Program-made: the position numbers and the translations under genes
Part shown: one piece after another, positions 1 to 64,000 of the stretch
Layout: each line of letters opens with the position of its first letter
How positions within the stretch are numbered: the first letter of the stretch is position 1
Source: Amphiura filiformis
Taxonomy: Eukaryota; Echinodermata; Ophiuroidea; Amphilepidida; Amphiuridae
DNA length: 64,000 bases
Direction: 5' to 3'
Assembly: GCF_039555335.1 (NCBI RefSeq)
Contig: NC_092647.1
Span: 11,813,594 to 11,877,593 of the forward strand
Notes under the pieces: generated by a model
What the model saw: only the letters and a program-made list of their open reading frames with translations
The model's database searches: none
Told to the model about the DNA's origin: nothing

Positions 1-165
1 TGTTTGATGAGAATCGAGCCGTATAATACAAACCACATTTTAGCAGGAAATCTCTGATTTGCAAGGGATAAAATCATTTATAAAAATGCATATCATAGGC
101 TAATATAAATTAATTCCGATATATATATAAGTTATCCATGTAATACAAAAAATTGAAACTTAGCC

Positions 166-531
166 TTAAGGGGGTACTACACCCCTGTGTAAATTTGTGA
201 CTATTTTTGCATTTTTCTCAAAAAATAATAACACACTGATAACAAAGGTTATGTATATTATTGGGGGAAGGAATCCAATTACTACACTGAAATTTCAGTG
301 ACTCAAGACAAGCGGTTCAGTATATATGATAGGAAATGAGGTACAACCTAGCGGTACCTTATTTCTTATCATAAATAACGAACCGCTTGTCTTGGGTCAC
401 TGAAATTCCAGTGTAGTAATTGGAATCCTTGCCCTATAATATACATCACTTTTGTTACCAGTGTGTTATTCGTTTTTGAGAAAAATGCAAAAATAGGCAC
501 AAATTTATCGAGGGGTGTAGTACCCCCTTAA
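166..531. mobile_element. Palindromic MITE with TTAA target duplication
   Basis: The two halves are near-complete reverse complements around a centre near 345. Left end TTAAGGGGGTACTAC (166 onward), right end GTAGTACCCCCTTAA (517-531). TTAA at 166-169 and 528-531 looks like the target-site duplication, which is typical of piggyBac and Kolobok-type elements; the superfamily is inferred only. The homologous place in copy I (about 9,575-9,585) reads CTCAACCTTAAATAACAT without the element, which supports a clean insertion. No coding capacity. Confidence 0.85.
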
Positions 532-879
532 AAGATAAATAACATTGCATTTGAATCGGGAATAATATTAAAAATAATGAAACTAGTCGCAAAACAAAAG
601 TGACTTGATCTACTTTTTCATGCAAGTGTACCTGTACACACAATTATTCTAAATTAACATGGGTGTCTTCTACTTGATTGCTAGCAATTCTGTGTTGCGC
701 AATAGCGAAGTTGGAAACCAGGTCTTTAAAAAAATCACTTTCTGTATTACGTCACCATTTTCAAAGAAACAATGGCTAAAAAGGCTGCCTTTGCAAATCT
801 ATGTAAACATAGCTTGTCTTTAGAGCTATATGTTGCCTATAGCGCCTGTACAGGTCTGCTTTTATGGGACACGGTACAG

Positions 880-1030
880 GTAAAACACTGCCTACTTAAA
901 GCACTGTGTTGTTACTATATGTACGACAGGTGTGTTTTCTGGTGGGAATTGACAATCTCGTAATCAATGTTAAGATAATATGATTACTGATACGGAAGAG
1001 TTTCATTAACATTTAACGATCCTCTCAAGA
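880..1030 (-). repeat. Nine-copy core of the super-unit (copy 1)
   Basis: Minus-strand copy of the best conserved stretch of the super-unit. Read on the minus strand it starts near CTTGAGAGGATCGTTAAATG and continues through a conserved TAATCATATTATCTTA-like segment, then a run resembling AACAACACAGTGCTTTA. Other copies: 9,760-9,909, 10,370-10,512, 15,141-15,290, 24,058-24,215, 37,961-38,110, 43,168-43,310, 48,373-48,510 and 57,611-57,720. Confidence 0.75.
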
Positions 1031-1762
1031 TAAACTTGGCCTCCAGCGTTACGCGTACGGAAAGGGGATCTTACCAGTTTTGTTTGACTATCTTACTCTT
1101 AAAAGGATCCAAAGGTGACTTTTTATACAATACCAGCAATATTTTGAGAAAAGCAGGACATATATATACACACGAAAAAGATCATGATATATTCCCCTTA
1201 TAATGACTGCAGGAAAGATAGTTTGATTTTGAGATCCATACCTGGATTTCAACATTATTCACATCATGATAGGAGAGAGTGTAATACCCTAATTAGGATT
1301 TGTTCATAAAATGTTATACCCTTTTATGATTGCCACTGACAAGTTATGCACGACTTTGATATCCTTCCTAGTATCAGGTATGATATAAAAGTTAATTTTC
1401 CCGCGCAGGTTTTCCGAAAACAAAATTGCCGGGCAGCAAGTATGTAAGTACGTGTGTCATTGTATTGGAAAATCACATCGTGAATTTGAGAGAACTGTTT
1501 GAGAGAATGTTTAAACATGTAAGATGCTCGCGTAATTCTTTACGCCTAAAATCTTATGAGATGAGACATTTCGGTTGATTATAGACTACACACCAAACTC
1601 CTGGGCTGTGTTAAAACCTTAATGTACGATCTTTTTTCAGAATATACCTTTATTTTTTTCAAAACCGATTTTTTGGCATATTTCTAATACTTACACATGT
1701 TCCAACTTAAATCTGTCAAATTCGCCCATTTGTAGTAAAACGGGATGATTTTCTGTTAGTCC

Positions 1763-1801
1763 GACATATTATCATAATTTTTAGATTATGATAATATGTC
1801 G
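1763..1801. repeat. Perfect short palindrome
   Basis: CGACATATTATCATAAT is followed after a short loop by its reverse complement ATTATGATAATATGTCG. It sits directly beside another palindrome (1,810-1,867) and interrupts super-unit copy H. Confidence 0.8.
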
Positions 1802-1809
1802 CAAATCGT

Positions 1810-1867
1810 AGTCTCCTACGAAGCCAGTTTGGTTACGCTACCTCCACATGTGGCTGCGTAGGAGACT
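1810..1867. mobile_element. Miniature of the AGTCTCC terminal-repeat element
   Basis: AGTCTCCTACGAAGCCA at the left end pairs with TGGCTGCGTAGGAGACT at the right end. The interior AGTTTGGTTACGCT matches the ends of the longer element at 23,456-23,807, so this appears to be an almost fully deleted relative of it. The distance is only 58 bp. Confidence 0.7.
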
Positions 1868-2660
1868 AACTCTGATACCGCACTCGCCGTCCTGATCCAA
1901 ATAGTGCGAGATATTTCGAGTGATAGAGGTGAAGTTTATGATGTTGTTTCTTTGCAAATTCCCAATGTTTTTCGTGTCCAAATGTATTGAGAACTTTCAT
2001 AATGATTGCATATTATCATTTTGGAAGAAAAATCTAAAAATTTAAACAAATCGTACATTAAGGCTTTAAATTTGTATTTGTTGCTCTCGGTGGGTTGAAG
2101 TGCAAATGGAATTTAGGGCATCGTTCTTGTCAAAACATGTAAACTGGGGCATGAATTGTCTGGGTACCTCACCAAGTTTCAACTGTCCGATTATAGTCTG
2201 ATTAAAGTTCAATATTAAGTACTTCAATGGGAATCTACTACAAATTTATCCCTATATGACATTTTGGCTTCAATAATCTATGAGGTAATTTGAGCGATCG
2301 CAAATGTGCTAAATTTAGATTATCAACGTTTAAGTCAAATCGTCTCATCAATTTCGTCGAGTGTTAAGACAGGAAATACGAGGAGCTAGGCCAAATCTAT
2401 ATGTTGCTATAAGTCGAAGTTGATATGCTGATTAAAGGAAATAAAAATGACGCAAATGTGTTATTGTTGTAACGTCGTTAAGGGCCATATACTCGACTCA
2501 AATATTCGACGTAGATCGTTTAACATTTTCAATTCAATATTATCTTCTAACGAATGTTTGTTCACTTTGTTGGTGAAAAATCCCGACCGGATGTTATTGT
2601 CTTACCGAAAGTACTCCAACCTTGGTCTTGAGCAGAGGATTGAAGATGTGTAGAAAGAAC

Positions 2661-3401
2661 TGATGTCTTCTCGTCTCTGTCCATGGTGTTGTCTCTTCTC
2701 TTGCGAAGATCCATACTGATTCCTTGACCAATCTTGAATTCAGTTTTCTTCCCTATCAAGGATTGATGAGCTGTCACAGTCTAATAAATGGTTAGCCCTT
2801 GACACGTACGTGATCAGAAAGCTGATTTGTTTATTTCGCTAAGCGAGATTTTTTTGATCGTGCGCATGAAAGTTGGCTAAAACTTTTTCCGCTTCCCTTT
2901 TGTGTTCATTCATGTGGACACCGAACTGTCCTTTTGTCTCAGTATGATTGGGGCAATTTTTTGAAGGTACTTCATGAACACAGTTCACCAATTTTAAGGT
3001 TTTTTTTCTTGTTTGTCCTTTGGATCAACGACTGAGCACATTTCTTATGGTCGTGTGGGGTTTTATATAGCCACAGAAACGTGTCTTCTCAAGCTACGAC
3101 TAATCTTCTCAGAGACCCCTGTTACATAGGGAATTACGATGTTCCCTTTTTGCTTATCTTTTATGTTTTGGCAAAACTGGCAGCAGAAAAAATTGTCGCT
3201 TTGGTCTTGACAAAGAACTTGAAATAGCTGAATAATCAACATATATTATGAACCTCTTCAGTCAAACTAGATTAGATTTCTACACTTAAACATGCTCTGG
3301 CATTATGTGTAATCTACACGCATCAACATCCCCCACGTACACACACCCTCGTCCCCCACAAGAATTATCATGATTATAGTATTAATTTCGGCATATTTGC
3401 A
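2661..3401. other. No gene recognised; likely further copy H sequence
   Basis: Between the recognisable copy H landmarks and the minisatellite element I see no coding region or RNA gene. A 71-residue minus-strand frame at 2,562-2,777 is rich in charged residues but matches nothing I recognise. Confidence 0.5.
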
Positions 3402-4135
3402 ACATCTATACTAATAAAATAATAAGCTCTGTGTGTCTGTCTGTCCGGCAATGCGTTTCGCCGCGCTTTGACGCATCGCTCCGATATTTCGGATGTAGAT
3501 AGATATCGGGCATTCCACGTTTATGGGGTAGTTTGAAAGGTCATCGGAGGTCAAGGTCAAAGGTCAAAATTTCAACTTTGTCCGATCGGGCCCAAAGGTG
3601 GAATCCTTGATATAAGGCGAATACTAGTATATGCCCGAAATAAAATTGAGGTCAACCGAGGTCAAAGGTCCTCACTTTTGGGTATGAATTTTCAAAGGGG
3701 GGTCAAATTTCAAACTTTGTCCGATTGGGCTCAAACTTGGTGGGTGGAATCCTTGATACGAGGGAAATATATGCCCGAAATAAAATCGAGATCCACCGAG
3801 GTCAAATGTCATTACGGAGGAGTCAAATTTCAAACTTTGTCCGATCGGGCTCAAACTTGGTGGGTAGAATCCTTGATACGAGGGGAATAAATGCCCGAAA
3901 TAAAATTGAGGTCAACCGAGGTCAAAGGTCATTACGGATGTGGTCAAATTTCAAACTTTGTCTGATCAGGCTCAAACTTGGTGGGTGGAATCCTTGCTAC
4001 GAAGGGAATATATGCGCGAAATAACATTGAGGTCAACCAAGGTCAAAGGTCATTATGGAGGGGTCCCATTTCAAACTTAATCCGATCGGGCTCAGACTTG
4101 GTGGATGGAATCCTTGATACGAGGGCTTAAACACG
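3402..4135 (+). repeat. Dispersed element with a ~120-bp internal minisatellite
   Basis: Begins with TCTATACTAATAAAATAATA followed by a TGTGTCTGTCTGTCCGGC run, a start that resembles 5' ends of Helitron-type elements of invertebrates (inference). It is followed by about five tandem units with period near 120 bp: the landmark CAAACTTTGT recurs at 3,711, 3,831, 3,952 and (as CAAACTTAAT) 4,071. Most units carry AGGTCAAAGGTCA or a one-base variant. The open frames at 3,672-4,024 are produced by the periodicity and are not genes. A related minus-oriented element lies at 58,146-58,895. Confidence 0.75.
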
Positions 4136-4725
4136 GTATAACGAATTCTCAATATGACGGGAACAGGAAGGTTTCACAACTCCCTGCGAGCATCGCAATG
4201 TCTTCTCAGCATTCATAGCTGAAAATGATTTCTAAATTTCAAACGGATGTATTAAATAAAACTGAGGTCATCAAGCCAAGGTCATCTAGGGTCTGAGGTC
4301 ATATGGGGTCATTGGGGGATCAGACAGCATCGCTATCAGTGCTGATGGTGCTCTCATGTACAGCTACAGTGCCCTCACAGCTGCAGGTACTCTAGTCTCG
4401 AAAATAGGGTCACGTGCGGTGTTTATGTGTAAGTGTTACCTTCCCATTTTATCCTGAGGATATTCTGGAACAGGATAGGCAACAATGCTGTCAGACTTTT
4501 GCTGTCTCCTGTTATCTGAGGTTGTTTATCTAGCCAGTATTGAAAATGCACAAATATATCATTTTACAATATAAGACAATGAAGGATATTTTCTTTGTAT
4601 GTTAAAACATACAAAGGAAACTATTTATATGATACATGTTATTTGTAAGAGATCATAATAAAGTACAAATGAGGTGTGGAAATTTGATCGGCTTCATTCA
4701 TACGTTCGTGTGAAATCTCCCTGTA
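4136..4725. other. No gene recognised
   Basis: Starts with the degenerate right edge of the minisatellite element (GGTCA-rich to about 4,310). The rest is AT-rich and has no recognisable frame, RNA gene or terminal repeat. Confidence 0.5.
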
Positions 4726-5530
4726 CAATAAAAGAGTTTGCGATTTGCATCTTTCGCCCGCATTTCCATCTCTAACGAATTGAATACATGAATACAAAAG
4801 CCACCTAAGTCCATAGGAAGTGATTTTGAGAGAAAAACCTGTGTATCATTTTAATTCCTTCAGTTAGATTTACCTGGTCAATATGGTAAGTTTAACGTGC
4901 AAATGAGTGGATTAACCTGTATTAGGTATGACGATTAGCATTTCAGGGACTTCGTGGGGTTCATTTTAAATTTTGGTTTTTTGAATCATATACAAAGACA
5001 ACAATGTTAGAATGAGATTACCACTAGTAAGATAATACAAAATAAAGCACACAGGTATGTATAATGTTGATAAGCATTCTGCTATGTAATATAAACCACA
5101 CACTTTCCTTTATTAAACCCATTTTTTTTGTTCAAAAGTCACTCTCTAGCAATGAATGTGTTACAAGTGGACTTTTATACATAATGGATTTCAATCAATG
5201 TGTTACAAGACTCAAATCATGGAATTGGGTGATTCTTTCATACATGCTATTTTTCACATGCTTAATAGACACAGAGAATGAATTTGAGTTGTTCTTTCAT
5301 ACATATGACAGGCCTATGTATAGCAACAATTTCCCATGCTTAACTCAATTTGGCCAAAGTATGGACTTAGGTGGCTTTTGTATTCATATATTCAATTACA
5401 TAGTACATTAAGGTACTAATGTTAAAGTCAAACAAGCACATCAATTAAGAATTAGAGAGCTTAAACTAATTTAACGCTCTTTCCTACTTCTTTGCAAGAT
5501 ATTAACTACTGCAGTATATTGCGTGGTATT
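4726..5530 (-). repeat. Super-unit segment shared with 13,485-13,660
   Basis: The flanks of the AATT element form one continuous match to 13,485-13,660: AATAAAAGAGTTTGCGATTT, then CTCTAACGAATT, then ACATAGTACATT, then ATCAATTAAGAATTAGAGAG and TTTCCTACTTCTTTG. The same segment therefore ends both minus-oriented copies H and I, and 13,526-13,545 serves as the empty site for the insertion. Confidence 0.75.
4782..5393. mobile_element. 612-bp non-autonomous DNA transposon, AATT target duplication
   Basis: Terminal inverted repeats of about 34 bp differ at only one position: left GAATACATGAATACAAAAGC, right end the reverse complement of GAATATATGAATACAAAAGC. AATT at 4,778-4,781 and 5,394-5,397 flanks it. 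The empty homologous site at 13,526 reads CTAACGAATTACATAGTAC, with one AATT. The 115-residue plus-strand frame at 5,064-5,411 runs through the right terminus and has no recognised domain, so it is not called as a gene. The near-identical ends suggest a fairly recent insertion. Confidence 0.88.
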
Positions 5531-5876
5531 TGATGCGGCGTATGCATTAGTAGTAGTCATGTATGATGCAAACCGCGACATTTCCTAGCGGATGTATTTC
5601 CAAAAGTCAAATAATGTTATGATTCTTTAATATCATAGTCATAATAAGTGCATGAAAGATTCAAATATTAAACCACATTTGTTTGTTTAAACAGTGGGCC
5701 GTAGTTCAAGAAGAAGTTCATCGATGATCGATCATCATAATGCCTTAGCGCGACATTAATGAAACTTTAATTTTACTGGGAACTCAGAATATATCAGAAT
5801 CTAGCGATACAACTCGCTTATATGATAGGGAAAGTCTAAATTGTAAAGGATAAATGCCTTTTATAAAGTGCATATC
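5531..5876 (-). repeat. Super-unit copy I, left edge
   Basis: The stretch AAAGGATAAATGCCTTTTAT to GTGCATATC matches 60-95 of copy H and is continued at 9,488 after the foldback. No coding sequence recognised. Confidence 0.6.
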
Positions 5877-6707
5877 TAGTACATGGTGTTACCTAACCCA
5901 GTGCAAAATTTGCTACATTAGTGGAACCAATACTTTTTAGCTTCTAAATACCCCTACGAACGAAACCTGAGTTGGTTCCATTTGTTTAGAATGTGTCTTC
6001 GGCGGCCATTTTGAAATTCAAAATGGCCACTATATTTAGCCTTTTTTAAGCCATATTTGTCCCGAAAGTGCGCAAAGTCATATTTTTCTTACTGATTATT
6101 TATACTTTTAATTGTCATATCCACTAAGAACATAATTAGGACCATTTTCTAGAATCCAAGATGGCTGCCAAATCCAAAATGGCCGCCAATTTGTCTAAAA
6201 TGGTCTGCCAGCTATAAGGATATTGATTTCTTTCCTTTTTGGCTGATTTATTCACTACTTATGTTTCTGAGAATCCACTGAGAAATACAAACTTAATTTG
6301 GTCCATTTTCTCCAATCCAAGATGGCCTCTAAATCCAAAATGGCCGACTTTTTTTAAAATATGGCATACCACTTTAGGCAATTACTATCATTGAGAGTAA
6401 AATACATGTATCTCATTTCTGCCAAGATATGGATAAGAAAATGATTCTAAACATCTTAGTCAACAACATTGTTTAAGGAGAATATAGGTGTATTTCACCT
6501 TTCAAAATGGCCACCAAAGTATCTTGAAATTAGCTGAGATTTTCAGCTAATTCGTCAGCATTTATGCAATGAAATGCAGAAAATCACGTTTTAAAAAGTT
6601 GAAATTTCAATATTGTAATTCAACTTTAGATGTTTATGATAGAGTTGACCTTGATGCATTTTAATGCCTAGTTGTCATCATCTATGTTATCAGTATTTTC
6701 AAGTTCC

Positions 6708-7804
6708 TCAGCATAGCTGTATTGGTACACTCTTCATCTGCTCACAAGCACATGCTTCTGTACAAGTCAGATTGTATCGTCTGCAGGAACATCTTCTGGA
6801 GCATTTGCTTATTCCACATCCGCACCTAACAAGCTCGACAACAGACTCGGGAGCTATTGTAATGTCTGACAGGATATGTACTGGAATGTTATCTGCATCA
6901 CTCGAGCATCCTAGCTTGAACGGGTCTAGAATATTTGGATTTACCACAAGGTCTTGACTCCAAATATATGCTTGTATATGGGCCGACAAAATGTGTTGAT
7001 GCCACGCACCAGAAGTTGGAGGGATTTATCAATCCCCCCTGGTTGGCTCTTGAAGCGTTTGCATCTCAGTTTTTCAACTGTGTCGGCCTGTAGGTCATTT
7101 TTTGTGCCCATGAGCCTGCACAAAAACCTCTCACAGCCTGAAACAACACTTTGAGATGACATTTCTGCATCACCAAGTTGACTCAGTGGTGTGAGTTCTT
7201 CAGGTGTTGCTTCAGTGAAGGCATTGAAGGCAGTCTTCTTGCCTATACCTCTGATATGTCCACATGTGTCGCATCCTGCTTTTGATGTCCCAAGACGGAT
7301 ATGTATTGGTTTCAGCAAGATTTTCCTCCTGTTGTCACCTGTTCCCATACACATGATTGTCTGAAGACCAAGAACCGTTAGTCTTCGAAGAGCAAGGACC
7401 ATAACACCTGTATCTTGGGTCATGATATGGACATTCTGTCCAGCTTCAGAGATCTCTGCTGCATGTAGCATGATTAGAGTGTCTGCTTCCTCTTGTGTAC
7501 TAAAACCTGTCGATGGCTGAACATGATTCATGTTGCTTCTCACATGCAGACGTGTTACAGTGACTACTGGAATCTTCAGCTTCAAAACTTTGTTTGCCAG
7601 GTAGATTGCGAGGGTGTCCTTAGTTTCATTGTTAGCCAAAAATGGCTTTGAGTCATGGATGGGAGTTATGTCAGCAACAATGTAGGCTCTCGCTGATGAT
7701 AGGACTCCTAACTTGCGACGTCTGATTATATCTTTGATTGAGTTTTCTCTTCCATAATTATCAAAGATGACACGGCAACCTTCATAGTCACTGTAGCACA
7801 TCTG
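6708..7804 (-). pseudogene. CXC-domain transposon-like protein, left copy (broken)
   Basis: Coding matter runs from about 7,804 down to 6,708. From the amino end it shows EEADT (about 7,490), TQDTGVMVLALRR (about 7,410) and SGCDT-like AGCDTCGHIRGIGK (about 7,260), three acidic motifs spaced like a PIN/FEN-type nuclease core; that fold is an inference. The carboxy end, in another frame at 6,708-6,989, has a cysteine pattern CGCGISKCSRRCSCRR then CACE, which fits a tesmin/TSO1-type CXC domain. The frame break near 6,965 is shown by the right copy, where the same stretch is continuous. The second D of the DTD motif is G here but D in the right copy. An open frame reaches 8,005, but its first 68 residues are antisense of the right copy and LINE tail, so they are artefacts. 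Such proteins recur in many invertebrate genomes from memory; function unknown. Confidence 0.75.
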
Positions 7805-8663
7805 CATATGAAAAGCAACATGAATCATGTTCAGACATCGACAGGTGTTAGTACACAAGAGGAAAGCAGACACTCTAATCATGCTACATGCAGCAGAGAT
7901 CTCTGAAGCTGAAAAGAATGTCCATATCATGACCAAAGATACATACATACATACATACATACATACAACGGCTTTTTTATAGCGCAATTTCAAAGAAATG
8001 ATCATTGCACTTTACAAAACAACTTACGCTACTACTTAAGACTACAAGAAAACAAAAAACATGCAAAAGAAATAACATCAGCAATGGTTAAAAAGATGGG
8101 TTTTCAGGCTACATTTGAAAGTAGTAAGAGTGGGAGACGACCTAATGGATGAAGGAAGATTATTCCAGATTCTGTTCCAGGTTCCAGATTGCAGATACAG
8201 ATGTTATAGACCTTGCTCTTCGAAGACTCACGGTTCATGGTTTTCAGACAACCATGCTTATGGGGACAGGTGACAACAGAAGGAAAATCTTGCTGAAACC
8301 AATACATATCCGTCTTAGGACATCAAAGTGTTGTTTCAGGCTGTGAGAGGTTTTTGTGCAAGCTCATGGGCACAAAAAATGACCTTCAGGCTAACACAGA
8401 TGAAAAACTGAGATGGTAATAATTCAAGAGCCAACCAGGGGGATTGATAAAATCCCTCCAACTTCTGGTGTGTGGCATCAACACATTCTGCGGGCGCATA
8501 TACAAGCATAATGTTTGTAGTCAAGACCTTGTGGTAAATCCAAATATTCCAGACCCATTCGAGCTAGGATGGTCGAGTGATGCAGATAACATTCCAGTAC
8601 CTATCCTGTCAGACATTGCAATAGCTCCCGAGTCTGTTGTCGAGCTTGTTAGGTGCGGATCTT
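7805..8663 (+). pseudogene. CXC-domain transposon-like protein, right copy (broken, interrupted)
   Basis: Plus-strand counterpart of the left copy. It starts at the head-to-head junction near 7,800, runs to 7,936, is split by a LINE fragment with AGATAC on both sides, and resumes at 8,193 with DTDVIDLALRR. A segment encoding the GCDT motif (present in the left copy at 7,140-7,300) is missing at about 8,331. The final part (8,444-8,663) encodes SQDLVVNPNIPDPFELGW in one frame and then stops at RCGS. Compared with the left copy, about 115 bp that encode the CXC cysteines are deleted there. It cannot give a full protein. Confidence 0.72.
7943..8192 (-). mobile_element. 5'-truncated LINE 3' end with (TATG)n tail
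   Basis: Read on the minus strand this encodes the usual end of CR1/L2-type reverse transcriptases (TTFKCSLKTHLF) followed by a short 3' UTR and a (TATG)n tail at 7,943-7,967. AGATAC flanks it at 7,937-7,942 and 8,193-8,198, as a 6-bp target duplication. Its UTR (GCGCAATTTCAAAGAAATG) resembles that of the longer LINE at 24,879-24,920 (GCGCAATTCGCAAAGAAAG), so both belong to one family. Confidence 0.8.
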
Positions 8664-9487
8664 GAAAATAATGATAACATGGATGATGACAACTAGGCAT
8701 TTAAATGCCTCAAGGTCAGCTCTATCATAAATGTCTGAAGTTGAATTACAATATTGAAATTTCAACTTTTAAACACATGATTTTCTGCATTTCATTGCAT
8801 AAACGCTGACATATTAATCTTAGCCAATTTCAAGACATTTTGGCGGCCATTTTGAAAGGTGAAATACACCTATATTCTCCTTAAACAATGTTGTTGCACT
8901 ACTTTAAGATGTTTACAATCATTTTCTTATCCATATCTAACAGAAATGAGATACGTGTGTTTTACTCTCAATGATAGTAATTACCTAAAGCGGTATACTA
9001 TATTTTAATAAAAGGCGGACATTTTGGATTTAGAGGCCATCTTGGATTGGAGACAATGGACCAAATTAAGTTTTTAGTTCTCAGTGGATTCTCAGAAACA
9101 TTAGTAGTGAAAATAATAAGCAAAAAGGAAATCAATGTCCTTATAGCTGGCAGAACATTTTAGACAAATTGGTGGCCATTTTGGATTTGGCAGCCATCTT
9201 GGATTCTAGAAAATGATCCTAATTGTGTTCTTTAGTGGATTGTGACAATCAAAAGTATAAATAATCATTAAAAAATATGACTTTGTGCACTTTCGGGACA
9301 AATATGGCTTAAAAAAGGCTAAATATAGTGGCATTTTGAATTTCAAAATGGCCGCCGAAGACACATTCGAAAAAAATGGAACCAACTCAGGTCTTGTTAC
9401 CTAGGGTATAAGGGTGCAAAAAAACCTTGGTTCCACTAATGTAGCAAATTTTGCACTGACTTATGATAATTCGACGTAACACCATGT

Positions 9488-11610
9488 ACTAATCATGTAA
9501 TATGATGGGCTAATGCAATTTTTGCCCGATATATAAAGTATTCGTGTAATGATAAAAAAAAAGATGAAACTCAACCTTAAATAACATACACATAGATCAA
9601 TAGAAGCATTTGAAATGGGATTAATATTATTAAATTTCCTAATTACGTCAACATTTTCAAAGAAACAATAGCTAACAAGTGCTGGTTTGAAAATCTAGGA
9701 AACATCGCTTGTCTTTAGATCTCTACATAGGGATTATCATTTATGGGACACCTTGTACAGATAACACTTTACCTACTTTACGCACAGTGTTGTTACTACT
9801 GCTGCGGCAAGTGAGTTTCCTGGTGGGATTTCATATTGTCTTAATCAATGTATAGATAATATGATTGATGATACAGAGTTTCATTAACATCTAACGATTC
9901 CCTAAAGATATACATCAACCCAAAATTAGGCAAATCGGTCGTGAATTGTAACAAAAAGCCTCCAGCGTTCTGGAAAGGGGATTTTACCACTTTTTTTTTA
10001 TCTTACTTTATTTTTAAACTTACATTGCTAATATATAGAAGCTTTTGAATCGGGAATAATATTAAAGATAATGAAACTAGTCGCAAGACAAAAGTGACTT
10101 GGTCTAATTTTTCCTGCAAGTTTACTTTACACAATTCTTCTAACTTAACACGGGTGTCTTCAAGTTGATTGCTAGCGATTCTGTGTTGGAAATCAAGTAA
10201 TCAAGTTGGAAACCAGGTCTTAAAAAACTTTTTGAATTACGTCACCATTTTCAACGAAACAATGGCTAGCAAAGGCTGCCTTTGCAAATCTCTGTAAACA
10301 TAGCTTGTCTTTTGAGCTATATGTTGCCTGTACAGGTCCTCTTTTATGGGACATGGTACAGGTAAAACACTTTTACCTACTTAAAGCACTATATAATTAT
10401 GTACGACAGGTGTGTTTGCTGGTGGGAATTAACACTCTCGTAATCAATGTTAAGATAATATGATTACTGATAAGGAAGAGTTTCATTAACATCTAACGAT
10501 TCCCTCAAGATATGTATACATCAACCCAAAATTAGGCAAATCGGTCAAAAAGCCTCCAGCGTTCTGGGGATGGGGATTTTATAACTTTTATTTTTTTATC
10601 TTACTCTTAAAAGGATCCGAAAGTGAAATTTCTTGTACAAGAGCAAAAATATTTTGTGATTGCCACTGAAAAGTTATGATTTTGATATTCGTCATAAGAT
10701 CAGGTATGATATTATCCGAATAACTTTCAAGTTACTGAGCAGCTAGTATGTATTAAAGTAGGACCTAAATGTGTTGTTGTATTGGAGAATCACATTGTGA
10801 CGTGAGTTTGTGAAAGAGAAATGTTTGAACATATAAGATGCTCACGTAATTCTTGCCGGCTGAACCTGATGGGACATTTCGATTGACTAAACGCCATACA
10901 GACTACACACCAAACTCATGCCCTGTGTTAAATGGGTGACATTACTCTCGGTGGATCGAAGTGCAAATGGAATTTAGGGCATCATTCTTATCAAACACAT
11001 GTAAACTGGGGCACGAATTGTCTGGGTACTTCACCATAATCGCAACTGTCCGGTCATGGTCTGATTAAAGTTCAATAATTTATGTATTGCAATAGGAATT
11101 TTCCTCAAATTGATCTCTACTAACATTCCCGACGACATTTCGGTTTTAATCAATTATTGGGTAATTTGAGTGGTCGTGAATGTGCTAATTTTAGGTTATC
11201 AACGTTTAAGTCAAATCGTCACGTCAATCGCGAACAGTGTTAATCAAGATAGGAAATATGAGGAGGCCAAATCTATATGTCTTACTAACACCTGACTAAG
11301 TTAAATGTGGTTTGCTGATAAGATGGAATAACAAATTACACAAATGTGTTATTTTTGTTCTCGACGTTAAATGCCATACTCCAAATTTTCGACGTGTGTC
11401 TAACGAGGCATCAACATTCTGCACTGTTACATGTGGGCATGTGCCATATTGTAACATTTGCTGAGGAGGACGCCATTTTTTTCAAAAATTGATTGTAGTG
11501 TATCTTATTAAGCTAACATGCCCTGAAAAATCAAGACTTTAGGTGCTGTTTTGTCAAAATCCGAGATTTTGAATAAAGCACAGGGACCGTCGTTTAATTA
11601 TTACGATGGA
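9488..11610 (-). repeat. Super-unit copy I (minus-oriented), distal part
   Basis: Continues copy I after the foldback. Landmarks in the same order as copy H: two cores (9,760-9,909 and 10,370-10,512), a CACCAAACTCATGCCCTGTG stretch (about 10,908), GGTCTGATTAAAGTTCAA (about 11,058-11,075) and GCTGATAAGATGGAATAAC (about 11,314). It ends with a stretch (11,430-11,610) also found in copy J at 17,120-17,310. No protein-coding frame of note. Confidence 0.75.
9640..10600 (-). repeat. Local tandem duplication of ~0.6 kb in copy I
   Basis: 9,640-10,010 and 10,240-10,600 repeat the same series: TTACGTCA...CATTTTCAA, ACAATGGCTA-like, a TATGGGACA segment, the nine-copy core and CCTCCAGCGTTCTGG. Copy H has only one such block (750-1,060), so the doubling happened in copy I. 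The two core copies in it are at 9,760-9,909 and 10,370-10,512. Confidence 0.75.
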
Positions 11611-12352
11611 TATAGTTCCGCTCCCTCTACACAAACATGTTTGCGTACCATTTCTTGATTCTTTTGTCCAGACGAGCAATTTGACATCATATTTGCCAAA
11701 ATCGGAGTAATTTGAAATTTTTGCCATTGTACAACCAAAAACGTGACCTTTTACCCAAAATGACGTTTTTGTACGATAACTCTAATAATATGTCGTAGAG
11801 AGCACAAACAATAATTTTTTTAAATTCTTGTAATCAGACGAGTAATTTCAACAAGATCGGGAGCATTTTGCATTTTTTTACCCCTCTATGACCAGGCGTC
11901 AAATCCAAAATGGCTCCACATCTGAAAAACAACATTGGATCTTGTACTTCATGCTTCTACTATAAAGTACACAATGCTTTTAGGTTAGCAGCTGTACTAG
12001 ATATAAAAATGCAAATCTGACAGTAAAGTATATTTCCTGCTAGCTCCAGGATCTTCTCAGAAGAATAATGAACACTTTAGGGCCTACACATATTAGCAGC
12101 ACACAGTTGCTCGCATGCGCGCATTTTCCTCTAATCAAACGTGATGTTATCAAAAGCAAATCTGACAGCAATGTAGCCTTTCCTGCACCAGAATCCCCGC
12201 AGCCAAAAAAATAACCACTTACACAAAAATACCACATGCACACACGCCGCAAGCATACTATTTTCTCTTAATGTGATAAAAGATGTAAAACATGATGCAA
12301 CCTCCATCTCTTGGATTCCTTAAAAAAAAAATAAGCACAATCTGAAAACCTA
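11611..12352. other. No gene; contains a module repeated at 19,041-19,260
   Basis: The part 12,000-12,300 (CGCATGCGCGCATTTCC, CAAACGTGATGTTAT, CACACGCCGCAAGCATA) is a direct copy of 19,075-19,260, with shorter versions at 28,565-28,700 and 30,610-30,660. The 70-residue minus-strand frame at 12,040-12,252 has a GCGDSGAGKAT stretch that resembles a P-loop by chance; the copy at 18,927-19,142 lacks it, so no gene is called. Confidence 0.55.
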
Positions 12353-12570
12353 TACCGTAAAACCTCGTCTACAAGCATATATAGGGTTTTTGATGAAAGC
12401 TTAACTTTAACGAACCAGGCGTATACCAATACAATAGATTGGTCTTACAATAATACTTGTTTTATATGCTTGAATCTGTAATTTATTTGCTCAAATTCCA
12501 TAATGGCGCCTGGAATAATTTAGCTTTCAACAGAAGCACTTTATATGCTTGTAGACGGGGTTTTACGGTA
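12353..12570. mobile_element. Mariner-type MITE with TACCGTAAAAC ends
   Basis: Left end TACCGTAAAACCTCGTCTAC and right end the reverse complement of TACCGTAAAACCCCGTCTAC, so terminal repeats of about 29 bp. TA at each edge would be the target duplication. The frame starting at 12,457 is read out of the element and is not a gene. Confidence 0.75.
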
Positions 12571-13484
12571 TTTTACACTGAAATGCCACAAATATGCCAC
12601 AAGTCTGACCAAAGTATTCTAACCTTGGATAGTAGCCTCCCATTGAAATCTTGTATGTCACCAAAGTTGCCAGTTAATTCCCCTTATAAAAAAATGACAG
12701 CATCAAAATATTAGTATTTTCCCAAGAAAATGAGTAACGAATGTTAATGTTAATTAATAATAAATTAATTTTATACCACCCGCCGGCTTGGCACCTAAAA
12801 TATTTCATATGTCAGGTATAGCCCGAATTTGTTAATGGATGATAAAGTCAAGTAAAATTATCTTCAAGAGAAATTATATGGATATGCAATTAAATAGTAA
12901 AACATATCAATTTGTAAGTGCTCTTTTTTTAAAGTCATGGTTCATTGAATTTACAACCGTATGACAAAACAGGAGAAAATAGTAACTTTTAGTTATTTAA
13001 AGAGAATTGACCATTGCTCATTCTAGTGACTCTAGTATATGGACAATATAAGTGTGCTTTTTCATTTAATGATATCAAATTTGAAAAATATTGTAAGGAA
13101 CACTTGAGGTTTGGACTTTTAAAACCTACATTTTGGTCAAAAAATGTGCTTGGATAGGTCGTTTTCGCCTTGCTATAACATTGAATTGCGTTATCTGTTG
13201 ACCTAGTGACTGAAAGTGTTTTTAGGGGAAAGTGTTAGCTTTCGTTTGACATAAAAATATTTGATTGGATGAAGGAAACACTTGAGGTTTCGACAAAAAC
13301 CAATCAAAGATGCCCCTTTTCAACTAGAAGCTCTACAGCTCTTACATTGCTATGCTTTCAATCGTGTAGTGTAATCAAAGACTGTGGTGGAGACATTCAC
13401 TGCTTCTTGTTCTCTGCTTGGAGGAAAATGTGTGCTCAGGTGTAACGAGGTGGAAACTGTGCGCTTGATGGTTTATAAAATAAC
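12571..13484. other. No gene recognised
   Basis: AT-rich DNA. Two short direct repeats (AACACTTGAGGTTT at about 13,101 and 13,278) are visible, but no terminal repeats, coding sequence or RNA gene. Confidence 0.5.
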
Positions 13485-14250
13485 ACAATAAAAGAGTTTG
13501 CGATTTGCCTCTTTCACCCGCTTCATCTCTAACGAATTACATAGTACATTTTCTTTTTCAACAGATAAGGTACTAGTCAAACAAATACATCAATTAAGAA
13601 TTAGAGAGCTTATACTAATTTAACACTCTTTCCTACTTCTTTGTAAGGCATTGCATGTCTATAGTATCTTTCTTGGTGTCTGATTTGGCCTCCTCACGTG
13701 TTTCCTATCTTGATTAACACTCTCTGCAACTGACGCGACAATTTGACTTGTTAAAGATTGATCATTTAAATTTAATAGCACATTATGTCAACAGTGTTCA
13801 ACCGCTGGGACTACCTCAGTAGTGAGTACCTAAAATGTCATATTGAGATAACTTTGTAGTCAATTTCTATTCAAATACACAACATGTTGAACTTTAATCA
13901 GACTATGATCGCACATATGAGATATGGTGAAGTACCCAGACAATTCATGTCCCAGTTAAAACAAAAATGATGCCCTAAATTACATATCCTTCGAGAGTAA
14001 TGTTTAAATGAATTTAATGTACAGAAAATTACATAGAGCAGAAAGTGTGTATTGTGTGTAGTCTGTATGATCTTTAGTCAAGCGAGTTGTCCCATCAGGT
14101 TTTAGCCGGCATTAATTACATCTTGAGCATTTGTCTTTACAAACCTACGCGACGATGTGTTTTTGCGAATACGTAGCTTGGCAAACAACGCAAAAGGTAC
14201 CGGTATCATATTACTCTTACAGAAAGAGTATCACAGAAGGGGGAAATTCG

Positions 14251-14262
14251 TCGTCGTCGTCG

Positions 14263-14334
<72 letters not shown>

Positions 14335-14536
14335 ACGTCATCGTCGTCGTCGTCCTCACCGTCGTCGTCGTCGTCGTCGTCACCTTCGTCGTCGTCGTTG
14401 TCGTCGCCATCTTCATCGTCATCGTCATCGACATCGTCGTCATCATCGTCATCATCATCATCGTCGTCATCGGTCGTCATCGGCATCATCATCGTCGTCA
14501 TCGGTCGTCATCAGCATCAGCATCGTCATCATCATG
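14251..14536. repeat. (TCG/ATC)n microsatellite within copy A
   Basis: Mixed TCG and ATC trinucleotides. They create long Ser, Asp, Val/Ile and Met/Thr frames on both strands (14,131-14,664), which are artefacts. Copies B, C, E and F carry other microsatellites at the matching place. Confidence 0.95.
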
Positions 14537-15140
14537 ATCACAATGATAGAGAGAGTGCGTTAGAGAGAGGTGGAGAAAGTGACACGTCGATTCAATATAC
14601 TGTACGTCTTTTGTTTTTGAATAGATTACCCGAAGTAGAAAATGCTCGAGCATTTGTCGAGTGAGACATGAATAAGTTCAATTTGTCGATGTCACTGACT
14701 TCATAGCGCTAAAATAATAGCATCAGACCCGCCTCAAGTAAGTGTAACGTAATGCCAGCACTTTATATTATTATTTTAAGTCTTTCATTACTTTATAAGT
14801 ATGGTCTTAAAAACCTATATTGCTATCAGGGACGTTGGGGAACTTCCCTGGTACTATATTACTAGGATGACCTTCACACTTCGTATTAAAACTATAAATC
14901 TACCCAATGGGGTTGGAATGTAATCGCATATCCTTTCTCGGGAAAAATTAACATTCCTAATTGTCACTATCAATCCCATATGAGGGCGCCACACATAGGC
15001 TGTATGCCTCGATGAAACCAAAACAAGGGTATCTAAATCCCAAGAAAAAGGTATCCAAATTAAAATTTCCCCTCCCGGAGCGCACGGGAATTCATGACCC
15101 ATTTGCCCCATTTTTGGTTGACGAAATACAGAGTGTATAT

Positions 15141-15290
15141 ATCTTGAGGGGATCGTTAGATGTTAATGAAACTCTTCCGAACTAGTAATCATATTATCTT
15201 TACATTGATTAGGCAATGTTAATTCCCATCAGAAAAACACCTGCCGTAGTAACAACATAGTGCGTCAGTATGTAAAGTGTTTTTACCTGC
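15141..15290 (+). repeat. Nine-copy core of the super-unit (copy A)
   Basis: Starts ATCTTGAGGGGATCGTTAGA and includes GTAATCATATTATCTTTACA, AATTCCCATCAG and AACAACATAGTGCGTCAG. These words recur almost unchanged in the other plus-oriented cores. Confidence 0.85.
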
Positions 15291-15969
15291 ACAATGTGTC
15301 CCAAAAAGCGGACAATATGTAGCGATGCAAGAAATGTTTTGACTTGACTATGTTATGTGTCTTAGCTTTGCAAAGACATCATGTGAAGCCCCATGTGAAG
15401 ATATGGTTTCTGTAAAAATTATCGACTTAATGAAGAAAATGTTTTTATATGATTTCCGAAGTGACGCAGTGATTAGTTCTTTGTTTTACTATAGTCTGTA
15501 TAGCCCGCAGTCATGCAATTATTTCTAATATAGGGAATTGTGTCAAAGTAATCTTGGGAGTGTTGTTATAATTCATATCATGAAAAAAATTGACCGATTT
15601 ATTATAGGTTAGATACATGCATTAATCACCATAACAGCTTTGTAAAACACGATATCAATTGACACATTTTTAGTGTATGTTATTGTTCCTTGTTGTTTTT
15701 GCGGAAGCATATAATAAATAACTTACATACGCCTATTAAAGCATACTATAAATTTGCTTTTTAAAATTTGCTCTACTTCTCAATTCTTAGCAAAGAAAGC
15801 AAGTCAATGATTTATTTCCCTTTTTATGATCGTATTTCCCGAATTTATAAGACAACAGGAACGATATTTTGATTTGGAGATCCTTGCCTGTATTTCCATT
15901 ATTTACACCCTTTTCTGTTTGCCACTAACATGATATGAATTTGATATCATTCTTACAGGAGTATTTCGT

Positions 15970-16250
15970 GACCCTACAATCCAGGAAAAAATGGTTGGCA
16001 CACTTTGTCTGTCTTTTGGTATATCTCTTCCCCCGCTCCCCCCAATTCAATGTTGGACCAAGCCATGTTGTCAACAGGTCCATGAGACCCTTCAACATTG
16101 AAAGATGGGGAGTGGGGAAGGGTGAGATATAGGGGGGGTCTGTACTTCACATATTGCATGCATGTTTCACTCGCCTCTCCAATTTTGATAGGGCACGCAT
16201 TTCCATTGTTTAGTGCAAGTGTGCCAACTATTTGTTTCCTGGATTGTAGC
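15970..16250. mobile_element. MITE with CTACAATCCAGGAAA ends
   Basis: CTACAATCCAGGAAAAAATG near 15,973 and the reverse complement of GGTTGGCACACTT/CTACAATCCAGG at 16,213-16,248 give terminal repeats of about 33 bp. The interior is not coding; frames at 15,935-16,252 cross the ends. Confidence 0.75.
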
Positions 16251-17570
16251 ATCCACTTCTTATGATATGTTTCAGTAGATATCCACGAAAAAAGCTTATT
16301 CCAAAAATTTCAGTTGATTCCGATTTTGCGTTTACGTAAATTTCACGATATTGTTGCTAAACGAATTAATTTGCAAGAAATATTTTGTACATAAACATTA
16401 TGTAGACAGAGGTTACCAGTGGTATAAAAATCTCAACATTTTTTGAGAAAAGTAGGGGGTGATGCTGTGGAACACGAAATGCCCTTTTAAGATCAGGTAT
16501 CATATAAATCTTCCGTGCTTTTTTTCTGGCGCAGGTTATCCGAATAAATTCAAAGCTACCGGGCAGCAAGTATTAACGTATACGTGTGTTGTTGTTATTT
16601 TGAAAAATCACATCGTGAGTTTGTGAAAGAGAACTGCTCACGTAATTCTTGCCGGCAAAACCTGGTTGGACATTTCGATTGAGTAAACGTCATACAGAAT
16701 ACTCACCAAACTCCTGCCCTGTATTAAATGTGTGACATTCCTCTCGGTGGATCGAAGTGCAAATGGAATTTAGGGCATCATTCTTGTCAAAAGCATGTAA
16801 ACTGGGGCTTGAATTGTCTGGTACTGTACCATATCTCAACTGTCCGATTATAGTCTGATTTAAGTTCAATATTTAATTTATTTCAATAGGAATTTACTTC
16901 AAATTTATGACATTGCGGTTTTAATCATTTATTGGGTCATTTGAGCGGTCGTAAATGTGCTAAATTTAGGATATCAACGTTTAGTTGTTGCATCAATTGT
17001 GTTGAGTGAAAATCAAAATAGGAACTTTGAGGAGGCCAGATATATGTGTTACTAAGTTGGTATGCTGATAAAAGGGATCAATCAATGACACAAATGTGTC
17101 ATTGTTGTTCACGACGTTAAAGCCATATTATAACATTTGCTGAGGACGACGCCCTCACGGAATTTTTAAAATTCTTTTTTTACACGATTAGATTGTACTT
17201 TATTAAACCAATATACCCTGCAAAAATCAAGACTACAGGTGCTGTAGTTTTGTCAAAATCCGAGATTTTGAATAAAACGCCGGAACCGGCGTTTTATTAT
17301 TACGATGGAATTATTAGTCGAACGCATACACGATGTTCATAACACACAGTACGTGCACGGCGTGCGGGACGGTGATATACACAACAAAGGGTCGTACAAT
17401 AACATGACCGAAGGAGGGGTACGTATTGGCGACATGTGCGCTGGTAGTAAATTCCAATTTTCTTTGCTTTGCCGTAGTTGTTCATCTCAAAAAAAGGAGA
17501 TATATCTGACAGTAAAAGCTAACATGTTATGGCAAAGAAATGCTAATCTATTTTGTTTGAAAATGTTATA

Positions 17571-18172
17571 ATATGTGACCCGGCAGCACAAACGAGCCGT
17601 AAATTCCCTAAATTGTATTCTGTGTTACGGTATAAAATGTGTAGGAAGATCGTATTCATCGATAACTTAAGCTGGCCCGACATCCGTCTTATTTTGATAG
17701 TCAAAAACTAATCAATAATCCTATTGTTGAAGTGGATAATAAGCTTCTACCTTCTATGGCCGGCTATAGAACTTTTAATAGCTCTGGTCTTTGTTTGCTT
17801 TTGCTAAATCCTGTTCAAGTGGTGGGTTACCAGGCATTGTATTTTGTACAGGTATGCATAACCAACAATTAACAATGAGAGAACTTTCTTCAACCTCGTT
17901 GACTTGGGGATGATTTCAAATGACCGCCAATTATGACTGTTTGATATATATTGCCAGCAATGTGGAAAAAGAGACACATGTAAAAACGTAAATAGCTATA
18001 ATTTTGTTGAAGGAGCAAAGTTTAACAAACCATAACCCCGCTTCTGGATATCGTTTGAAGTCAAATGATATACCATTTTTAAGTTTATGATATTTATTTT
18101 TTAAACACGAAATAAAACAAAATTGACCGGGGGAGGAATTTACGGCTCATTCGCCGTGGACGGTCACATATG
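17571..18172. mobile_element. DNA element with ATATGTGACC ends
   Basis: Left ATATGTGACCCGGCAGCACA with GAGCCGTAAATTCCC, right the reverse complement: GGGAGGAATTTACGGCTCAT and GGACGGTCACATAT. Terminal repeats of about 40 bp with a few mismatches. Length about 600 bp, no recognisable transposase. Confidence 0.7.
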
Positions 18173-18227
18173 ACTTTAAGTGCCATATACTCGACTCCAA
18201 TATTCGACGTGTGTCTATGTGCCGTAA

Positions 18228-18840
18228 ATTAAGGGTATACGATGTATTGTTGGCCGAAGGGGCAACAAAAAATGTACCGGTAGTTCACAGCATCTTGCGA
18301 ATGGTAGTGAGCTTTAACAAAAATTGCATTGCTCAATTCATATCCATATGATAGCGAGCGTGTAGATGAATTCAAACATCACAGATATACTTTTGTAGGT
18401 CCTGTGGTTCTTGAGTTATGTTGTAAAGAGGGCTGAAACAATCACACTTTTGTGAAACGTAGATGACTCATTAACAACAATAAATTAAGCAGGTTTTCAA
18501 AGTATTTGATTTGTAGAATGAACTTTTGCAAAGAGTGTTGTTTTTCAATAATATATTGATTCAGATAATTAAGGTATCAAATTCGCCTCTCTGGTATAGT
18601 ATTTCAATATCCCCTACTTATTTTTCTGACTTGAGTGCCCTTTCAATAATAATGTGGTTGCCGTATTACCAAATCTTAAGCGGGAAATTTAATTGACTTC
18701 ATTCGAAGCAAACCGGTAACCAAGAGGTTTGACCAATTACTGCAGTATGTATTATGGAATGAAATGGCCCTCTACAGAGCCAACCTTACACGCAATGTAT
18801 ACCAACGATGCGATATAAAAATGCCAATATGTTAGCAAAG
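18228..18840. other. No gene; edge of a TTAA-type repeat
   Basis: Starts with TTAAGGGTATACGATGTATT; a reversed version (ACAATACATCGTCTACCCTTAA) ends a stretch near 51,395-51,416. Both probably belong to a dispersed element with TTAA target sites. The rest, including 18,740-18,840 that repeats at 30,540-30,630, holds no recognised gene. Confidence 0.5.
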
Positions 18841-19040
18841 TATATTTGGGCTATTTCAGTTAAAATCCATACACCCCGTATGGAAGACATGACCTTTATC
18901 TCCCATATGGGGAATGGGTTTAGATTTCAAATGGAGCCACCCCCACGTAACCGTATTTGAAATGCACACTCCCTGTGTGGGAGATTAAAAACTATGTCTT
19001 CCATAGGGGGCGTTTCGATAACAACTGATATAGCCCAGTA
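18841..19040. mobile_element. ~200-bp palindromic MITE with GGGCTATTTCAGTT ends
   Basis: Left arm TTGGGCTATTTCAGTT, CATACACCCC, TATGGAAGACATGACC and a TCTCCCATATGGGG segment pairs with the right arm read in reverse. A partial copy lies at 30,670-30,745. The minus-strand frame at 18,927-19,142 crosses the right edge and is not a gene. Confidence 0.75.
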
Positions 19041-19440
19041 ATTCGTAAATGAACACTTACGCATAGGCAGCACACAGTTGCACGCATGCGCGCAATTTCC
19101 TCTAATCAAACGTGATGTTATAAAAAGCAAATCTGACAGCAATGTAGCCTTTCCTGCACCAGGGTTGCCTCAATAGCAAAAATATCACTTACACAAATAC
19201 ACCACATCCACGCACGCCGCAAGCATATTATATTCTCTTAATGTGATAAAGGATGTAAAACATGATGTAAAACATCTCTTGGATTTCTTCAAAAGTGAAA
19301 AAAAAATGCAATCGCTTAAATGTGAATGTGAAATTATAACGATGGAACATATCACCGATGTCTGTTCAATCTACAAGTCCCCACGTGGTATTCCTGGACT
19401 TCAAGAGCTTGAGATGAAGACATCATGAGCTGGCTGTGCA
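19041..19440. repeat. Direct copy of the 12,000-12,300 module
   Basis: CACGCATGCGCGCAATTTCC, CAAACGTGATGTTATAAAA and GCACGCCGCAAGCATA repeat the module at 12,110-12,300 in the same orientation. Nothing in it looks like a gene. Confidence 0.65.
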
Positions 19441-19821
19441 GGGACCGTGGTTATGTGTCGTTAAGTCATTTGTTATTTCCTTTTATCAGCATACCAACTT
19501 CCACTTAGTATCACATACAGATTTGGCATCCTCGTATTTTCTATCTTGCTTAACACTCTCCGGAATTGACAGCCGATTTGACTTCTTAAAGATTGATCAT
19601 TTATATTTAGCGCATTATTTCAACCGGTCAGATTACCTCAGTAATGAGTACCGGCATGTCATATTGAGAATACTTTGTAGTCAATTTCTATTCAAATACA
19701 CAACATATTAAACTTTAATCAGAATATGATCGCACAGTTGAGATGTAGTGAAGTACCCAGACAATTTATGTCCCAGTTAAAACACGAATGATACCCTAAA
19801 TTCCATATCCTCCACTCAAGA

Positions 19822-22093
19822 TAGCCTGGGGGGGGGGATAAATGGCAAGGTCAGAATTTTGAGACACCCACTTGGGAAATGATTAAGACCCTCAATACAA
19901 GCATTTTGAGACCATCAGTAATGTTGTGGCTTTAAAAAAAACCTTGCCCCCTTGAAAATCAAATTTTTCCCCCCAAAACACCCAAAAACTGTAGTACAAG
20001 AGTCAATAGGATAACACGTTAATGAAATCGACTAAGGTAATTATGTATACTACTTGACCTTACATGAACAGATTTGTATTTTAAACAGATTTGAGGGTCT
20101 TCAGACCTCACTACTACCCTAAGACCTCACAATTTCAGAATATGTGTCCATTTTATGGGGGTCATTGGGTCAACACCACTCTCATGTGCCCATAGGTCGG
20201 CAAATACAGAAAGTGTATAGTTTGTAATTACAGGGGGACTTCAAATATACTGATAAGTAGGTGTACTTCAAATATATTGATTAGTAAGGCACCTTGTTAA
20301 ATGATGTTCACTTCTTGACATAAACAATTGCTCTAACAGACCAGCTTGTCGAGAGTCTGCAGAAAGTTTTCATAATATAATAGTGTCCTGGCACTTCACC
20401 TCCCCAAACTCCTGCGCAAATTCTAATTTCCGCTTTCCACTCGGCAGTGTTACCATTATTCTGAAAATGGGGTCTACCTTTGGAAGGAGAGTGGTACTTT
20501 CTCTGGCAAACTGCATCTCAAGCTTCATCCATACTTGGGTCTGGTAGAAAGGTCTCAACGTCCACACTGTCCGTGAAGGGACCACCGCACGACTTGAACC
20601 TGTCCAGCATGTCCAGCCTATTCCTTTCCTTTGGTCCATTTCTTGTCTCTGTTCTGCACCTACTTCAAATTTGTCCTTCATGTGTTTACTCCAGTTGAGT
20701 TCAAGCTCCCGCTTAGCTTCTGCTGATGCCTTGAAGCCGCGGAAGGAAGGAACTTGCCCTGGTCTCAGTTCCTGGCTCTTCTGAAGTATGACTGACCTGC
20801 TGACTGTATTCAATGTGCGTAGCTTTCTCTGCCTGTAATCTGTCCCACATTGTCTCTCCATGCCAATATTGTGAACCGGTGTTGCAGCAATGTCACTTTA
20901 TTGGTCACTGACAGGATATTCCATTGGGAATGCTTCCACGTCAATCCCGTAGTCCTTATTCTGCCTTGCTAGGACAGTCTGTATGTAGGTGGGGTATCAT
21001 TAAGTGAGTCAGCTTCTTCACTTCTTTAATGTGTTCCTCAGCAAGCTCAGAGACAGCGTAGCGGACTTCCTCATTATAGGTCTTCTTCACACCGGAGAAT
21101 AGATCATCAGATACCCCAGGGTATTCAAGCTTGATGAATCTTGTAAAGTCTTCACTGAATGGCTGACCCAAACCTGTATGCAGTCCTTTGTAGAAACCTT
21201 GGAGATGAGTATGGGTAGCATTTTTCTCTATTGTTCTAGCATAGAATGGCTCCAACAAGTGCACACCCAGGCAGGCAAACAAGGAAGCTCCATAACTTCT
21301 CTGACAAGGCAGGTTAAGCGGATGTTGACGTGAGGATTCCGACTAAGGAACTCTGTCATGGGGACTGCTGCTGCCATGTAGCAGCATCCAAATCTGCTAT
21401 CCTTAAACAGTACACTGGATACATGCCTTTGTCCCAGGAAGAGAAGGAATTCCTTGTAGCGGTTCCAAGGTTTGTGAGAGTATTCAGGAGCTACCAGCTT
21501 GAAGCACATGTCCAATGCTTGCCCTGCTAGACTGGCATTCTTACTGTCTAACTCTAGATCTACCATGAAGCCCTTCAACACCTGTTCCATCTTCATATCT
21601 GCCTCTACCAACCTCATGACCTTATTCATTGCACTGCTGAATCCCAGTGTAGTGTGAGTGCCACAAAAGAGCTCATCTACTGGTGTTTCCAGGGAGTGTA
21701 TCTATAGTACAGTGGAATTAACCCCTTATCTTTAGTGGGATGCTACATATGGGGGGTATTTATTACATAATATACATTATAATGATGTTTCCAACCTGGT
21801 TCAGGACACGAACAAATCACTCACATCAAATATTTTAGAACACATATGTTGCTAGCAATTTGCAACCAGATTAAATAGCAGTACATTGTGTAATATAGAT
21901 TCGTGCAATGGGGATTTTGTGTGTAATTCAGGGTAAATTGCACATTTGTTTTTTGGCAGGGGGCAAGGGTTTTTTTCATGCAATATGCCCAAATTTGGTA
22001 TGTAGGTTTCTCAAATTACCCAATGCACCACCCCTGAAGTGGGTTTAATTAAATTCCAAAAAATGTATTTTTACCCTATTATCCCCCTACCAT
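19822..22093 (-). mobile_element. Candidate 2.3-kb insertion carrying an uncharacterised protein
   Basis: Copy B lacks this stretch's counterpart in copies A, E and F, so it is an insertion. ACTCAAGA occurs at 19,814-19,821 and 22,094-22,101 and could be an 8-bp target duplication. The edges are weakly inverted: G-rich GGGGGGATAAATGG on the left, and ATTATCCCCCTACC on the right. About 90 bp after the right ACTCAAGA (22,102-22,190) still do not match the other copies, so the right boundary is uncertain. The only coding matter is the broken minus-strand frame series at 20,370-21,705. Confidence 0.5.
20370..21705 (-). pseudogene. Frameshifted protein of an uncharacterised, probably transposon-borne family
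   Basis: Three consecutive minus-strand frames (21,705-21,228, 21,282-20,956, 20,861-20,370) give one colinear protein of about 430 residues. Visible stretches are MKMEQVLKGFMVDLELDSKN and LAGQALDMCFKLVAPEYSHK, then KPWNRYKEFLLFL; in the second frame GVHLLEPFYARTIEK and PGVSDDLFSGVKKTY; in the third MERQCGTDYRQRKLRTL and MQFARESTTLLPKVDP. The switch at about 21,275 and the stop between 20,956 and 20,861 (after YPVSDQ) show it is inactive. From memory, colinear proteins occur in several marine animals and are of unknown function; no catalytic motif I can name is visible. A search would settle the family. No introns are apparent, which favours a mobile or retroposed origin. Confidence 0.65.
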
Positions 22094-22424
22094 ACTCAAG
22101 AGCTTGGTGTCGTATATAGTGGATATGTCAGGCCAATTCGTGAGTACGCTGATGTGGTGTGGCATTCTGGTATCTCAGCTAAACAGAGCAATGAAATAGA
22201 ATTAAATGAACATACAAAAAATTACATAGAGCAGGCAGTGTTTTATGGTAGTCTGTATGATCTTGCGTCGCGCGAATTATCCAATCAGGTTTTAGTCAGC
22301 ACTAATTACATAAGAAACGTAACTGTTTTTCTACGATGTGTTTTTGCGAATAGCCTGGCAAACAACACAAAAAGTACACGTATCATACTACATTAACAGG
22401 TGGTGGGATTATACTACTACTACT

Positions 22425-22429
22425 ACTAC

Positions 22430-22471
<42 letters not shown>

Positions 22472-22484
22472 CAATAATAATAAC

Positions 22485-22561
<77 letters not shown>

Positions 22562-22581
22562 TAATAATAATAATAATAATC
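22425..22581. repeat. (ACT)n then (AAT)n microsatellite
   Basis: A short (CTA)n tract followed by about 150 bp of mostly AAT units. It creates poly-Asn and poly-Ile frames that are artefacts. It occupies the variable microsatellite place of the super-unit. Confidence 0.95.
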
Positions 22582-22757
22582 ACTCTATTCCTACAACGGA
22601 TGCTAAAATCCTGGATACAGACCCTTCATGGGTGGGCAGAGGAGTCCGGGAAGCGGCTCACATCAGACAGAGCAGGAGTAGCTTGAACAGGGACGGCGGC
22701 CTGTACTACCTACCAGCAGTTTACACCTCGCTATTGAGACGTGCTGAGTCTCAATAG
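22582..22757 (+). pseudogene. Penelope-like element C-terminus (GIY-YIG region end)
   Basis: Directly after the microsatellite, the plus frame encodes AKILDTDPSWVGRGVREAAH, then IRQSRSSLNRDGGLYYLPAVY and ends at a stop after RRAESQ. The pattern 'hydrophobic-L-D-x-E/D-x-S-W, R-G-x-x-E-A, P/S-x-L-N-R-D-G-G-x-Y-x-L-P' is the usual C-terminus of Penelope-like retroelement proteins, whose endonuclease domain is of the GIY-YIG type. Only about 57 residues are left; the reverse transcriptase and the rest of the nuclease are absent. A 3' flank continues to about 22,865. It lies between two microsatellites. Confidence 0.68.
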
Positions 22758-22930
22758 CACACCCAACAGCGCCCCCACGTGTTTATTGGGGCTGAAGAAA
22801 GTCTAGCGAATTGCAGACAGAAAGCTACCAAAAGGTGAGCTAATTTAGCTGTTTGAGAATAAAGATCTGTTCAATAATAATAATAATCGTCGTCGTTGTC
22901 ATCATCTTCATCCTCAACATCATTATCATC

Positions 22931-22977
22931 AAGAAAGAAAGAAAGAATGAAAGAGAGAAAGCTAGAAAGAAAGAAAA

Positions 22978-23053
<76 letters not shown>

Positions 23054-23054
23054 A

Positions 23055-23114
<60 letters not shown>
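22931..23114. repeat. (GAAA)n polypurine tract
   Basis: Nearly uninterrupted GAAA units of about 180 bp, polypurine on the plus strand. Lys/Glu/Arg and Phe/Leu/Ser frames (22,840-23,171) come from the repeat and are not genes. Confidence 0.95.
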
Positions 23115-23118
<4 letters not shown>

Positions 23119-23455
23119 TAGATACAAGGGAGAAAGAGAAACGTCGATTTTTAATAGATTTCCTAAAGTAGAAAATGCTTTAGTTTTAAAGTGAGAAATT
23201 AATAAGATTTCACGATGTCAATGACTTTATAGCGCTACAAATAATAGCATCAGACCCGCCTCGAGTTATATTTGTAAATGTAACTTAATGCCAGTATTTT
23301 ATTATTATTTTAAGTCTTTCAATACTTTTAAGTATGATATTATAATCTATAATGCTATCAGGGACGTTGGGGAACTTCCCTGGTACTATATTGCGTTCTA
23401 GGATGACCTTCACACTTCGTATTAAAACTATAAAACTACCCAGTGGGGTTGGAAT

Positions 23456-23807
23456 TGGTCTCCACGGCAGTCAGTTTGGTTCCGCTCCCTCCACACAAAC
23501 AGTCTGCCAATGATAATGGTTTTCTGACGACGTCATCGATCCAGCTTGACGTCAAACAAGGCTTTCAATTGGTCGATCGGCTAGACGGCTACTTCATATT
23601 CATGAGCAATTTTAACCCGGAAGTAAGCACTTGCGAGATTGCATCGCTCGCCAGCTGATTGAGGCCGGGGATTGAGGTCAATCAAGTTCCCGTATGTACA
23701 GCTGGAAGTGTACATATGTGTAGCCAATCAGAAACAGCGTTATAGGTGGCCATTGGCAGACTGTTTGTGTGGAGGGAGCGTAACCAAACTGGCTGCGGAG
23801 GAGACTA
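23456..23807. mobile_element. 352-bp MITE with 9-bp target duplication
   Basis: Ends TGGTCTCCACGGCAGTCAGT and the reverse complement of TAGTCTCCTCCGCAGCCAGT, with inverted repeats extending over about 55 bp (GCTCCCTCCACACAAACAGT and its complement). GGTTGGAAT occurs at 23,447-23,455 and 23,808-23,816. Copy A (about 14,906-14,914) has one GGTTGGAAT with no element, which proves the insertion. A 9-bp duplication is typical of Mutator-type elements (known of the superfamily); assignment is inferred. Frames at 23,443-23,854 are shadows. Confidence 0.88.
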
Positions 23808-24057
23808 GGTTGGAATTTAATCGCATATTTTTCTCGGCGCGGGAACACTTATAGCATACATTACTTGGAATACTGGAAAGGGTGTCACACACAACTCGTC
23901 ACTGTCAATCCCATAAAGGAAGGGTGTCACACATTTGCTGTATACCTTGACGAATCCTAAACAAGGGTATCAAAATAGAGAGTATTATAATTAAAATGTC
24001 AAATTCCCGAAGCGCCAGAGGCTTGCTACGTACAATTCATGACCGATTTGCCCATTA

Positions 24058-24215
24058 TCTTGAGGGGATCGTTAGATGTTAATGATACTCTTCCGAACTA
24101 GTAATCATATTATCTTTACATTGATTAGGCAATGTTAATTCCCATCAGGAAACACACCTGCCGTAGAAACAACATAGTGCGTCAGGTATGTGAAGTGGTT
24201 TTACCTGCACAAGGT
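24058..24215 (+). repeat. Nine-copy core of the super-unit (copy B)
   Basis: ATCTTGAGGGGATCGTTAGA through GTAGAAACAACATAGTGCGT, almost the same as the copy at 15,141. Confidence 0.85.
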
Positions 24216-24815
24216 GTCCCAAAAAGCGGACAATATGTAGCGATGCAAGAAATGTTTGACTCATGATATGTTTCTTAGCTTTGCAGAGGCATCACATGTG
24301 AAGATATTGTTTCTGTGTAAAATACCGACATAGCGAAGAAAATGTTTTTATATGATTTCTGAAGTGACGAAGTGATTAGTTCTTTGTTTTACTATAGTCT
24401 GTATAGCCCACAGTCATGCCATAATTTCTAATATAGGGAATTGTGTCAAAGTAATCTTGGGAGTGTTGTTATAACTTAGGCCTATGAAAAAATGATTAAT
24501 TTATCATAACAACTTTGTAAAACACGATATCAATTGACACATTGTTGTTGCTTGTTGTTGCAGAATTTTAATAGCGTACTGGCGTCGATGTTGTAGCTCC
24601 TCCATTTGGGTACTAAAGAGTAATGTTTCGAATGCTTGCATACGCGTAAGCATGCATTGTTTGTTTTTTTAATTTTCGTTACCTTTAGCAAGGAAAAAGC
24701 CAAATAAATGAGGGCTTTATATATTAGAACATTTCCGTACCGTTTCCGAAGCCTTTTTAAAGTGTTTTATATTTTAAAAGGTACTTCAATGAATATGTGC
24801 CAAGAATATCTTGCC

Positions 24816-24879
<64 letters not shown>

Positions 24880-26540
24880 AAAGTTCTTAGGGCGCAATTC
24901 GCAAAGAAAGCATCGTTGCGCTTACAGTAAAAACAAATACATAAGAAAACCAGTTCAGAATAAAACAGTTCAGAATAAATAAGTTTTGAGTCTCTGTTTG
25001 AAAAGAGTGACCGATGGCGAAAGTCTGATTTCTGTTGGTAATGAGTTCCAGCGCTTAACACCAGCTACAGGGAAACGACGATCACCGGCGACACTGATGG
25101 ATCTATCAGCCAGGAGACGCGTGGTGTCATTACTTGATCTGAGAGTCCTTTGAGGAATATAAGGAGTCAGTTTGTTGGAGATGTACTTCGGAGCAAGGTT
25201 GTTGAGAGACTTGAAAATATACAGAAGAATTTTGAAACTGATGCGTTTATCAATGCTGAGCCAGTGGAGAGATGAGACTAATGGGTGAGCTTCGACTCGA
25301 CGCCCAACAGCAAAGATGACACGCGCGGCGGAGTTCTGAAGTCTTTGGAGACGGCTTATGTCTTTTGCAGAGAGCTGAAGGAAGAGTGCGTTACAATAGT
25401 CGAGCCTGGAGAGTATCAATGCTCTTACTGCATGATGGCAGGTCTCTTGATTAATGTAACACCGGATACGCCACAAGTTCTTTATCTGGAAGAGCGTATT
25501 TCTGCGGAGAATGTTAACATGAGCAGTAAGAGACATGTTGGAATCAAAGTAACAACCCAGGTTGCGAATGACAGAAGACAGATTGATAGTGGAGTCGCCG
25601 ATGGTGAGTTGAATGTTCTGTATGTCCAGGAGCTTGAGATTATGATTTGATGCTGCAATGAAAAACTCAGTCTTGGAGTCGTTGAGTTTCAGATAATTGG
25701 CGGTGAGGCAAGATTTTATGTCAGCAATGCAGCATGATATCTTGTTTAATGCCTTGATGATGTCATCAGGATTACGCGGGTTAAAAGCAACATACAATTG
25801 CGAGTCATCAGCATACTGATGGTAATCGATGCCGTGTTTCCTCGCAATTTCACCGATGGGCTTGGAATATGTGGTGAACAAAAGAGGTCCGAGGACTGAT
25901 CCTTGTGGCAGTCCGAAATCAGTGGTAACTGGGTCTGACATGGTGCCGTTTATGTTCACACGTGCATGACCATCCTTTAAGATATGAGGCAAACCACTCA
26001 AGGGCTGTCCCAGTTACAGCATATTTCTGCTCGAGACGGTTCAACAGTATGGCGTGATCCACCGTATCAAACGCCGCACTCATATCAAGGAGTACGACGA
26101 AAACAGCTTTTTGGAATCAATATCACACATTATGTCATCCTGAACTTTCATAAGAGCTGATTCAGTAGAATGGTGAGCACGGTAAGCAGATTGCAAAGGA
26201 TCGCACATGTCATTCTTATTCAGATGTTCAACAAATTGCTCAGAAGCGCACTTTTCGATGACTTTGGCGACAAAGCTCAGGTTACTTACTGGTCTATAAT
26301 TCTTCAACTCATCTTTATTTGCGGAAAGTTTCTTGAGCAACGGGGTGACAATCGTGTGGTGAGCAGCATTCGGGAATACACCAGAGCTGAGAGATTTGTT
26401 CACAATGTTGGTGATTGCTGGTATGTGACTGTCAATATGATTTTTCAAAACCATATTTTCCTTCAACCAGCCAACAATTCCTTTCCCCATTTTTTGGCAA
26501 GGGGAGGGAAAGATAGTGTTTAAAAGAATACCCGACTTTA
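24816..26540 (-). mobile_element. CR1/L2-like LINE, 5'-truncated, with (GTA)n tail
   Basis: On the minus strand the element reads: truncated 5' end near 26,540, reverse transcriptase coding to 24,970, a 3' UTR of about 90 bp, and a (GTA)n tail at 24,878-24,816. The tail on the plus strand is the (TAC)n tract. The body belongs to the same family as the fragment at 7,943-8,192. It is inserted in super-unit copy B; I could not settle its target duplication. Confidence 0.8.
24970..26520 (-). pseudogene. CR1/L2-like reverse transcriptase (frameshifted)
   Basis: Two frames read on. The first (26,520-26,080) encodes ELKNYRPVSNLSFVAKVIEK and SAYRAHHSTESAL, the early reverse-transcriptase blocks. Then the frame breaks at about 26,080-26,100, and the second frame (26,001-24,970, plus its upstream extension) has GLPQGSVLGPLLF (residues 30-42), YADDSQLY with the catalytic YADD (residues 63-66, 25,804-25,815), and the usual C-terminal region: RLQRLQNSAARVIF, LHWLSIDKRISFKILL, and the end FKQRLKTYLF. 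The endonuclease domain and first ORF of a full LINE are missing by 5' truncation. The frameshift makes the copy inactive. Confidence 0.88.
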
Positions 26541-26760
26541 AAATTTGTAGATTGCAGCCATCAATGGTTAGTACGCAAACATTGTGGAATGTAAAACCTG
26601 CCATTATCTTCGCGCTAATTTTAAATCAATATAAATACATTTTTTGATGTTTTCAACACTTTAACAAATACTACTTCCCAAATTACATTGGTAATTTAAA
26701 AACGACACTTATTGAAGTTTCCAACACTTACACTCTTATATAACCTACAACTTTCACATT

Positions 26761-27165
26761 AAAGGAAGCCTCCGGCAATCACAACAGTATGCCTTATATG
26801 CAAGAAAAATAATTATCAATTACGAATCACGTGGTTTTATTTAAAACAAACTCATAGTGACCATAAAAACGAATAAAAACATCCGTCTCTCAACACGCGA
26901 TATTCAAAATTCCCGGGCGCCGAAATTGTCAAGTGCAATGACGTCCAAGTAATACAATGAAAGCTGACGACAATTGAGCACAAATAACCATTACGTCATT
27001 GCACTTAGACAATTTCGGCGCAGTAATTTTGAATATCGCGTGTTGAGAGCAGACTGTATTTATGTTCATTGTGAGTTTGTTTCAAATAAAACCACGTGAT
27101 TCGTGCTTGATAATTGTTTTTCTAACTTATTATAAGGCATAATGTTGTGATTGCCGGAGTTATCC
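26761..27165. mobile_element. ~400-bp foldback MITE
   Basis: Left arm AAAGGAAGCCTCCGGCAATC, ACAACAGTATGCCTTATA, AATCACGTGGTTTTATTT and AACACGCGATATTCAAAA pair with the right arm in reverse. The centre lies near 26,960. No coding capacity. Confidence 0.85.
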
Positions 27166-27859
27166 TTAGTATAACAAACCCTGAGTTTCCAAAGTACCGT
27201 AAAACATAATGACTAAATTAATGTCAAAATGTAGTGTTATGATGTTTATGATAATGATCCTCGAACTTCTTCCCGCACCACGACCACGGATTATTAAAAT
27301 TGATAAAGAATTATCACTTCATATATTGATTCATTCATGCATTTATTTTCCCTATTATATTGAAAACTCATAAATTTGGTTGATTTATAGCAATTCATCA
27401 GCTAGGCAATGTCGAGATTTACATCATGCGTGACTTCTGTGAATGTATATAATTTCACACATCACGCAAGATATATACTATAGGGATTTAATGTCTTACC
27501 AAGAAGTAGAAATGTGTCACAGAATGTTGAATCAGTAAAAGTGTTCTATGTCCCACTTTTATTTACTTGTTTGACTTTAAGTTGTATCGTATAAAAAAAG
27601 TAAGATCTACTTTGTCATTGATGAAAACTGGGAAGTTGTAAAGCAAAGAAATGAATTTTTCTTCAAAATCGTGTTTGTATAATTATGCAATTATTGTTTC
27701 ACGTTATTTTGGTCATACTCTAATCTCTGATAGCAGACGCTGACTCCGTTCACAGTCTGTGCTGTCCTAATATCTGACAAGGCCAGGCTCACTGCTGTTA
27801 GCTCACACGCTTTTGTGTGATTTTGTGATTAACTGACATTCCTCATGAAATAATCATGT

Positions 27860-27975
27860 GAACTCGCTTCCGGCGCGTCTGCGTGGTTTATTTCGCTCGC
27901 GAAGTAAACCACGCAGACGACGCGGACGCATCGTTGTTAATCGGTGATGAACAACGGTGAAACATTATTAAATCC
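27860..27975. mobile_element. GC-rich hairpin MITE, GTCTGCGTGGTTTA family
   Basis: GTCTGCGTGGTTTATTTCGC and its reverse complement GCGAAGTAAACCACGCAGAC are separated by four bases, then GCATCGTTGTTAATCGGTGA follows. Related copies lie at 38,485-38,905 and 55,769-55,920. The left end is truncated. Confidence 0.7.
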
Positions 27976-28198
27976 CTAACGTATTATTTATCTAGTATGT
28001 TATGGGCAATTATATGGTAGTGACATTCATGTCAAACGGGATTGAAACGAGGACAGGTTGAGAGTGGGAGTCATTCTAACCTATAACTCGACCAACAAAA
28101 CAAAAACTACCAATAGTATGATATCTAACAGTCCCGATGAACTTATTCAAGGAATATATACAAATAATGATATTGAAAAGAACTTTGCAACCTCATAC

Positions 28199-28564
28199 AT
28201 ATCGTTATGAATTCGGCAGACGGCCGATTCCGGATTCGGCTTTTGGTAAATTCACGTTACTCATGCATTATATTTTAATTAGTGAACAAGGGATCGATGC
28301 TGCACACAATAGAGGGCAGCATATCAATATTTTAACGGAGATCAGATGATAACAGCGTAACAAGTGCCCAAAGAGGGCGACATATTGGGTTACCGAGCGG
28401 TGCATCCCAGTGCGATCGACAATTATAACCGTTAAAAAATCGATATGCTACCCTCTATAGGTAAAGCATTGATTCCTTGTTCTCTAATTCAAAAATAATG
28501 CACGTATAACATGAATTTATCAAAAGCCGAATCTGACTTCGCCTATCTGCCGAATTCATAACGA
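28199..28564. mobile_element. ~365-bp palindromic MITE with CGTTATGAATTCGGCAGA ends
   Basis: Arms of about 140 bp: ATCGTTATGAATTCGGCAGA, GATTCGGCTTTTGGTAAATT and ATAGAGGGCAGCATATC at the left pair with TCTGCCGAATTCATAACGAC and their complements at the right. The frame at 28,137-28,349 runs through the left arm and is not a gene. Confidence 0.82.
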
Positions 28565-28844
28565 CATACACTCATGAAGTGATGTAAAAATGCAAGTCTG
28601 ACAGTAAAGTAATCTTTCCTGCTTTCGGAATTTCTCAGAACAAATAATCTGAAAATGAACACCTCCACCACATAAGTGTGACAACAATAATGGCCTCTCC
28701 TGCTCCATGATTTCCCTTGAAAGAAAATTTGAACATGAAAACCAACAACACAGATAGCCGCACACGAATGCACACTATAATCGCTATTCGCCGTAGAAGT
28801 GATGATGTAACAGGATTAACTACCATAGCAATGAAGAAGGAAGT

Positions 28845-29005
28845 CGGAAATGTTGATTTTGAGATATAACCAAACGAAAGAAGTATTTCCTATTGTTTTG
28901 GAAAGTGTAGCTTTGCAAAAATGCTATTTACAATCCTATAAGAAACTTAAAATTGAATACGTCCGACCTCAGACTGATTTTGCTTGATCACACCACACAT
29001 ATTGA
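28845..29005. mobile_element. GATCAAGCAAAATCGGTC-family MITE, copy 1 (left end lost)
   Basis: GATTTTGAGATATAACCAAA to GACTGATTTTGCTTGATCAC. It matches 32,090-32,275 and 61,633-61,891; the last of these has both ends, which are inverted repeats of about 45 bp. The left end is truncated in this copy. Confidence 0.7.
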
Positions 29006-29193
29006 AAGGACAGGTTGACTAATACTGGTTGGACTTGTTGATATAAATCTCTCTTATGCGCGGAAATGCATCCATCACAATTTACCGTAAACGCAAACTT
29101 CCTTCCTGGTAAATTGACATTTTAGCCCGAATTCCTGTTTTATATTGAGACAATGACTTCAATGCAAACAAATCGTTCATGGATGACCACGAT

Positions 29194-29703
29194 TTATTCA
29201 TAACCTCATTAATATACGCGAAACCTGTGATCCAATCAAAAGAAATTGATTGCCTGACCGCGCACTAATTGCGAGGTCATTAATAACTCACAATGACTCC
29301 TGACGCGCTACAATGACTTCTGCGCGCGCGTGCGTGTATAAACCTAAGCGTTATTGCAACGCACGCGCCTACGCGATGCCGCCGCGTTTCTGTGCTTGAT
29401 AGCTCTTGTTGTCGGCGCGAATGTTAAATTCGCCTGGTCGATTTTTTGTAGGGTAGGTTACAACAATAATTAAAACTGGTTATATTTTAACAACGTTTTA
29501 TAGCATAAAATAACATAAAATGCTATTTTGATTTGTTCAAATTATTAAATACGACGGTAATGAATGACAATAATAACTTTGCACCATCGGTATTTTTCCT
29601 TGGGGAGCTACCACTCCCTCGGAAAAATACCTCAGCCCAAAACAAAACCCTCCGATTTCACACAATGACCTCAAAATAGATGGTGCGCAGTTATTATTGT
29701 CTA
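29194..29703. mobile_element. Insertion absent from the sister copy, with an internal hairpin
   Basis: In the sister copy (32,464-32,476) the flanks are joined directly: CACGATTTATTTAAACATTC. Here 510 bp intervene. The right part (29,566-29,703) is a hairpin with ends TGACAATAATAACTTTGCAC and the complement, and an inner inverted pair GGTATTTTTCC / GGAAAAATACC. The left part contains AACCTCATTAATATACGCG with GC-rich stretches. The minus frame at 29,537-29,899 spans the hairpin and is not called. Confidence 0.75.
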
Positions 29704-31791
29704 ATTTAAACATTCTTTGACTGGTATTTACCATTCGAAGGTCAAAACTTGTCATTTTAATAAAGCATTTGGTTAATCTGATCAAGTTTCGTCCTCTGCT
29801 GCTTGATTTATGTAGGTCATAAATATTCGCCATCAATCTGAAAACGGGTCTGAAAGCAGCATTCTCGGTGTAATATCGGGGTTTTGGGTCTTTTCTCAAG
29901 TCATTGTGAGGTCAATCTTCGAATGCATTTTTTGTATCAACATTAATGAGGAGACCCATGCCTATCCAGATCATAGGCACCAAAACCATAGACATCAGAC
30001 GTTTTATAGCTCAAACACAGAGGGGTTGCAGTTCGACGATAGTTCAACACAAGCTATAACACGTTACTTTTATCAATGTCATTTTATCTACATCGAGATA
30101 CTGTTCGTAATCCATTTGAGTGATTTTGCTTTTTTATGGATAGTTTTTCATTGGGGGGGTTGCCTTTTATTTCCTCCTTAAGTATAATACTTTCATTGCA
30201 AATAATAGAGATAAACTTGATTCATATAGGCATCTTTCAAAAGTATATAGTGATCTGCAGGCACACGTTAAATTACACACGACAACTATCTTGATCATTT
30301 TTGACCTAATTTAAAATCAAATGCCCTAAATGCTGCATCTTTCAAATCACTCAAGAGTGTTTTAACCCTTAGAGGACAGGTGTCTGCGTGCAGTCATGCA
30401 GCTTATATTGTTTTGACTTAATAATTAATACTGCCTTGAGTGGAGCAAAACGTATTTTTTCAACGCTGAAATAACATCAGACAAGTGTCGCACCTGGGCA
30501 TTAACACATACAAATATAATATTACGTTATTTTTGGCAGGATGCAGGATGTATTATGCAATGAAATGACCCTCTACAGAGCCCACCTTTAATACACGCAA
30601 TGTATACCATAATGCGATATAAAAATGCAAATCTGACAGTAAAGTATATTTCCTGCTCCAGGATCTTCTCAGAATGGGACATTCCAGTTGAACTACATAC
30701 ACCCCCTATGGAAGACATGACCTTAATCTCCCACACAGGGGGTGTTACAGATAGAGAAAGAGGGGGGGGGGAGGGAGGCGTCGATTCAATATACTATACG
30801 TCTTTTTCAAATAAATTTTCCAAAGTAGAAAATGATGGTTACGATATAATTATGATCCACAAACTTCTTCATCCAGCACCATGGCACACGGATTAACATT
30901 AATGAAGAATTATGACTTAAAATATTTGATTGATTCATGCACTTATTTTGACTATGATATTGAAAAACAATAATTTGGTTGATTTATAGCAACAAAGCAG
31001 CTATGCAATGTTGTGTTTTACATCATGCATTACTTCTGTGAATGTATACAATTTCACACATTACGTGATATATACTATAGGGACTTAATGCCTTACCAAG
31101 AAGTAAAAAAGTGTCACATGAATGTTAAATTAGTCAAAGTGTTCGATGTCCCACATATCTATATTTACTTGTTTGACTTTAATTTGTATCGTATGTTTTG
31201 AAAAAAGTTAAATCTACTTTGTCATTCTTGAAAACTGGGAATGGTACAGAATGGTATTGCAAGAAGTTGTAAAGTAAATTAGATAAATATATTCAAAAAT
31301 AGTGTAAACCCATTGCTATGGTAATTAATCCTGTTACATCACTACTTATACGGCGAATTTTAGAGATATCAATGTCTTAGAATCATGCAGCATTTCCTGC
31401 GCAAAGAAAAAGAAACCACATCATATGGACACAACAGCTGCATACTATAATCGTTCCTGATCCTGAGTTTCCCTCAAGGAAGCACGCAATTTCTTTGAAA
31501 AAGTAATAACCCAGTTTACCATTTTCCCTCTAGTGACACTGTATTGCAAAATTGAAACATTTGTCATTTGTTTTTTTATTTTTCTTTGATATTTTCAGTG
31601 CAAGATAGGGGAGATATCTGAACAGAATGATCATAATACCGTATCTTGAAAAATTATATGAAACATTCAAAAGTCTATCATGGAACCAGTTTTATGATGG
31701 AACAACTTATATACATGATGGGAGCCATGCCCTTTAAGGGATTGTTTTATCTCTTATTAAACGTTATGTAAAGTTTGAGAGTAACAACAAT

Positions 31792-32045
31792 TTATTTATT
31801 TATTTATTTATAACATTTCGGATGAAGCCAGGCTAATCCCAATAGTGCTCAGGGGCTACTAAATTCAAGGGATGCCATCCGGATATGACGGGACAGGAAA
31901 GAGGTCCGATTTTAGATGCAGGAGGAAAACCGGAGCACCCGGAGAAAAACCTGCGAGGACGAGCATGTATCGGTAACCAAACTCACATGTGACCACTACA
32001 CATTTATAACATAATGTAATGTAACTACTTGACATGGTTACAAAT
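31792..32045 (-). mobile_element. SINE fragment with (TAAA)n tail
   Basis: On the minus strand: AGTTTGGTTACCGATACATG, CTCCGGGTGCTCCGGTTTTC, then GGATTAGCCTGGCTTCATCC and a (TAAA)n tail at 31,816-31,792. The CTCCGGGTGCTCCGGTTTCC word is a widespread central domain of animal SINEs, from memory. The tRNA-derived head is missing. A related fragment with the head is at 35,880-36,060. Confidence 0.65.
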
Positions 32046-32077
32046 CTACTGTAAAAAGGCATAGAATGGAGTGTATG

Positions 32078-32275
32078 CGATTTGATCAAGCAGAATCAGT
32101 CGGAATTCGGAAATATTGATTTTGAGATATAGCTAAACGAAAGAAGTATTTCCTTTTGTTTCCTATTGTTTTGGAATGTGTAGCTTTGCAAATGCTATTT
32201 ACAATCCTATAAGAAACTTAAAATTGAATACGTCCGACCTCAGACTGATTTTGCTTGATCACACCACACATATTG
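32078..32275. mobile_element. GATCAAGC-family MITE, copy 2
   Basis: TTTGATCAAGCAGAATCAGT at the left and GACTGATTTTGCTTGATCAC at the right form its inverted ends. Confidence 0.72.
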
Positions 32276-32613
32276 AAAGGACAGGTTGAATAATACTGGT
32301 TGGACTTGTTGATATAAATCTCTCTTACGCGTGGAAATGCATCCATCACAATTTACCGTAAACGCAAACTTCCTTCCTGGTAAATTGACATTTTAGCCCG
32401 AATTCCTGTTTTATATTGAGACAATGACTTCACTGCAAACAAATCGTTCATGGATGACCACGATTTATTTAAACATTCTGTGACGGGTATTTACTATTTT
32501 AAGGTCAAAACTAATCATTTTAATAGAGCATTTGGTTAATCTGATCAAGTTTCGTCCTCTGCTGCTTGATTTATGTAGGTCATAAATATTCGCCATCAAT
32601 ATGAAAACGGGTC

Positions 32614-32984
32614 TTAAAGGGGCATTTCGTGATCCACAGCCTCATCCCCCCACTTTTCTCAAAAAAAGTTGAGATTATCAACAAAGGCGAGGGACTCGTC
32701 TATCGATATGCTCGAACGAGCCGCTACACTGTTCAATGGCTTTCTTGTATTGTATGAAATGTGGCGGGCGATTTAAAATGCACATGCCCTTAGCAGACTA
32801 CGATGAGTACGCACACTGCAGGGCAAAGAACAATGTAAATTGTCATAATGCGCGCGCATACTGCCGGGCAATGACGTCACATGCCAAGTGGTCTATAGAG
32901 GTGAACATTGACTTGATTATATTTTAAGCCTACTTAATTGGGTTGTCCTTGAAAGTTTGCCTGGTCAACTGGATCCCTCTTTAA
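32614..32984. mobile_element. Insertion with TTAAAG-type ends, absent from the sister copy
   Basis: The sister copy at 29,852-29,872 has GGGTCTGAAAGCAGC without it. Ends: TTAAAGGGGCATTTCGTGAT on the left and GGATCCCTCTTTAAAG on the right, giving short inverted ends AAAGNGG...ATCC and probable TTAA target sites. The 63-residue frame at 32,736-32,927 inside it has no recognised domain. Confidence 0.72.
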
Positions 32985-34674
32985 AGCAGTAATCGAGGTT
33001 TTGGGTCTTTTCTCAAGTCATTATGAGGTAAATCTTCGCATGCACCTTTTTGCTATCAATAAAATGAGAAGATATATGCCTATCCAGATCATAGGCACCA
33101 AAATCATAGTCATCGGAAGTTTTAGAACTCAAATCCAGAGGGGGTTGCAGTTACCTTGGTCAATTTCATGGTATCTATATCGAGATACTTTTCGTAATCC
33201 ATTTGAGCGATTTTGATTTTTTTATGGATAGTTTTTCATTTTAGGGTTGCCTTTCATTTACTCCTTAAGTATAATCCTTTCATTGCAAATAATAGAGATA
33301 AACTAATTTATATAGGCATCTTTCAAAAGTATATAGTAATCTGCAGGCACACGTTAAATTACACACGACAACTATCTTCATCATTTTTGACCTAATTTAA
33401 AATCAAATGCCCTAAATGCTGCAGCTTTCAAATTACTCAAGAGTGTTTTAATCCTTAGAGGACAGGTGTCTGCGTGGAGTCATGCAGCTCATATTGTTTT
33501 GACTTCATAATTACTGCCTTGAGTGGAGCAAAACGTATTTTTGCATCGCGCAAATAACATCAGACTAACGAAGTGTCCCGATAAATTGTCACACCTGGGC
33601 ATTAACACATACAAATATAATATTACGTTATTTTTGGCAACAAAACGCAATGTGTTCGTTACATAAAGGTGTGAAATCGAAATTCATTTCAATCTTCGTG
33701 TAGTTACGTCACAGAACTTCACAGAAATTCTATCAAATACAAACTGTATCAAAATCATTTGCAACGATATTAGTTTTCGAATGATTGATTATCTAGATAC
33801 AATACTTTCACGTGAAAAGCAATATTCTGGTTTGAAATAATGGATCCAGTCGAATTTTGAGGGTTACATTGGGAGTCTTCGTTAAATAGTCGAAATTATA
33901 CCGATCACTATTTGAAAATTTCACTCTACATCTTGTGGTTCTTCAATTGTGAGTAAATGTTCTCACCTAAATTTGGATTTCTTCATAAAATTATCAAGAA
34001 ACATTCATTTATGATCAAGAAACATTCATTTATACTGTTAGTGCCTTCAAAATTTGATGTTGACTCAAATTGATTAGTGTTGCCGTATACATCATTGTAT
34101 CAAAACGACACACTATTTTTAGTTTGTCTATCTACTTTGTCTATCTACTTGCGTGTGTAATTCAATAAACTTCTACTCGAACATTGTCGAAAGGAAAATA
34201 GCAGACATTGAGTGTAATGGGTTGATTGAGCAAACTCAATGAATGAAGACAAGCACGCTTTGTTTGGTTTGGTTATGGTAAACTTGTCGAACCAACTTCT
34301 CCTGATGTGTGTATTTATTCGTAAGGTTTTGTTATCAGTATCAAATCCTTGGGTTTTTTGTTTGATTTACAACGGCAAATATAAGCCTTTTTCGGTTGTT
34401 CATGTTGTTACAAATTCAGAGCAATTTTTTGCTTCGTTGACAAACTCTTAGACACGTAACTCAGATGTAATCTGGGCAACAAAACTCTTTAATTAGACGC
34501 CAACATTACCTCGATTGGATCAGGGAGATGTGTTTAACATGTTTTTTCTACTGTATTGAATCACATTATTTACACGTCACGTGATGTCCAAATTCTGTAT
34601 ATGCCCAAAGTTTTTATTCCATCATCAGAAAGGGCATAATGTCATTGTTATAAATACTCAACAACGGGCTATTG

Positions 34675-35621
34675 TATTACAATATGTTGGAAGCAGAATT
34701 TATTTCTGCGCATTTTGACACCTCATTTGATACGTTAGCCCAAAAAACAATAAAACACCGGTCAATTGCACTTACAACAATACAAAAACACTCAGATATC
34801 ATTACACACATTGCCATTTTCAGTTTTAAACTCATGTGATTTAATGGTTTTACACATTCCTCTTGAAACTGTTGTTGTAATGTTCACTTTCATATCAGTT
34901 AATATCGGGTGTGGCTTCCTTCTGCCTGAATAACTGCCAAGCACCTCCGCCTCATACTGTTTACAAGACGTCTGATGCGTCCCTGGTCTATTGCTGCCCA
35001 TCCCCCTATCAGAATTTGTTCCAGTCCAATCAAAATTGTTGTTGACTTGATCCTCTTGTCTTCCCAGTACTTTAAATGTCCCCACAAATGCTCCAACGGG
35101 TTCAGGTCTGGAGATTTGGCAGGCCATAACATACTATTGATGCTTTCTCGTCCAGAAATTGGTTGGTTATCCTAGGTGGAGTTGCATTATCGTCCATCAA
35201 GATGAAGTCGATCTCTTGTAACCTTGGCATGTTCAAAAGGTAAGATGTTACGAAGATGACCAGCCTAACTTGATCTAACTTAACCGTTGAAATGACAACT
35301 TAGCGGGGCATTTAAAAATGTAGTAATTATTCATGTTTCAACTAGGGATTAAGTGCATATTGACCAACGATAAGAAAAATGACAATTGATATTGATTTTC
35401 CAGACATTTTGACCCCCAAATGCACGAAACAAAACGAACATTCCCATGAGAGCCGAGCAGATTTCCTTCCAGCAATAGAATTTACTGCAACTTTCAAATC
35501 TTGGGTTACATTGATTTAAATGTAAGATGCGGCGTCAATATTTAATAAATTGCTACAAATGTGGTGTCAAAATATGCAGAAATAAACTCTGCTTACAACG
35601 CATTTTTACAGATTTGTAATA
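34675..35621. mobile_element. Tc1/mariner-type element with terminal repeats
   Basis: Left terminus TATTACAATATGTTGGAAGC, AGAATTTATTTCTGCGCATT and TTTGACACC pairs with the reversed right terminus (GGTGTCAAAATATGCAGAAA, TAAACTCTGCTTACAACG, TTTGTAATA). TA at both edges (34,675-34,676, 35,620-35,621) is the usual target duplication. It contains the transposase remnant at 34,899-35,240. CAATAAAACACCGGTCAATT, just inside the left end, also occurs at 45,891-45,911. Confidence 0.75.
34899..35240 (-). pseudogene. Tc1/mariner transposase, C-terminal remnant
   Basis: Minus strand. The upstream part (about 35,235-35,135) encodes FILMDDNATPPR with the second catalytic aspartate of the DDE/DDD triad, then the frame changes. 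The next frame (35,132-34,899) encodes WPAKSPDLNPLEHLWGHLKY, with the third acidic residue in the E of NPLEHLW, and the end RIRRLVNSMRRRCLAVIQAE with GSHTRY. This is the standard Tc1-type C-terminus. The N-terminal DNA-binding half is missing, and the frameshift near 35,130 breaks the rest. Confidence 0.88.
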
Positions 35622-35879
35622 CAATTGCGTGTAAATATAAACGAAAAACATTAATTATATTTAGACTAAAAGACATCATTGTTTCGTGTGGTCGCCTGAC
35701 ACAAGCGGCAATTTGTATGTAGCTATATGTTGTGATGTACCATGGGTAATTTAATTTGGTCAGTTGCATTTTATGAGGAATGGGAATTCGCTCTCATGTT
35801 ATCATAATAACAAATTCAGTCAGATCTATTTATGGATTGGGAAATCCCCAGATTTTCACAACGTGATGTAATCAATACG

Positions 35880-36060
35880 GGAGACTAGGCAAATCAATAT
35901 ATTTAGGGTAAACAGCCCAGTTTTAGATGCACGGGGACCTGGAGAAAACGAGATCAAATACGGACTGGACACGTAAATTTGTCTGGGAACGGCTAGGACT
36001 CGAACCAGGGACCTCCGTTGTGAACAACGAAAAGAGAACCGCTACGCAAACATGTTCTCC
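35880..36060 (-). mobile_element. tRNA-derived SINE fragment
   Basis: Minus strand: a head with a GTAGCGGTTCTC A-box-like stretch (about 36,045) and a clear B box GGTTCGAGTCC (35,996-36,006), then GTTTTCTCCAGGTCCCCGTG, related to the SINE domain at 31,900-31,960. The head cannot fold as a good tRNA, so it is not a tRNA gene. Confidence 0.65.
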
Positions 36061-36149
36061 CCCTTGACAACGACATCAAACGAATACGTATAGCTATGCA
36101 GTGTGGAATGCCGTAAAATCGTCATTACATGACATATTTGTGTTCTTAA

Positions 36150-36800
36150 GGGATCTAGAATGAGCGTTTATGGCGTTTCAATAGTATTTTTGTGGGACAT
36201 GAGAGCACCTCAGACGTATCGAATTGCATTCTGAATACGAAGCATGTCTTTCTGATATCAAATAATTTTCATTTTTTGAAATTGACGATATAATACAAAT
36301 TTTATGACCAATTATTAAAATTTGATATTTTTCAAATTTTTGATATATAACAATCCTCGAAATAAATTTTATAAATCTAATGATATATTGTTAAAGTGTA
36401 TGTAGCTGGGAGGAAAAGCCGACGATCAATTGAAAATTTTGACCTTTTATATTGAAGATATGGATTTTTCCCAAAAAGACCTTTTTTTTTGTATTGTTTT
36501 GAGAAAAAAAATCAATATCTTCAATACGAAAGGTCAAAATTTTCAATTGATCGTCGGCTTTTCCTCCCAGCTACATACACTTTAAGAATATATCATCACA
36601 TTTATAAAGTTTACTTCAAGTACTGTTAAATATAAAAATATCAATTTTTAATGATTTGCCATAAAATGTGTATTACATTGCGAATTTCAAAAAATCAAAA
36701 TTATTTGATATCATATCTTCGTATTCAGAATGCAATTCGATATGTCTGATGTGCTCTAATGTCCCACAATAAATACTGTCCAAACGTTCATACCCCTTCC
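36150..36800. mobile_element. 651-bp palindromic MITE with TTAA target duplication (copy 1)
   Basis: Arms of more than 300 bp are reverse complements about a T-rich centre near 36,495. Left end GGGATCTAGAATGAGCGTTT, right end the complement of GGGAAGGGGTATGAACGTTT. TTAA at 36,146-36,149 and 36,801-36,804. It lies just before the start of super-unit copy C. Confidence 0.88.
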
Positions 36801-37149
36801 CTTAAGTAATGTGTTATTCCCTTTTATCAGCATATCAACTTCGACTATAGGTGACACATTATAGATTTGCCATCCTTATGTCCCTATTAAAACAAGAATG
36901 ATGCCCTAAATTCCATATCCTTTAACAACAGTGTTTAAATGAATATACAGAAAAAAAACAGAGCAAAAAGTGTTGTATGTGTAATATTTATAGTCTTTAG
37001 TCGGACGAATTGTCCCATCAGGTTTTAGCCGTGGTATGAATTTCGTGAGCAACATACCATTAATTCACCTACAATGTGTTTTTGCGAATAGCCTGGCAAA
37101 CACCGCAAGAAGTACCGGCAGCATTTTATATTTTACAGGATTATCACAG

Positions 37150-37325
37150 GAAGGGATTATCATTACGTATTATCGTCATTATCGTCGTCGTCATTACCAT
37201 ATTCATCATAGTCATCATCATCTGACATAATCGTCATCGCCATGATCACAATGAGAGAGTGATTTAGAGAGAGGAGAGAGGGAGAGGGAGAGGGAGTGAG
37301 TTAAAGAGAGGGGAGAGAGACAGGT
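37150..37325. repeat. (ATC)n remnant and GA-rich tract in copy C
   Basis: Degenerate ATC/TCG trinucleotides followed by GAGAGAGG runs, at the place where copies A, B, E and F also have microsatellites. Confidence 0.8.
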
Positions 37326-37960
37326 GGTAACACAATAATTATACGTCTTTTGTTTTAAATAGATTTCGTAACACATATATTAATTTTTCAATAAGTTTCA
37401 AGTAGATATGCCTTAGATCAGAAAGTGCGATATTGATATGTTCGATTTCACAGTGCCATCGACTTTATGGCGCTAAAAATAATATTAGACTCGCCTCAAG
37501 TTATATTTGTAAGTGTAACTTGAGGCCAGCCTGATATTATTTTAAATCTTTAAATACTTTTAACTTTCATTATTAAAATATGTTGAATGGTATAAGGGGC
37601 GCTGGGGGAACGTACCTGGTACTATATTGCGTTCTGCATGTAGAATGACCTTCACACTTGGTATTAAAACTATAAAACTACCCAGTGGGATAGGAATTTA
37701 ACCGCAAATCCTTCCAGGGGAAATTTAAAAAAAATTCAGCACACTTGGCACCACAATACTAAAAGAGTGTCACATTCCTAAGCATACCAATCGTATAAAG
37801 AGTGTAACATTTGCTATATACCAATTGATGAATCCGTCAGTGAAAATACACCGAAATGAAGTATTAAAATAATTTTAATTATTAAAATGTCCCTTTCCGA
37901 AGCGATGAATGCTTGCAACAATTTGTGACCGATTTGCCCAATTTCTGGTTTACAAAATAT

Positions 37961-38110
37961 CTTGAGGGAATCGACAAATGTTAATGAAACTATTCCGTAT
38001 AAGTATTCATAATAATATTATTATTTTTACATTGATTACGACAATTCCCGTCAGGAAACACACCTGTCATAGTAACAACATAGTGCGTCAGGTACGTAAA
38101 CTGTTTTTAT
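37961..38110 (+). repeat. Nine-copy core of the super-unit (copy C)
   Basis: CTTGAGGGAATCGACAAATG to AACAACATAGTGCGTCAGGT; more diverged at its left end than copies A and B. Confidence 0.8.
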
Positions 38111-38484
38111 CTGTAGAATGTGTCTCGAAAGGCGGGCCCTAGGCAATATGTACCGATCCACTTCAAAGAAAAGTTTTGGCTCATAATGCCTTTCTTAGCT
38201 CTACAAAGGCAGTATGTTAGATATTGTTTCTGTGAAAAATACCGACATAAATAAAATGTTTCCAAATGATTTCCGAAGTGACGAAGTGATTAGTTCTTTG
38301 TTTTACTATAGTCTGTATAGCCCGCAGTCATGCCATAATTTTTAAAATATAGGGAATTGTGTCAAAGTAATCTTGGGAGTATTGTTATAACTCATATCAA
38401 TTTATTGTAGGTGAGATTTTAAAGCAGCTTTATCAATGACACATTTCTATATACATTTTATTGTTGCTTGTTGTTGTTACGGAA

Positions 38485-38905
38485 TGTTAATAGTGTATTC
38501 AACAACTCTTCCTGTTCCTTTGTACAGGAGTTAAGCGTTGTTAATCGGTGATGAATCCACACTTTTCCAGTAGCATATATTCGCGAACGCAGGGTTACGC
38601 GTACGCGTTACCCGTGAGTGCGTAAAATTCGTCATGACTGAAACTTATGCGTAAACACTTTATTAATATTATTTAAGTAGCAGCTAAACATTACCGCTTC
38701 ATTCTTTTTGTTTTATTGCTGATAGGCTATCAATATAGAAATCACCGATGTTAAAGTTGAGTGGAAATAACAAACGAATATTCCAAATGGAAGCATCATG
38801 AAAATTAGACGATTGTTTTCGTTGTTGAATTAGGGATTCAATCATGTTTCACAGTTGTTCATCACCGATTAACAACTCGCGTCCGGAGAGTTACATGCCA
38901 ATGTT
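38485..38905. mobile_element. ~420-bp element with inverted TTGTTAATCGGTGATGAA
   Basis: Starts CAACAACTCTTCCTGTTCCT, with TTGTTAATCGGTGATGAA near 38,539 and its reverse complement TTCATCACCGATTAACAA near 38,858. Matches 55,439-55,790 over most of its length. A GC-rich inner segment TACGCGTACGCGTTACC lies near 38,597. No coding capacity. Confidence 0.72.
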
Positions 38906-39184
38906 CCAATCTCTTTAAAGTTCCCATAAAATACTATGTTAAGAATAGTAAGTGGTACAACCCCCTTTAGACACATTTTGGCGTTCAAAATCCAAACAAA
39001 ATATATTTAAACCTTAATATTTCACAAGAGCAACGAAACTAAAATATGTGTCTTCCACTGAAGTCAAGAGATTGACAGAGAAAACGTCTGGACGAGGTTC
39101 TTCTCAGGCTATCATCCTCTGAGTACACTTAAATGGTTACAAATCTGCTATTAAATAAGCCATAGGAATTAAAGTCTTTATTAA

Positions 39185-39843
39185 GGGATCCAAAATGAGC
39201 GTTTATTGCGTTTCGACAGTATTTTTTGTGGGACATGAAAGCACCTCAGACCTATCGAATTGCATTCTGAATACGAAGCATGTCTTTCTGATATCAAATA
39301 ATTTTCATTTTTTTTAAATCACAATATAATACAAATTTTATGATAAATTATAAAAATTTGATATTTTTCAAATTGTTGATATATAACAGTCCTCGAAGTA
39401 AATTATATAAATCTAATGATATATTCTTAAAGTGTATGTAGCAGGGAGGAAAAGCCGACGGTCAATTGAAAATTTTGACCTTTCATATTAAAGATATGGA
39501 TTTTTTTCCCCAAAGACCTAATTTTTTGGCTGTTTTGGGAAAAAAATCCATATCTTCAATACGAAAGGTCAAAATTTTCAATTGATCGTCGGCTTTTCAT
39601 CCCACCTACATACACTTTAAGTATAAATCATCAGATTTATAAAGTTTACTTCAAGTACTGTTAAATATCAAAAATATCAGTTTTTAATGATTTGCCATAA
39701 AATATGTATTAAATTGCGAATGTCAAAAATCAAAATTATTTGATATCAGAATGACATTCTTCGTATTCAGAATGCAATTCGATATGTCTGATGTGCTCTA
39801 ATGTCCCAAAATAAATACTGTCCAAACGTTCATACCCCAGCCC
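39185..39843. mobile_element. 659-bp palindromic MITE with TTAA target duplication (copy 2)
   Basis: Same family as 36,150-36,800. TTAA at 39,181-39,184 and 39,844-39,847. Its inner arms share GCCGACGGTCAATTGAAAAT and GGTCAAAATTTTCAATTGAT. Confidence 0.88.
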
Positions 39844-39847
39844 TTAA

Positions 39848-41270
39848 GATAGCAGGTTGAATATAAATGAGAGTTTGGCTTTGTTGATATATTTCGGGTC
39901 GTTTTGGGGTCGTTTTATCTTTTCAGTTTCCGTAAGTCTATTGTCCAGATACAAAAACGCAAGGGATTATTAAGTTTACTGTAATCTGACTTCATTGTTA
40001 ACTTTGAACAATCAGCTTATTTCAATAGAGGTGGATATATGTGTCAATAAAGGCTGGAGAGACAAGATTATGGAATACCGGTGTTAATACCGGTGTTTTA
40101 ATGGTCTAGCGCCCTCTTGTCTTTGACAATGTTAAATTGATTCACACTAATATGACAAAATGCCAATCCGAATGAAAAGGTCCACAAGCCCTTAAATCAC
40201 AAAAGCTCCGCCTATGAGCCTGCCGCATCCCAATGCATCTGTGCAGGGCCAGGGCCACAGTGTCGCCCTTTCCTCGTATCAATGTATATCTCCCTATTTT
40301 GCTTCCTCCTGCCCCCTCCCCCAATGATCAGTCTCCCCACTCCCTCCCCGGTACCTTCTCTCCTCTCGAGTTCTTCTCTTTCTAGTATTTCCGTCTCTCC
40401 CTCTCCTCTCTTTCTTCCTCACACTTGTTCAGTCTCAAGTATCCCCTTCCCTCCCATCCCCTCCCTTGCGAAATTTATCAGTATGATCCATACTGAAAAT
40501 AAGCTCTGCAAAAATAAACATTTAAAATAAACCTGAGTCTTGCATATAGGCCCAACCAGTTATCAGATTAGCTTGCCATTGTTTCGAATGAATAGAATAA
40601 ATTGTCTTTGCTCCAATACAATTCTTTTGTATTGCATTTCAATATAAAACATGATTAACAAATCGGGACTTGTACGCGCCTCATTGGGAGATTTTCGACT
40701 CGTTCAGACGCTCATTTCATCGCCAATATGAAAGACTTTTGCTTATAACTTGGCAACATTGTTATTACATATTTCAATGCAAGACTATTTTTACGAGCCA
40801 CTCACGCCTAGGCGTAAGTGCATATACACCAAACGCAGGTCAATTAAAGCCGTACAATTTACCGCGAATTTAGGACCGTAAAATTTAGACTCTTCTTTTG
40901 TCTAGATTAGCACCAAACCTCTCATCTCAAGGTTTCATGTCAGAAATTAACTTACCAAAACGAAAACTGAAATTCACTTGCTTCAAATTATTGGTAACTA
41001 ACAAAAGGCTACAATAAAAGATTGGTCATACCTGGGAGGCTACCACTTCAGCATAACAATGACTTACAAAAATGGATACGGATACGGAAACAGAAACTGA
41101 AAAGATAAAACGACGGTTGGTAAATGATCTAACTTGATAATCCACATTAAATTCTCTTCAAAACGAAGTACGGTGGTAATTTGTATGTCATCAACGGATA
41201 TATCGCCCTCACATTACCCAAGATATGGATTTATCTCAAAATGCACAATTTCAAGTTTTAACAAATCAGG
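39848..41270. other. No gene; pyrimidine-rich stretch at 40,270-40,470
   Basis: Nothing recognisable besides a C/T-rich tract that creates an 82-residue Ser/Pro/Leu frame (40,282-40,530); I do not call it a gene. ACCGGTGTTAATACCGGTGT near 40,078-40,097 is a small repeat. Frames at 40,670-40,873 and 41,134-41,346 have no recognised domain. Confidence 0.5.
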
Positions 41271-42102
41271 GCCGATTATCTCTCTCAATGCGCGTGGAAA
41301 TACATTCATTAGGATTTACAGTCAACACAAACTACCTTCCCCGTAAATTGACATTTTAGCCCGAATTCCTGTTTTACATTGATACAAGGATTTCAATGCA
41401 AACAAATCATTCATGGATGACCACGATTTATTTAAACATTCTTTAACTGGTATTTACCATTTTATGGTCAAAACTGATCATTTTATCTTATCAAGTTTCG
41501 TCCTCTTCTGGTTGATTTATAAATATGTATGACCTATCGCCATCAATCTTAAAGCGGGTCTTAAAGCAGTATTTACGGGCTCATATCGAGGTCAATCTTT
41601 GAATATACATGTTATGTGACGTGTCATGTCAAAATTTTGGGCAGTGTTGTAAATGGAGAAATTTTTTCATAATTTGGGTTTGTTGCAAATGTGTGATGTT
41701 ATTAATGTTAAAAATACTGTCTGAGAGTTTCAGACGGGAATATAACTGGCATCTTGTAGTTTTTGAGACATTTTAAAGTTAATTCCTACTCTCAACATCG
41801 TCAATAATATTTTTAAAGGCCGATACCAATTTTATAACACCATAACTTCCGAACTCAATATTTCCGCTTTGGAATGTCCGATTTCATTGGGGAAAACGGC
41901 GTTGTGGAGCAAAATATCTCTTCATTTAAAATATTTAACCTGTCCAAATGTGTCTCTTTTTGAAATGACACGTCAGGTATTTTTGTATTAATCAAAAGAC
42001 GAGACCCACACCTATCCAGAGGTACCAAAATCATAGCAAAATCCAGAGGAAGGTTACAGCTACACCCCTAACATAAAAGGCCTGCAGTTAGACGATGGTT
42101 CC
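41271..42102 (+). repeat. Super-unit segment of copy C (partial)
   Basis: TAAATTGACATTTTAGCCCG (41,344), ATGGATGACCACGATTTATT (about 41,413), AAGTTTCGTCCTCTTCTGG (about 41,492) and CACCTATCCAGAGGTACCAA (about 42,011) match 29,110-29,960 in order. No gene recognised. Confidence 0.65.
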
Positions 42103-42490
42103 AAAAAAAAAAAAAAAAAAAAAAGCGCAGTGATTTATACTGCGCTACGCACAGGCACAATGCCTAGACGTTGACCCACAAGCCTCAGCACACTTTACAG
42201 GTTGTCGCTTACCACTACGGCCTCACATCATTCCATAAACCATTCAACAACAAATCACGGACTTTGCTGCTACAAGAGCGCACACCCTAGATATTACACC
42301 AATAACCATCGCAACCAGGATCAGCTCCCCGAGTTTCGTACGGGTTACAACGAGACAATTAGCAGTAAGTTCCTTGTCCAGAGGAATTTCAAGCTAACTC
42401 AATTTTTCCACGAGAGCATACTAGGCACCGCCACGATTCGAACCCGCAACCTCTCGCACCATAGTCGAACGCCTTAACGATTGAGCGAAC
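42103..42490 (-). mobile_element. tRNA-derived SINE
   Basis: Minus strand: tRNA-like head at about 42,487-42,424 with A-box-like GCTCAATCGTTAAGGCG and B box GGTTCGAATC (42,435-42,444), a body of about 300 bp, and an end where GCGCA...TGCGC forms a hairpin (42,125-42,145) followed by T22 (A22 on the plus strand, 42,103-42,124). The 91-residue plus-strand frame at 42,202-42,477 is antisense to it and is not a gene. A T-rich, not A-rich, 3' end is unusual for a SINE. Confidence 0.72.
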
Positions 42491-43090
42491 TTGACTGCAA
42501 CACGTCACCTTGATAAATTTCATGGTATCTATATCGAGAGATATATATTTGTCATATTTCATTTTAGTGATTAGCTTTTTGTTTTTCTAATGGGTAGTTT
42601 TCCTTTTAGTTTTTTGGGTTCCTTTTCATTTCCTCCTTAGTATACGAGGTTCGGTCAGTATGTAATGAAAGCTGACCTTCGACCCAATATTTGAAACATT
42701 TCCAGCCAAAAAATACACACTTTGCTTAAAGAAATGGTGGGCACAGGGCCCGTTTATTATTCATTTACTGTGTGTGAAATTTTTGTAGTGGATTCACTTC
42801 ACTAAGTTCTACAAGCAAGTACATTTTGTTCGTCTTTGGGAATGACGGTGTTATAAAATCTCGGAATGGATTATGGTATGTGCACGATATCCTTTGTTTT
42901 CAAAACCAGTGGACCGAATCCAATCTTGTCACAGATATAACGCAGTAAATGGGTTTAACGATTGTAGAAAAAGAAATTATAGATAATGCTAGCTACCACC
43001 ATTAGAGGGAACGTTTTATCGGGACACGCTGTATTATTTTATTAAGTCAGATTTGTTAGAATGGTTGTGAGTGACGTAATGGAAATACGG
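42491..43090. other. No gene; mariner-like 5' end near 42,651
   Basis: TATACGAGGTTCGGTCAGTA followed by TGTAATG resembles the terminal repeat of mariner elements, but no matching opposite terminus or transposase frame is visible. The first 150 bp match super-unit segments (AGTTTTCCTTTTAG). Confidence 0.4.
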
Positions 43091-45288
43091 TCAGCAATTA
43101 GCAAACCCTTGATGTTGCAATTCACGACCGATTTGCCTAATTTGTGGTTGACGTACACAGAGTATATATCTTGAGGGGATCGTTAGATGTTAATGAAACT
43201 CTTCCGTATCAGTAATCATATTATCTTTACATTGATTAGGCAATGTTAGTTCCCATCAGAAAACACACCTGCCGTAGTAACAACATAGTGCGGCAGGTAG
43301 GTAAAGTGTTTGCACTTGTACAGGGTGTCTGTACCCGGACACTATACTAGGCAATATGTCTAATTATAATTGAAAGAAATGGTTGTGGCTCATGCTATAT
43401 CTAATGTTAGATATTTATTTGCCAAAAATAACAACCAAAATAAGTAAATGCATTTTAGGATCTGGTTTCTAAAGTGGCGTTTATTTATTGCGTTTGTCTG
43501 AATCGCCACAATCAAATCATGGTCTTGAGAAGTAATATCCATCAAAAATAAAACTATGGATACCAAAACAACGTCATACCTACTGGCAACCAGACTAGTG
43601 GAATTTCTTTAAAGTAAAGTTACAAGGACTTGTGTCATAATTTATACAAGGGTAATTCAGACAGTTCTGCCTCCACCCGGTGTATCAAATCTAATTTTAG
43701 TTCTTAGGTCACTTACAGTATCTAAAAAATGTATCAGTATACATTTGATTTCGTATATTTTCGTACATTTCAATATGTGACACGATCTGGTCCATGGAGG
43801 CCAAAGACGGCAAATTTGAAACTGAGATAAAGGTAAAAATATGGAGTAAATAAACAATATAATACATAAGAAAATAAACATCCAAAAACTTCATAACTTT
43901 AGAACCAAATGTGCTAGACCTTTGGTATTTTCATATCCAATGAAGAAGGTATCATGTACCGAACCAAAGTTATGAGGGCTGAGGTAGAATTTATTGAATG
44001 ACCCAGCTCGGATAATAATTGATTTTTCAATCTCCCCCAATATGTAACATTGTAAGGCACAAAGCATAACCGAAATAACTTTATAGGTAAAGATATCAAT
44101 ACATTTCTTAGTGTATTTTCTTGGTTATTTTGTGATTGTTTTTGTTGTTGATGATGTTGTTGCTATTGTTGTTGATGATGATGTTAATGCTTAATATTTG
44201 ACTCCCTTACAGGACGTACACCTCTACGGGTGCTAAAAAGTAATGTATCGAAGTGCTTACGTAAGTCGACAATAAATTTACTTTTCAAATTTCCTTTACT
44301 TGTCAAAGTCTTTCAAATAAATGAAGTATACACTTCCTTTCGCTGGCTAGTTTCCTGCATGAGATGTCTCTATATAACTTTACTTTCAATTACAAACGAC
44401 GTTTTGATGCATAAAATAAGGGGCAATGTAAGTCTACTGTTAAATATGTTTTGTCTATAGTTGCTTTATTCGACACCGGCACCAATCATTTTTATCATTT
44501 CCCCCGATTTGATTACGTGTATTAAAAATATACGTGTTGTTATTGATCTTGTAATGCTGAATTCTAATTTATTGCTTACATAAATACCTTTAACGGGTAT
44601 TTATGCAAACTAGTTTGCATTACATGAATGCCCTTTACAAAATCATGTAATAAAAGCAAATTAAAATTCAGTCTTTTTGCGCTCTAATGTGTGTTATATC
44701 GCTTGATTATTCAAAATTTGCGGATGATGAACTATGGTCTATATTAATATAACATGAGCCCTGAGTTTCCAGAAGAAACATATGCATATACAAATGTTGA
44801 AATGTCGCGTTAACACATGTGATATATGAACTTCTTCTTGCACCACCGCCCACAGATTAAAATTAACAAAAAAATGTGGTTTAATATTCGACTCGTTCAT
44901 GAACTTTATGTTACAACTATGATATTCGACAAACAATGTATTACATTGATTTGACTTATGAAAATAAATCATAGGCAATGTCACAGTTTACACCATGCAT
45001 GACTACTATTAATGTATACAACTTCACACATCACGCAAGACTCTGTAGAGATTTAATGTCATACAAACAAGTAGAAAAGTGTCAGAGAATGTTAAATTAG
45101 TCACAGGATTTTATGTTTCACATATCTTTATTTTGACTTAAAGTATACCCTATGCTGTGATAAAGTAGAATCCGCTTTGTCATTCTTGAGAACTGGGTAT
45201 GGTACAGAATGGTACTTTAAAAAGTTGTTACGTACTTGGTGGTAGTTGGAGTTGGTGAGAGCAGAGAAGATGAGAACATTCTCATTTG
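43091..45288 (+). repeat. Super-unit partial copy D (plus-oriented)
   Basis: Enters the unit in its middle: GACCGATTTGCCTAATTTGT (43,129), the core (43,168-43,310), then GTGCTAAAAAGTAATGTATC (about 44,229, as near 24,611 and 57,955) and ATGAACTTCTTCTTGCACCA (44,826, as in 27,263 and 59,897). No gene recognised. A partial copy of the 45,289 MITE lies at 43,776-43,925. Confidence 0.72.
43168..43310 (+). repeat. Nine-copy core of the super-unit (copy D)
   Basis: ATCTTGAGGGGATCGTTAGA through GTAGTAACAACATAGTGCGG; almost the same as the copies at 15,141 and 24,058. Confidence 0.85.
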
Positions 45289-45531
45289 TGACACGATCTG
45301 GTCCATGGGGGCAAATTTGAAACTGAGATAAAGGTAAAAATATGGAGTAAAAAACAATAAAATACATAAGAAAATAGACATCAATAAACATCATAACTTT
45401 AGAACAAAGTATGCTAGACTTTTAGTGTTTTCAGTAAATGATATCCTATTGTATGTGTAATGTAATAATTACAGTAACTCAATTTTAAAAATGCCTCTTT
45501 TGGCCCCCATGGACCAGATCGTGTCAAATTT
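45289..45531. mobile_element. ~240-bp MITE with TGACACGATCTGGTCCATGG ends
   Basis: Left TGACACGATCTGGTCCATGG and right CCATGGACCAGATCGTGTCA give inverted repeats of about 26 bp. A truncated copy at 43,776-43,925 shares the left end and interior. Confidence 0.78.
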
Positions 45532-45694
45532 TCTCTGGTAAGAGCGAGAGAGGGATGGAGGGAGGGAGGGGAGAGAGAGAGAGAGTTGAGGAAAGACCGA
45601 GAAGAAGAAACAAAATAAAATTGTGGAGTGTAGTGTGAACTTTTGTTTGTTGGGTTGAGTGTCGTTGCGTGTATAAATATATCTGTTCATAACT

Positions 45695-45893
45695 AATAAA
45701 ATAACATAACATAACATAACATAACGTAACATAACATAACATAACATAACATAACATAACATAACATAACATAACATAACATAACATAACATAACATTTA
45801 CATGTTAATTTGTTATGTTATGTTAATATGTTATGTTATGTTATGTTATGTTATGTTATGTTATGTTATGTTATGTTGTTATATTGTTAAACA
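45695..45893. repeat. Inverted pentanucleotide tracts (ATAAC)n / (GTTAT)n
   Basis: About 20 ATAAC units (45,695-45,795) are followed after a short spacer by about 13 GTTAT units (45,811-45,890). The two tracts are complementary, so the strand can fold into a hairpin with a stem of more than 60 bp. The MLCYV-type frames at 45,469-45,792 are artefacts. Confidence 0.92.
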
Positions 45894-46374
45894 ATAAAAC
45901 ACCGGTCAATTTAATGTAGTAAAGTTGATCAAAATTAAAAAAAAAAAACCACAAAAACAGATCATAGATATTTTTATCTAGTTTTTAAAAATTGCTAAAA
46001 AATGTTTTTGACCCAAGAATTTTTTGGTTACGTGGTCCAAAAAATTGGACCAAAATACCTATTTTTAGGGATTTTCTCCCAAAATGAATATTTGTTGCCC
46101 AAAGTTGACCTTACAGAGGACTTTATCAAGTCTTTCCCATTCTAAATAATTGTATACTTTAATATACTTTATACCAATAATTTAGCAGTTACGGGCCCAA
46201 ACGGTCCACGGTTAAGACCACCCTTAAATCTAAATGAGTTTGATATACTAGGATCTCAGTGGCAGCGGAGTAATGATTATTGAATTATGCTGGCACTACG
46301 ATGAAGTTCACGTAAAATCACGAACGAACGTACATTAATCTTTTATCAAAGGAGGTGACATATGTTATTTTTGT
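45894..46374. other. No gene recognised
   Basis: Begins with CAATAAAACACCGGTCAATT, also found at the Tc1/mariner element (34,747). The rest is AT-rich, without terminal repeats or coding sequence. Confidence 0.5.
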
Positions 46375-46838
46375 CATTTGTTATTCCCGTTTATCAGCAT
46401 ACCAGCGTTGACTTAGTAACACATAATAGATTTGGCCTCCTTATATTGATTGATTAATAACAATTTGATTTGACTTCCTTTTTCAACCGCTCATATTACC
46501 TCATTGATGATTAGCAAAATGTCAAAATAAAGATGTAATGTCACTTTGTATTGAAATGACACAATGTGTTGAACTTTAATCAGACTATGATCGCACAGAT
46601 GAGATATGGTGAAGTACCCAGACAATTCATGTCCCAGTTAAAACTAGAATGATGCCCTAAATTCCATATCCACCGAGAGCAATGATTAAATAAATATACA
46701 GAAAATTTCACAGAGCAGAAAGTGTTTAATGTGTATAGTACATATGATCTTGAGCTTGAGTCAATCGAAATGTCCCATTAGGTATAAGTCGGCATTAATT
46801 ACGTGAGCAACGTAACATACAATAACGCAAAACGTACA

Positions 46839-47782
46839 GGGTGTCCCAAAAAAGAGGCCCCTCATTGCGCCCTCTTTTCTCCTACTTCAGAAAAGTTGAT
46901 AAAGTAATTATGTTGGTATGTAAAGAAGCCTTTACCCGTTATCTTTAATAAATCGAAACATTAATTTCAATCGGTTCATAACTTTTGAAGATATGCCCTT
47001 TTAAAGAAATGTATGCGTTTTTCACTCTGTCCACGGAGTAGGTTTGGCTACTTCAAAGATTGAAAAGTGCATATACCATGCATGAATATAAAACATTCCT
47101 CGATGATAACTTTATAAAATAACAACTTTATTTTAGGGAATGGGCTTTACCGGTGGGTTATAGATTTTGTCATTAATTTGGGCGAAATTGATGTGGGATG
47201 GGACTTCTTTTGTTGTACTTGCAATTACTCATGTTCTTCTCGGTTATTTTATGCCTTTTTGTTTTATTATGTTTCTTACTTTCTTACTTTATTGTTTCTT
47301 GCTTTCTCTTTATTGACAACATAAGTCATTTCTCTTTTTACAGGTTTCAGCCCTAGTCCTGATTGCATCAATTGCGTTGCGCCGGATACTTGTGAATGCA
47401 GCAGTTATACGGTTGCGAAGATCTTGAAGGCTAGCTGGCGGTCCTCGCTCATACCACCCTTGAAAATATAGTTTTGTTAAATAAACCAATTAAATTACGT
47501 TTGTCCCACCAGTGAATATGTTCCGAGGCCTTATCTTTCCATGTCATTAACCTTTTTTATTTAATCTTTGCTGTAGCCAAACCTCATCTGTGGACAGAGT
47601 GAAAAACGGGTATATTTCTTTAAAAGGGCATATCTTAAAAAGTTATGAGCAGATTGAAATAATTGTTTCGGTTTATTAAAGCTAACGGGTAAAGGCTTCT
47701 TTACATATCAACATATACTTGATCAACTTTTCTGAAATAGGAGAAAAAGATGGCGAAATGAGGGACCTTTTTGGGACACCCA
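46839..47782 (-). mobile_element. 944-bp mariner-like element with ~210-bp terminal repeats
   Basis: Left CAGGGTGTCCCAAAAAAGAG, right the complement of TGGGTGTCCCAAAAAGGTCC. The arms (46,839-47,055 and 47,575-47,782) remain alignable through AAAGAAGCCTTTACCCGTTA and CACTCTGTCCAC. TA on each side is the probable target duplication. The inner part keeps only a transposase C-terminal scrap (47,343-47,457). Confidence 0.8.
47343..47457 (-). pseudogene. Mariner-type transposase C-terminus, ~38 residues
   Basis: Minus strand, uninterrupted: WYERGPPASLQDLRNRITAA then FTSIRRNAIDAIRTRAET. The 'PP-x-x-L-Q-x-L-R-x-R-I' and 'R-x-x' pattern is usual near the end of IS630/mariner transposases. The catalytic residues and N-terminus are absent, so the element could not move by itself. 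The position inside terminal repeats supports the call. Confidence 0.68.
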
Positions 47783-47819
47783 TACCAGTATTGTTAAACT
47801 TACAGTGTCGCAGATAAGA

Positions 47820-47945
47820 TGATCATTATCATCATCATCGTTATCATCGTCATCACTTTCTTCATTATCATCAATTTCTTCGTCGTCATCGTCATCAACA
47901 TCTTCGTCATCGTCACCATCACCACCACCATCATCATCATTGGTG
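47820..47945. repeat. (ATC/TCG)n microsatellite in copy E
   Basis: ATC, TCG and ACC trinucleotides followed by a GAGAGAGA run to 47,985. Same place in the unit as the tracts at 14,251, 22,425, 37,150 and 56,330. Confidence 0.9.
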
Positions 47946-48372
47946 AGTAAGAGAAAATTGGAAAGAGAGAGAGAGAGAGAAGGAGAGATAGTATTAAAAA
48001 ATCGATTATGCTATCAGGGATGCTGAGGAACTTACTCGCGATCTAGGATGACCTTCACATTTCGTATTAAGACTATGAAACTACCCAATGGGGTTGGAAT
48101 TTTAATAATTTAAAAAAAAACAACAACGCGGGAATCTTATAACACACCTGACAAGGTAATAATGCAACGGGCGTCAAATTCCAAACTTGTCAATGCCAAT
48201 CCCATGAAGGATATCGCATTTTTGTATGAATCCTGACAAGGGTATAAGAATCCCAATTTCGCTTATGACATGTAAAATGTAAATCCGCAGGAAAGGGTAA
48301 CACAATTAAAATTTCCCGGTGTCTCGGAGGCTTGTTAAAATTCACGACCGATTTGGCCAATTTTTGTAATTG

Positions 48373-48510
48373 TCTTGAGGGATCGTTAGATGTTAATGAA
48401 ATTTTTCTGTATCAATAATCATGTTATCTTTACATTTATTGAGACCATGTTAATTCTCATCTGGAAACTCACCTGCCGTAGTAACAACATAGTGCGTCGA
48501 GTAGGTAAAT
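48373..48510 (+). repeat. Nine-copy core of the super-unit (copy E)
   Basis: TCTTGAGGGATCGTTAGATG to AACAACATAGTGCGTCGAG. Confidence 0.82.
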
Positions 48511-48574
48511 AATTTTGCCTCATGCTATGTTTTGGTTTTTCACGCTGTGATCTTTTGAAATGGCGTGTAACAAA

Positions 48575-48616
48575 AGCTCTCATGTATGTATGTATGTATG
48601 TATGTATGTATGTAGC
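48575..48616. repeat. (ATGT)n microsatellite
   Basis: About nine ATGT units between CAAAAGCTCTC and AGCTTAGCTTTGCAAGG, within copy E. Confidence 0.9.
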
Positions 48617-48855
48617 TTAGCTTTGCAAGGTCATTATTAGATATAGTTTCTATGGAAAATGCCGACATAATTAAGAAGATGCTTTTTACATGATTTCAGA
48701 AGTGGCGAATTGAATAGATCTTTGTTTTACTATTGTCTGCATAGCCCGCAGTCATGTAAACCATGAATTGTATATCAAACTAATCTGGTGAGTTTTGTTA
48801 TTATCATGTAAAATGGACCAACTTATTGTAAGTAAGATACATAAGCTTACATACA

Positions 48856-49060
48856 CTGTTAGAAAATTCTGTAAATTTTACAGTAAAATACCCGGCAGTT
48901 CTATTGCCAACATTTCCCAGCAAAAACGATGATTTAACAAGTATTTTACCATAAAATTAGCATATTTACGATATATTGCCGTAAAATATACGGTATGCGG
49001 TATATCTACGACAGAATGCTTGTAATGTGGCATAAAAATACGGTGGGAAGATCTTGGTTT
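48856..49060. repeat. Degenerate AT-rich repeat with TTTTACAGTAAAATAC
   Basis: GTAAATTTTACAGTAAAATA, TTACCATAAAATTAGC and GCCGTAAAATATACGG are self-complementary words, as in degenerate MITEs. It directly precedes the RTE fragment. No gene. Confidence 0.5.
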
Positions 49061-50490
49061 TTTTGGAGGGACCCCTCTATGGATTAAATACTATACTGTA
49101 TTACAAATACTTAATAGTATGAAAAGAGGAAAGGCACCAGGAGAGACAATGTGATAATTGATGCAATCATGGAAGGAGGAGACTCCATCACAGGAGAGTT
49201 TGCCAAGCTTTTCACAGCTTGTATAAGGCAGGAAAAGGTACCACAACGATGGAAAGAGGCAAATATGGTCATTCTCATCAAGAAAGGAGACAAACGAGAC
49301 CTCAAAAACTACAGACCAATCAGCCTGCTCTCAAATGTGTACAAGCTTGTCACAAGTATCCTAACAAACGGATTGGAAAACACTCTGGATAGTAACCAAC
49401 CCAAAGAGCAAACAGGGTTCAGAAGTGGCTATTGCACCATGGACCGTATACACACCATCATTCAACTGAAGGAAAACTGTTATGAGTATAATCACCCTCT
49501 CTGCATGGCCATAGACTATGAAAAGGCATTTGATTCCGTTGAAACCTGTGTTGGATGCATTACATCAACAAGGAGTAGAAGTAAATACATAAACCTACTG
49601 AGAGTTATATACACAATCTCGCCAAAGTTGTTTACAGCATGTCTGGAAAGCATATTCCAATCACTTCAGTGGGACGAAAAGGGTGTTAATATCAATGGAG
49701 AGAAGTTCAACCATCTCAGATTTGCGGATGATATAAACATCATAATAGAAAGCCTGGATGGAAGAAATTGAAACTATGCTCAGGGAGCTCGCTGATGCTG
49801 GTAAAGAATGTGGCCTGAAGATGAACATGCAGAAGACAAAAATAATAACAGGACCCCTCGTCCAGAAAAGAATAGTCACTGTAAATGTCACATAGAAGAA
49901 GTTAATGAATATATATACCTGGGACAGCAGTTCAGCCTGAAGGAAAAACGACAAGAGCAGGTAATAAAGAGAAGAATCAAGCTTGGATGGTGGCAATATG
50001 AAAAACATAGCAATATCATGAGAGGAGAGATACCAATATGCCTGAAAAGTAAAGTGTTCAACCAATGTATATTCCTAACTATTACATATGGGGCTGAGAC
50101 ATGGACGCTTACTGCAAAAATGGAAAAGAAGCTATAAGCGGCACAACACAACATGGAAAAAAACATGTTAGGGATCACCTACAAAGACAGGAAGACAAAC
50201 AAATGGGTTAAAAATCAAACAAAGACTCAAGACATCTTGGAAACAGCCAAACACAGGAAATTGAATGGGGCAGGGCATATCAGCAGAAGAACAGACAGCA
50301 GATGGACTGCAGCAATTACTGTATGGAGACCAATGGTGGGAAACAGAAACCGGGGAAGACAGTGCAAGAGATGGAGAGACGAGATAGATCAGTACTGGGG
50401 AACAGTAAATTGGTTCAGCAAGGCAAGAGATAGAGCTACCTGGCGGAGACATGCTGAGGCTTTCGTCCATGACATATTGGGCATATAAGT
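49061..50490 (+). mobile_element. RTE-like LINE fragment, 5'-truncated
   Basis: Plus strand, reverse transcriptase and C-terminal coding from about 49,115 to 50,488. The N-terminal endonuclease domain is missing. It is inserted in super-unit copy E, which resumes near 50,760-50,870. I could not fix either edge or a target duplication. Confidence 0.75.
49115..50488 (+). pseudogene. RTE-like reverse transcriptase (multiply broken)
   Basis: KRGKAPGE near 49,120 is followed by a one-base loss. From 49,151 the frame encodes LKNYRPISLLSNVYKLVTS (residues 51-69), RSGYCTMDRIHTIIQLKE, IDYEKAFDSVE with the first catalytic D, and FADD (residues 191-194, 49,721-49,732). Between RVIYT and ISPKL (49,616) about 35 residues that usually carry the RQGD motif are gone. 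The frame shifts near 49,760 and again near 49,850, then YIYLGQQFSL and YGAETWTLTAKM follow, with an in-frame TAA at 50,135. The last part (50,138-50,488) encodes MLGITYKDRKTNKWVK, AGHISRRTDSRW and AEAFVHDI. The C-terminal pattern matches RTE-clade proteins. Deletion, stop and frameshifts make it inactive. Confidence 0.85.
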
Positions 50491-52689
50491 ATAGAAATAT
50501 CCTGAAAATAGAGAGATATTATCTTAAAAATTAGCACTTAATCGGATTCTATCGATTCTATACCTAGCAGTAGATGTCAAGAGCTTTTCCCATGTAACAG
50601 TTTTAGCTTGGCCTAGTCACCAGCCAAAAAGATGTTTTCAATGTTATGGTTAACATACTTAAGTTAAGACTCAAGATACAACTTAGGAGGTACCGGTACG
50701 TACAAAATTATACAAGTTAACATGTTTACAAATCTCTATGTAATATACAAGGGATAGGAAATAAATTATATAGTATATTTAGATGGCAGTTTGAATTTAA
50801 TACTGGTTGACTATGTCAATATGGCTCTGTCATATGCGTGGAAACCCATCCATCAGCATTGCCGTCAACCAACAACTTTCTACTCGGTAAATTGACATTT
50901 TAGCCAGAATTTCCTCTTTTATTGAGACAACAATTTCAAGACAAACAAATCTATGGATGAAAACTAATTATTTAAACATTGTTGACCGGTACTTACCATT
51001 TTAAGGTCAAAATATTATTGATCATATTCACCATTTATTTATCTTAAAGTTGCAGATTTAATGATTTGTTCTTGAACTGGTTCCAGTTGAACCATGGATA
51101 TACGTATTCATAATGAAACCTTCAAAAGCTCACTTTTGTGGTGATTTGTAGCAATTCATAATAAAATCTCAAGCATCATTGTGACATGATTCTCGATTTT
51201 TCAACTTAGGCAACAGAAATAAAGTAGTTCGATCTTTCGATCGACCATCGATGCTTGGTCGATCCTTATTACTTATGAAATCAATTAATTAACCATTGTT
51301 AATGTTGTGATATTTTTGTTGTAGTTTTTTTTTACTACACTTGTAATATATTGATTTAGATAATGAAATTTGATTTTTTGGCTGCTTCGACAAACAATAC
51401 ATCGTCTACCCTTAAATCTGAGCGCGAGATCTAGTAAAGTGAATATTTCTTTCACATCAGGGCTGGTGCTATTATTAATGCAGTAAAGTTAAGATCGCTA
51501 TGGGAACTGCATGAACGCTGCTACGGCATGACCTCGGTGTTTAAATTTTTGCAAATTGGTTAACTCTCGCTGGTTACAAATTCAAAACTCTCTCACCCTC
51601 CCTCTCAATCTCTATCTATAGCTTTTGACTGAGAAAGTATTGCCTTGGGTGATACTTAACACTTAAAGATAAGCTTCTATAAATAAAAGAGACGGATGCA
51701 TTTTTAACACACAGGGCTTTGATCAGGCTCATGGTATCTATATCCAGATATTTTACCATGACGTTTATGACTTTAAGCAATTCATATATACCCGCGTTAA
51801 TACCTCCACATGAAATGATTGCAATGACACTTTTGAAAACACACAAATTACAGGCAGTCCAAAGGGCATTTGTAAAATCCACTGTGCCATAAATGCTGCA
51901 GCAAAGCTTGAATGCTAAATATCTACTTTTATCATTAAACAACCCATGTCATTATTTTTACGATTCTTTAATTAAAACTGATACAGTGAACGGGTTAAAT
52001 GTCTTGTAACTTAACCTATTGAAAACAAAGCTTTCGTAACTTGATTCAACTTATTGAAAACAATGCTTTCCTAACTTGATCCATTTTTAGTAATTAATCT
52101 TTTTCATATAAGGTCAACTGCCGGATTAGTTCCATGTGTTAATTTCTTCCTAAATATGATCACTTTCGTAAACAAATAAAAGAGCCAAACACGATACGTC
52201 TTATATCTTCAGAAAATATTCCTTGCGTTAATTTCTTCCTAAATATGATCACTTTCATAAACAAATAAAAGAGCAAAACACGATACGTCTTACATCTTAC
52301 AAAATATACCTGACAACTATTTTGGTAATTTTATACCAAATTTAAAATGTCAATACTTTCGAATACCTTTGAGAACATTAGCTAACATTAGAGAAAAGGT
52401 GTCTGCGTTGAGTCGTGTTGCTCATATAGTGTTTCACAAATCCTCTATTTCTCTATAAGATCAGCGTTTGACTTATTTTGCAACAGACTTATGTGTCGCT
52501 TAGTTTCATTATGTTATATCAAAGGTTATTATATCATTGAATCATAATGACTTAGCAATTAGCATAACATTGATGAGTTATTTTGAGTTATTTTATGTCG
52601 AGGTTAGTCCTAGAATTAAGTATATTACGGGGATAATAGAAGAGGATAGACGCAGTGTAGAAACAATTGTGTCATGTAAATCTTATTCA
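50491..52689 (+). repeat. Super-unit copy E, distal part
   Basis: AATTGACATTTTAGCCAGAA (50,889), TTTAAGGTCAAAATATTATT (about 50,999) and GGTGTCTGCGTTGAGTCGTG (about 52,397) match 29,110-30,390 in order. Two near-identical 110-bp segments (52,140-52,200 and 52,230-52,290: TTAATTTCTTCCTAAATATG) form a tandem duplication. The minus frame at 51,616-51,942 is not recognised. Confidence 0.65.
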
Positions 52690-53505
52690 GCATAATAACC
52701 TTACACGTGTAAGATGGCATCTTACACGTGTAAGATGGCATCTTACACGTGTAAGATTGCATCTTATACGTGTAAGATCGCATCTTATACGTCTTAGAAT
52801 CTAGCGGGTTGTTTAAATTGACGAATCACATATAAAGAATCTATATTTAAACCACAAACAACCAATCATCTTACACGTATTCATCTTTGACCAATGAAAT
52901 CTCGCCATAGCATTTCTTACACGCGTAAGAATTGCCTATTAGGGATGGACGGTATTCCAGTTTGACGAATACATACGACGAGCGTCGAATAATCTCAGCC
53001 ACGATATCAATATGTACCACGGTAGATTTCGCAAACGTGATCATTTTAAGTTACTTTAACCTCTTGAAATTAATTGATATTGAGTACAAATTGTCTCCAG
53101 ATAACTGAGGACGGTCCAACAATCGGAATAATTCCTGACAGAGTTTCGGCATACAATACAGGACATTTTAGCACTTTAGAAAATGCCTTATTTACGATAT
53201 TGGTGACGAGCTCTATACTTATCCTTGGTGCGCCGCTAATAATATCGCGTATCGTCCATCACTAAATTCAAAATCTTACACGTATAAGAAGTCGTGGGTG
53301 TTACAAATCTAAAAACGTCTTTACATATTATTGGTCGAAGTTTGCAACGCGTAAGCTGATTGGTTGTTTGTGATTTCTTACTCTGTGATTCGTCAACTTA
53401 AGAATCCCGCTTCATTCTTACACGTGTAAGATGCAATCTTACACGTATAAGATGCATTCTTACGCGTATAAGATGCAATCTTACACGTGTAACCTTACAC
53501 GTTTG
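52690..53505. mobile_element. ~815-bp element with clustered TCTTACACGTGTAAGA palindromes at both ends
   Basis: Left cluster: units of 20-21 bp at 52,701, 52,721, 52,741, 52,762 and 52,783. Right cluster: 53,417, 53,438, 53,458 and 53,479. Each full unit holds the 16-bp palindrome TCTTACACGTGTAAGA with a CACGTG centre; variants are ATACGTG and GCGTAT. Single units also lie at 52,870, 52,915 and 53,272. Inside these, AGCGGGTTGTTTAAATTGAC with AACAACCAATC pairs with GATTGGTTGTT and GTCAACTTAAGAATCCCGCT, so the whole is inverted. The 63-residue frame at 53,074-53,265 (one hydrophobic stretch) has no recognised family. Confidence 0.82.
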
Positions 53506-55424
53506 TCTTACACGTTTTTTGGACCACTTGGCCATTCATAGGAACACACGGAGGAACGTATAAGTTACTGACCTGTTATCAAAGATGGTATTAAAAGCAA
53601 ATCAGATAATAACAATGACACTAATGAAAGTGATTTTCCATTTTTTTCCACCAATGTCATCTCTCTTATCATAATTTCATAAGAGTAAACTAAAATCAAG
53701 GGTTTCACTAACCCCCCTCCGAAATGGTAATTGGTTTTGTTGATCAGCCTTACACTCGGATAAAGTTAACATTTGAACGCAAAATGAACGTAAAATGAGC
53801 GCAAAGGATGGATCTACGATTAAATAAAGTCATTTGGCGTAAAACACAAGCGTTTTAGAATACCTGATGAAAAATCTAAGAGTGGTCGTATAAAACAAGA
53901 CGCATTGATATTAGATATTTTAAAATGGTTCTTCAGTTGATTGTATTATGTAACTGTTAAAAAGACTACCGAGTGACCTTACACTGACATTTAATATTTA
54001 CTGTTTAGGACTTCATTTACTTGGGTTGACAAAAAGAGTTCCCGTATACAACGTGTCATTTGATCACCTTTTGATAAAATGACACGTCTTTTACAGTTTG
54101 CCTTTCTACTTGTATGTAAATAAACCTACTCGAAAGGAAAATAGCAGGAAGTGAGTGTTATGGATAGGGAGAGTTGATTGATTTGTGGTTGTAGGCAAGG
54201 ACGTGGCTTTGTTGGGTTAAGGTATACTTTTCAAGCAAAATAAGCGGATATGCACATATTTATCGAAAGGTTTCTTTTCAATATCAGATCCTTGGGATCT
54301 ACCATGCAAATAGCTATTCCCAGGCCCGTGCGGGGATGTGGGGTGTGGCTGGTGCGGCTCCCCCTTCCCACCCCCACACACACACAATTCAGAATTTGCG
54401 ATTGTAGCGATCAAAAAAGTAAGGTTTTTAAAGCTTTTTTTAGTCAAAAAAGGTCCAAATTTTGGCAAGAAAGTCCAGTTTTCACAAAAAGGCCCCCTTG
54501 GAAAAAAGTCCACTATTTTCAAAATAAGCACCCCTTCCTCAAAAAAATCCTGCGTAGGGGGCAGGCTATTCCCATTATGGTTGTTCACTGGGTATAATAA
54601 AATTTAATGATATTGTAAAGATTACGATGCCCTTTATGCGGCTGCTCTTCTAGTTCATCCCTTTGCTATTGTGCTTGCTCTTGTTCTTTACTCTGACAGT
54701 AGGGCTATGTCTTCTCTTCATCCTCTGGAATCCAAGCTGCTCTTCTCTGCCTGAGCAGGCAACATGCTTCTTTAACAGAGGTCTGTGAAACTCTTCCAAA
54801 TTCAGAGAAAATGTTACTTTTGTACACTTGAGTCATATCAAAACAATATTATTTATAATCTGAAAAGTTAAATGAAATACTCGTAAAGCAAATGTCTTCG
54901 ATTCATTCAAATTTGTCTGGTCAGGCAGGGTTGCCAGGCCAGGCAGTCGGACCGGACGGTTAACTATACATTGATTGTTTTGTGTGGTCATTTGGAAAAT
55001 ATCGTACATTTTGCCGTAAAACAAGTTAAAAATAAGCACCTTTATTTGAATTTTGAGGAAAATTTGAAGAAAAGAAATTCTTCGATACAACCTGTAATTA
55101 TGACTCATATACTCACTGAAACAAAATGGTACTTGACATCCTTACACCTAAATGACAGAAAAAATGGAACCAACACCAGTTCTATCATATCAAGGATGTC
55201 AAGCACCATTGTTTCCCTAAATGTAACACGTCAAAATGCTAATTCAAATATCACTACACAGCACCTAATAGTATACCAGAAAGCCGAATTTGATACCCTA
55301 ATTTGCGGCACAATTCTGGTACTGGGTATGTCCCTCGAATGTTGACAAGGGCGGCAATTTAATACGAAGCTATACATCACGGAAGATTGTAACATTGTGA
55401 ACAAAACTAACATACTTGTGCCAT
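53506..55424 (+). repeat. Distal end of super-unit copy E and unresolved DNA
   Basis: 54,090-54,310 (CCTACTCGAAAGGAAAATAG, CAGATCCTTGGGATCTACC) matches 34,130-34,400 and marks the far end of the unit. The rest has no recognised gene. The 123- to 124-residue frames at 54,217-54,597 and 54,971-55,345, and the 182-residue minus frame at 55,231-55,779, have no domain I recognise; the last crosses the edge of the element at 55,439. Confidence 0.5.
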
Positions 55425-55438
55425 TTGTTATTCCCTTT

Positions 55439-55920
55439 TCAACAACTCTTCCTATACCTTTGTACAGGAGCCAAGCGTTGTTAATCCGTGAATACACAGT
55501 CCAGTAGCGTATACGCGAACGCACGGTTACGCATGAGCGCGTAAAATTCGTCATGTCTGGAATGTATGCGTAAACATGAACGAGATCGCTTTGGCGGTAG
55601 CAGCTAGTAAATACATGAAATAATACCGCTTTATTCTTTAGTTTTATTGCTGATATCAACAGAGAAATACCGCAATCTTCTTGTATAAGGTTGAGCGGCA
55701 ATGACAAACGGACATTCCGAATGAAAGAATCGTGTGAATTAGATATCTTTAGCTTGTTTCGTTGTTGAAAGGGATTCAATCGCGTCCGGTGCGTCTGCTT
55801 GGTTTACTTCGCTCGGGCAGCTAAAGCTAAAGCTGCCCTCGCGAAGTAAACCACTCAGACGACGCGGATGCATCGTTGTTAATCGGTGATGAACAACGGT
55901 GAAACATGATTGAATCCCTA
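55439..55920. mobile_element. Composite foldback insertion in copy F
   Basis: CAACAACTCTTCCTATACCT matches the element at 38,485. Its right part (55,769-55,920) is the GTCTGCGTGGTTTA hairpin MITE, here GGTTTACTTCGCTCGGGCAG with the complement, and a nested palindrome GGGCAGCTAAAG...CTTTAGCTGCCC in the loop. In copies B and E the flanks CCCTTTT and ATCAGCATAC are joined, so this is an insertion. Confidence 0.75.
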
Positions 55921-56329
55921 ATATCAGCATACTTATAATTGATTTGGTCTCCTCATATGTCCTGTCTCGATTAACACTACGATCCAATTGACGTGTCGAT
56001 TTGACTAGTTATAGAAATGTTATCTAAATTTAGCATTTCCCACCGTTTAGATTAGTTCATCGATAATTTCCAAAATGTCATAGAGATATATGCATAGTCA
56101 ATATCTATTGAAAATAGCAACACAATATTGCACTCTAATCAGACCATGAGGAGACAGTTGCGATATGGCGAAGTACCCAGACAATTCATAATTTATGACA
56201 AGAATGCAATAATGATGCGCTGTAACATTCCATTATGTCCCTGTGTTGCAATGTTCAAATGAAAATGCAGAATTAACGTGTGAGACACTTAATAAGGTAA
56301 CGATCTTCGATGCTGATATTTGGAACCTC

Positions 56330-56885
56330 GTCTAAATCCTACCTTTCTTTCTCCTCTCTTTTCACCTCTCCTCTCCCTCTTCTCATCCCCTCTCCTTCCT
56401 CTCCTCTCGCATTGTCTCGTCTCGTCTCGCATCGCCTCGTCTCCTCTCGTCTCGTCTCGTCTCCTCTCCTCTCCTATCTTATCCTATCCCCTTTCCTCTT
56501 CCTTCCACTCCCCTTTCCTCTCCTCTTCTTCCCCTCCCTCTCCTCTTCTCTCCTCGCCTCTTCTCCTCTCCCCACCTCCTCTCCTCTCCCCACCGTCCCT
56601 ATCCTCTCCTCCCTCTCCTCCCCTCCCCTCTCCTCACCATTTCCTCTCCTCTCCTATCTTATCCTAACTTATCCTATCCCCCTCCTCTTCCCTCCCCTCC
56701 CCTTTCCTCTCCTCTTTCCCCCCCTCTCCTCTTCACTCCTCTCCTTGCCTACGCCTCTCCTCTTCTCTTCTCTCTTCTCAACTCTCTTCTCCTCTCCTCT
56801 CCTCTCCCCCCCTCCTCTCCTCTCCCCACTGTTCCTCTCCTCTCCTCCCTCTCCTCTCCTCTCCTCTCCTCTCCTATTATTCTCT
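56330..56885. repeat. ~550-bp pyrimidine (CT-rich) tract
   Basis: Almost all C and T on the plus strand, with CTCTC, CCTCT, TCTCG and CCTATC words. It generates Ser/Leu/Pro frames (56,310-56,924) that are not genes. It holds the microsatellite place of the super-unit. Confidence 0.95.
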
Positions 56886-57610
56886 CTATCACTGTCTGTA
56901 AAAATTAACCAACTTCATCAGTAAGATCAATGACACACTTAAAATAATGGCCATGATATTGGCTGATGAAGTGTCCGTCCCCGGGTGTCCGTCTTTTTTG
57001 GAAAGGGCTAAATTTACCAACATAATTATATCAATCTTTCAGTGAGTGAAAATGCTTGAGACCAGTTTAAGTAAGACACGAATGAATTCAATTCCTTGAT
57101 GTCAATGACTTCGTCGTGTTAAAAATAATAATAAATCAGCCTCGAGTTATATTTGTAAGTGTAACTTGAGGCCGCACTATTATATAGTATAACATTAAAA
57201 TATCTTTATTGCTATTAGGGACGCTTGGGAACTTCCCGGGTACTATATTGCGTGCTAGATGACCTTCACACTTCACAGTGGTTGCCTAGTACTAGTGGGG
57301 TTGGAATTTAATAGGGTAAAATACGCGCGGGACTCTAACAGCATATCCCTAAAAGACCCAAGGAACTGCTAAAAAAAGAAATCAAAATATCTCACCTTGC
57401 CTGTGACAATACAAAAAGACTTCTGTAGCTAATGTTGCTCTTGTGGTCGTGTTTGGATCCTTTTTGAGAGTAGAGTATAATATTATGGTAAGATCCTTCC
57501 TGTAGTGCCGAGGCGCGCTGAAGGCTTATTGTTGCAATTCGCGACCGATTTGCCTAATTTTTGGTTGACGTAATAGACTGAATAAACTATACAGAGTATA
57601 TAATTTGAAT

Positions 57611-57720
57611 CTTGAGGGCATCGTTACATGTTAATAAAATTTTACTTATCGCCGACCATTATTATTATATAAATAATGATTACGACCATTTTATTTCCAC
57701 CAGGAAACTCACCTGACGCA
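57611..57720 (+). repeat. Nine-copy core of the super-unit (copy F)
   Basis: CTTGAGGGCATCGTTACATG to CACCTGACGCAGTAAAAACA; the most diverged plus-oriented copy. Confidence 0.72.
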
Positions 57721-58145
57721 GTAAAAACATTTCTTTACAATGGCAGTGTGTGCCAATATCTGTGATGTGATTGCTATTTTATTTCTGCGAAAAATACCTA
57801 CGTTCAAAATGCTTTATAAGATCTTGTTTGCAAAGTGATTATTCTTTGTTGCGTGTATCTGAATCACCCGTAGTCAAGTCATTCATTTATATTATAACTT
57901 CGATTGTTATTCCTGTTGATTTTCAATATTTGACTCCCGTCGTGGACCCTTATAGCACAAAGTAACGTATCGAATTGCTTACGTATACCCACACTAAATT
58001 AGCTTTTCAAATTTCTTTAGGTTTACTTGTCAAATTATTTTAAACAAATCAAGCGTATTTCCTTTCGCCGGCTCATTTCCCGCAGCCTGAATACCACCTC
58101 TGTTCCAATTACAACTAGTGGCAAATGGTGGTCATAGACCACAAA

Positions 58146-58895
58146 CCTAGCTGGGGCATGTTGGTGTTTTGGAGGTATCTGACCCCTGCAAAATGTTCCA
58201 AAAATTTTCCCCTGGTCATGAGGTTTGTTGTCACCGAGTTTGAGTCCCATACTCCTTACAGATGCCTAGAAAATTAAATTAATAAGATTTGACCCAGATA
58301 ACCTTTGACCTGACCCCTGCACAGTGTTCCAAAGTGTTCCCCTGGTCAGTAAGTTTGTTGTCCCAAAGTTTGAACCATACCCCTTACAGATGTCCAGAAA
58401 ATGCATTTCGAAAATTTGACCTCTGCATGACCTTTGACCTGACCCCTGCAAAATGTTCCATTGGTCATGATATTTGTTGTCACTGAGTTTGAGCCCCATA
58501 CCCCTTACAGATGTCCAGATAATATAATTGTAAGATTTTACCCCCTTAATGACCTTTGACCCCAATTCTGTGTGTAAGGTATGGGCACTGGGTAAAGCCG
58601 ATGCACATGTGTAAGTGACGTCATTGTGCTATGTTAAATGTGGCAGAAGAAGCATTTTGAAGATATTTGGTTATATACCGAAAATGCCCCTTTAATGACC
58701 TTTGATCCCAATTCTGTTTGCACCATATGGGCACTGGATATAGGCGATACATATGTGCAAGTTACGTAATTGTAGGGTGTAACATGTAGGAGGAGAAGCA
58801 TTTTGAAGTTTGTTGCCAGAAGAAGAAGAAAGAAGAATCGGATAGCAAAACAGTACCTAGCTCGGGGGGTTGAAAACCCCCCAGCTAGGTAATGA
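58146..58895 (-). repeat. Dispersed element with ~120-bp internal repeats and a terminal hairpin
   Basis: CCTAGCTGGGG at the left (58,146) and a GC-rich hairpin (CCTAGCTCGGGGGGTTGAAA / CCCCCCAGCTAGG) at the right end. Inside, tandem units carry TGACCTTTGACC and CATACCCCTTACAGATGTCC (58,255, 58,377, 58,498). The end hairpin with TAG-type words suggests a Helentron/HINE-type element; this is inferred. Frames at 58,035-58,912 come from the repeats. Confidence 0.7.
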
Positions 58896-59279
58896 GGTTT
58901 TGATGCATACAATAATGCACAATACTAGTCTAATGTCATTCCTTGTATACAGTTCCTGTATGCGATACTACTCATCGTTCATTATGTTTCCAATTCAAAT
59001 ATTTATATACAGACAAAAGATGTGTGTGTTTTCATTGATCTTCTAATCGAGATTTAAATACAATGTCCAAAATACGATGTGCTGTAATCATGATAATATT
59101 ACGAAAATTTCAGAAAGCAAAGAAGCTGGAACAGTTACGTAGAAATTATCTGTAAAAAAGGAAAATTACCGCATATTCTTTCTGAAAGTAAGACAGTTTA
59201 TTGTGGCACAGTTCCGGCAAATTTGCTTGTTGAAATGTCCTTGACGTTACAGCACTATATATTACAAAGTAAACAGTAT

Positions 59280-59642
59280 GTTTCGACTATATTTATAAAT
59301 ACTTATTATAAATACGCACGTGACCACCTCTGCGCTGCCATAACAGCTACTAGATAGTTAGTCTCGAAGTGGCATTCCAGATAGCGGTTGGTCTTCCTGT
59401 ACATTTGAATGTAAAGGCGGTAAACATCGCGAGACTGTGCAGCAAAATTGATAACATATTGCAAATTCTGAATCCCTCCCCCATGTGTAATAATTTTGCT
59501 ATTCAATTAATACTTAAATTTGGTGGTATTTATCTAAAGAGTTCCTATCTCTTTCAATGGTATAAGGATCACGCTTGCTGGTATGTCGTGCCCATAGGTC
59601 ACGGACGTATTTATAAATGCGTATTTATAAATATAGTCGAAG
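59280..59642. mobile_element. MITE with TTTCGACTATATTTATAAAT ends
   Basis: TTCGACTATATTTATAAATA and GCACGTGACC on the left pair with GGTCACGGACGTATTTATAA and TATAAATATAGTCGAA on the right; inverted repeats of about 45 bp. The frame at 59,369-59,653 runs into the right arm and is not called. Confidence 0.75.
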
Positions 59643-60420
59643 GTAGCTGGTAAACTACATTAGTAATGAAAATATTTCTATATTGAGTCATTTACATGTT
59701 ATAATATGGTTTATAATACTCTCACACCGCATATTCACAAGTTACGCACGATGAAGTACATTACAAAGAAATTAAACATGAGTTGCCAGGTGCCATACTG
59801 TATTTGATGAAGTACATTGCTAAAAATTAAACAAGTTCTCATGTGAAACATACTGCATATATTAATGTTCAAATGTCACGTAAAGATATATTATTGATGA
59901 ACTCTTCTTGCACGACGGCCCATGGATTAGAACTAACAAAGAAATATGGTTTACATTCGATTCTTTCATGAACTTGTTATGAATATGATATTAAAGAATA
60001 ATCACCACATTGGTTTGACTTTAGCTGGTTTTATACTGTTATGCAGCTTGCCGCTGACCGCGGCGTGACGCATGCGCATTGCAGACAAACGGATACAATC
60101 AAGGCTTGTGATTGGCTGGTACGTCATGACAGAGGTATTATGTCACCTATCTCATATCGCGGTTTACATTATGCATGACTACTATTTATGTAAACAACTT
60201 CACACATCACGCAAGCCTTTAAAAGTGTCAAAGACTTTAAATTAGTCAGAAGGATCTCTATTTCTATTTAAAAATGTTTCGTAAGTTATGTATAGTTGCT
60301 TGACTTCAAATTACACTCTTGGTGGTGGAAAATTAAAATGCATTGAAATGCTTTTCGGATGTGTCAATGGTACAGAAATGTAGTGCACTAAATTGCAAAA
60401 GTACTTTACTACCTGACTAT
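59643..60420 (+). repeat. Super-unit copy F, middle part
   Basis: ATGAACTCTTCTTGCACGAC (59,897), CGATTCTTTCATGAACTT (about 59,958) and CTTCACACATCACGCAAG (about 60,197) match 27,263-27,470 and 44,826-45,035. A GC-rich piece at about 60,022-60,168 (GCTGACCGCGGCGTGACGC) is absent from those copies and may be an insertion. Confidence 0.68.
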
Positions 60421-60480
60421 CGAGAGAAAGAATGTGTGGAGAATGAGTGAGAGAATGAGTGAGAGAGAGAGAGAGGGTGA
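60421..60480. repeat. GA-rich simple repeat
   Basis: GAGTGAGA and GAGAGA runs. Confidence 0.85.
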
Positions 60481-60703
60481 AGAGAGGGAGGAAGACATTG
60501 GTGCTTGTACATTAAAACATTATTCCATGCAGTAGTAATGTCAGACTCGTATCCGTTTGTCAATCTGTTGGCATCATCTATATAGATTTCTGCATAATGT
60601 CAAGGCTATTCCCAATTTCAGAAAAATAGAGCACTCATTTTTTGGGGAATGTAAAAAAATATATAATTATCCTGTTTTGCCAATGAGACATAGCCAAATC
60701 TTG

Positions 60704-60973
60704 GTTGGAACTAACTGGCAATGAAACAGAAATTTGAATATTTGGATTATAAGGGTAACATGCAATGTTTTGTTACGATATTTTATTACAATAACGGTAG
60801 GCAAAGATTTGACACAAATTTAAGCATAAAAATTTTGAGTATAGGCTTAAATATTACTCTTATTCTTAATACACACAAAAAACCTTAAAAATTGAAGATT
60901 TTGGCCCTCATTCGCAAAAAGTTTATCAAAATAAAAATATGAACAGTTAACTTTTACTGCCAGTTAGTTCCAA
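60704..60973. repeat. Candidate MITE with GGAACTAACTGGCA ends
   Basis: GGAACTAACTGGCA (60,704) and its perfect reverse complement TGCCAGTTAGTTCC (60,960) flank 240 bp of AT-rich non-coding DNA. Only 14 bp pair, so the call is modest. Confidence 0.5.
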
Positions 60974-61013
60974 AGTGAAGGTTCAGTCTTGAATATTGTT
61001 TAAAGTAGTATTC

Positions 61014-61175
61014 AGACTTTTTATTGTACGTACAATATTGTATGTAACATATATACGTTATTTAATCTATTGCCATTCTATTTCCAGTAATGTTTAAGTT
61101 CTAACGAATGTTTGATGATAAATAGATTAAATAACGTATATATGTTACATACAATATTGTACGTACAATACTCGG
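61014..61175. mobile_element. Palindrome with perfect 48-bp arms
   Basis: 61,023-61,070 and 61,122-61,169 are exact reverse complements (ATTGTACGTACAATATTGTA...), separated by 51 bp. CAGACT beyond each arm suggests that the element ends a few bases further out. No coding capacity. Confidence 0.88.
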
Positions 61176-61632
61176 AGTCTGTGGAGCGCTTTATTGTAAA
61201 ACAGGATAGTCTTTTTTATTACTGCTGTATTGTTCTGAAATCGGGACTAACTAGCCTTGACATAAAAACACTCTAAATAACAGTCAAGGTTTTACTTAAT
61301 TGCTGACCGCATTTTCCCGTTAAGCCATTCCGTTCGAACATTGCTTACTTAAAATCATTGCAATTATTTTCGATTTTAGTTTGATTATATAAAATATACA
61401 TAAACAAAAGAGAGACTTTAGTATTCTGCTGCAAATTGCAGTTTGCAAAATACTTGGAAGTTCTACTCAAGGCCGTCAATTATTAAGTCAATACTCAAAG
61501 CAAAAAGCTGTTCTTATTTCCCTTGGTATTTCGAAGGCTGTAGTATTTAGTGTATTTCATCATAAATAGGTCAGGATTGGCAGGATAGTTGTCGCGTTTG
61601 ATTTAACGTGTCTGCAGACTATGAAATACTAA

Positions 61633-61891
61633 TATGTGATGCGATCAAGCAAAATCGGTCGGAACTCGGAAATATTGATTTTGAGATATAGCCAAACAAA
61701 GGATCTATTTCTTTTTGTTTCCTCTTGTTTTTGAAACTCTTTCATTGCTCATCATATCTTTGGAACTGGTTGTTCTATTTCAATGGGGTTTTCTGCAAAA
61801 TCCAGCTTTGTAAATGCTTTTACTTTTCTATAAGAAACTGAAAATTAAATATTTCCGAGTTCCGACTGATTTTGCTTGATCGCATCACATT
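61633..61891. mobile_element. GATCAAGC-family MITE, complete copy
   Basis: ATGTGATGCGATCAAGCAAA and TCGGTCGGAACTCGGAAATA on the left pair with the right end in reverse; inverted repeats of about 45 bp. It belongs with 28,845-29,005 and 32,078-32,275. Confidence 0.85.
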
Positions 61892-62960
61892 TAAAGATGC
61901 AAGAAAAGAAATGCCCTAAACTTATAATGCGCCTTTGGAGAAGGATATACAAACCGCAGTGAAAGTATACAAAAAACAGCAACCAGAGACAAAAGGGTAC
62001 TTGGTCATCAATTTCATTCATTGTCGCGTTTGCAAAACGGCATAGGAACCACTGCCAGGATGCTACGTAATGACGGGTTGAAATACGCTCGTATACATTA
62101 TAGATGAGTTTTGTTCAGGGCTCATGTTTTTAAAAAACCCGCCACATCACAATAATGCTATTAGACATCGTAGGTGTTAAACGGGGTTCACTCAAGCATA
62201 TAAATATACCAGTCCCTTGCCTTTGTTGATAAACATTGAGGTCAACTCATCTATACTGTATCTCATCTCAAGTTGAGAGTAACGCCTTGTTGGATTTTGA
62301 AGTGCACGTGGCAGACTCGAATCAAATGTAAATTTGTGTTATGCTTTATATACATGTATATTTATAACGTTTTTGCTTACGCATGTTCCATGTATTTTTA
62401 TGGAGGTCTTGGTACATCCTTTGGGGCAATACATGGCGAAAGTTTTGTAGTTATAACTTTTTATGTATATTGCTATATAGATATATACTTTTTCAGAATA
62501 AAGGGAAAATCAAGCCTTATGAGAGACGCAATATTCTATATGTCATTTAAAGGTCCGTAACCCGATCGACAGCATCATCCTACCGATTTTTTTCATTGTT
62601 GATGAGGTTTTGGTATCATTTAATAGATTATATTTTTCTCATTACCATCCTGAAATTTGACGATCCAATTTGATGTATTTTCGGATAAATCAAGAAACAA
62701 ACAGGCTATACTGGTAACCACCTTCGCCATTCTGGGTAGGAAAAAATGATTCCGTGAATAAGAGCCGTTTTACTCCCGTGCCAATTCGCACGAACGGAAA
62801 TAGGTCCGAAAAAATGAGGGCGCTATAATGATAAACGCTTAAAACAAAAATAAAGAAATACATAAAGGATGAAATAAATACAAAACAAGACCTTATCTTG
62901 TTAAGTATGATACGAGGAATGTGAAAAAAATATGAGCAAAAATATCCCCCACTATAAAAT
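61892..62960. other. No gene recognised
   Basis: TATAAATATACC near 62,199 could be a TATA-like word, followed by a 95-residue frame (62,273-62,560) that starts from a non-ATG codon and has no recognised domain. Not enough to call a gene. Confidence 0.4.
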
Positions 62961-64000
62961 TAATTAATTAATTAATTAAAAATATTATAAAAAAAACATT
63001 TTTTCATTCAAACAAATCCTAAAATAAAAGATAAGTGTAAAATGTACGTGATGATAATATACAAAATTAAAAGGAAATGTATCAGGGTCAAATTAAAATA
63101 AAGAGAATGAGATATTTTGTCAAAAGAATGATGAGCGTAGTGGTATGGCGAAGCACTCGACGGCAGTGTTGTTTCTGGATGCCGGACCACAATGCAATTC
63201 ATGCGTACCAACTTATTGGCTTACTAATTGTGCTAATTATTCACTTTTACGCTGACAATGTTCTCGTTTTCTCACATAGATGCATAAAGGGGACAATATT
63301 TGAAATTGTATGTAAGTTTGAAGACAATCCATATCCTAAACTGATAGGGTTACCCCCCCCTTTAATTGCAGATATTGCATTTGTATTTTGGGAGCAAACA
63401 TATGCAAATCACAAGCCTCCTAGATCCTGAGGAGAAACACGGTATCTACTATGCCCTTTATTTACACATACTACCCTTTTACATGGGCGGTAATGGTGAC
63501 AAATACAGTGCAATATTCTGTCAGCCCAGTTCATTTTCTGTCTGACAGCGACATCTAATGACACAATAAAATGGAAATACATCCATTTTAATTATCTATT
63601 AAATCTTATTCGCTTACACAGATAGATCTCTCAAATGCCTGTAGTGTAATGTGTAAATAAATAAATAATGTCAAAACCCACACACTGCCCGTCACGTATT
63701 ACATACTACTAGTACCTATATTGGTACCTCAGTTCTCCTTTTTGGTGCCCTACTTTTATTATACCGCCTACCTAAAATATGCCAAATGTATAATTCTCGA
63801 CGTACGTAGAGGAACATCAAAGATTACCTTAGCTACTCCTGAGAATATAGGGTGTGTTACGTATGTGTGCCAAAACGCAAGTTATTGAGACTGATGTCGA
63901 GAAATGGAAACTTAGAGGCACTAGTATCACAGCAATCTTTTATATCGAGAGGAGTACACCTCAATCACACTTTGTATGGTTTAAGGTTATCATAAAATAA
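62961..64000. other. No gene recognised
   Basis: Begins with a short (TTAA)n run. A 117-residue plus-strand frame (63,077-63,430) has no recognised domain. No terminal repeats or RNA genes seen. Confidence 0.45.

Follow-up and report, generated by a model that had tools for sequence, protein, structure and literature searches.

A probable old array of segmental duplications with inversions, decayed by mutation and transposons, in 64 kb of eukaryotic DNA

Macrosatellites such as D4Z4 and DXZ4 are uniform, copy-number-variable arrays with a large tandem unit. The DNA analyzed here, a stretch of 64,000 bases that we refer to as the window, is likewise built around a large unit in tandem, but its copies are unhomogenized, differ in content and change orientation. 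With A0-to-A0 spacings of 5.8-17.3 kb, mixed orientation and most block pairs 59-89% identical, the uniform head-to-tail arrangement of constant length that defines a macrosatellite is not found, and this assignment was rejected. Helentrons are non-autonomous transposons that carry tandem repeats, and those of the oyster are described in one source as carrying short satellite-like units (PMC7492417). They resemble the window in mixing invertebrate non-coding repeats with mobile elements, whereas the blocks described here span kilobases and no element ends were recognized at the inspected edges. Local segmental duplications and low-copy-repeat clusters share with the window kilobase copies that lie side by side, some direct and some inverted, and they too show inversions and nested partial duplications. 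Human segmental duplications are, in the account consulted, usually >90% identical (PMC4053137), whereas the window contains old copies, with most block pairs about 59-89% alike. We propose, with a probability of roughly 0.7, that the window is an old local array of segmental duplications with inversions on a chromosome of a eukaryote, probably an invertebrate, and that mutation and transposons have degraded it.

The window has a G+C content of 36.7%, a CpG observed/expected ratio of 0.81 and no ambiguous bases, and microsatellites are numerous throughout. From these letters we infer a eukaryotic chromosome, probably that of an invertebrate. A scan of the window for tRNA genes, run under bacterial settings, found none. 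There was also no match between bases 26,000-50,000 and a phage collection, in a plasmid comparison using one protein, or in exact-pattern scans of parts of the window against viral and prokaryote contigs; with no match in any of these tests, each of which covered part of the window, a phage, plasmid, viral or prokaryote origin was dropped.

Self-comparison and profile searches resolve the repeated sequence into modules that follow one and the same order, A0 A1 H M2 B K D C0 C C2 E F. The profile-resolved modules are in agreement with the outcome of a sliding-seed search. Eight copies are present, three on the minus strand (Ua, Ub and Uc) and five on the plus strand (U1 to U5), and the full module set is found in U2 only (Table 1). 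Colinear chains run between copies, for example from 13,797-15,618 to 46,482-48,842 and from 22,202-24,578 to 36,935-38,497; each of 10 dinucleotide-shuffled windows contained no non-trivial self-match. The long colinear copies proposed in the first-pass annotation of this DNA do exist. Among 59 neighboring same-strand module pairs, 51 follow this order and one consists of the same module twice. The remaining seven step backward, twice from A0 to D in the minus array and otherwise at the inner repeats of U2 and U3 or where U3, U4 and U5 start. None of 20,000 permutations reached so low a count (the minimum was 18 backward steps), which demonstrates consistency rather than an independent prediction, since the same data had supplied the order and not every hit was retained. 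The input was a hand-made table of 63 module positions from the profile search, in which weak M2 hits were retained. Left out were A2, J and I, which are overlapping sub-modules, that portion of M lying over A, hits of H and of the palindromic C0 on the reverse strand and, where a hit was split, its second fragment. A C hit at 29,585 (truncated) and a C2 hit at 16,473 (weak) were also omitted, as were families G, N, P, TE1 and TE2, regarded as dispersed or inserted, and the inverted E piece of U5 (61,409-61,643), which runs contrary to the constant order.

Table 1. Copies of the unit, the conserved core of block B and mobile-element features in the window
Feature	Position	Strand	Content or evidence
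Ua	638..2514	-	B, M2, A1, A0 (right to left); modules from profile search, edge from sliding seed
Ub	5393..11616	-	A0, A1, M2, B, second B, D; 3.6-kb palindromic element inside
Truncated D of minus array	13517..13683	-	Touches U1; orientation switch point
U1	13682..15814	+	A1, H, M2, B, K fragment
Uc	15850..17313	-	A0, A1, M2; tail to tail with U1 near 15.8 kb
U2	19457..34353	+	A0 to F; D-C-E doubled; insertions at about 19.8-22.2 kb and 25-26.6 kb
U3	36802..45229	+	A0, A1, H, M2, B, C, C2, E, second B, K, D
U4	46362..54296	+	A0, A1, H, M2, B, C, C2, E, F; K and D not found
U5	55390..61889	+	A0 (split by inserted element), A1, H, B, K, D, C0; E piece inverted
B core in U1, approximate edges	15140..15262	+	Best-conserved part of block B
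Near-palindromic element inserted in Ub	5877..9491	.	3.6 kb; self-comparison
Reverse transcriptase frames, insertion in U2	24973..26622	-	RVT_1 44.7 bits (cut-off 29.6); second frame 21.3 bits, below cut-off
DDE transposase remnant	34902..35171	-	Pfam 29.4 bits (cut-off 28.6)
Reverse transcriptase frame, insertion in U4	49118..49768	+	RVT_1 63.2 bits; strand opposite to that of U2

The coordinates given in the first-pass annotation are accurate and its repeats are real. The landmark words on which it relied lie where it had placed them, far above chance expectation. With up to three mismatches, the A-type word occurs six times against 0.02 expected, at 13,891, 19,712 and 46,573 on the plus strand and at 2,189-2,208, 11,052-11,071 and 16,846-16,865 on the minus strand. 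The B-type word is found at 15,493, 24,396, 38,310 and 48,734, the last with two mismatches (0.22 expected), and the C-type word occurs exactly at 29,110, 32,381, 41,344 and 50,888 (0.20 expected); an additional C-type match with three mismatches, at 11,708, we take for chance. A further A-type copy had been placed at 56,131, where the profile indeed detects module A1 (56,074-56,282), although the word itself has more than three mismatches. The words reported for the far end of the unit, at 34,130 and 54,090, fall within block F as located by profile search (34,022-34,353 and 53,991-54,296), and the modules confirm the reported succession of orientations: minus, minus, plus, minus, then plus.

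The same annotation had described a unit of about 9 kb that builds the whole window, and here the sequence departs from it. Recognizable unit modules amount to 16,914 of the 64,000 bases (26%), and self-similarity of any kind, transposons included, to 42%. Three of the five A0-to-A0 spacings are near 9 kb; those on the minus side measure 8,888 and 5,750 bases, and those on the plus side 17,341, 9,566 and about 9,020 bases, the last taken from the split A0 of U5. The stretches of about 9 kb are also unlike in content: the 3.6-kb palindromic element lies in the 8.9-kb stretch, the two B blocks of U3 enclose C and E, and U4 contains a reverse transcriptase but neither K nor D. Because both spacing and content differ among copies, 9 kb is no unit length; a true 9-kb period was rejected, and we take the shared figure to be largely a coincidence. 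What stands is a repeated multi-block non-coding unit in both orientations, variable in length and content and nowhere preserved as an intact 9-kb copy.

Several colinear copies of kilobase segments lie near each other, and their order continues past unit boundaries, both of which are properties of a segmental duplication array. At three boundaries D is located shortly before A0 (13,517 to 11,346, 5,393 to 2,458, and 45,229 to 46,368), and the intervals between them are mostly not alignable. Independent insertions would not be expected to yield such an order, which therefore argues for an array and against the idea of repeated insertions here by an old, large non-autonomous transposon or by fragments of it, with the blocks as remains of each copy. 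We consider this alternative unlikely. It would account for an A0 edge that six copies share at roughly one place while the sequence outside it mostly differs, as the end of a mobile element might give, and it fits a window rich in mobile elements. The shared edge, together with sequence between modules that is mostly unalignable even where the modules are about 90% alike, counts against a simple array and keeps the mobile-element explanation alive. However, the similarity of Ub and Uc, alone among the copies, extends past the A0 edge in the sliding-seed search. Inspection by eye of A0, B, D and F edges revealed no inverted or direct terminal repeats and no target-site duplications, and Pfam scans of frames detected no transposon protein in the modules themselves. 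The reverse transcriptase and DDE transposase remnants are situated between modules, in insertions; the reverse transcriptases were rejected as components of the unit, since they are on opposite strands and each is present in one copy only. An element of about 480 bases, a relative of which occurs elsewhere in U3, interrupts A0 of U5, whereas U2, U3 and U4 are uninterrupted at the same point. This is the clearest case among the larger insertions, which are confined to single copies and so indicate that the duplications are older than the insertions. The first-pass annotation had left the choice between a local segmental array and a giant transposon to further work; the D-to-A0 order, the failure to see terminal repeats at the inspected edges and the single-copy insertions, all of them evidence from within the window, lean toward the array.

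The modules behave as non-coding DNA. This agrees with the earlier statement that the unit codes for no recognized protein, except that the window does carry transposon genes in insertions. The indel, substitution and pN/pS tests excluded 11 listed repeat or transposon stretches as well as matches within 400 bases of the diagonal. In the 138 matches outside these stretches (33,276 aligned bases, of which 19% differ), 537 of 1,264 indels involve one base and 239 are multiples of three, and substitutions are without triplet rhythm (299 of 300 shuffles gave a higher statistic). Across 391 stop-free windows of 30 codons, pN/pS has a median of 0.99. Blocks A, B and D were tested for a frame under purifying selection as multi-copy alignments and the other blocks pairwise, and none common to the copies was found. 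In the A, B and D alignments, pN/pS is 0.65-1.10 over frames with no frame standing out, the mean number of stops per row is at least one in every frame, and differences are spread nearly evenly over codon positions, with the exception of one phase of D, where the frames have 8.8-10.8 stops per row. Of 11 stop-free frames of at least 150 aa, eight were scanned against Pfam and three of low complexity were left out; 559 shorter frames (42-149 aa) were scanned after a complexity filter. At a threshold of 0.005 the latter gave a single reverse transcriptase, the DDE transposase remnant of Table 1 and one match to each of five other families (E 0.003-0.005), and no gene-like family exceeded its cut-off in the 559 and 8 frames, cut-offs being given for the eight longer frames and the DDE match. 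One of the longer frames has a below-cut-off match to HEPN_RiboL-PSP (0.0039) and two reverse transcriptase frames have stray below-cut-off matches, all of which we take for chance, and the frame in the A core had no match among solved structures. Since stop-free frames, Pfam, pN/pS, codon phase and indels yielded no consistent frame, coding exons were rejected. A dead cluster of protein-coding genes, with small exons that decayed or were missed, therefore seems very improbable to us, even though a few windows have low pN/pS (the lowest is 0.20, in B; two in the A core, with 0.24 and 0.29, share one unit sense) and a spacing of about 9 kb with mixed orientations is usual in gene clusters. A different possibility, compatible with an array, is that each unit contains a functional non-coding core, such as a regulatory element or a non-coding gene. 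The array would then be a cluster of duplicated functional units in which selection or gene conversion keeps the B core, and perhaps the A core, similar among copies otherwise decayed past the point of alignment; such a core might be an exon of a non-coding gene family and have a conserved splice donor. In 35 of 36 copy pairs the B core (about 115 bases) shows greater similarity than the remainder of B, and in 20 of 21 the same holds for the A core (about 105 bases of A1) against the remainder of A, though the cores were picked after seeing the data, the pairs share ancestry and are not independent, and nearly unalignable flanks inflate the contrast. Between U3b and U1, for example, 116 core bases are 97% alike and 271 others 65%. 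The two cores are better conserved than plain decay would predict, a point against the array as read here. Local conservation in A and B varies more than in each of 500 column shuffles, and an alignment of B examined by eye, as a lead without a test, has AG and then GTANG, each in 8 of 9 rows. On the other side, the effect in block D is marginal (1 of 500 shuffles reached the observed value) and the core of U5 is just 69-77% like the other copies. Neither the Rfam search nor folding of the A and B cores gave a sign of a structured RNA cluster: no Rfam family reached its gathering score in the window, the five strongest of 13 matches below threshold (E up to 5) are in palindromic elements or a palindromic microsatellite, and the consensus folds of the A and B cores are weak, with one two-sided change each. 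We consider a functional core quite unlikely. The first-pass annotation found it odd that such a unit should be kept so many times; as a hint of selection, the sequence offers at most one or two cores of about 110 bases, and most of the unit would lack function.

In an array of segmental duplications, the window could have arisen as follows. A non-coding segment with blocks A to F may have been copied beside itself repeatedly, mostly head to tail, by unequal exchange or replication error. Some copies would have been turned by inversions or inverted duplications, with switches near 13.68 kb, near 15.8 kb and between 17.3 and 19.5 kb; the tail-to-tail junction of U1 and Uc and the D truncated at 13,683 are as such events would leave them. 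The segment 10,712-13,990 recurs in part as 16,536-19,811 in the self-comparison. Later, D-C-E of U2, in which the C parts are 94% alike, probably doubled, and a second B probably arrived in U3 and Ub. The copies diverged and were broken by indels, microsatellites and single-copy transposons. The sequence itself shows the order of the blocks, their orientations, the divergence and the insertions, whereas how the copying took place, the animal origin and the absence of function in most of the unit are inferred. The far end of the unit is known from only two copies of F.

The locus appears to belong to a familiar category and looks like the usual wear of a genome, not like a new type of element. 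As such it provides an example of a duplication array in the course of dissolving, in which block order outlasts sequence identity and single-copy transposons show that the duplications preceded the insertions. If the cores of A and B prove to be constrained, the locus would become a test case for duplicated non-coding function.

The elements at 46838-47783 and 28202-28564 each have ends that are inverted repeats of one another, with a length of about 225 bases in the former and about 137 in the latter. Each carries TA at or near its two edges, a feature also of Tc1/mariner-like elements. The coordinates of these and other features, including a transposase remnant, are collected in the table.

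Features within and between the copies of the repeated segment (window coordinates)
Feature	Position	Strand	Remarks
Element with inverted ends	46838-47783		Inverted ends, TA at or near edges
Element with inverted ends	28202-28564		Inverted ends, TA at or near edges
DDE superfamily transposase remnant	34902-35171	minus	
Near-palindromic element, 3.6 kb	5877-9491		Ends TAGTACATGGTGTTAC
Insertion	19827-22185		Interrupts module A1 of U2
Palindromic microsatellite	45696-45877		ATAAC, ~20 copies, then TGTTA, ~14 copies
Tandem repeat	3699-4125		120-base unit x 3.5, 88% matching
Palindromic element pair	36143-36807; 39178-39849		~665 bases each
Module C0	32070-32275; further copies 28835-28997, 61635-61889		Palindrome in its own right

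Reading frames were found in two of the larger features. The near-palindromic element in the minus-strand copy Ub contains a stop-free frame of 356 amino acids (6944-8011, minus), for which a Pfam search at a threshold of 0.1 and a comparison with solved structures both returned no match; a sub-range of this frame gave weak Pfam matches, all above 0.1. The insertion in the plus-strand copy U2 has ends that are similar to each other in inverted orientation; a Pfam search of its two minus-strand frames (20370-20897 and 21228-21701) returned nothing at E 10.

The paired palindromic elements are 91% alike; in both, the palindrome spans almost the full length and TTAA lies close to either end. In the microsatellite, TGTTA is the reverse complement of ATAAC in another phase. 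The tandem repeat lies in the minus-strand array, with module D on one side of it and A0 on the other. Module C0 was detected by module profile search in the plus-strand copies U2 (two copies) and U5, and the same search found none in U3 and U4. As RNA, the module is predicted to fold at -65.4 kcal/mol (z -7.5).
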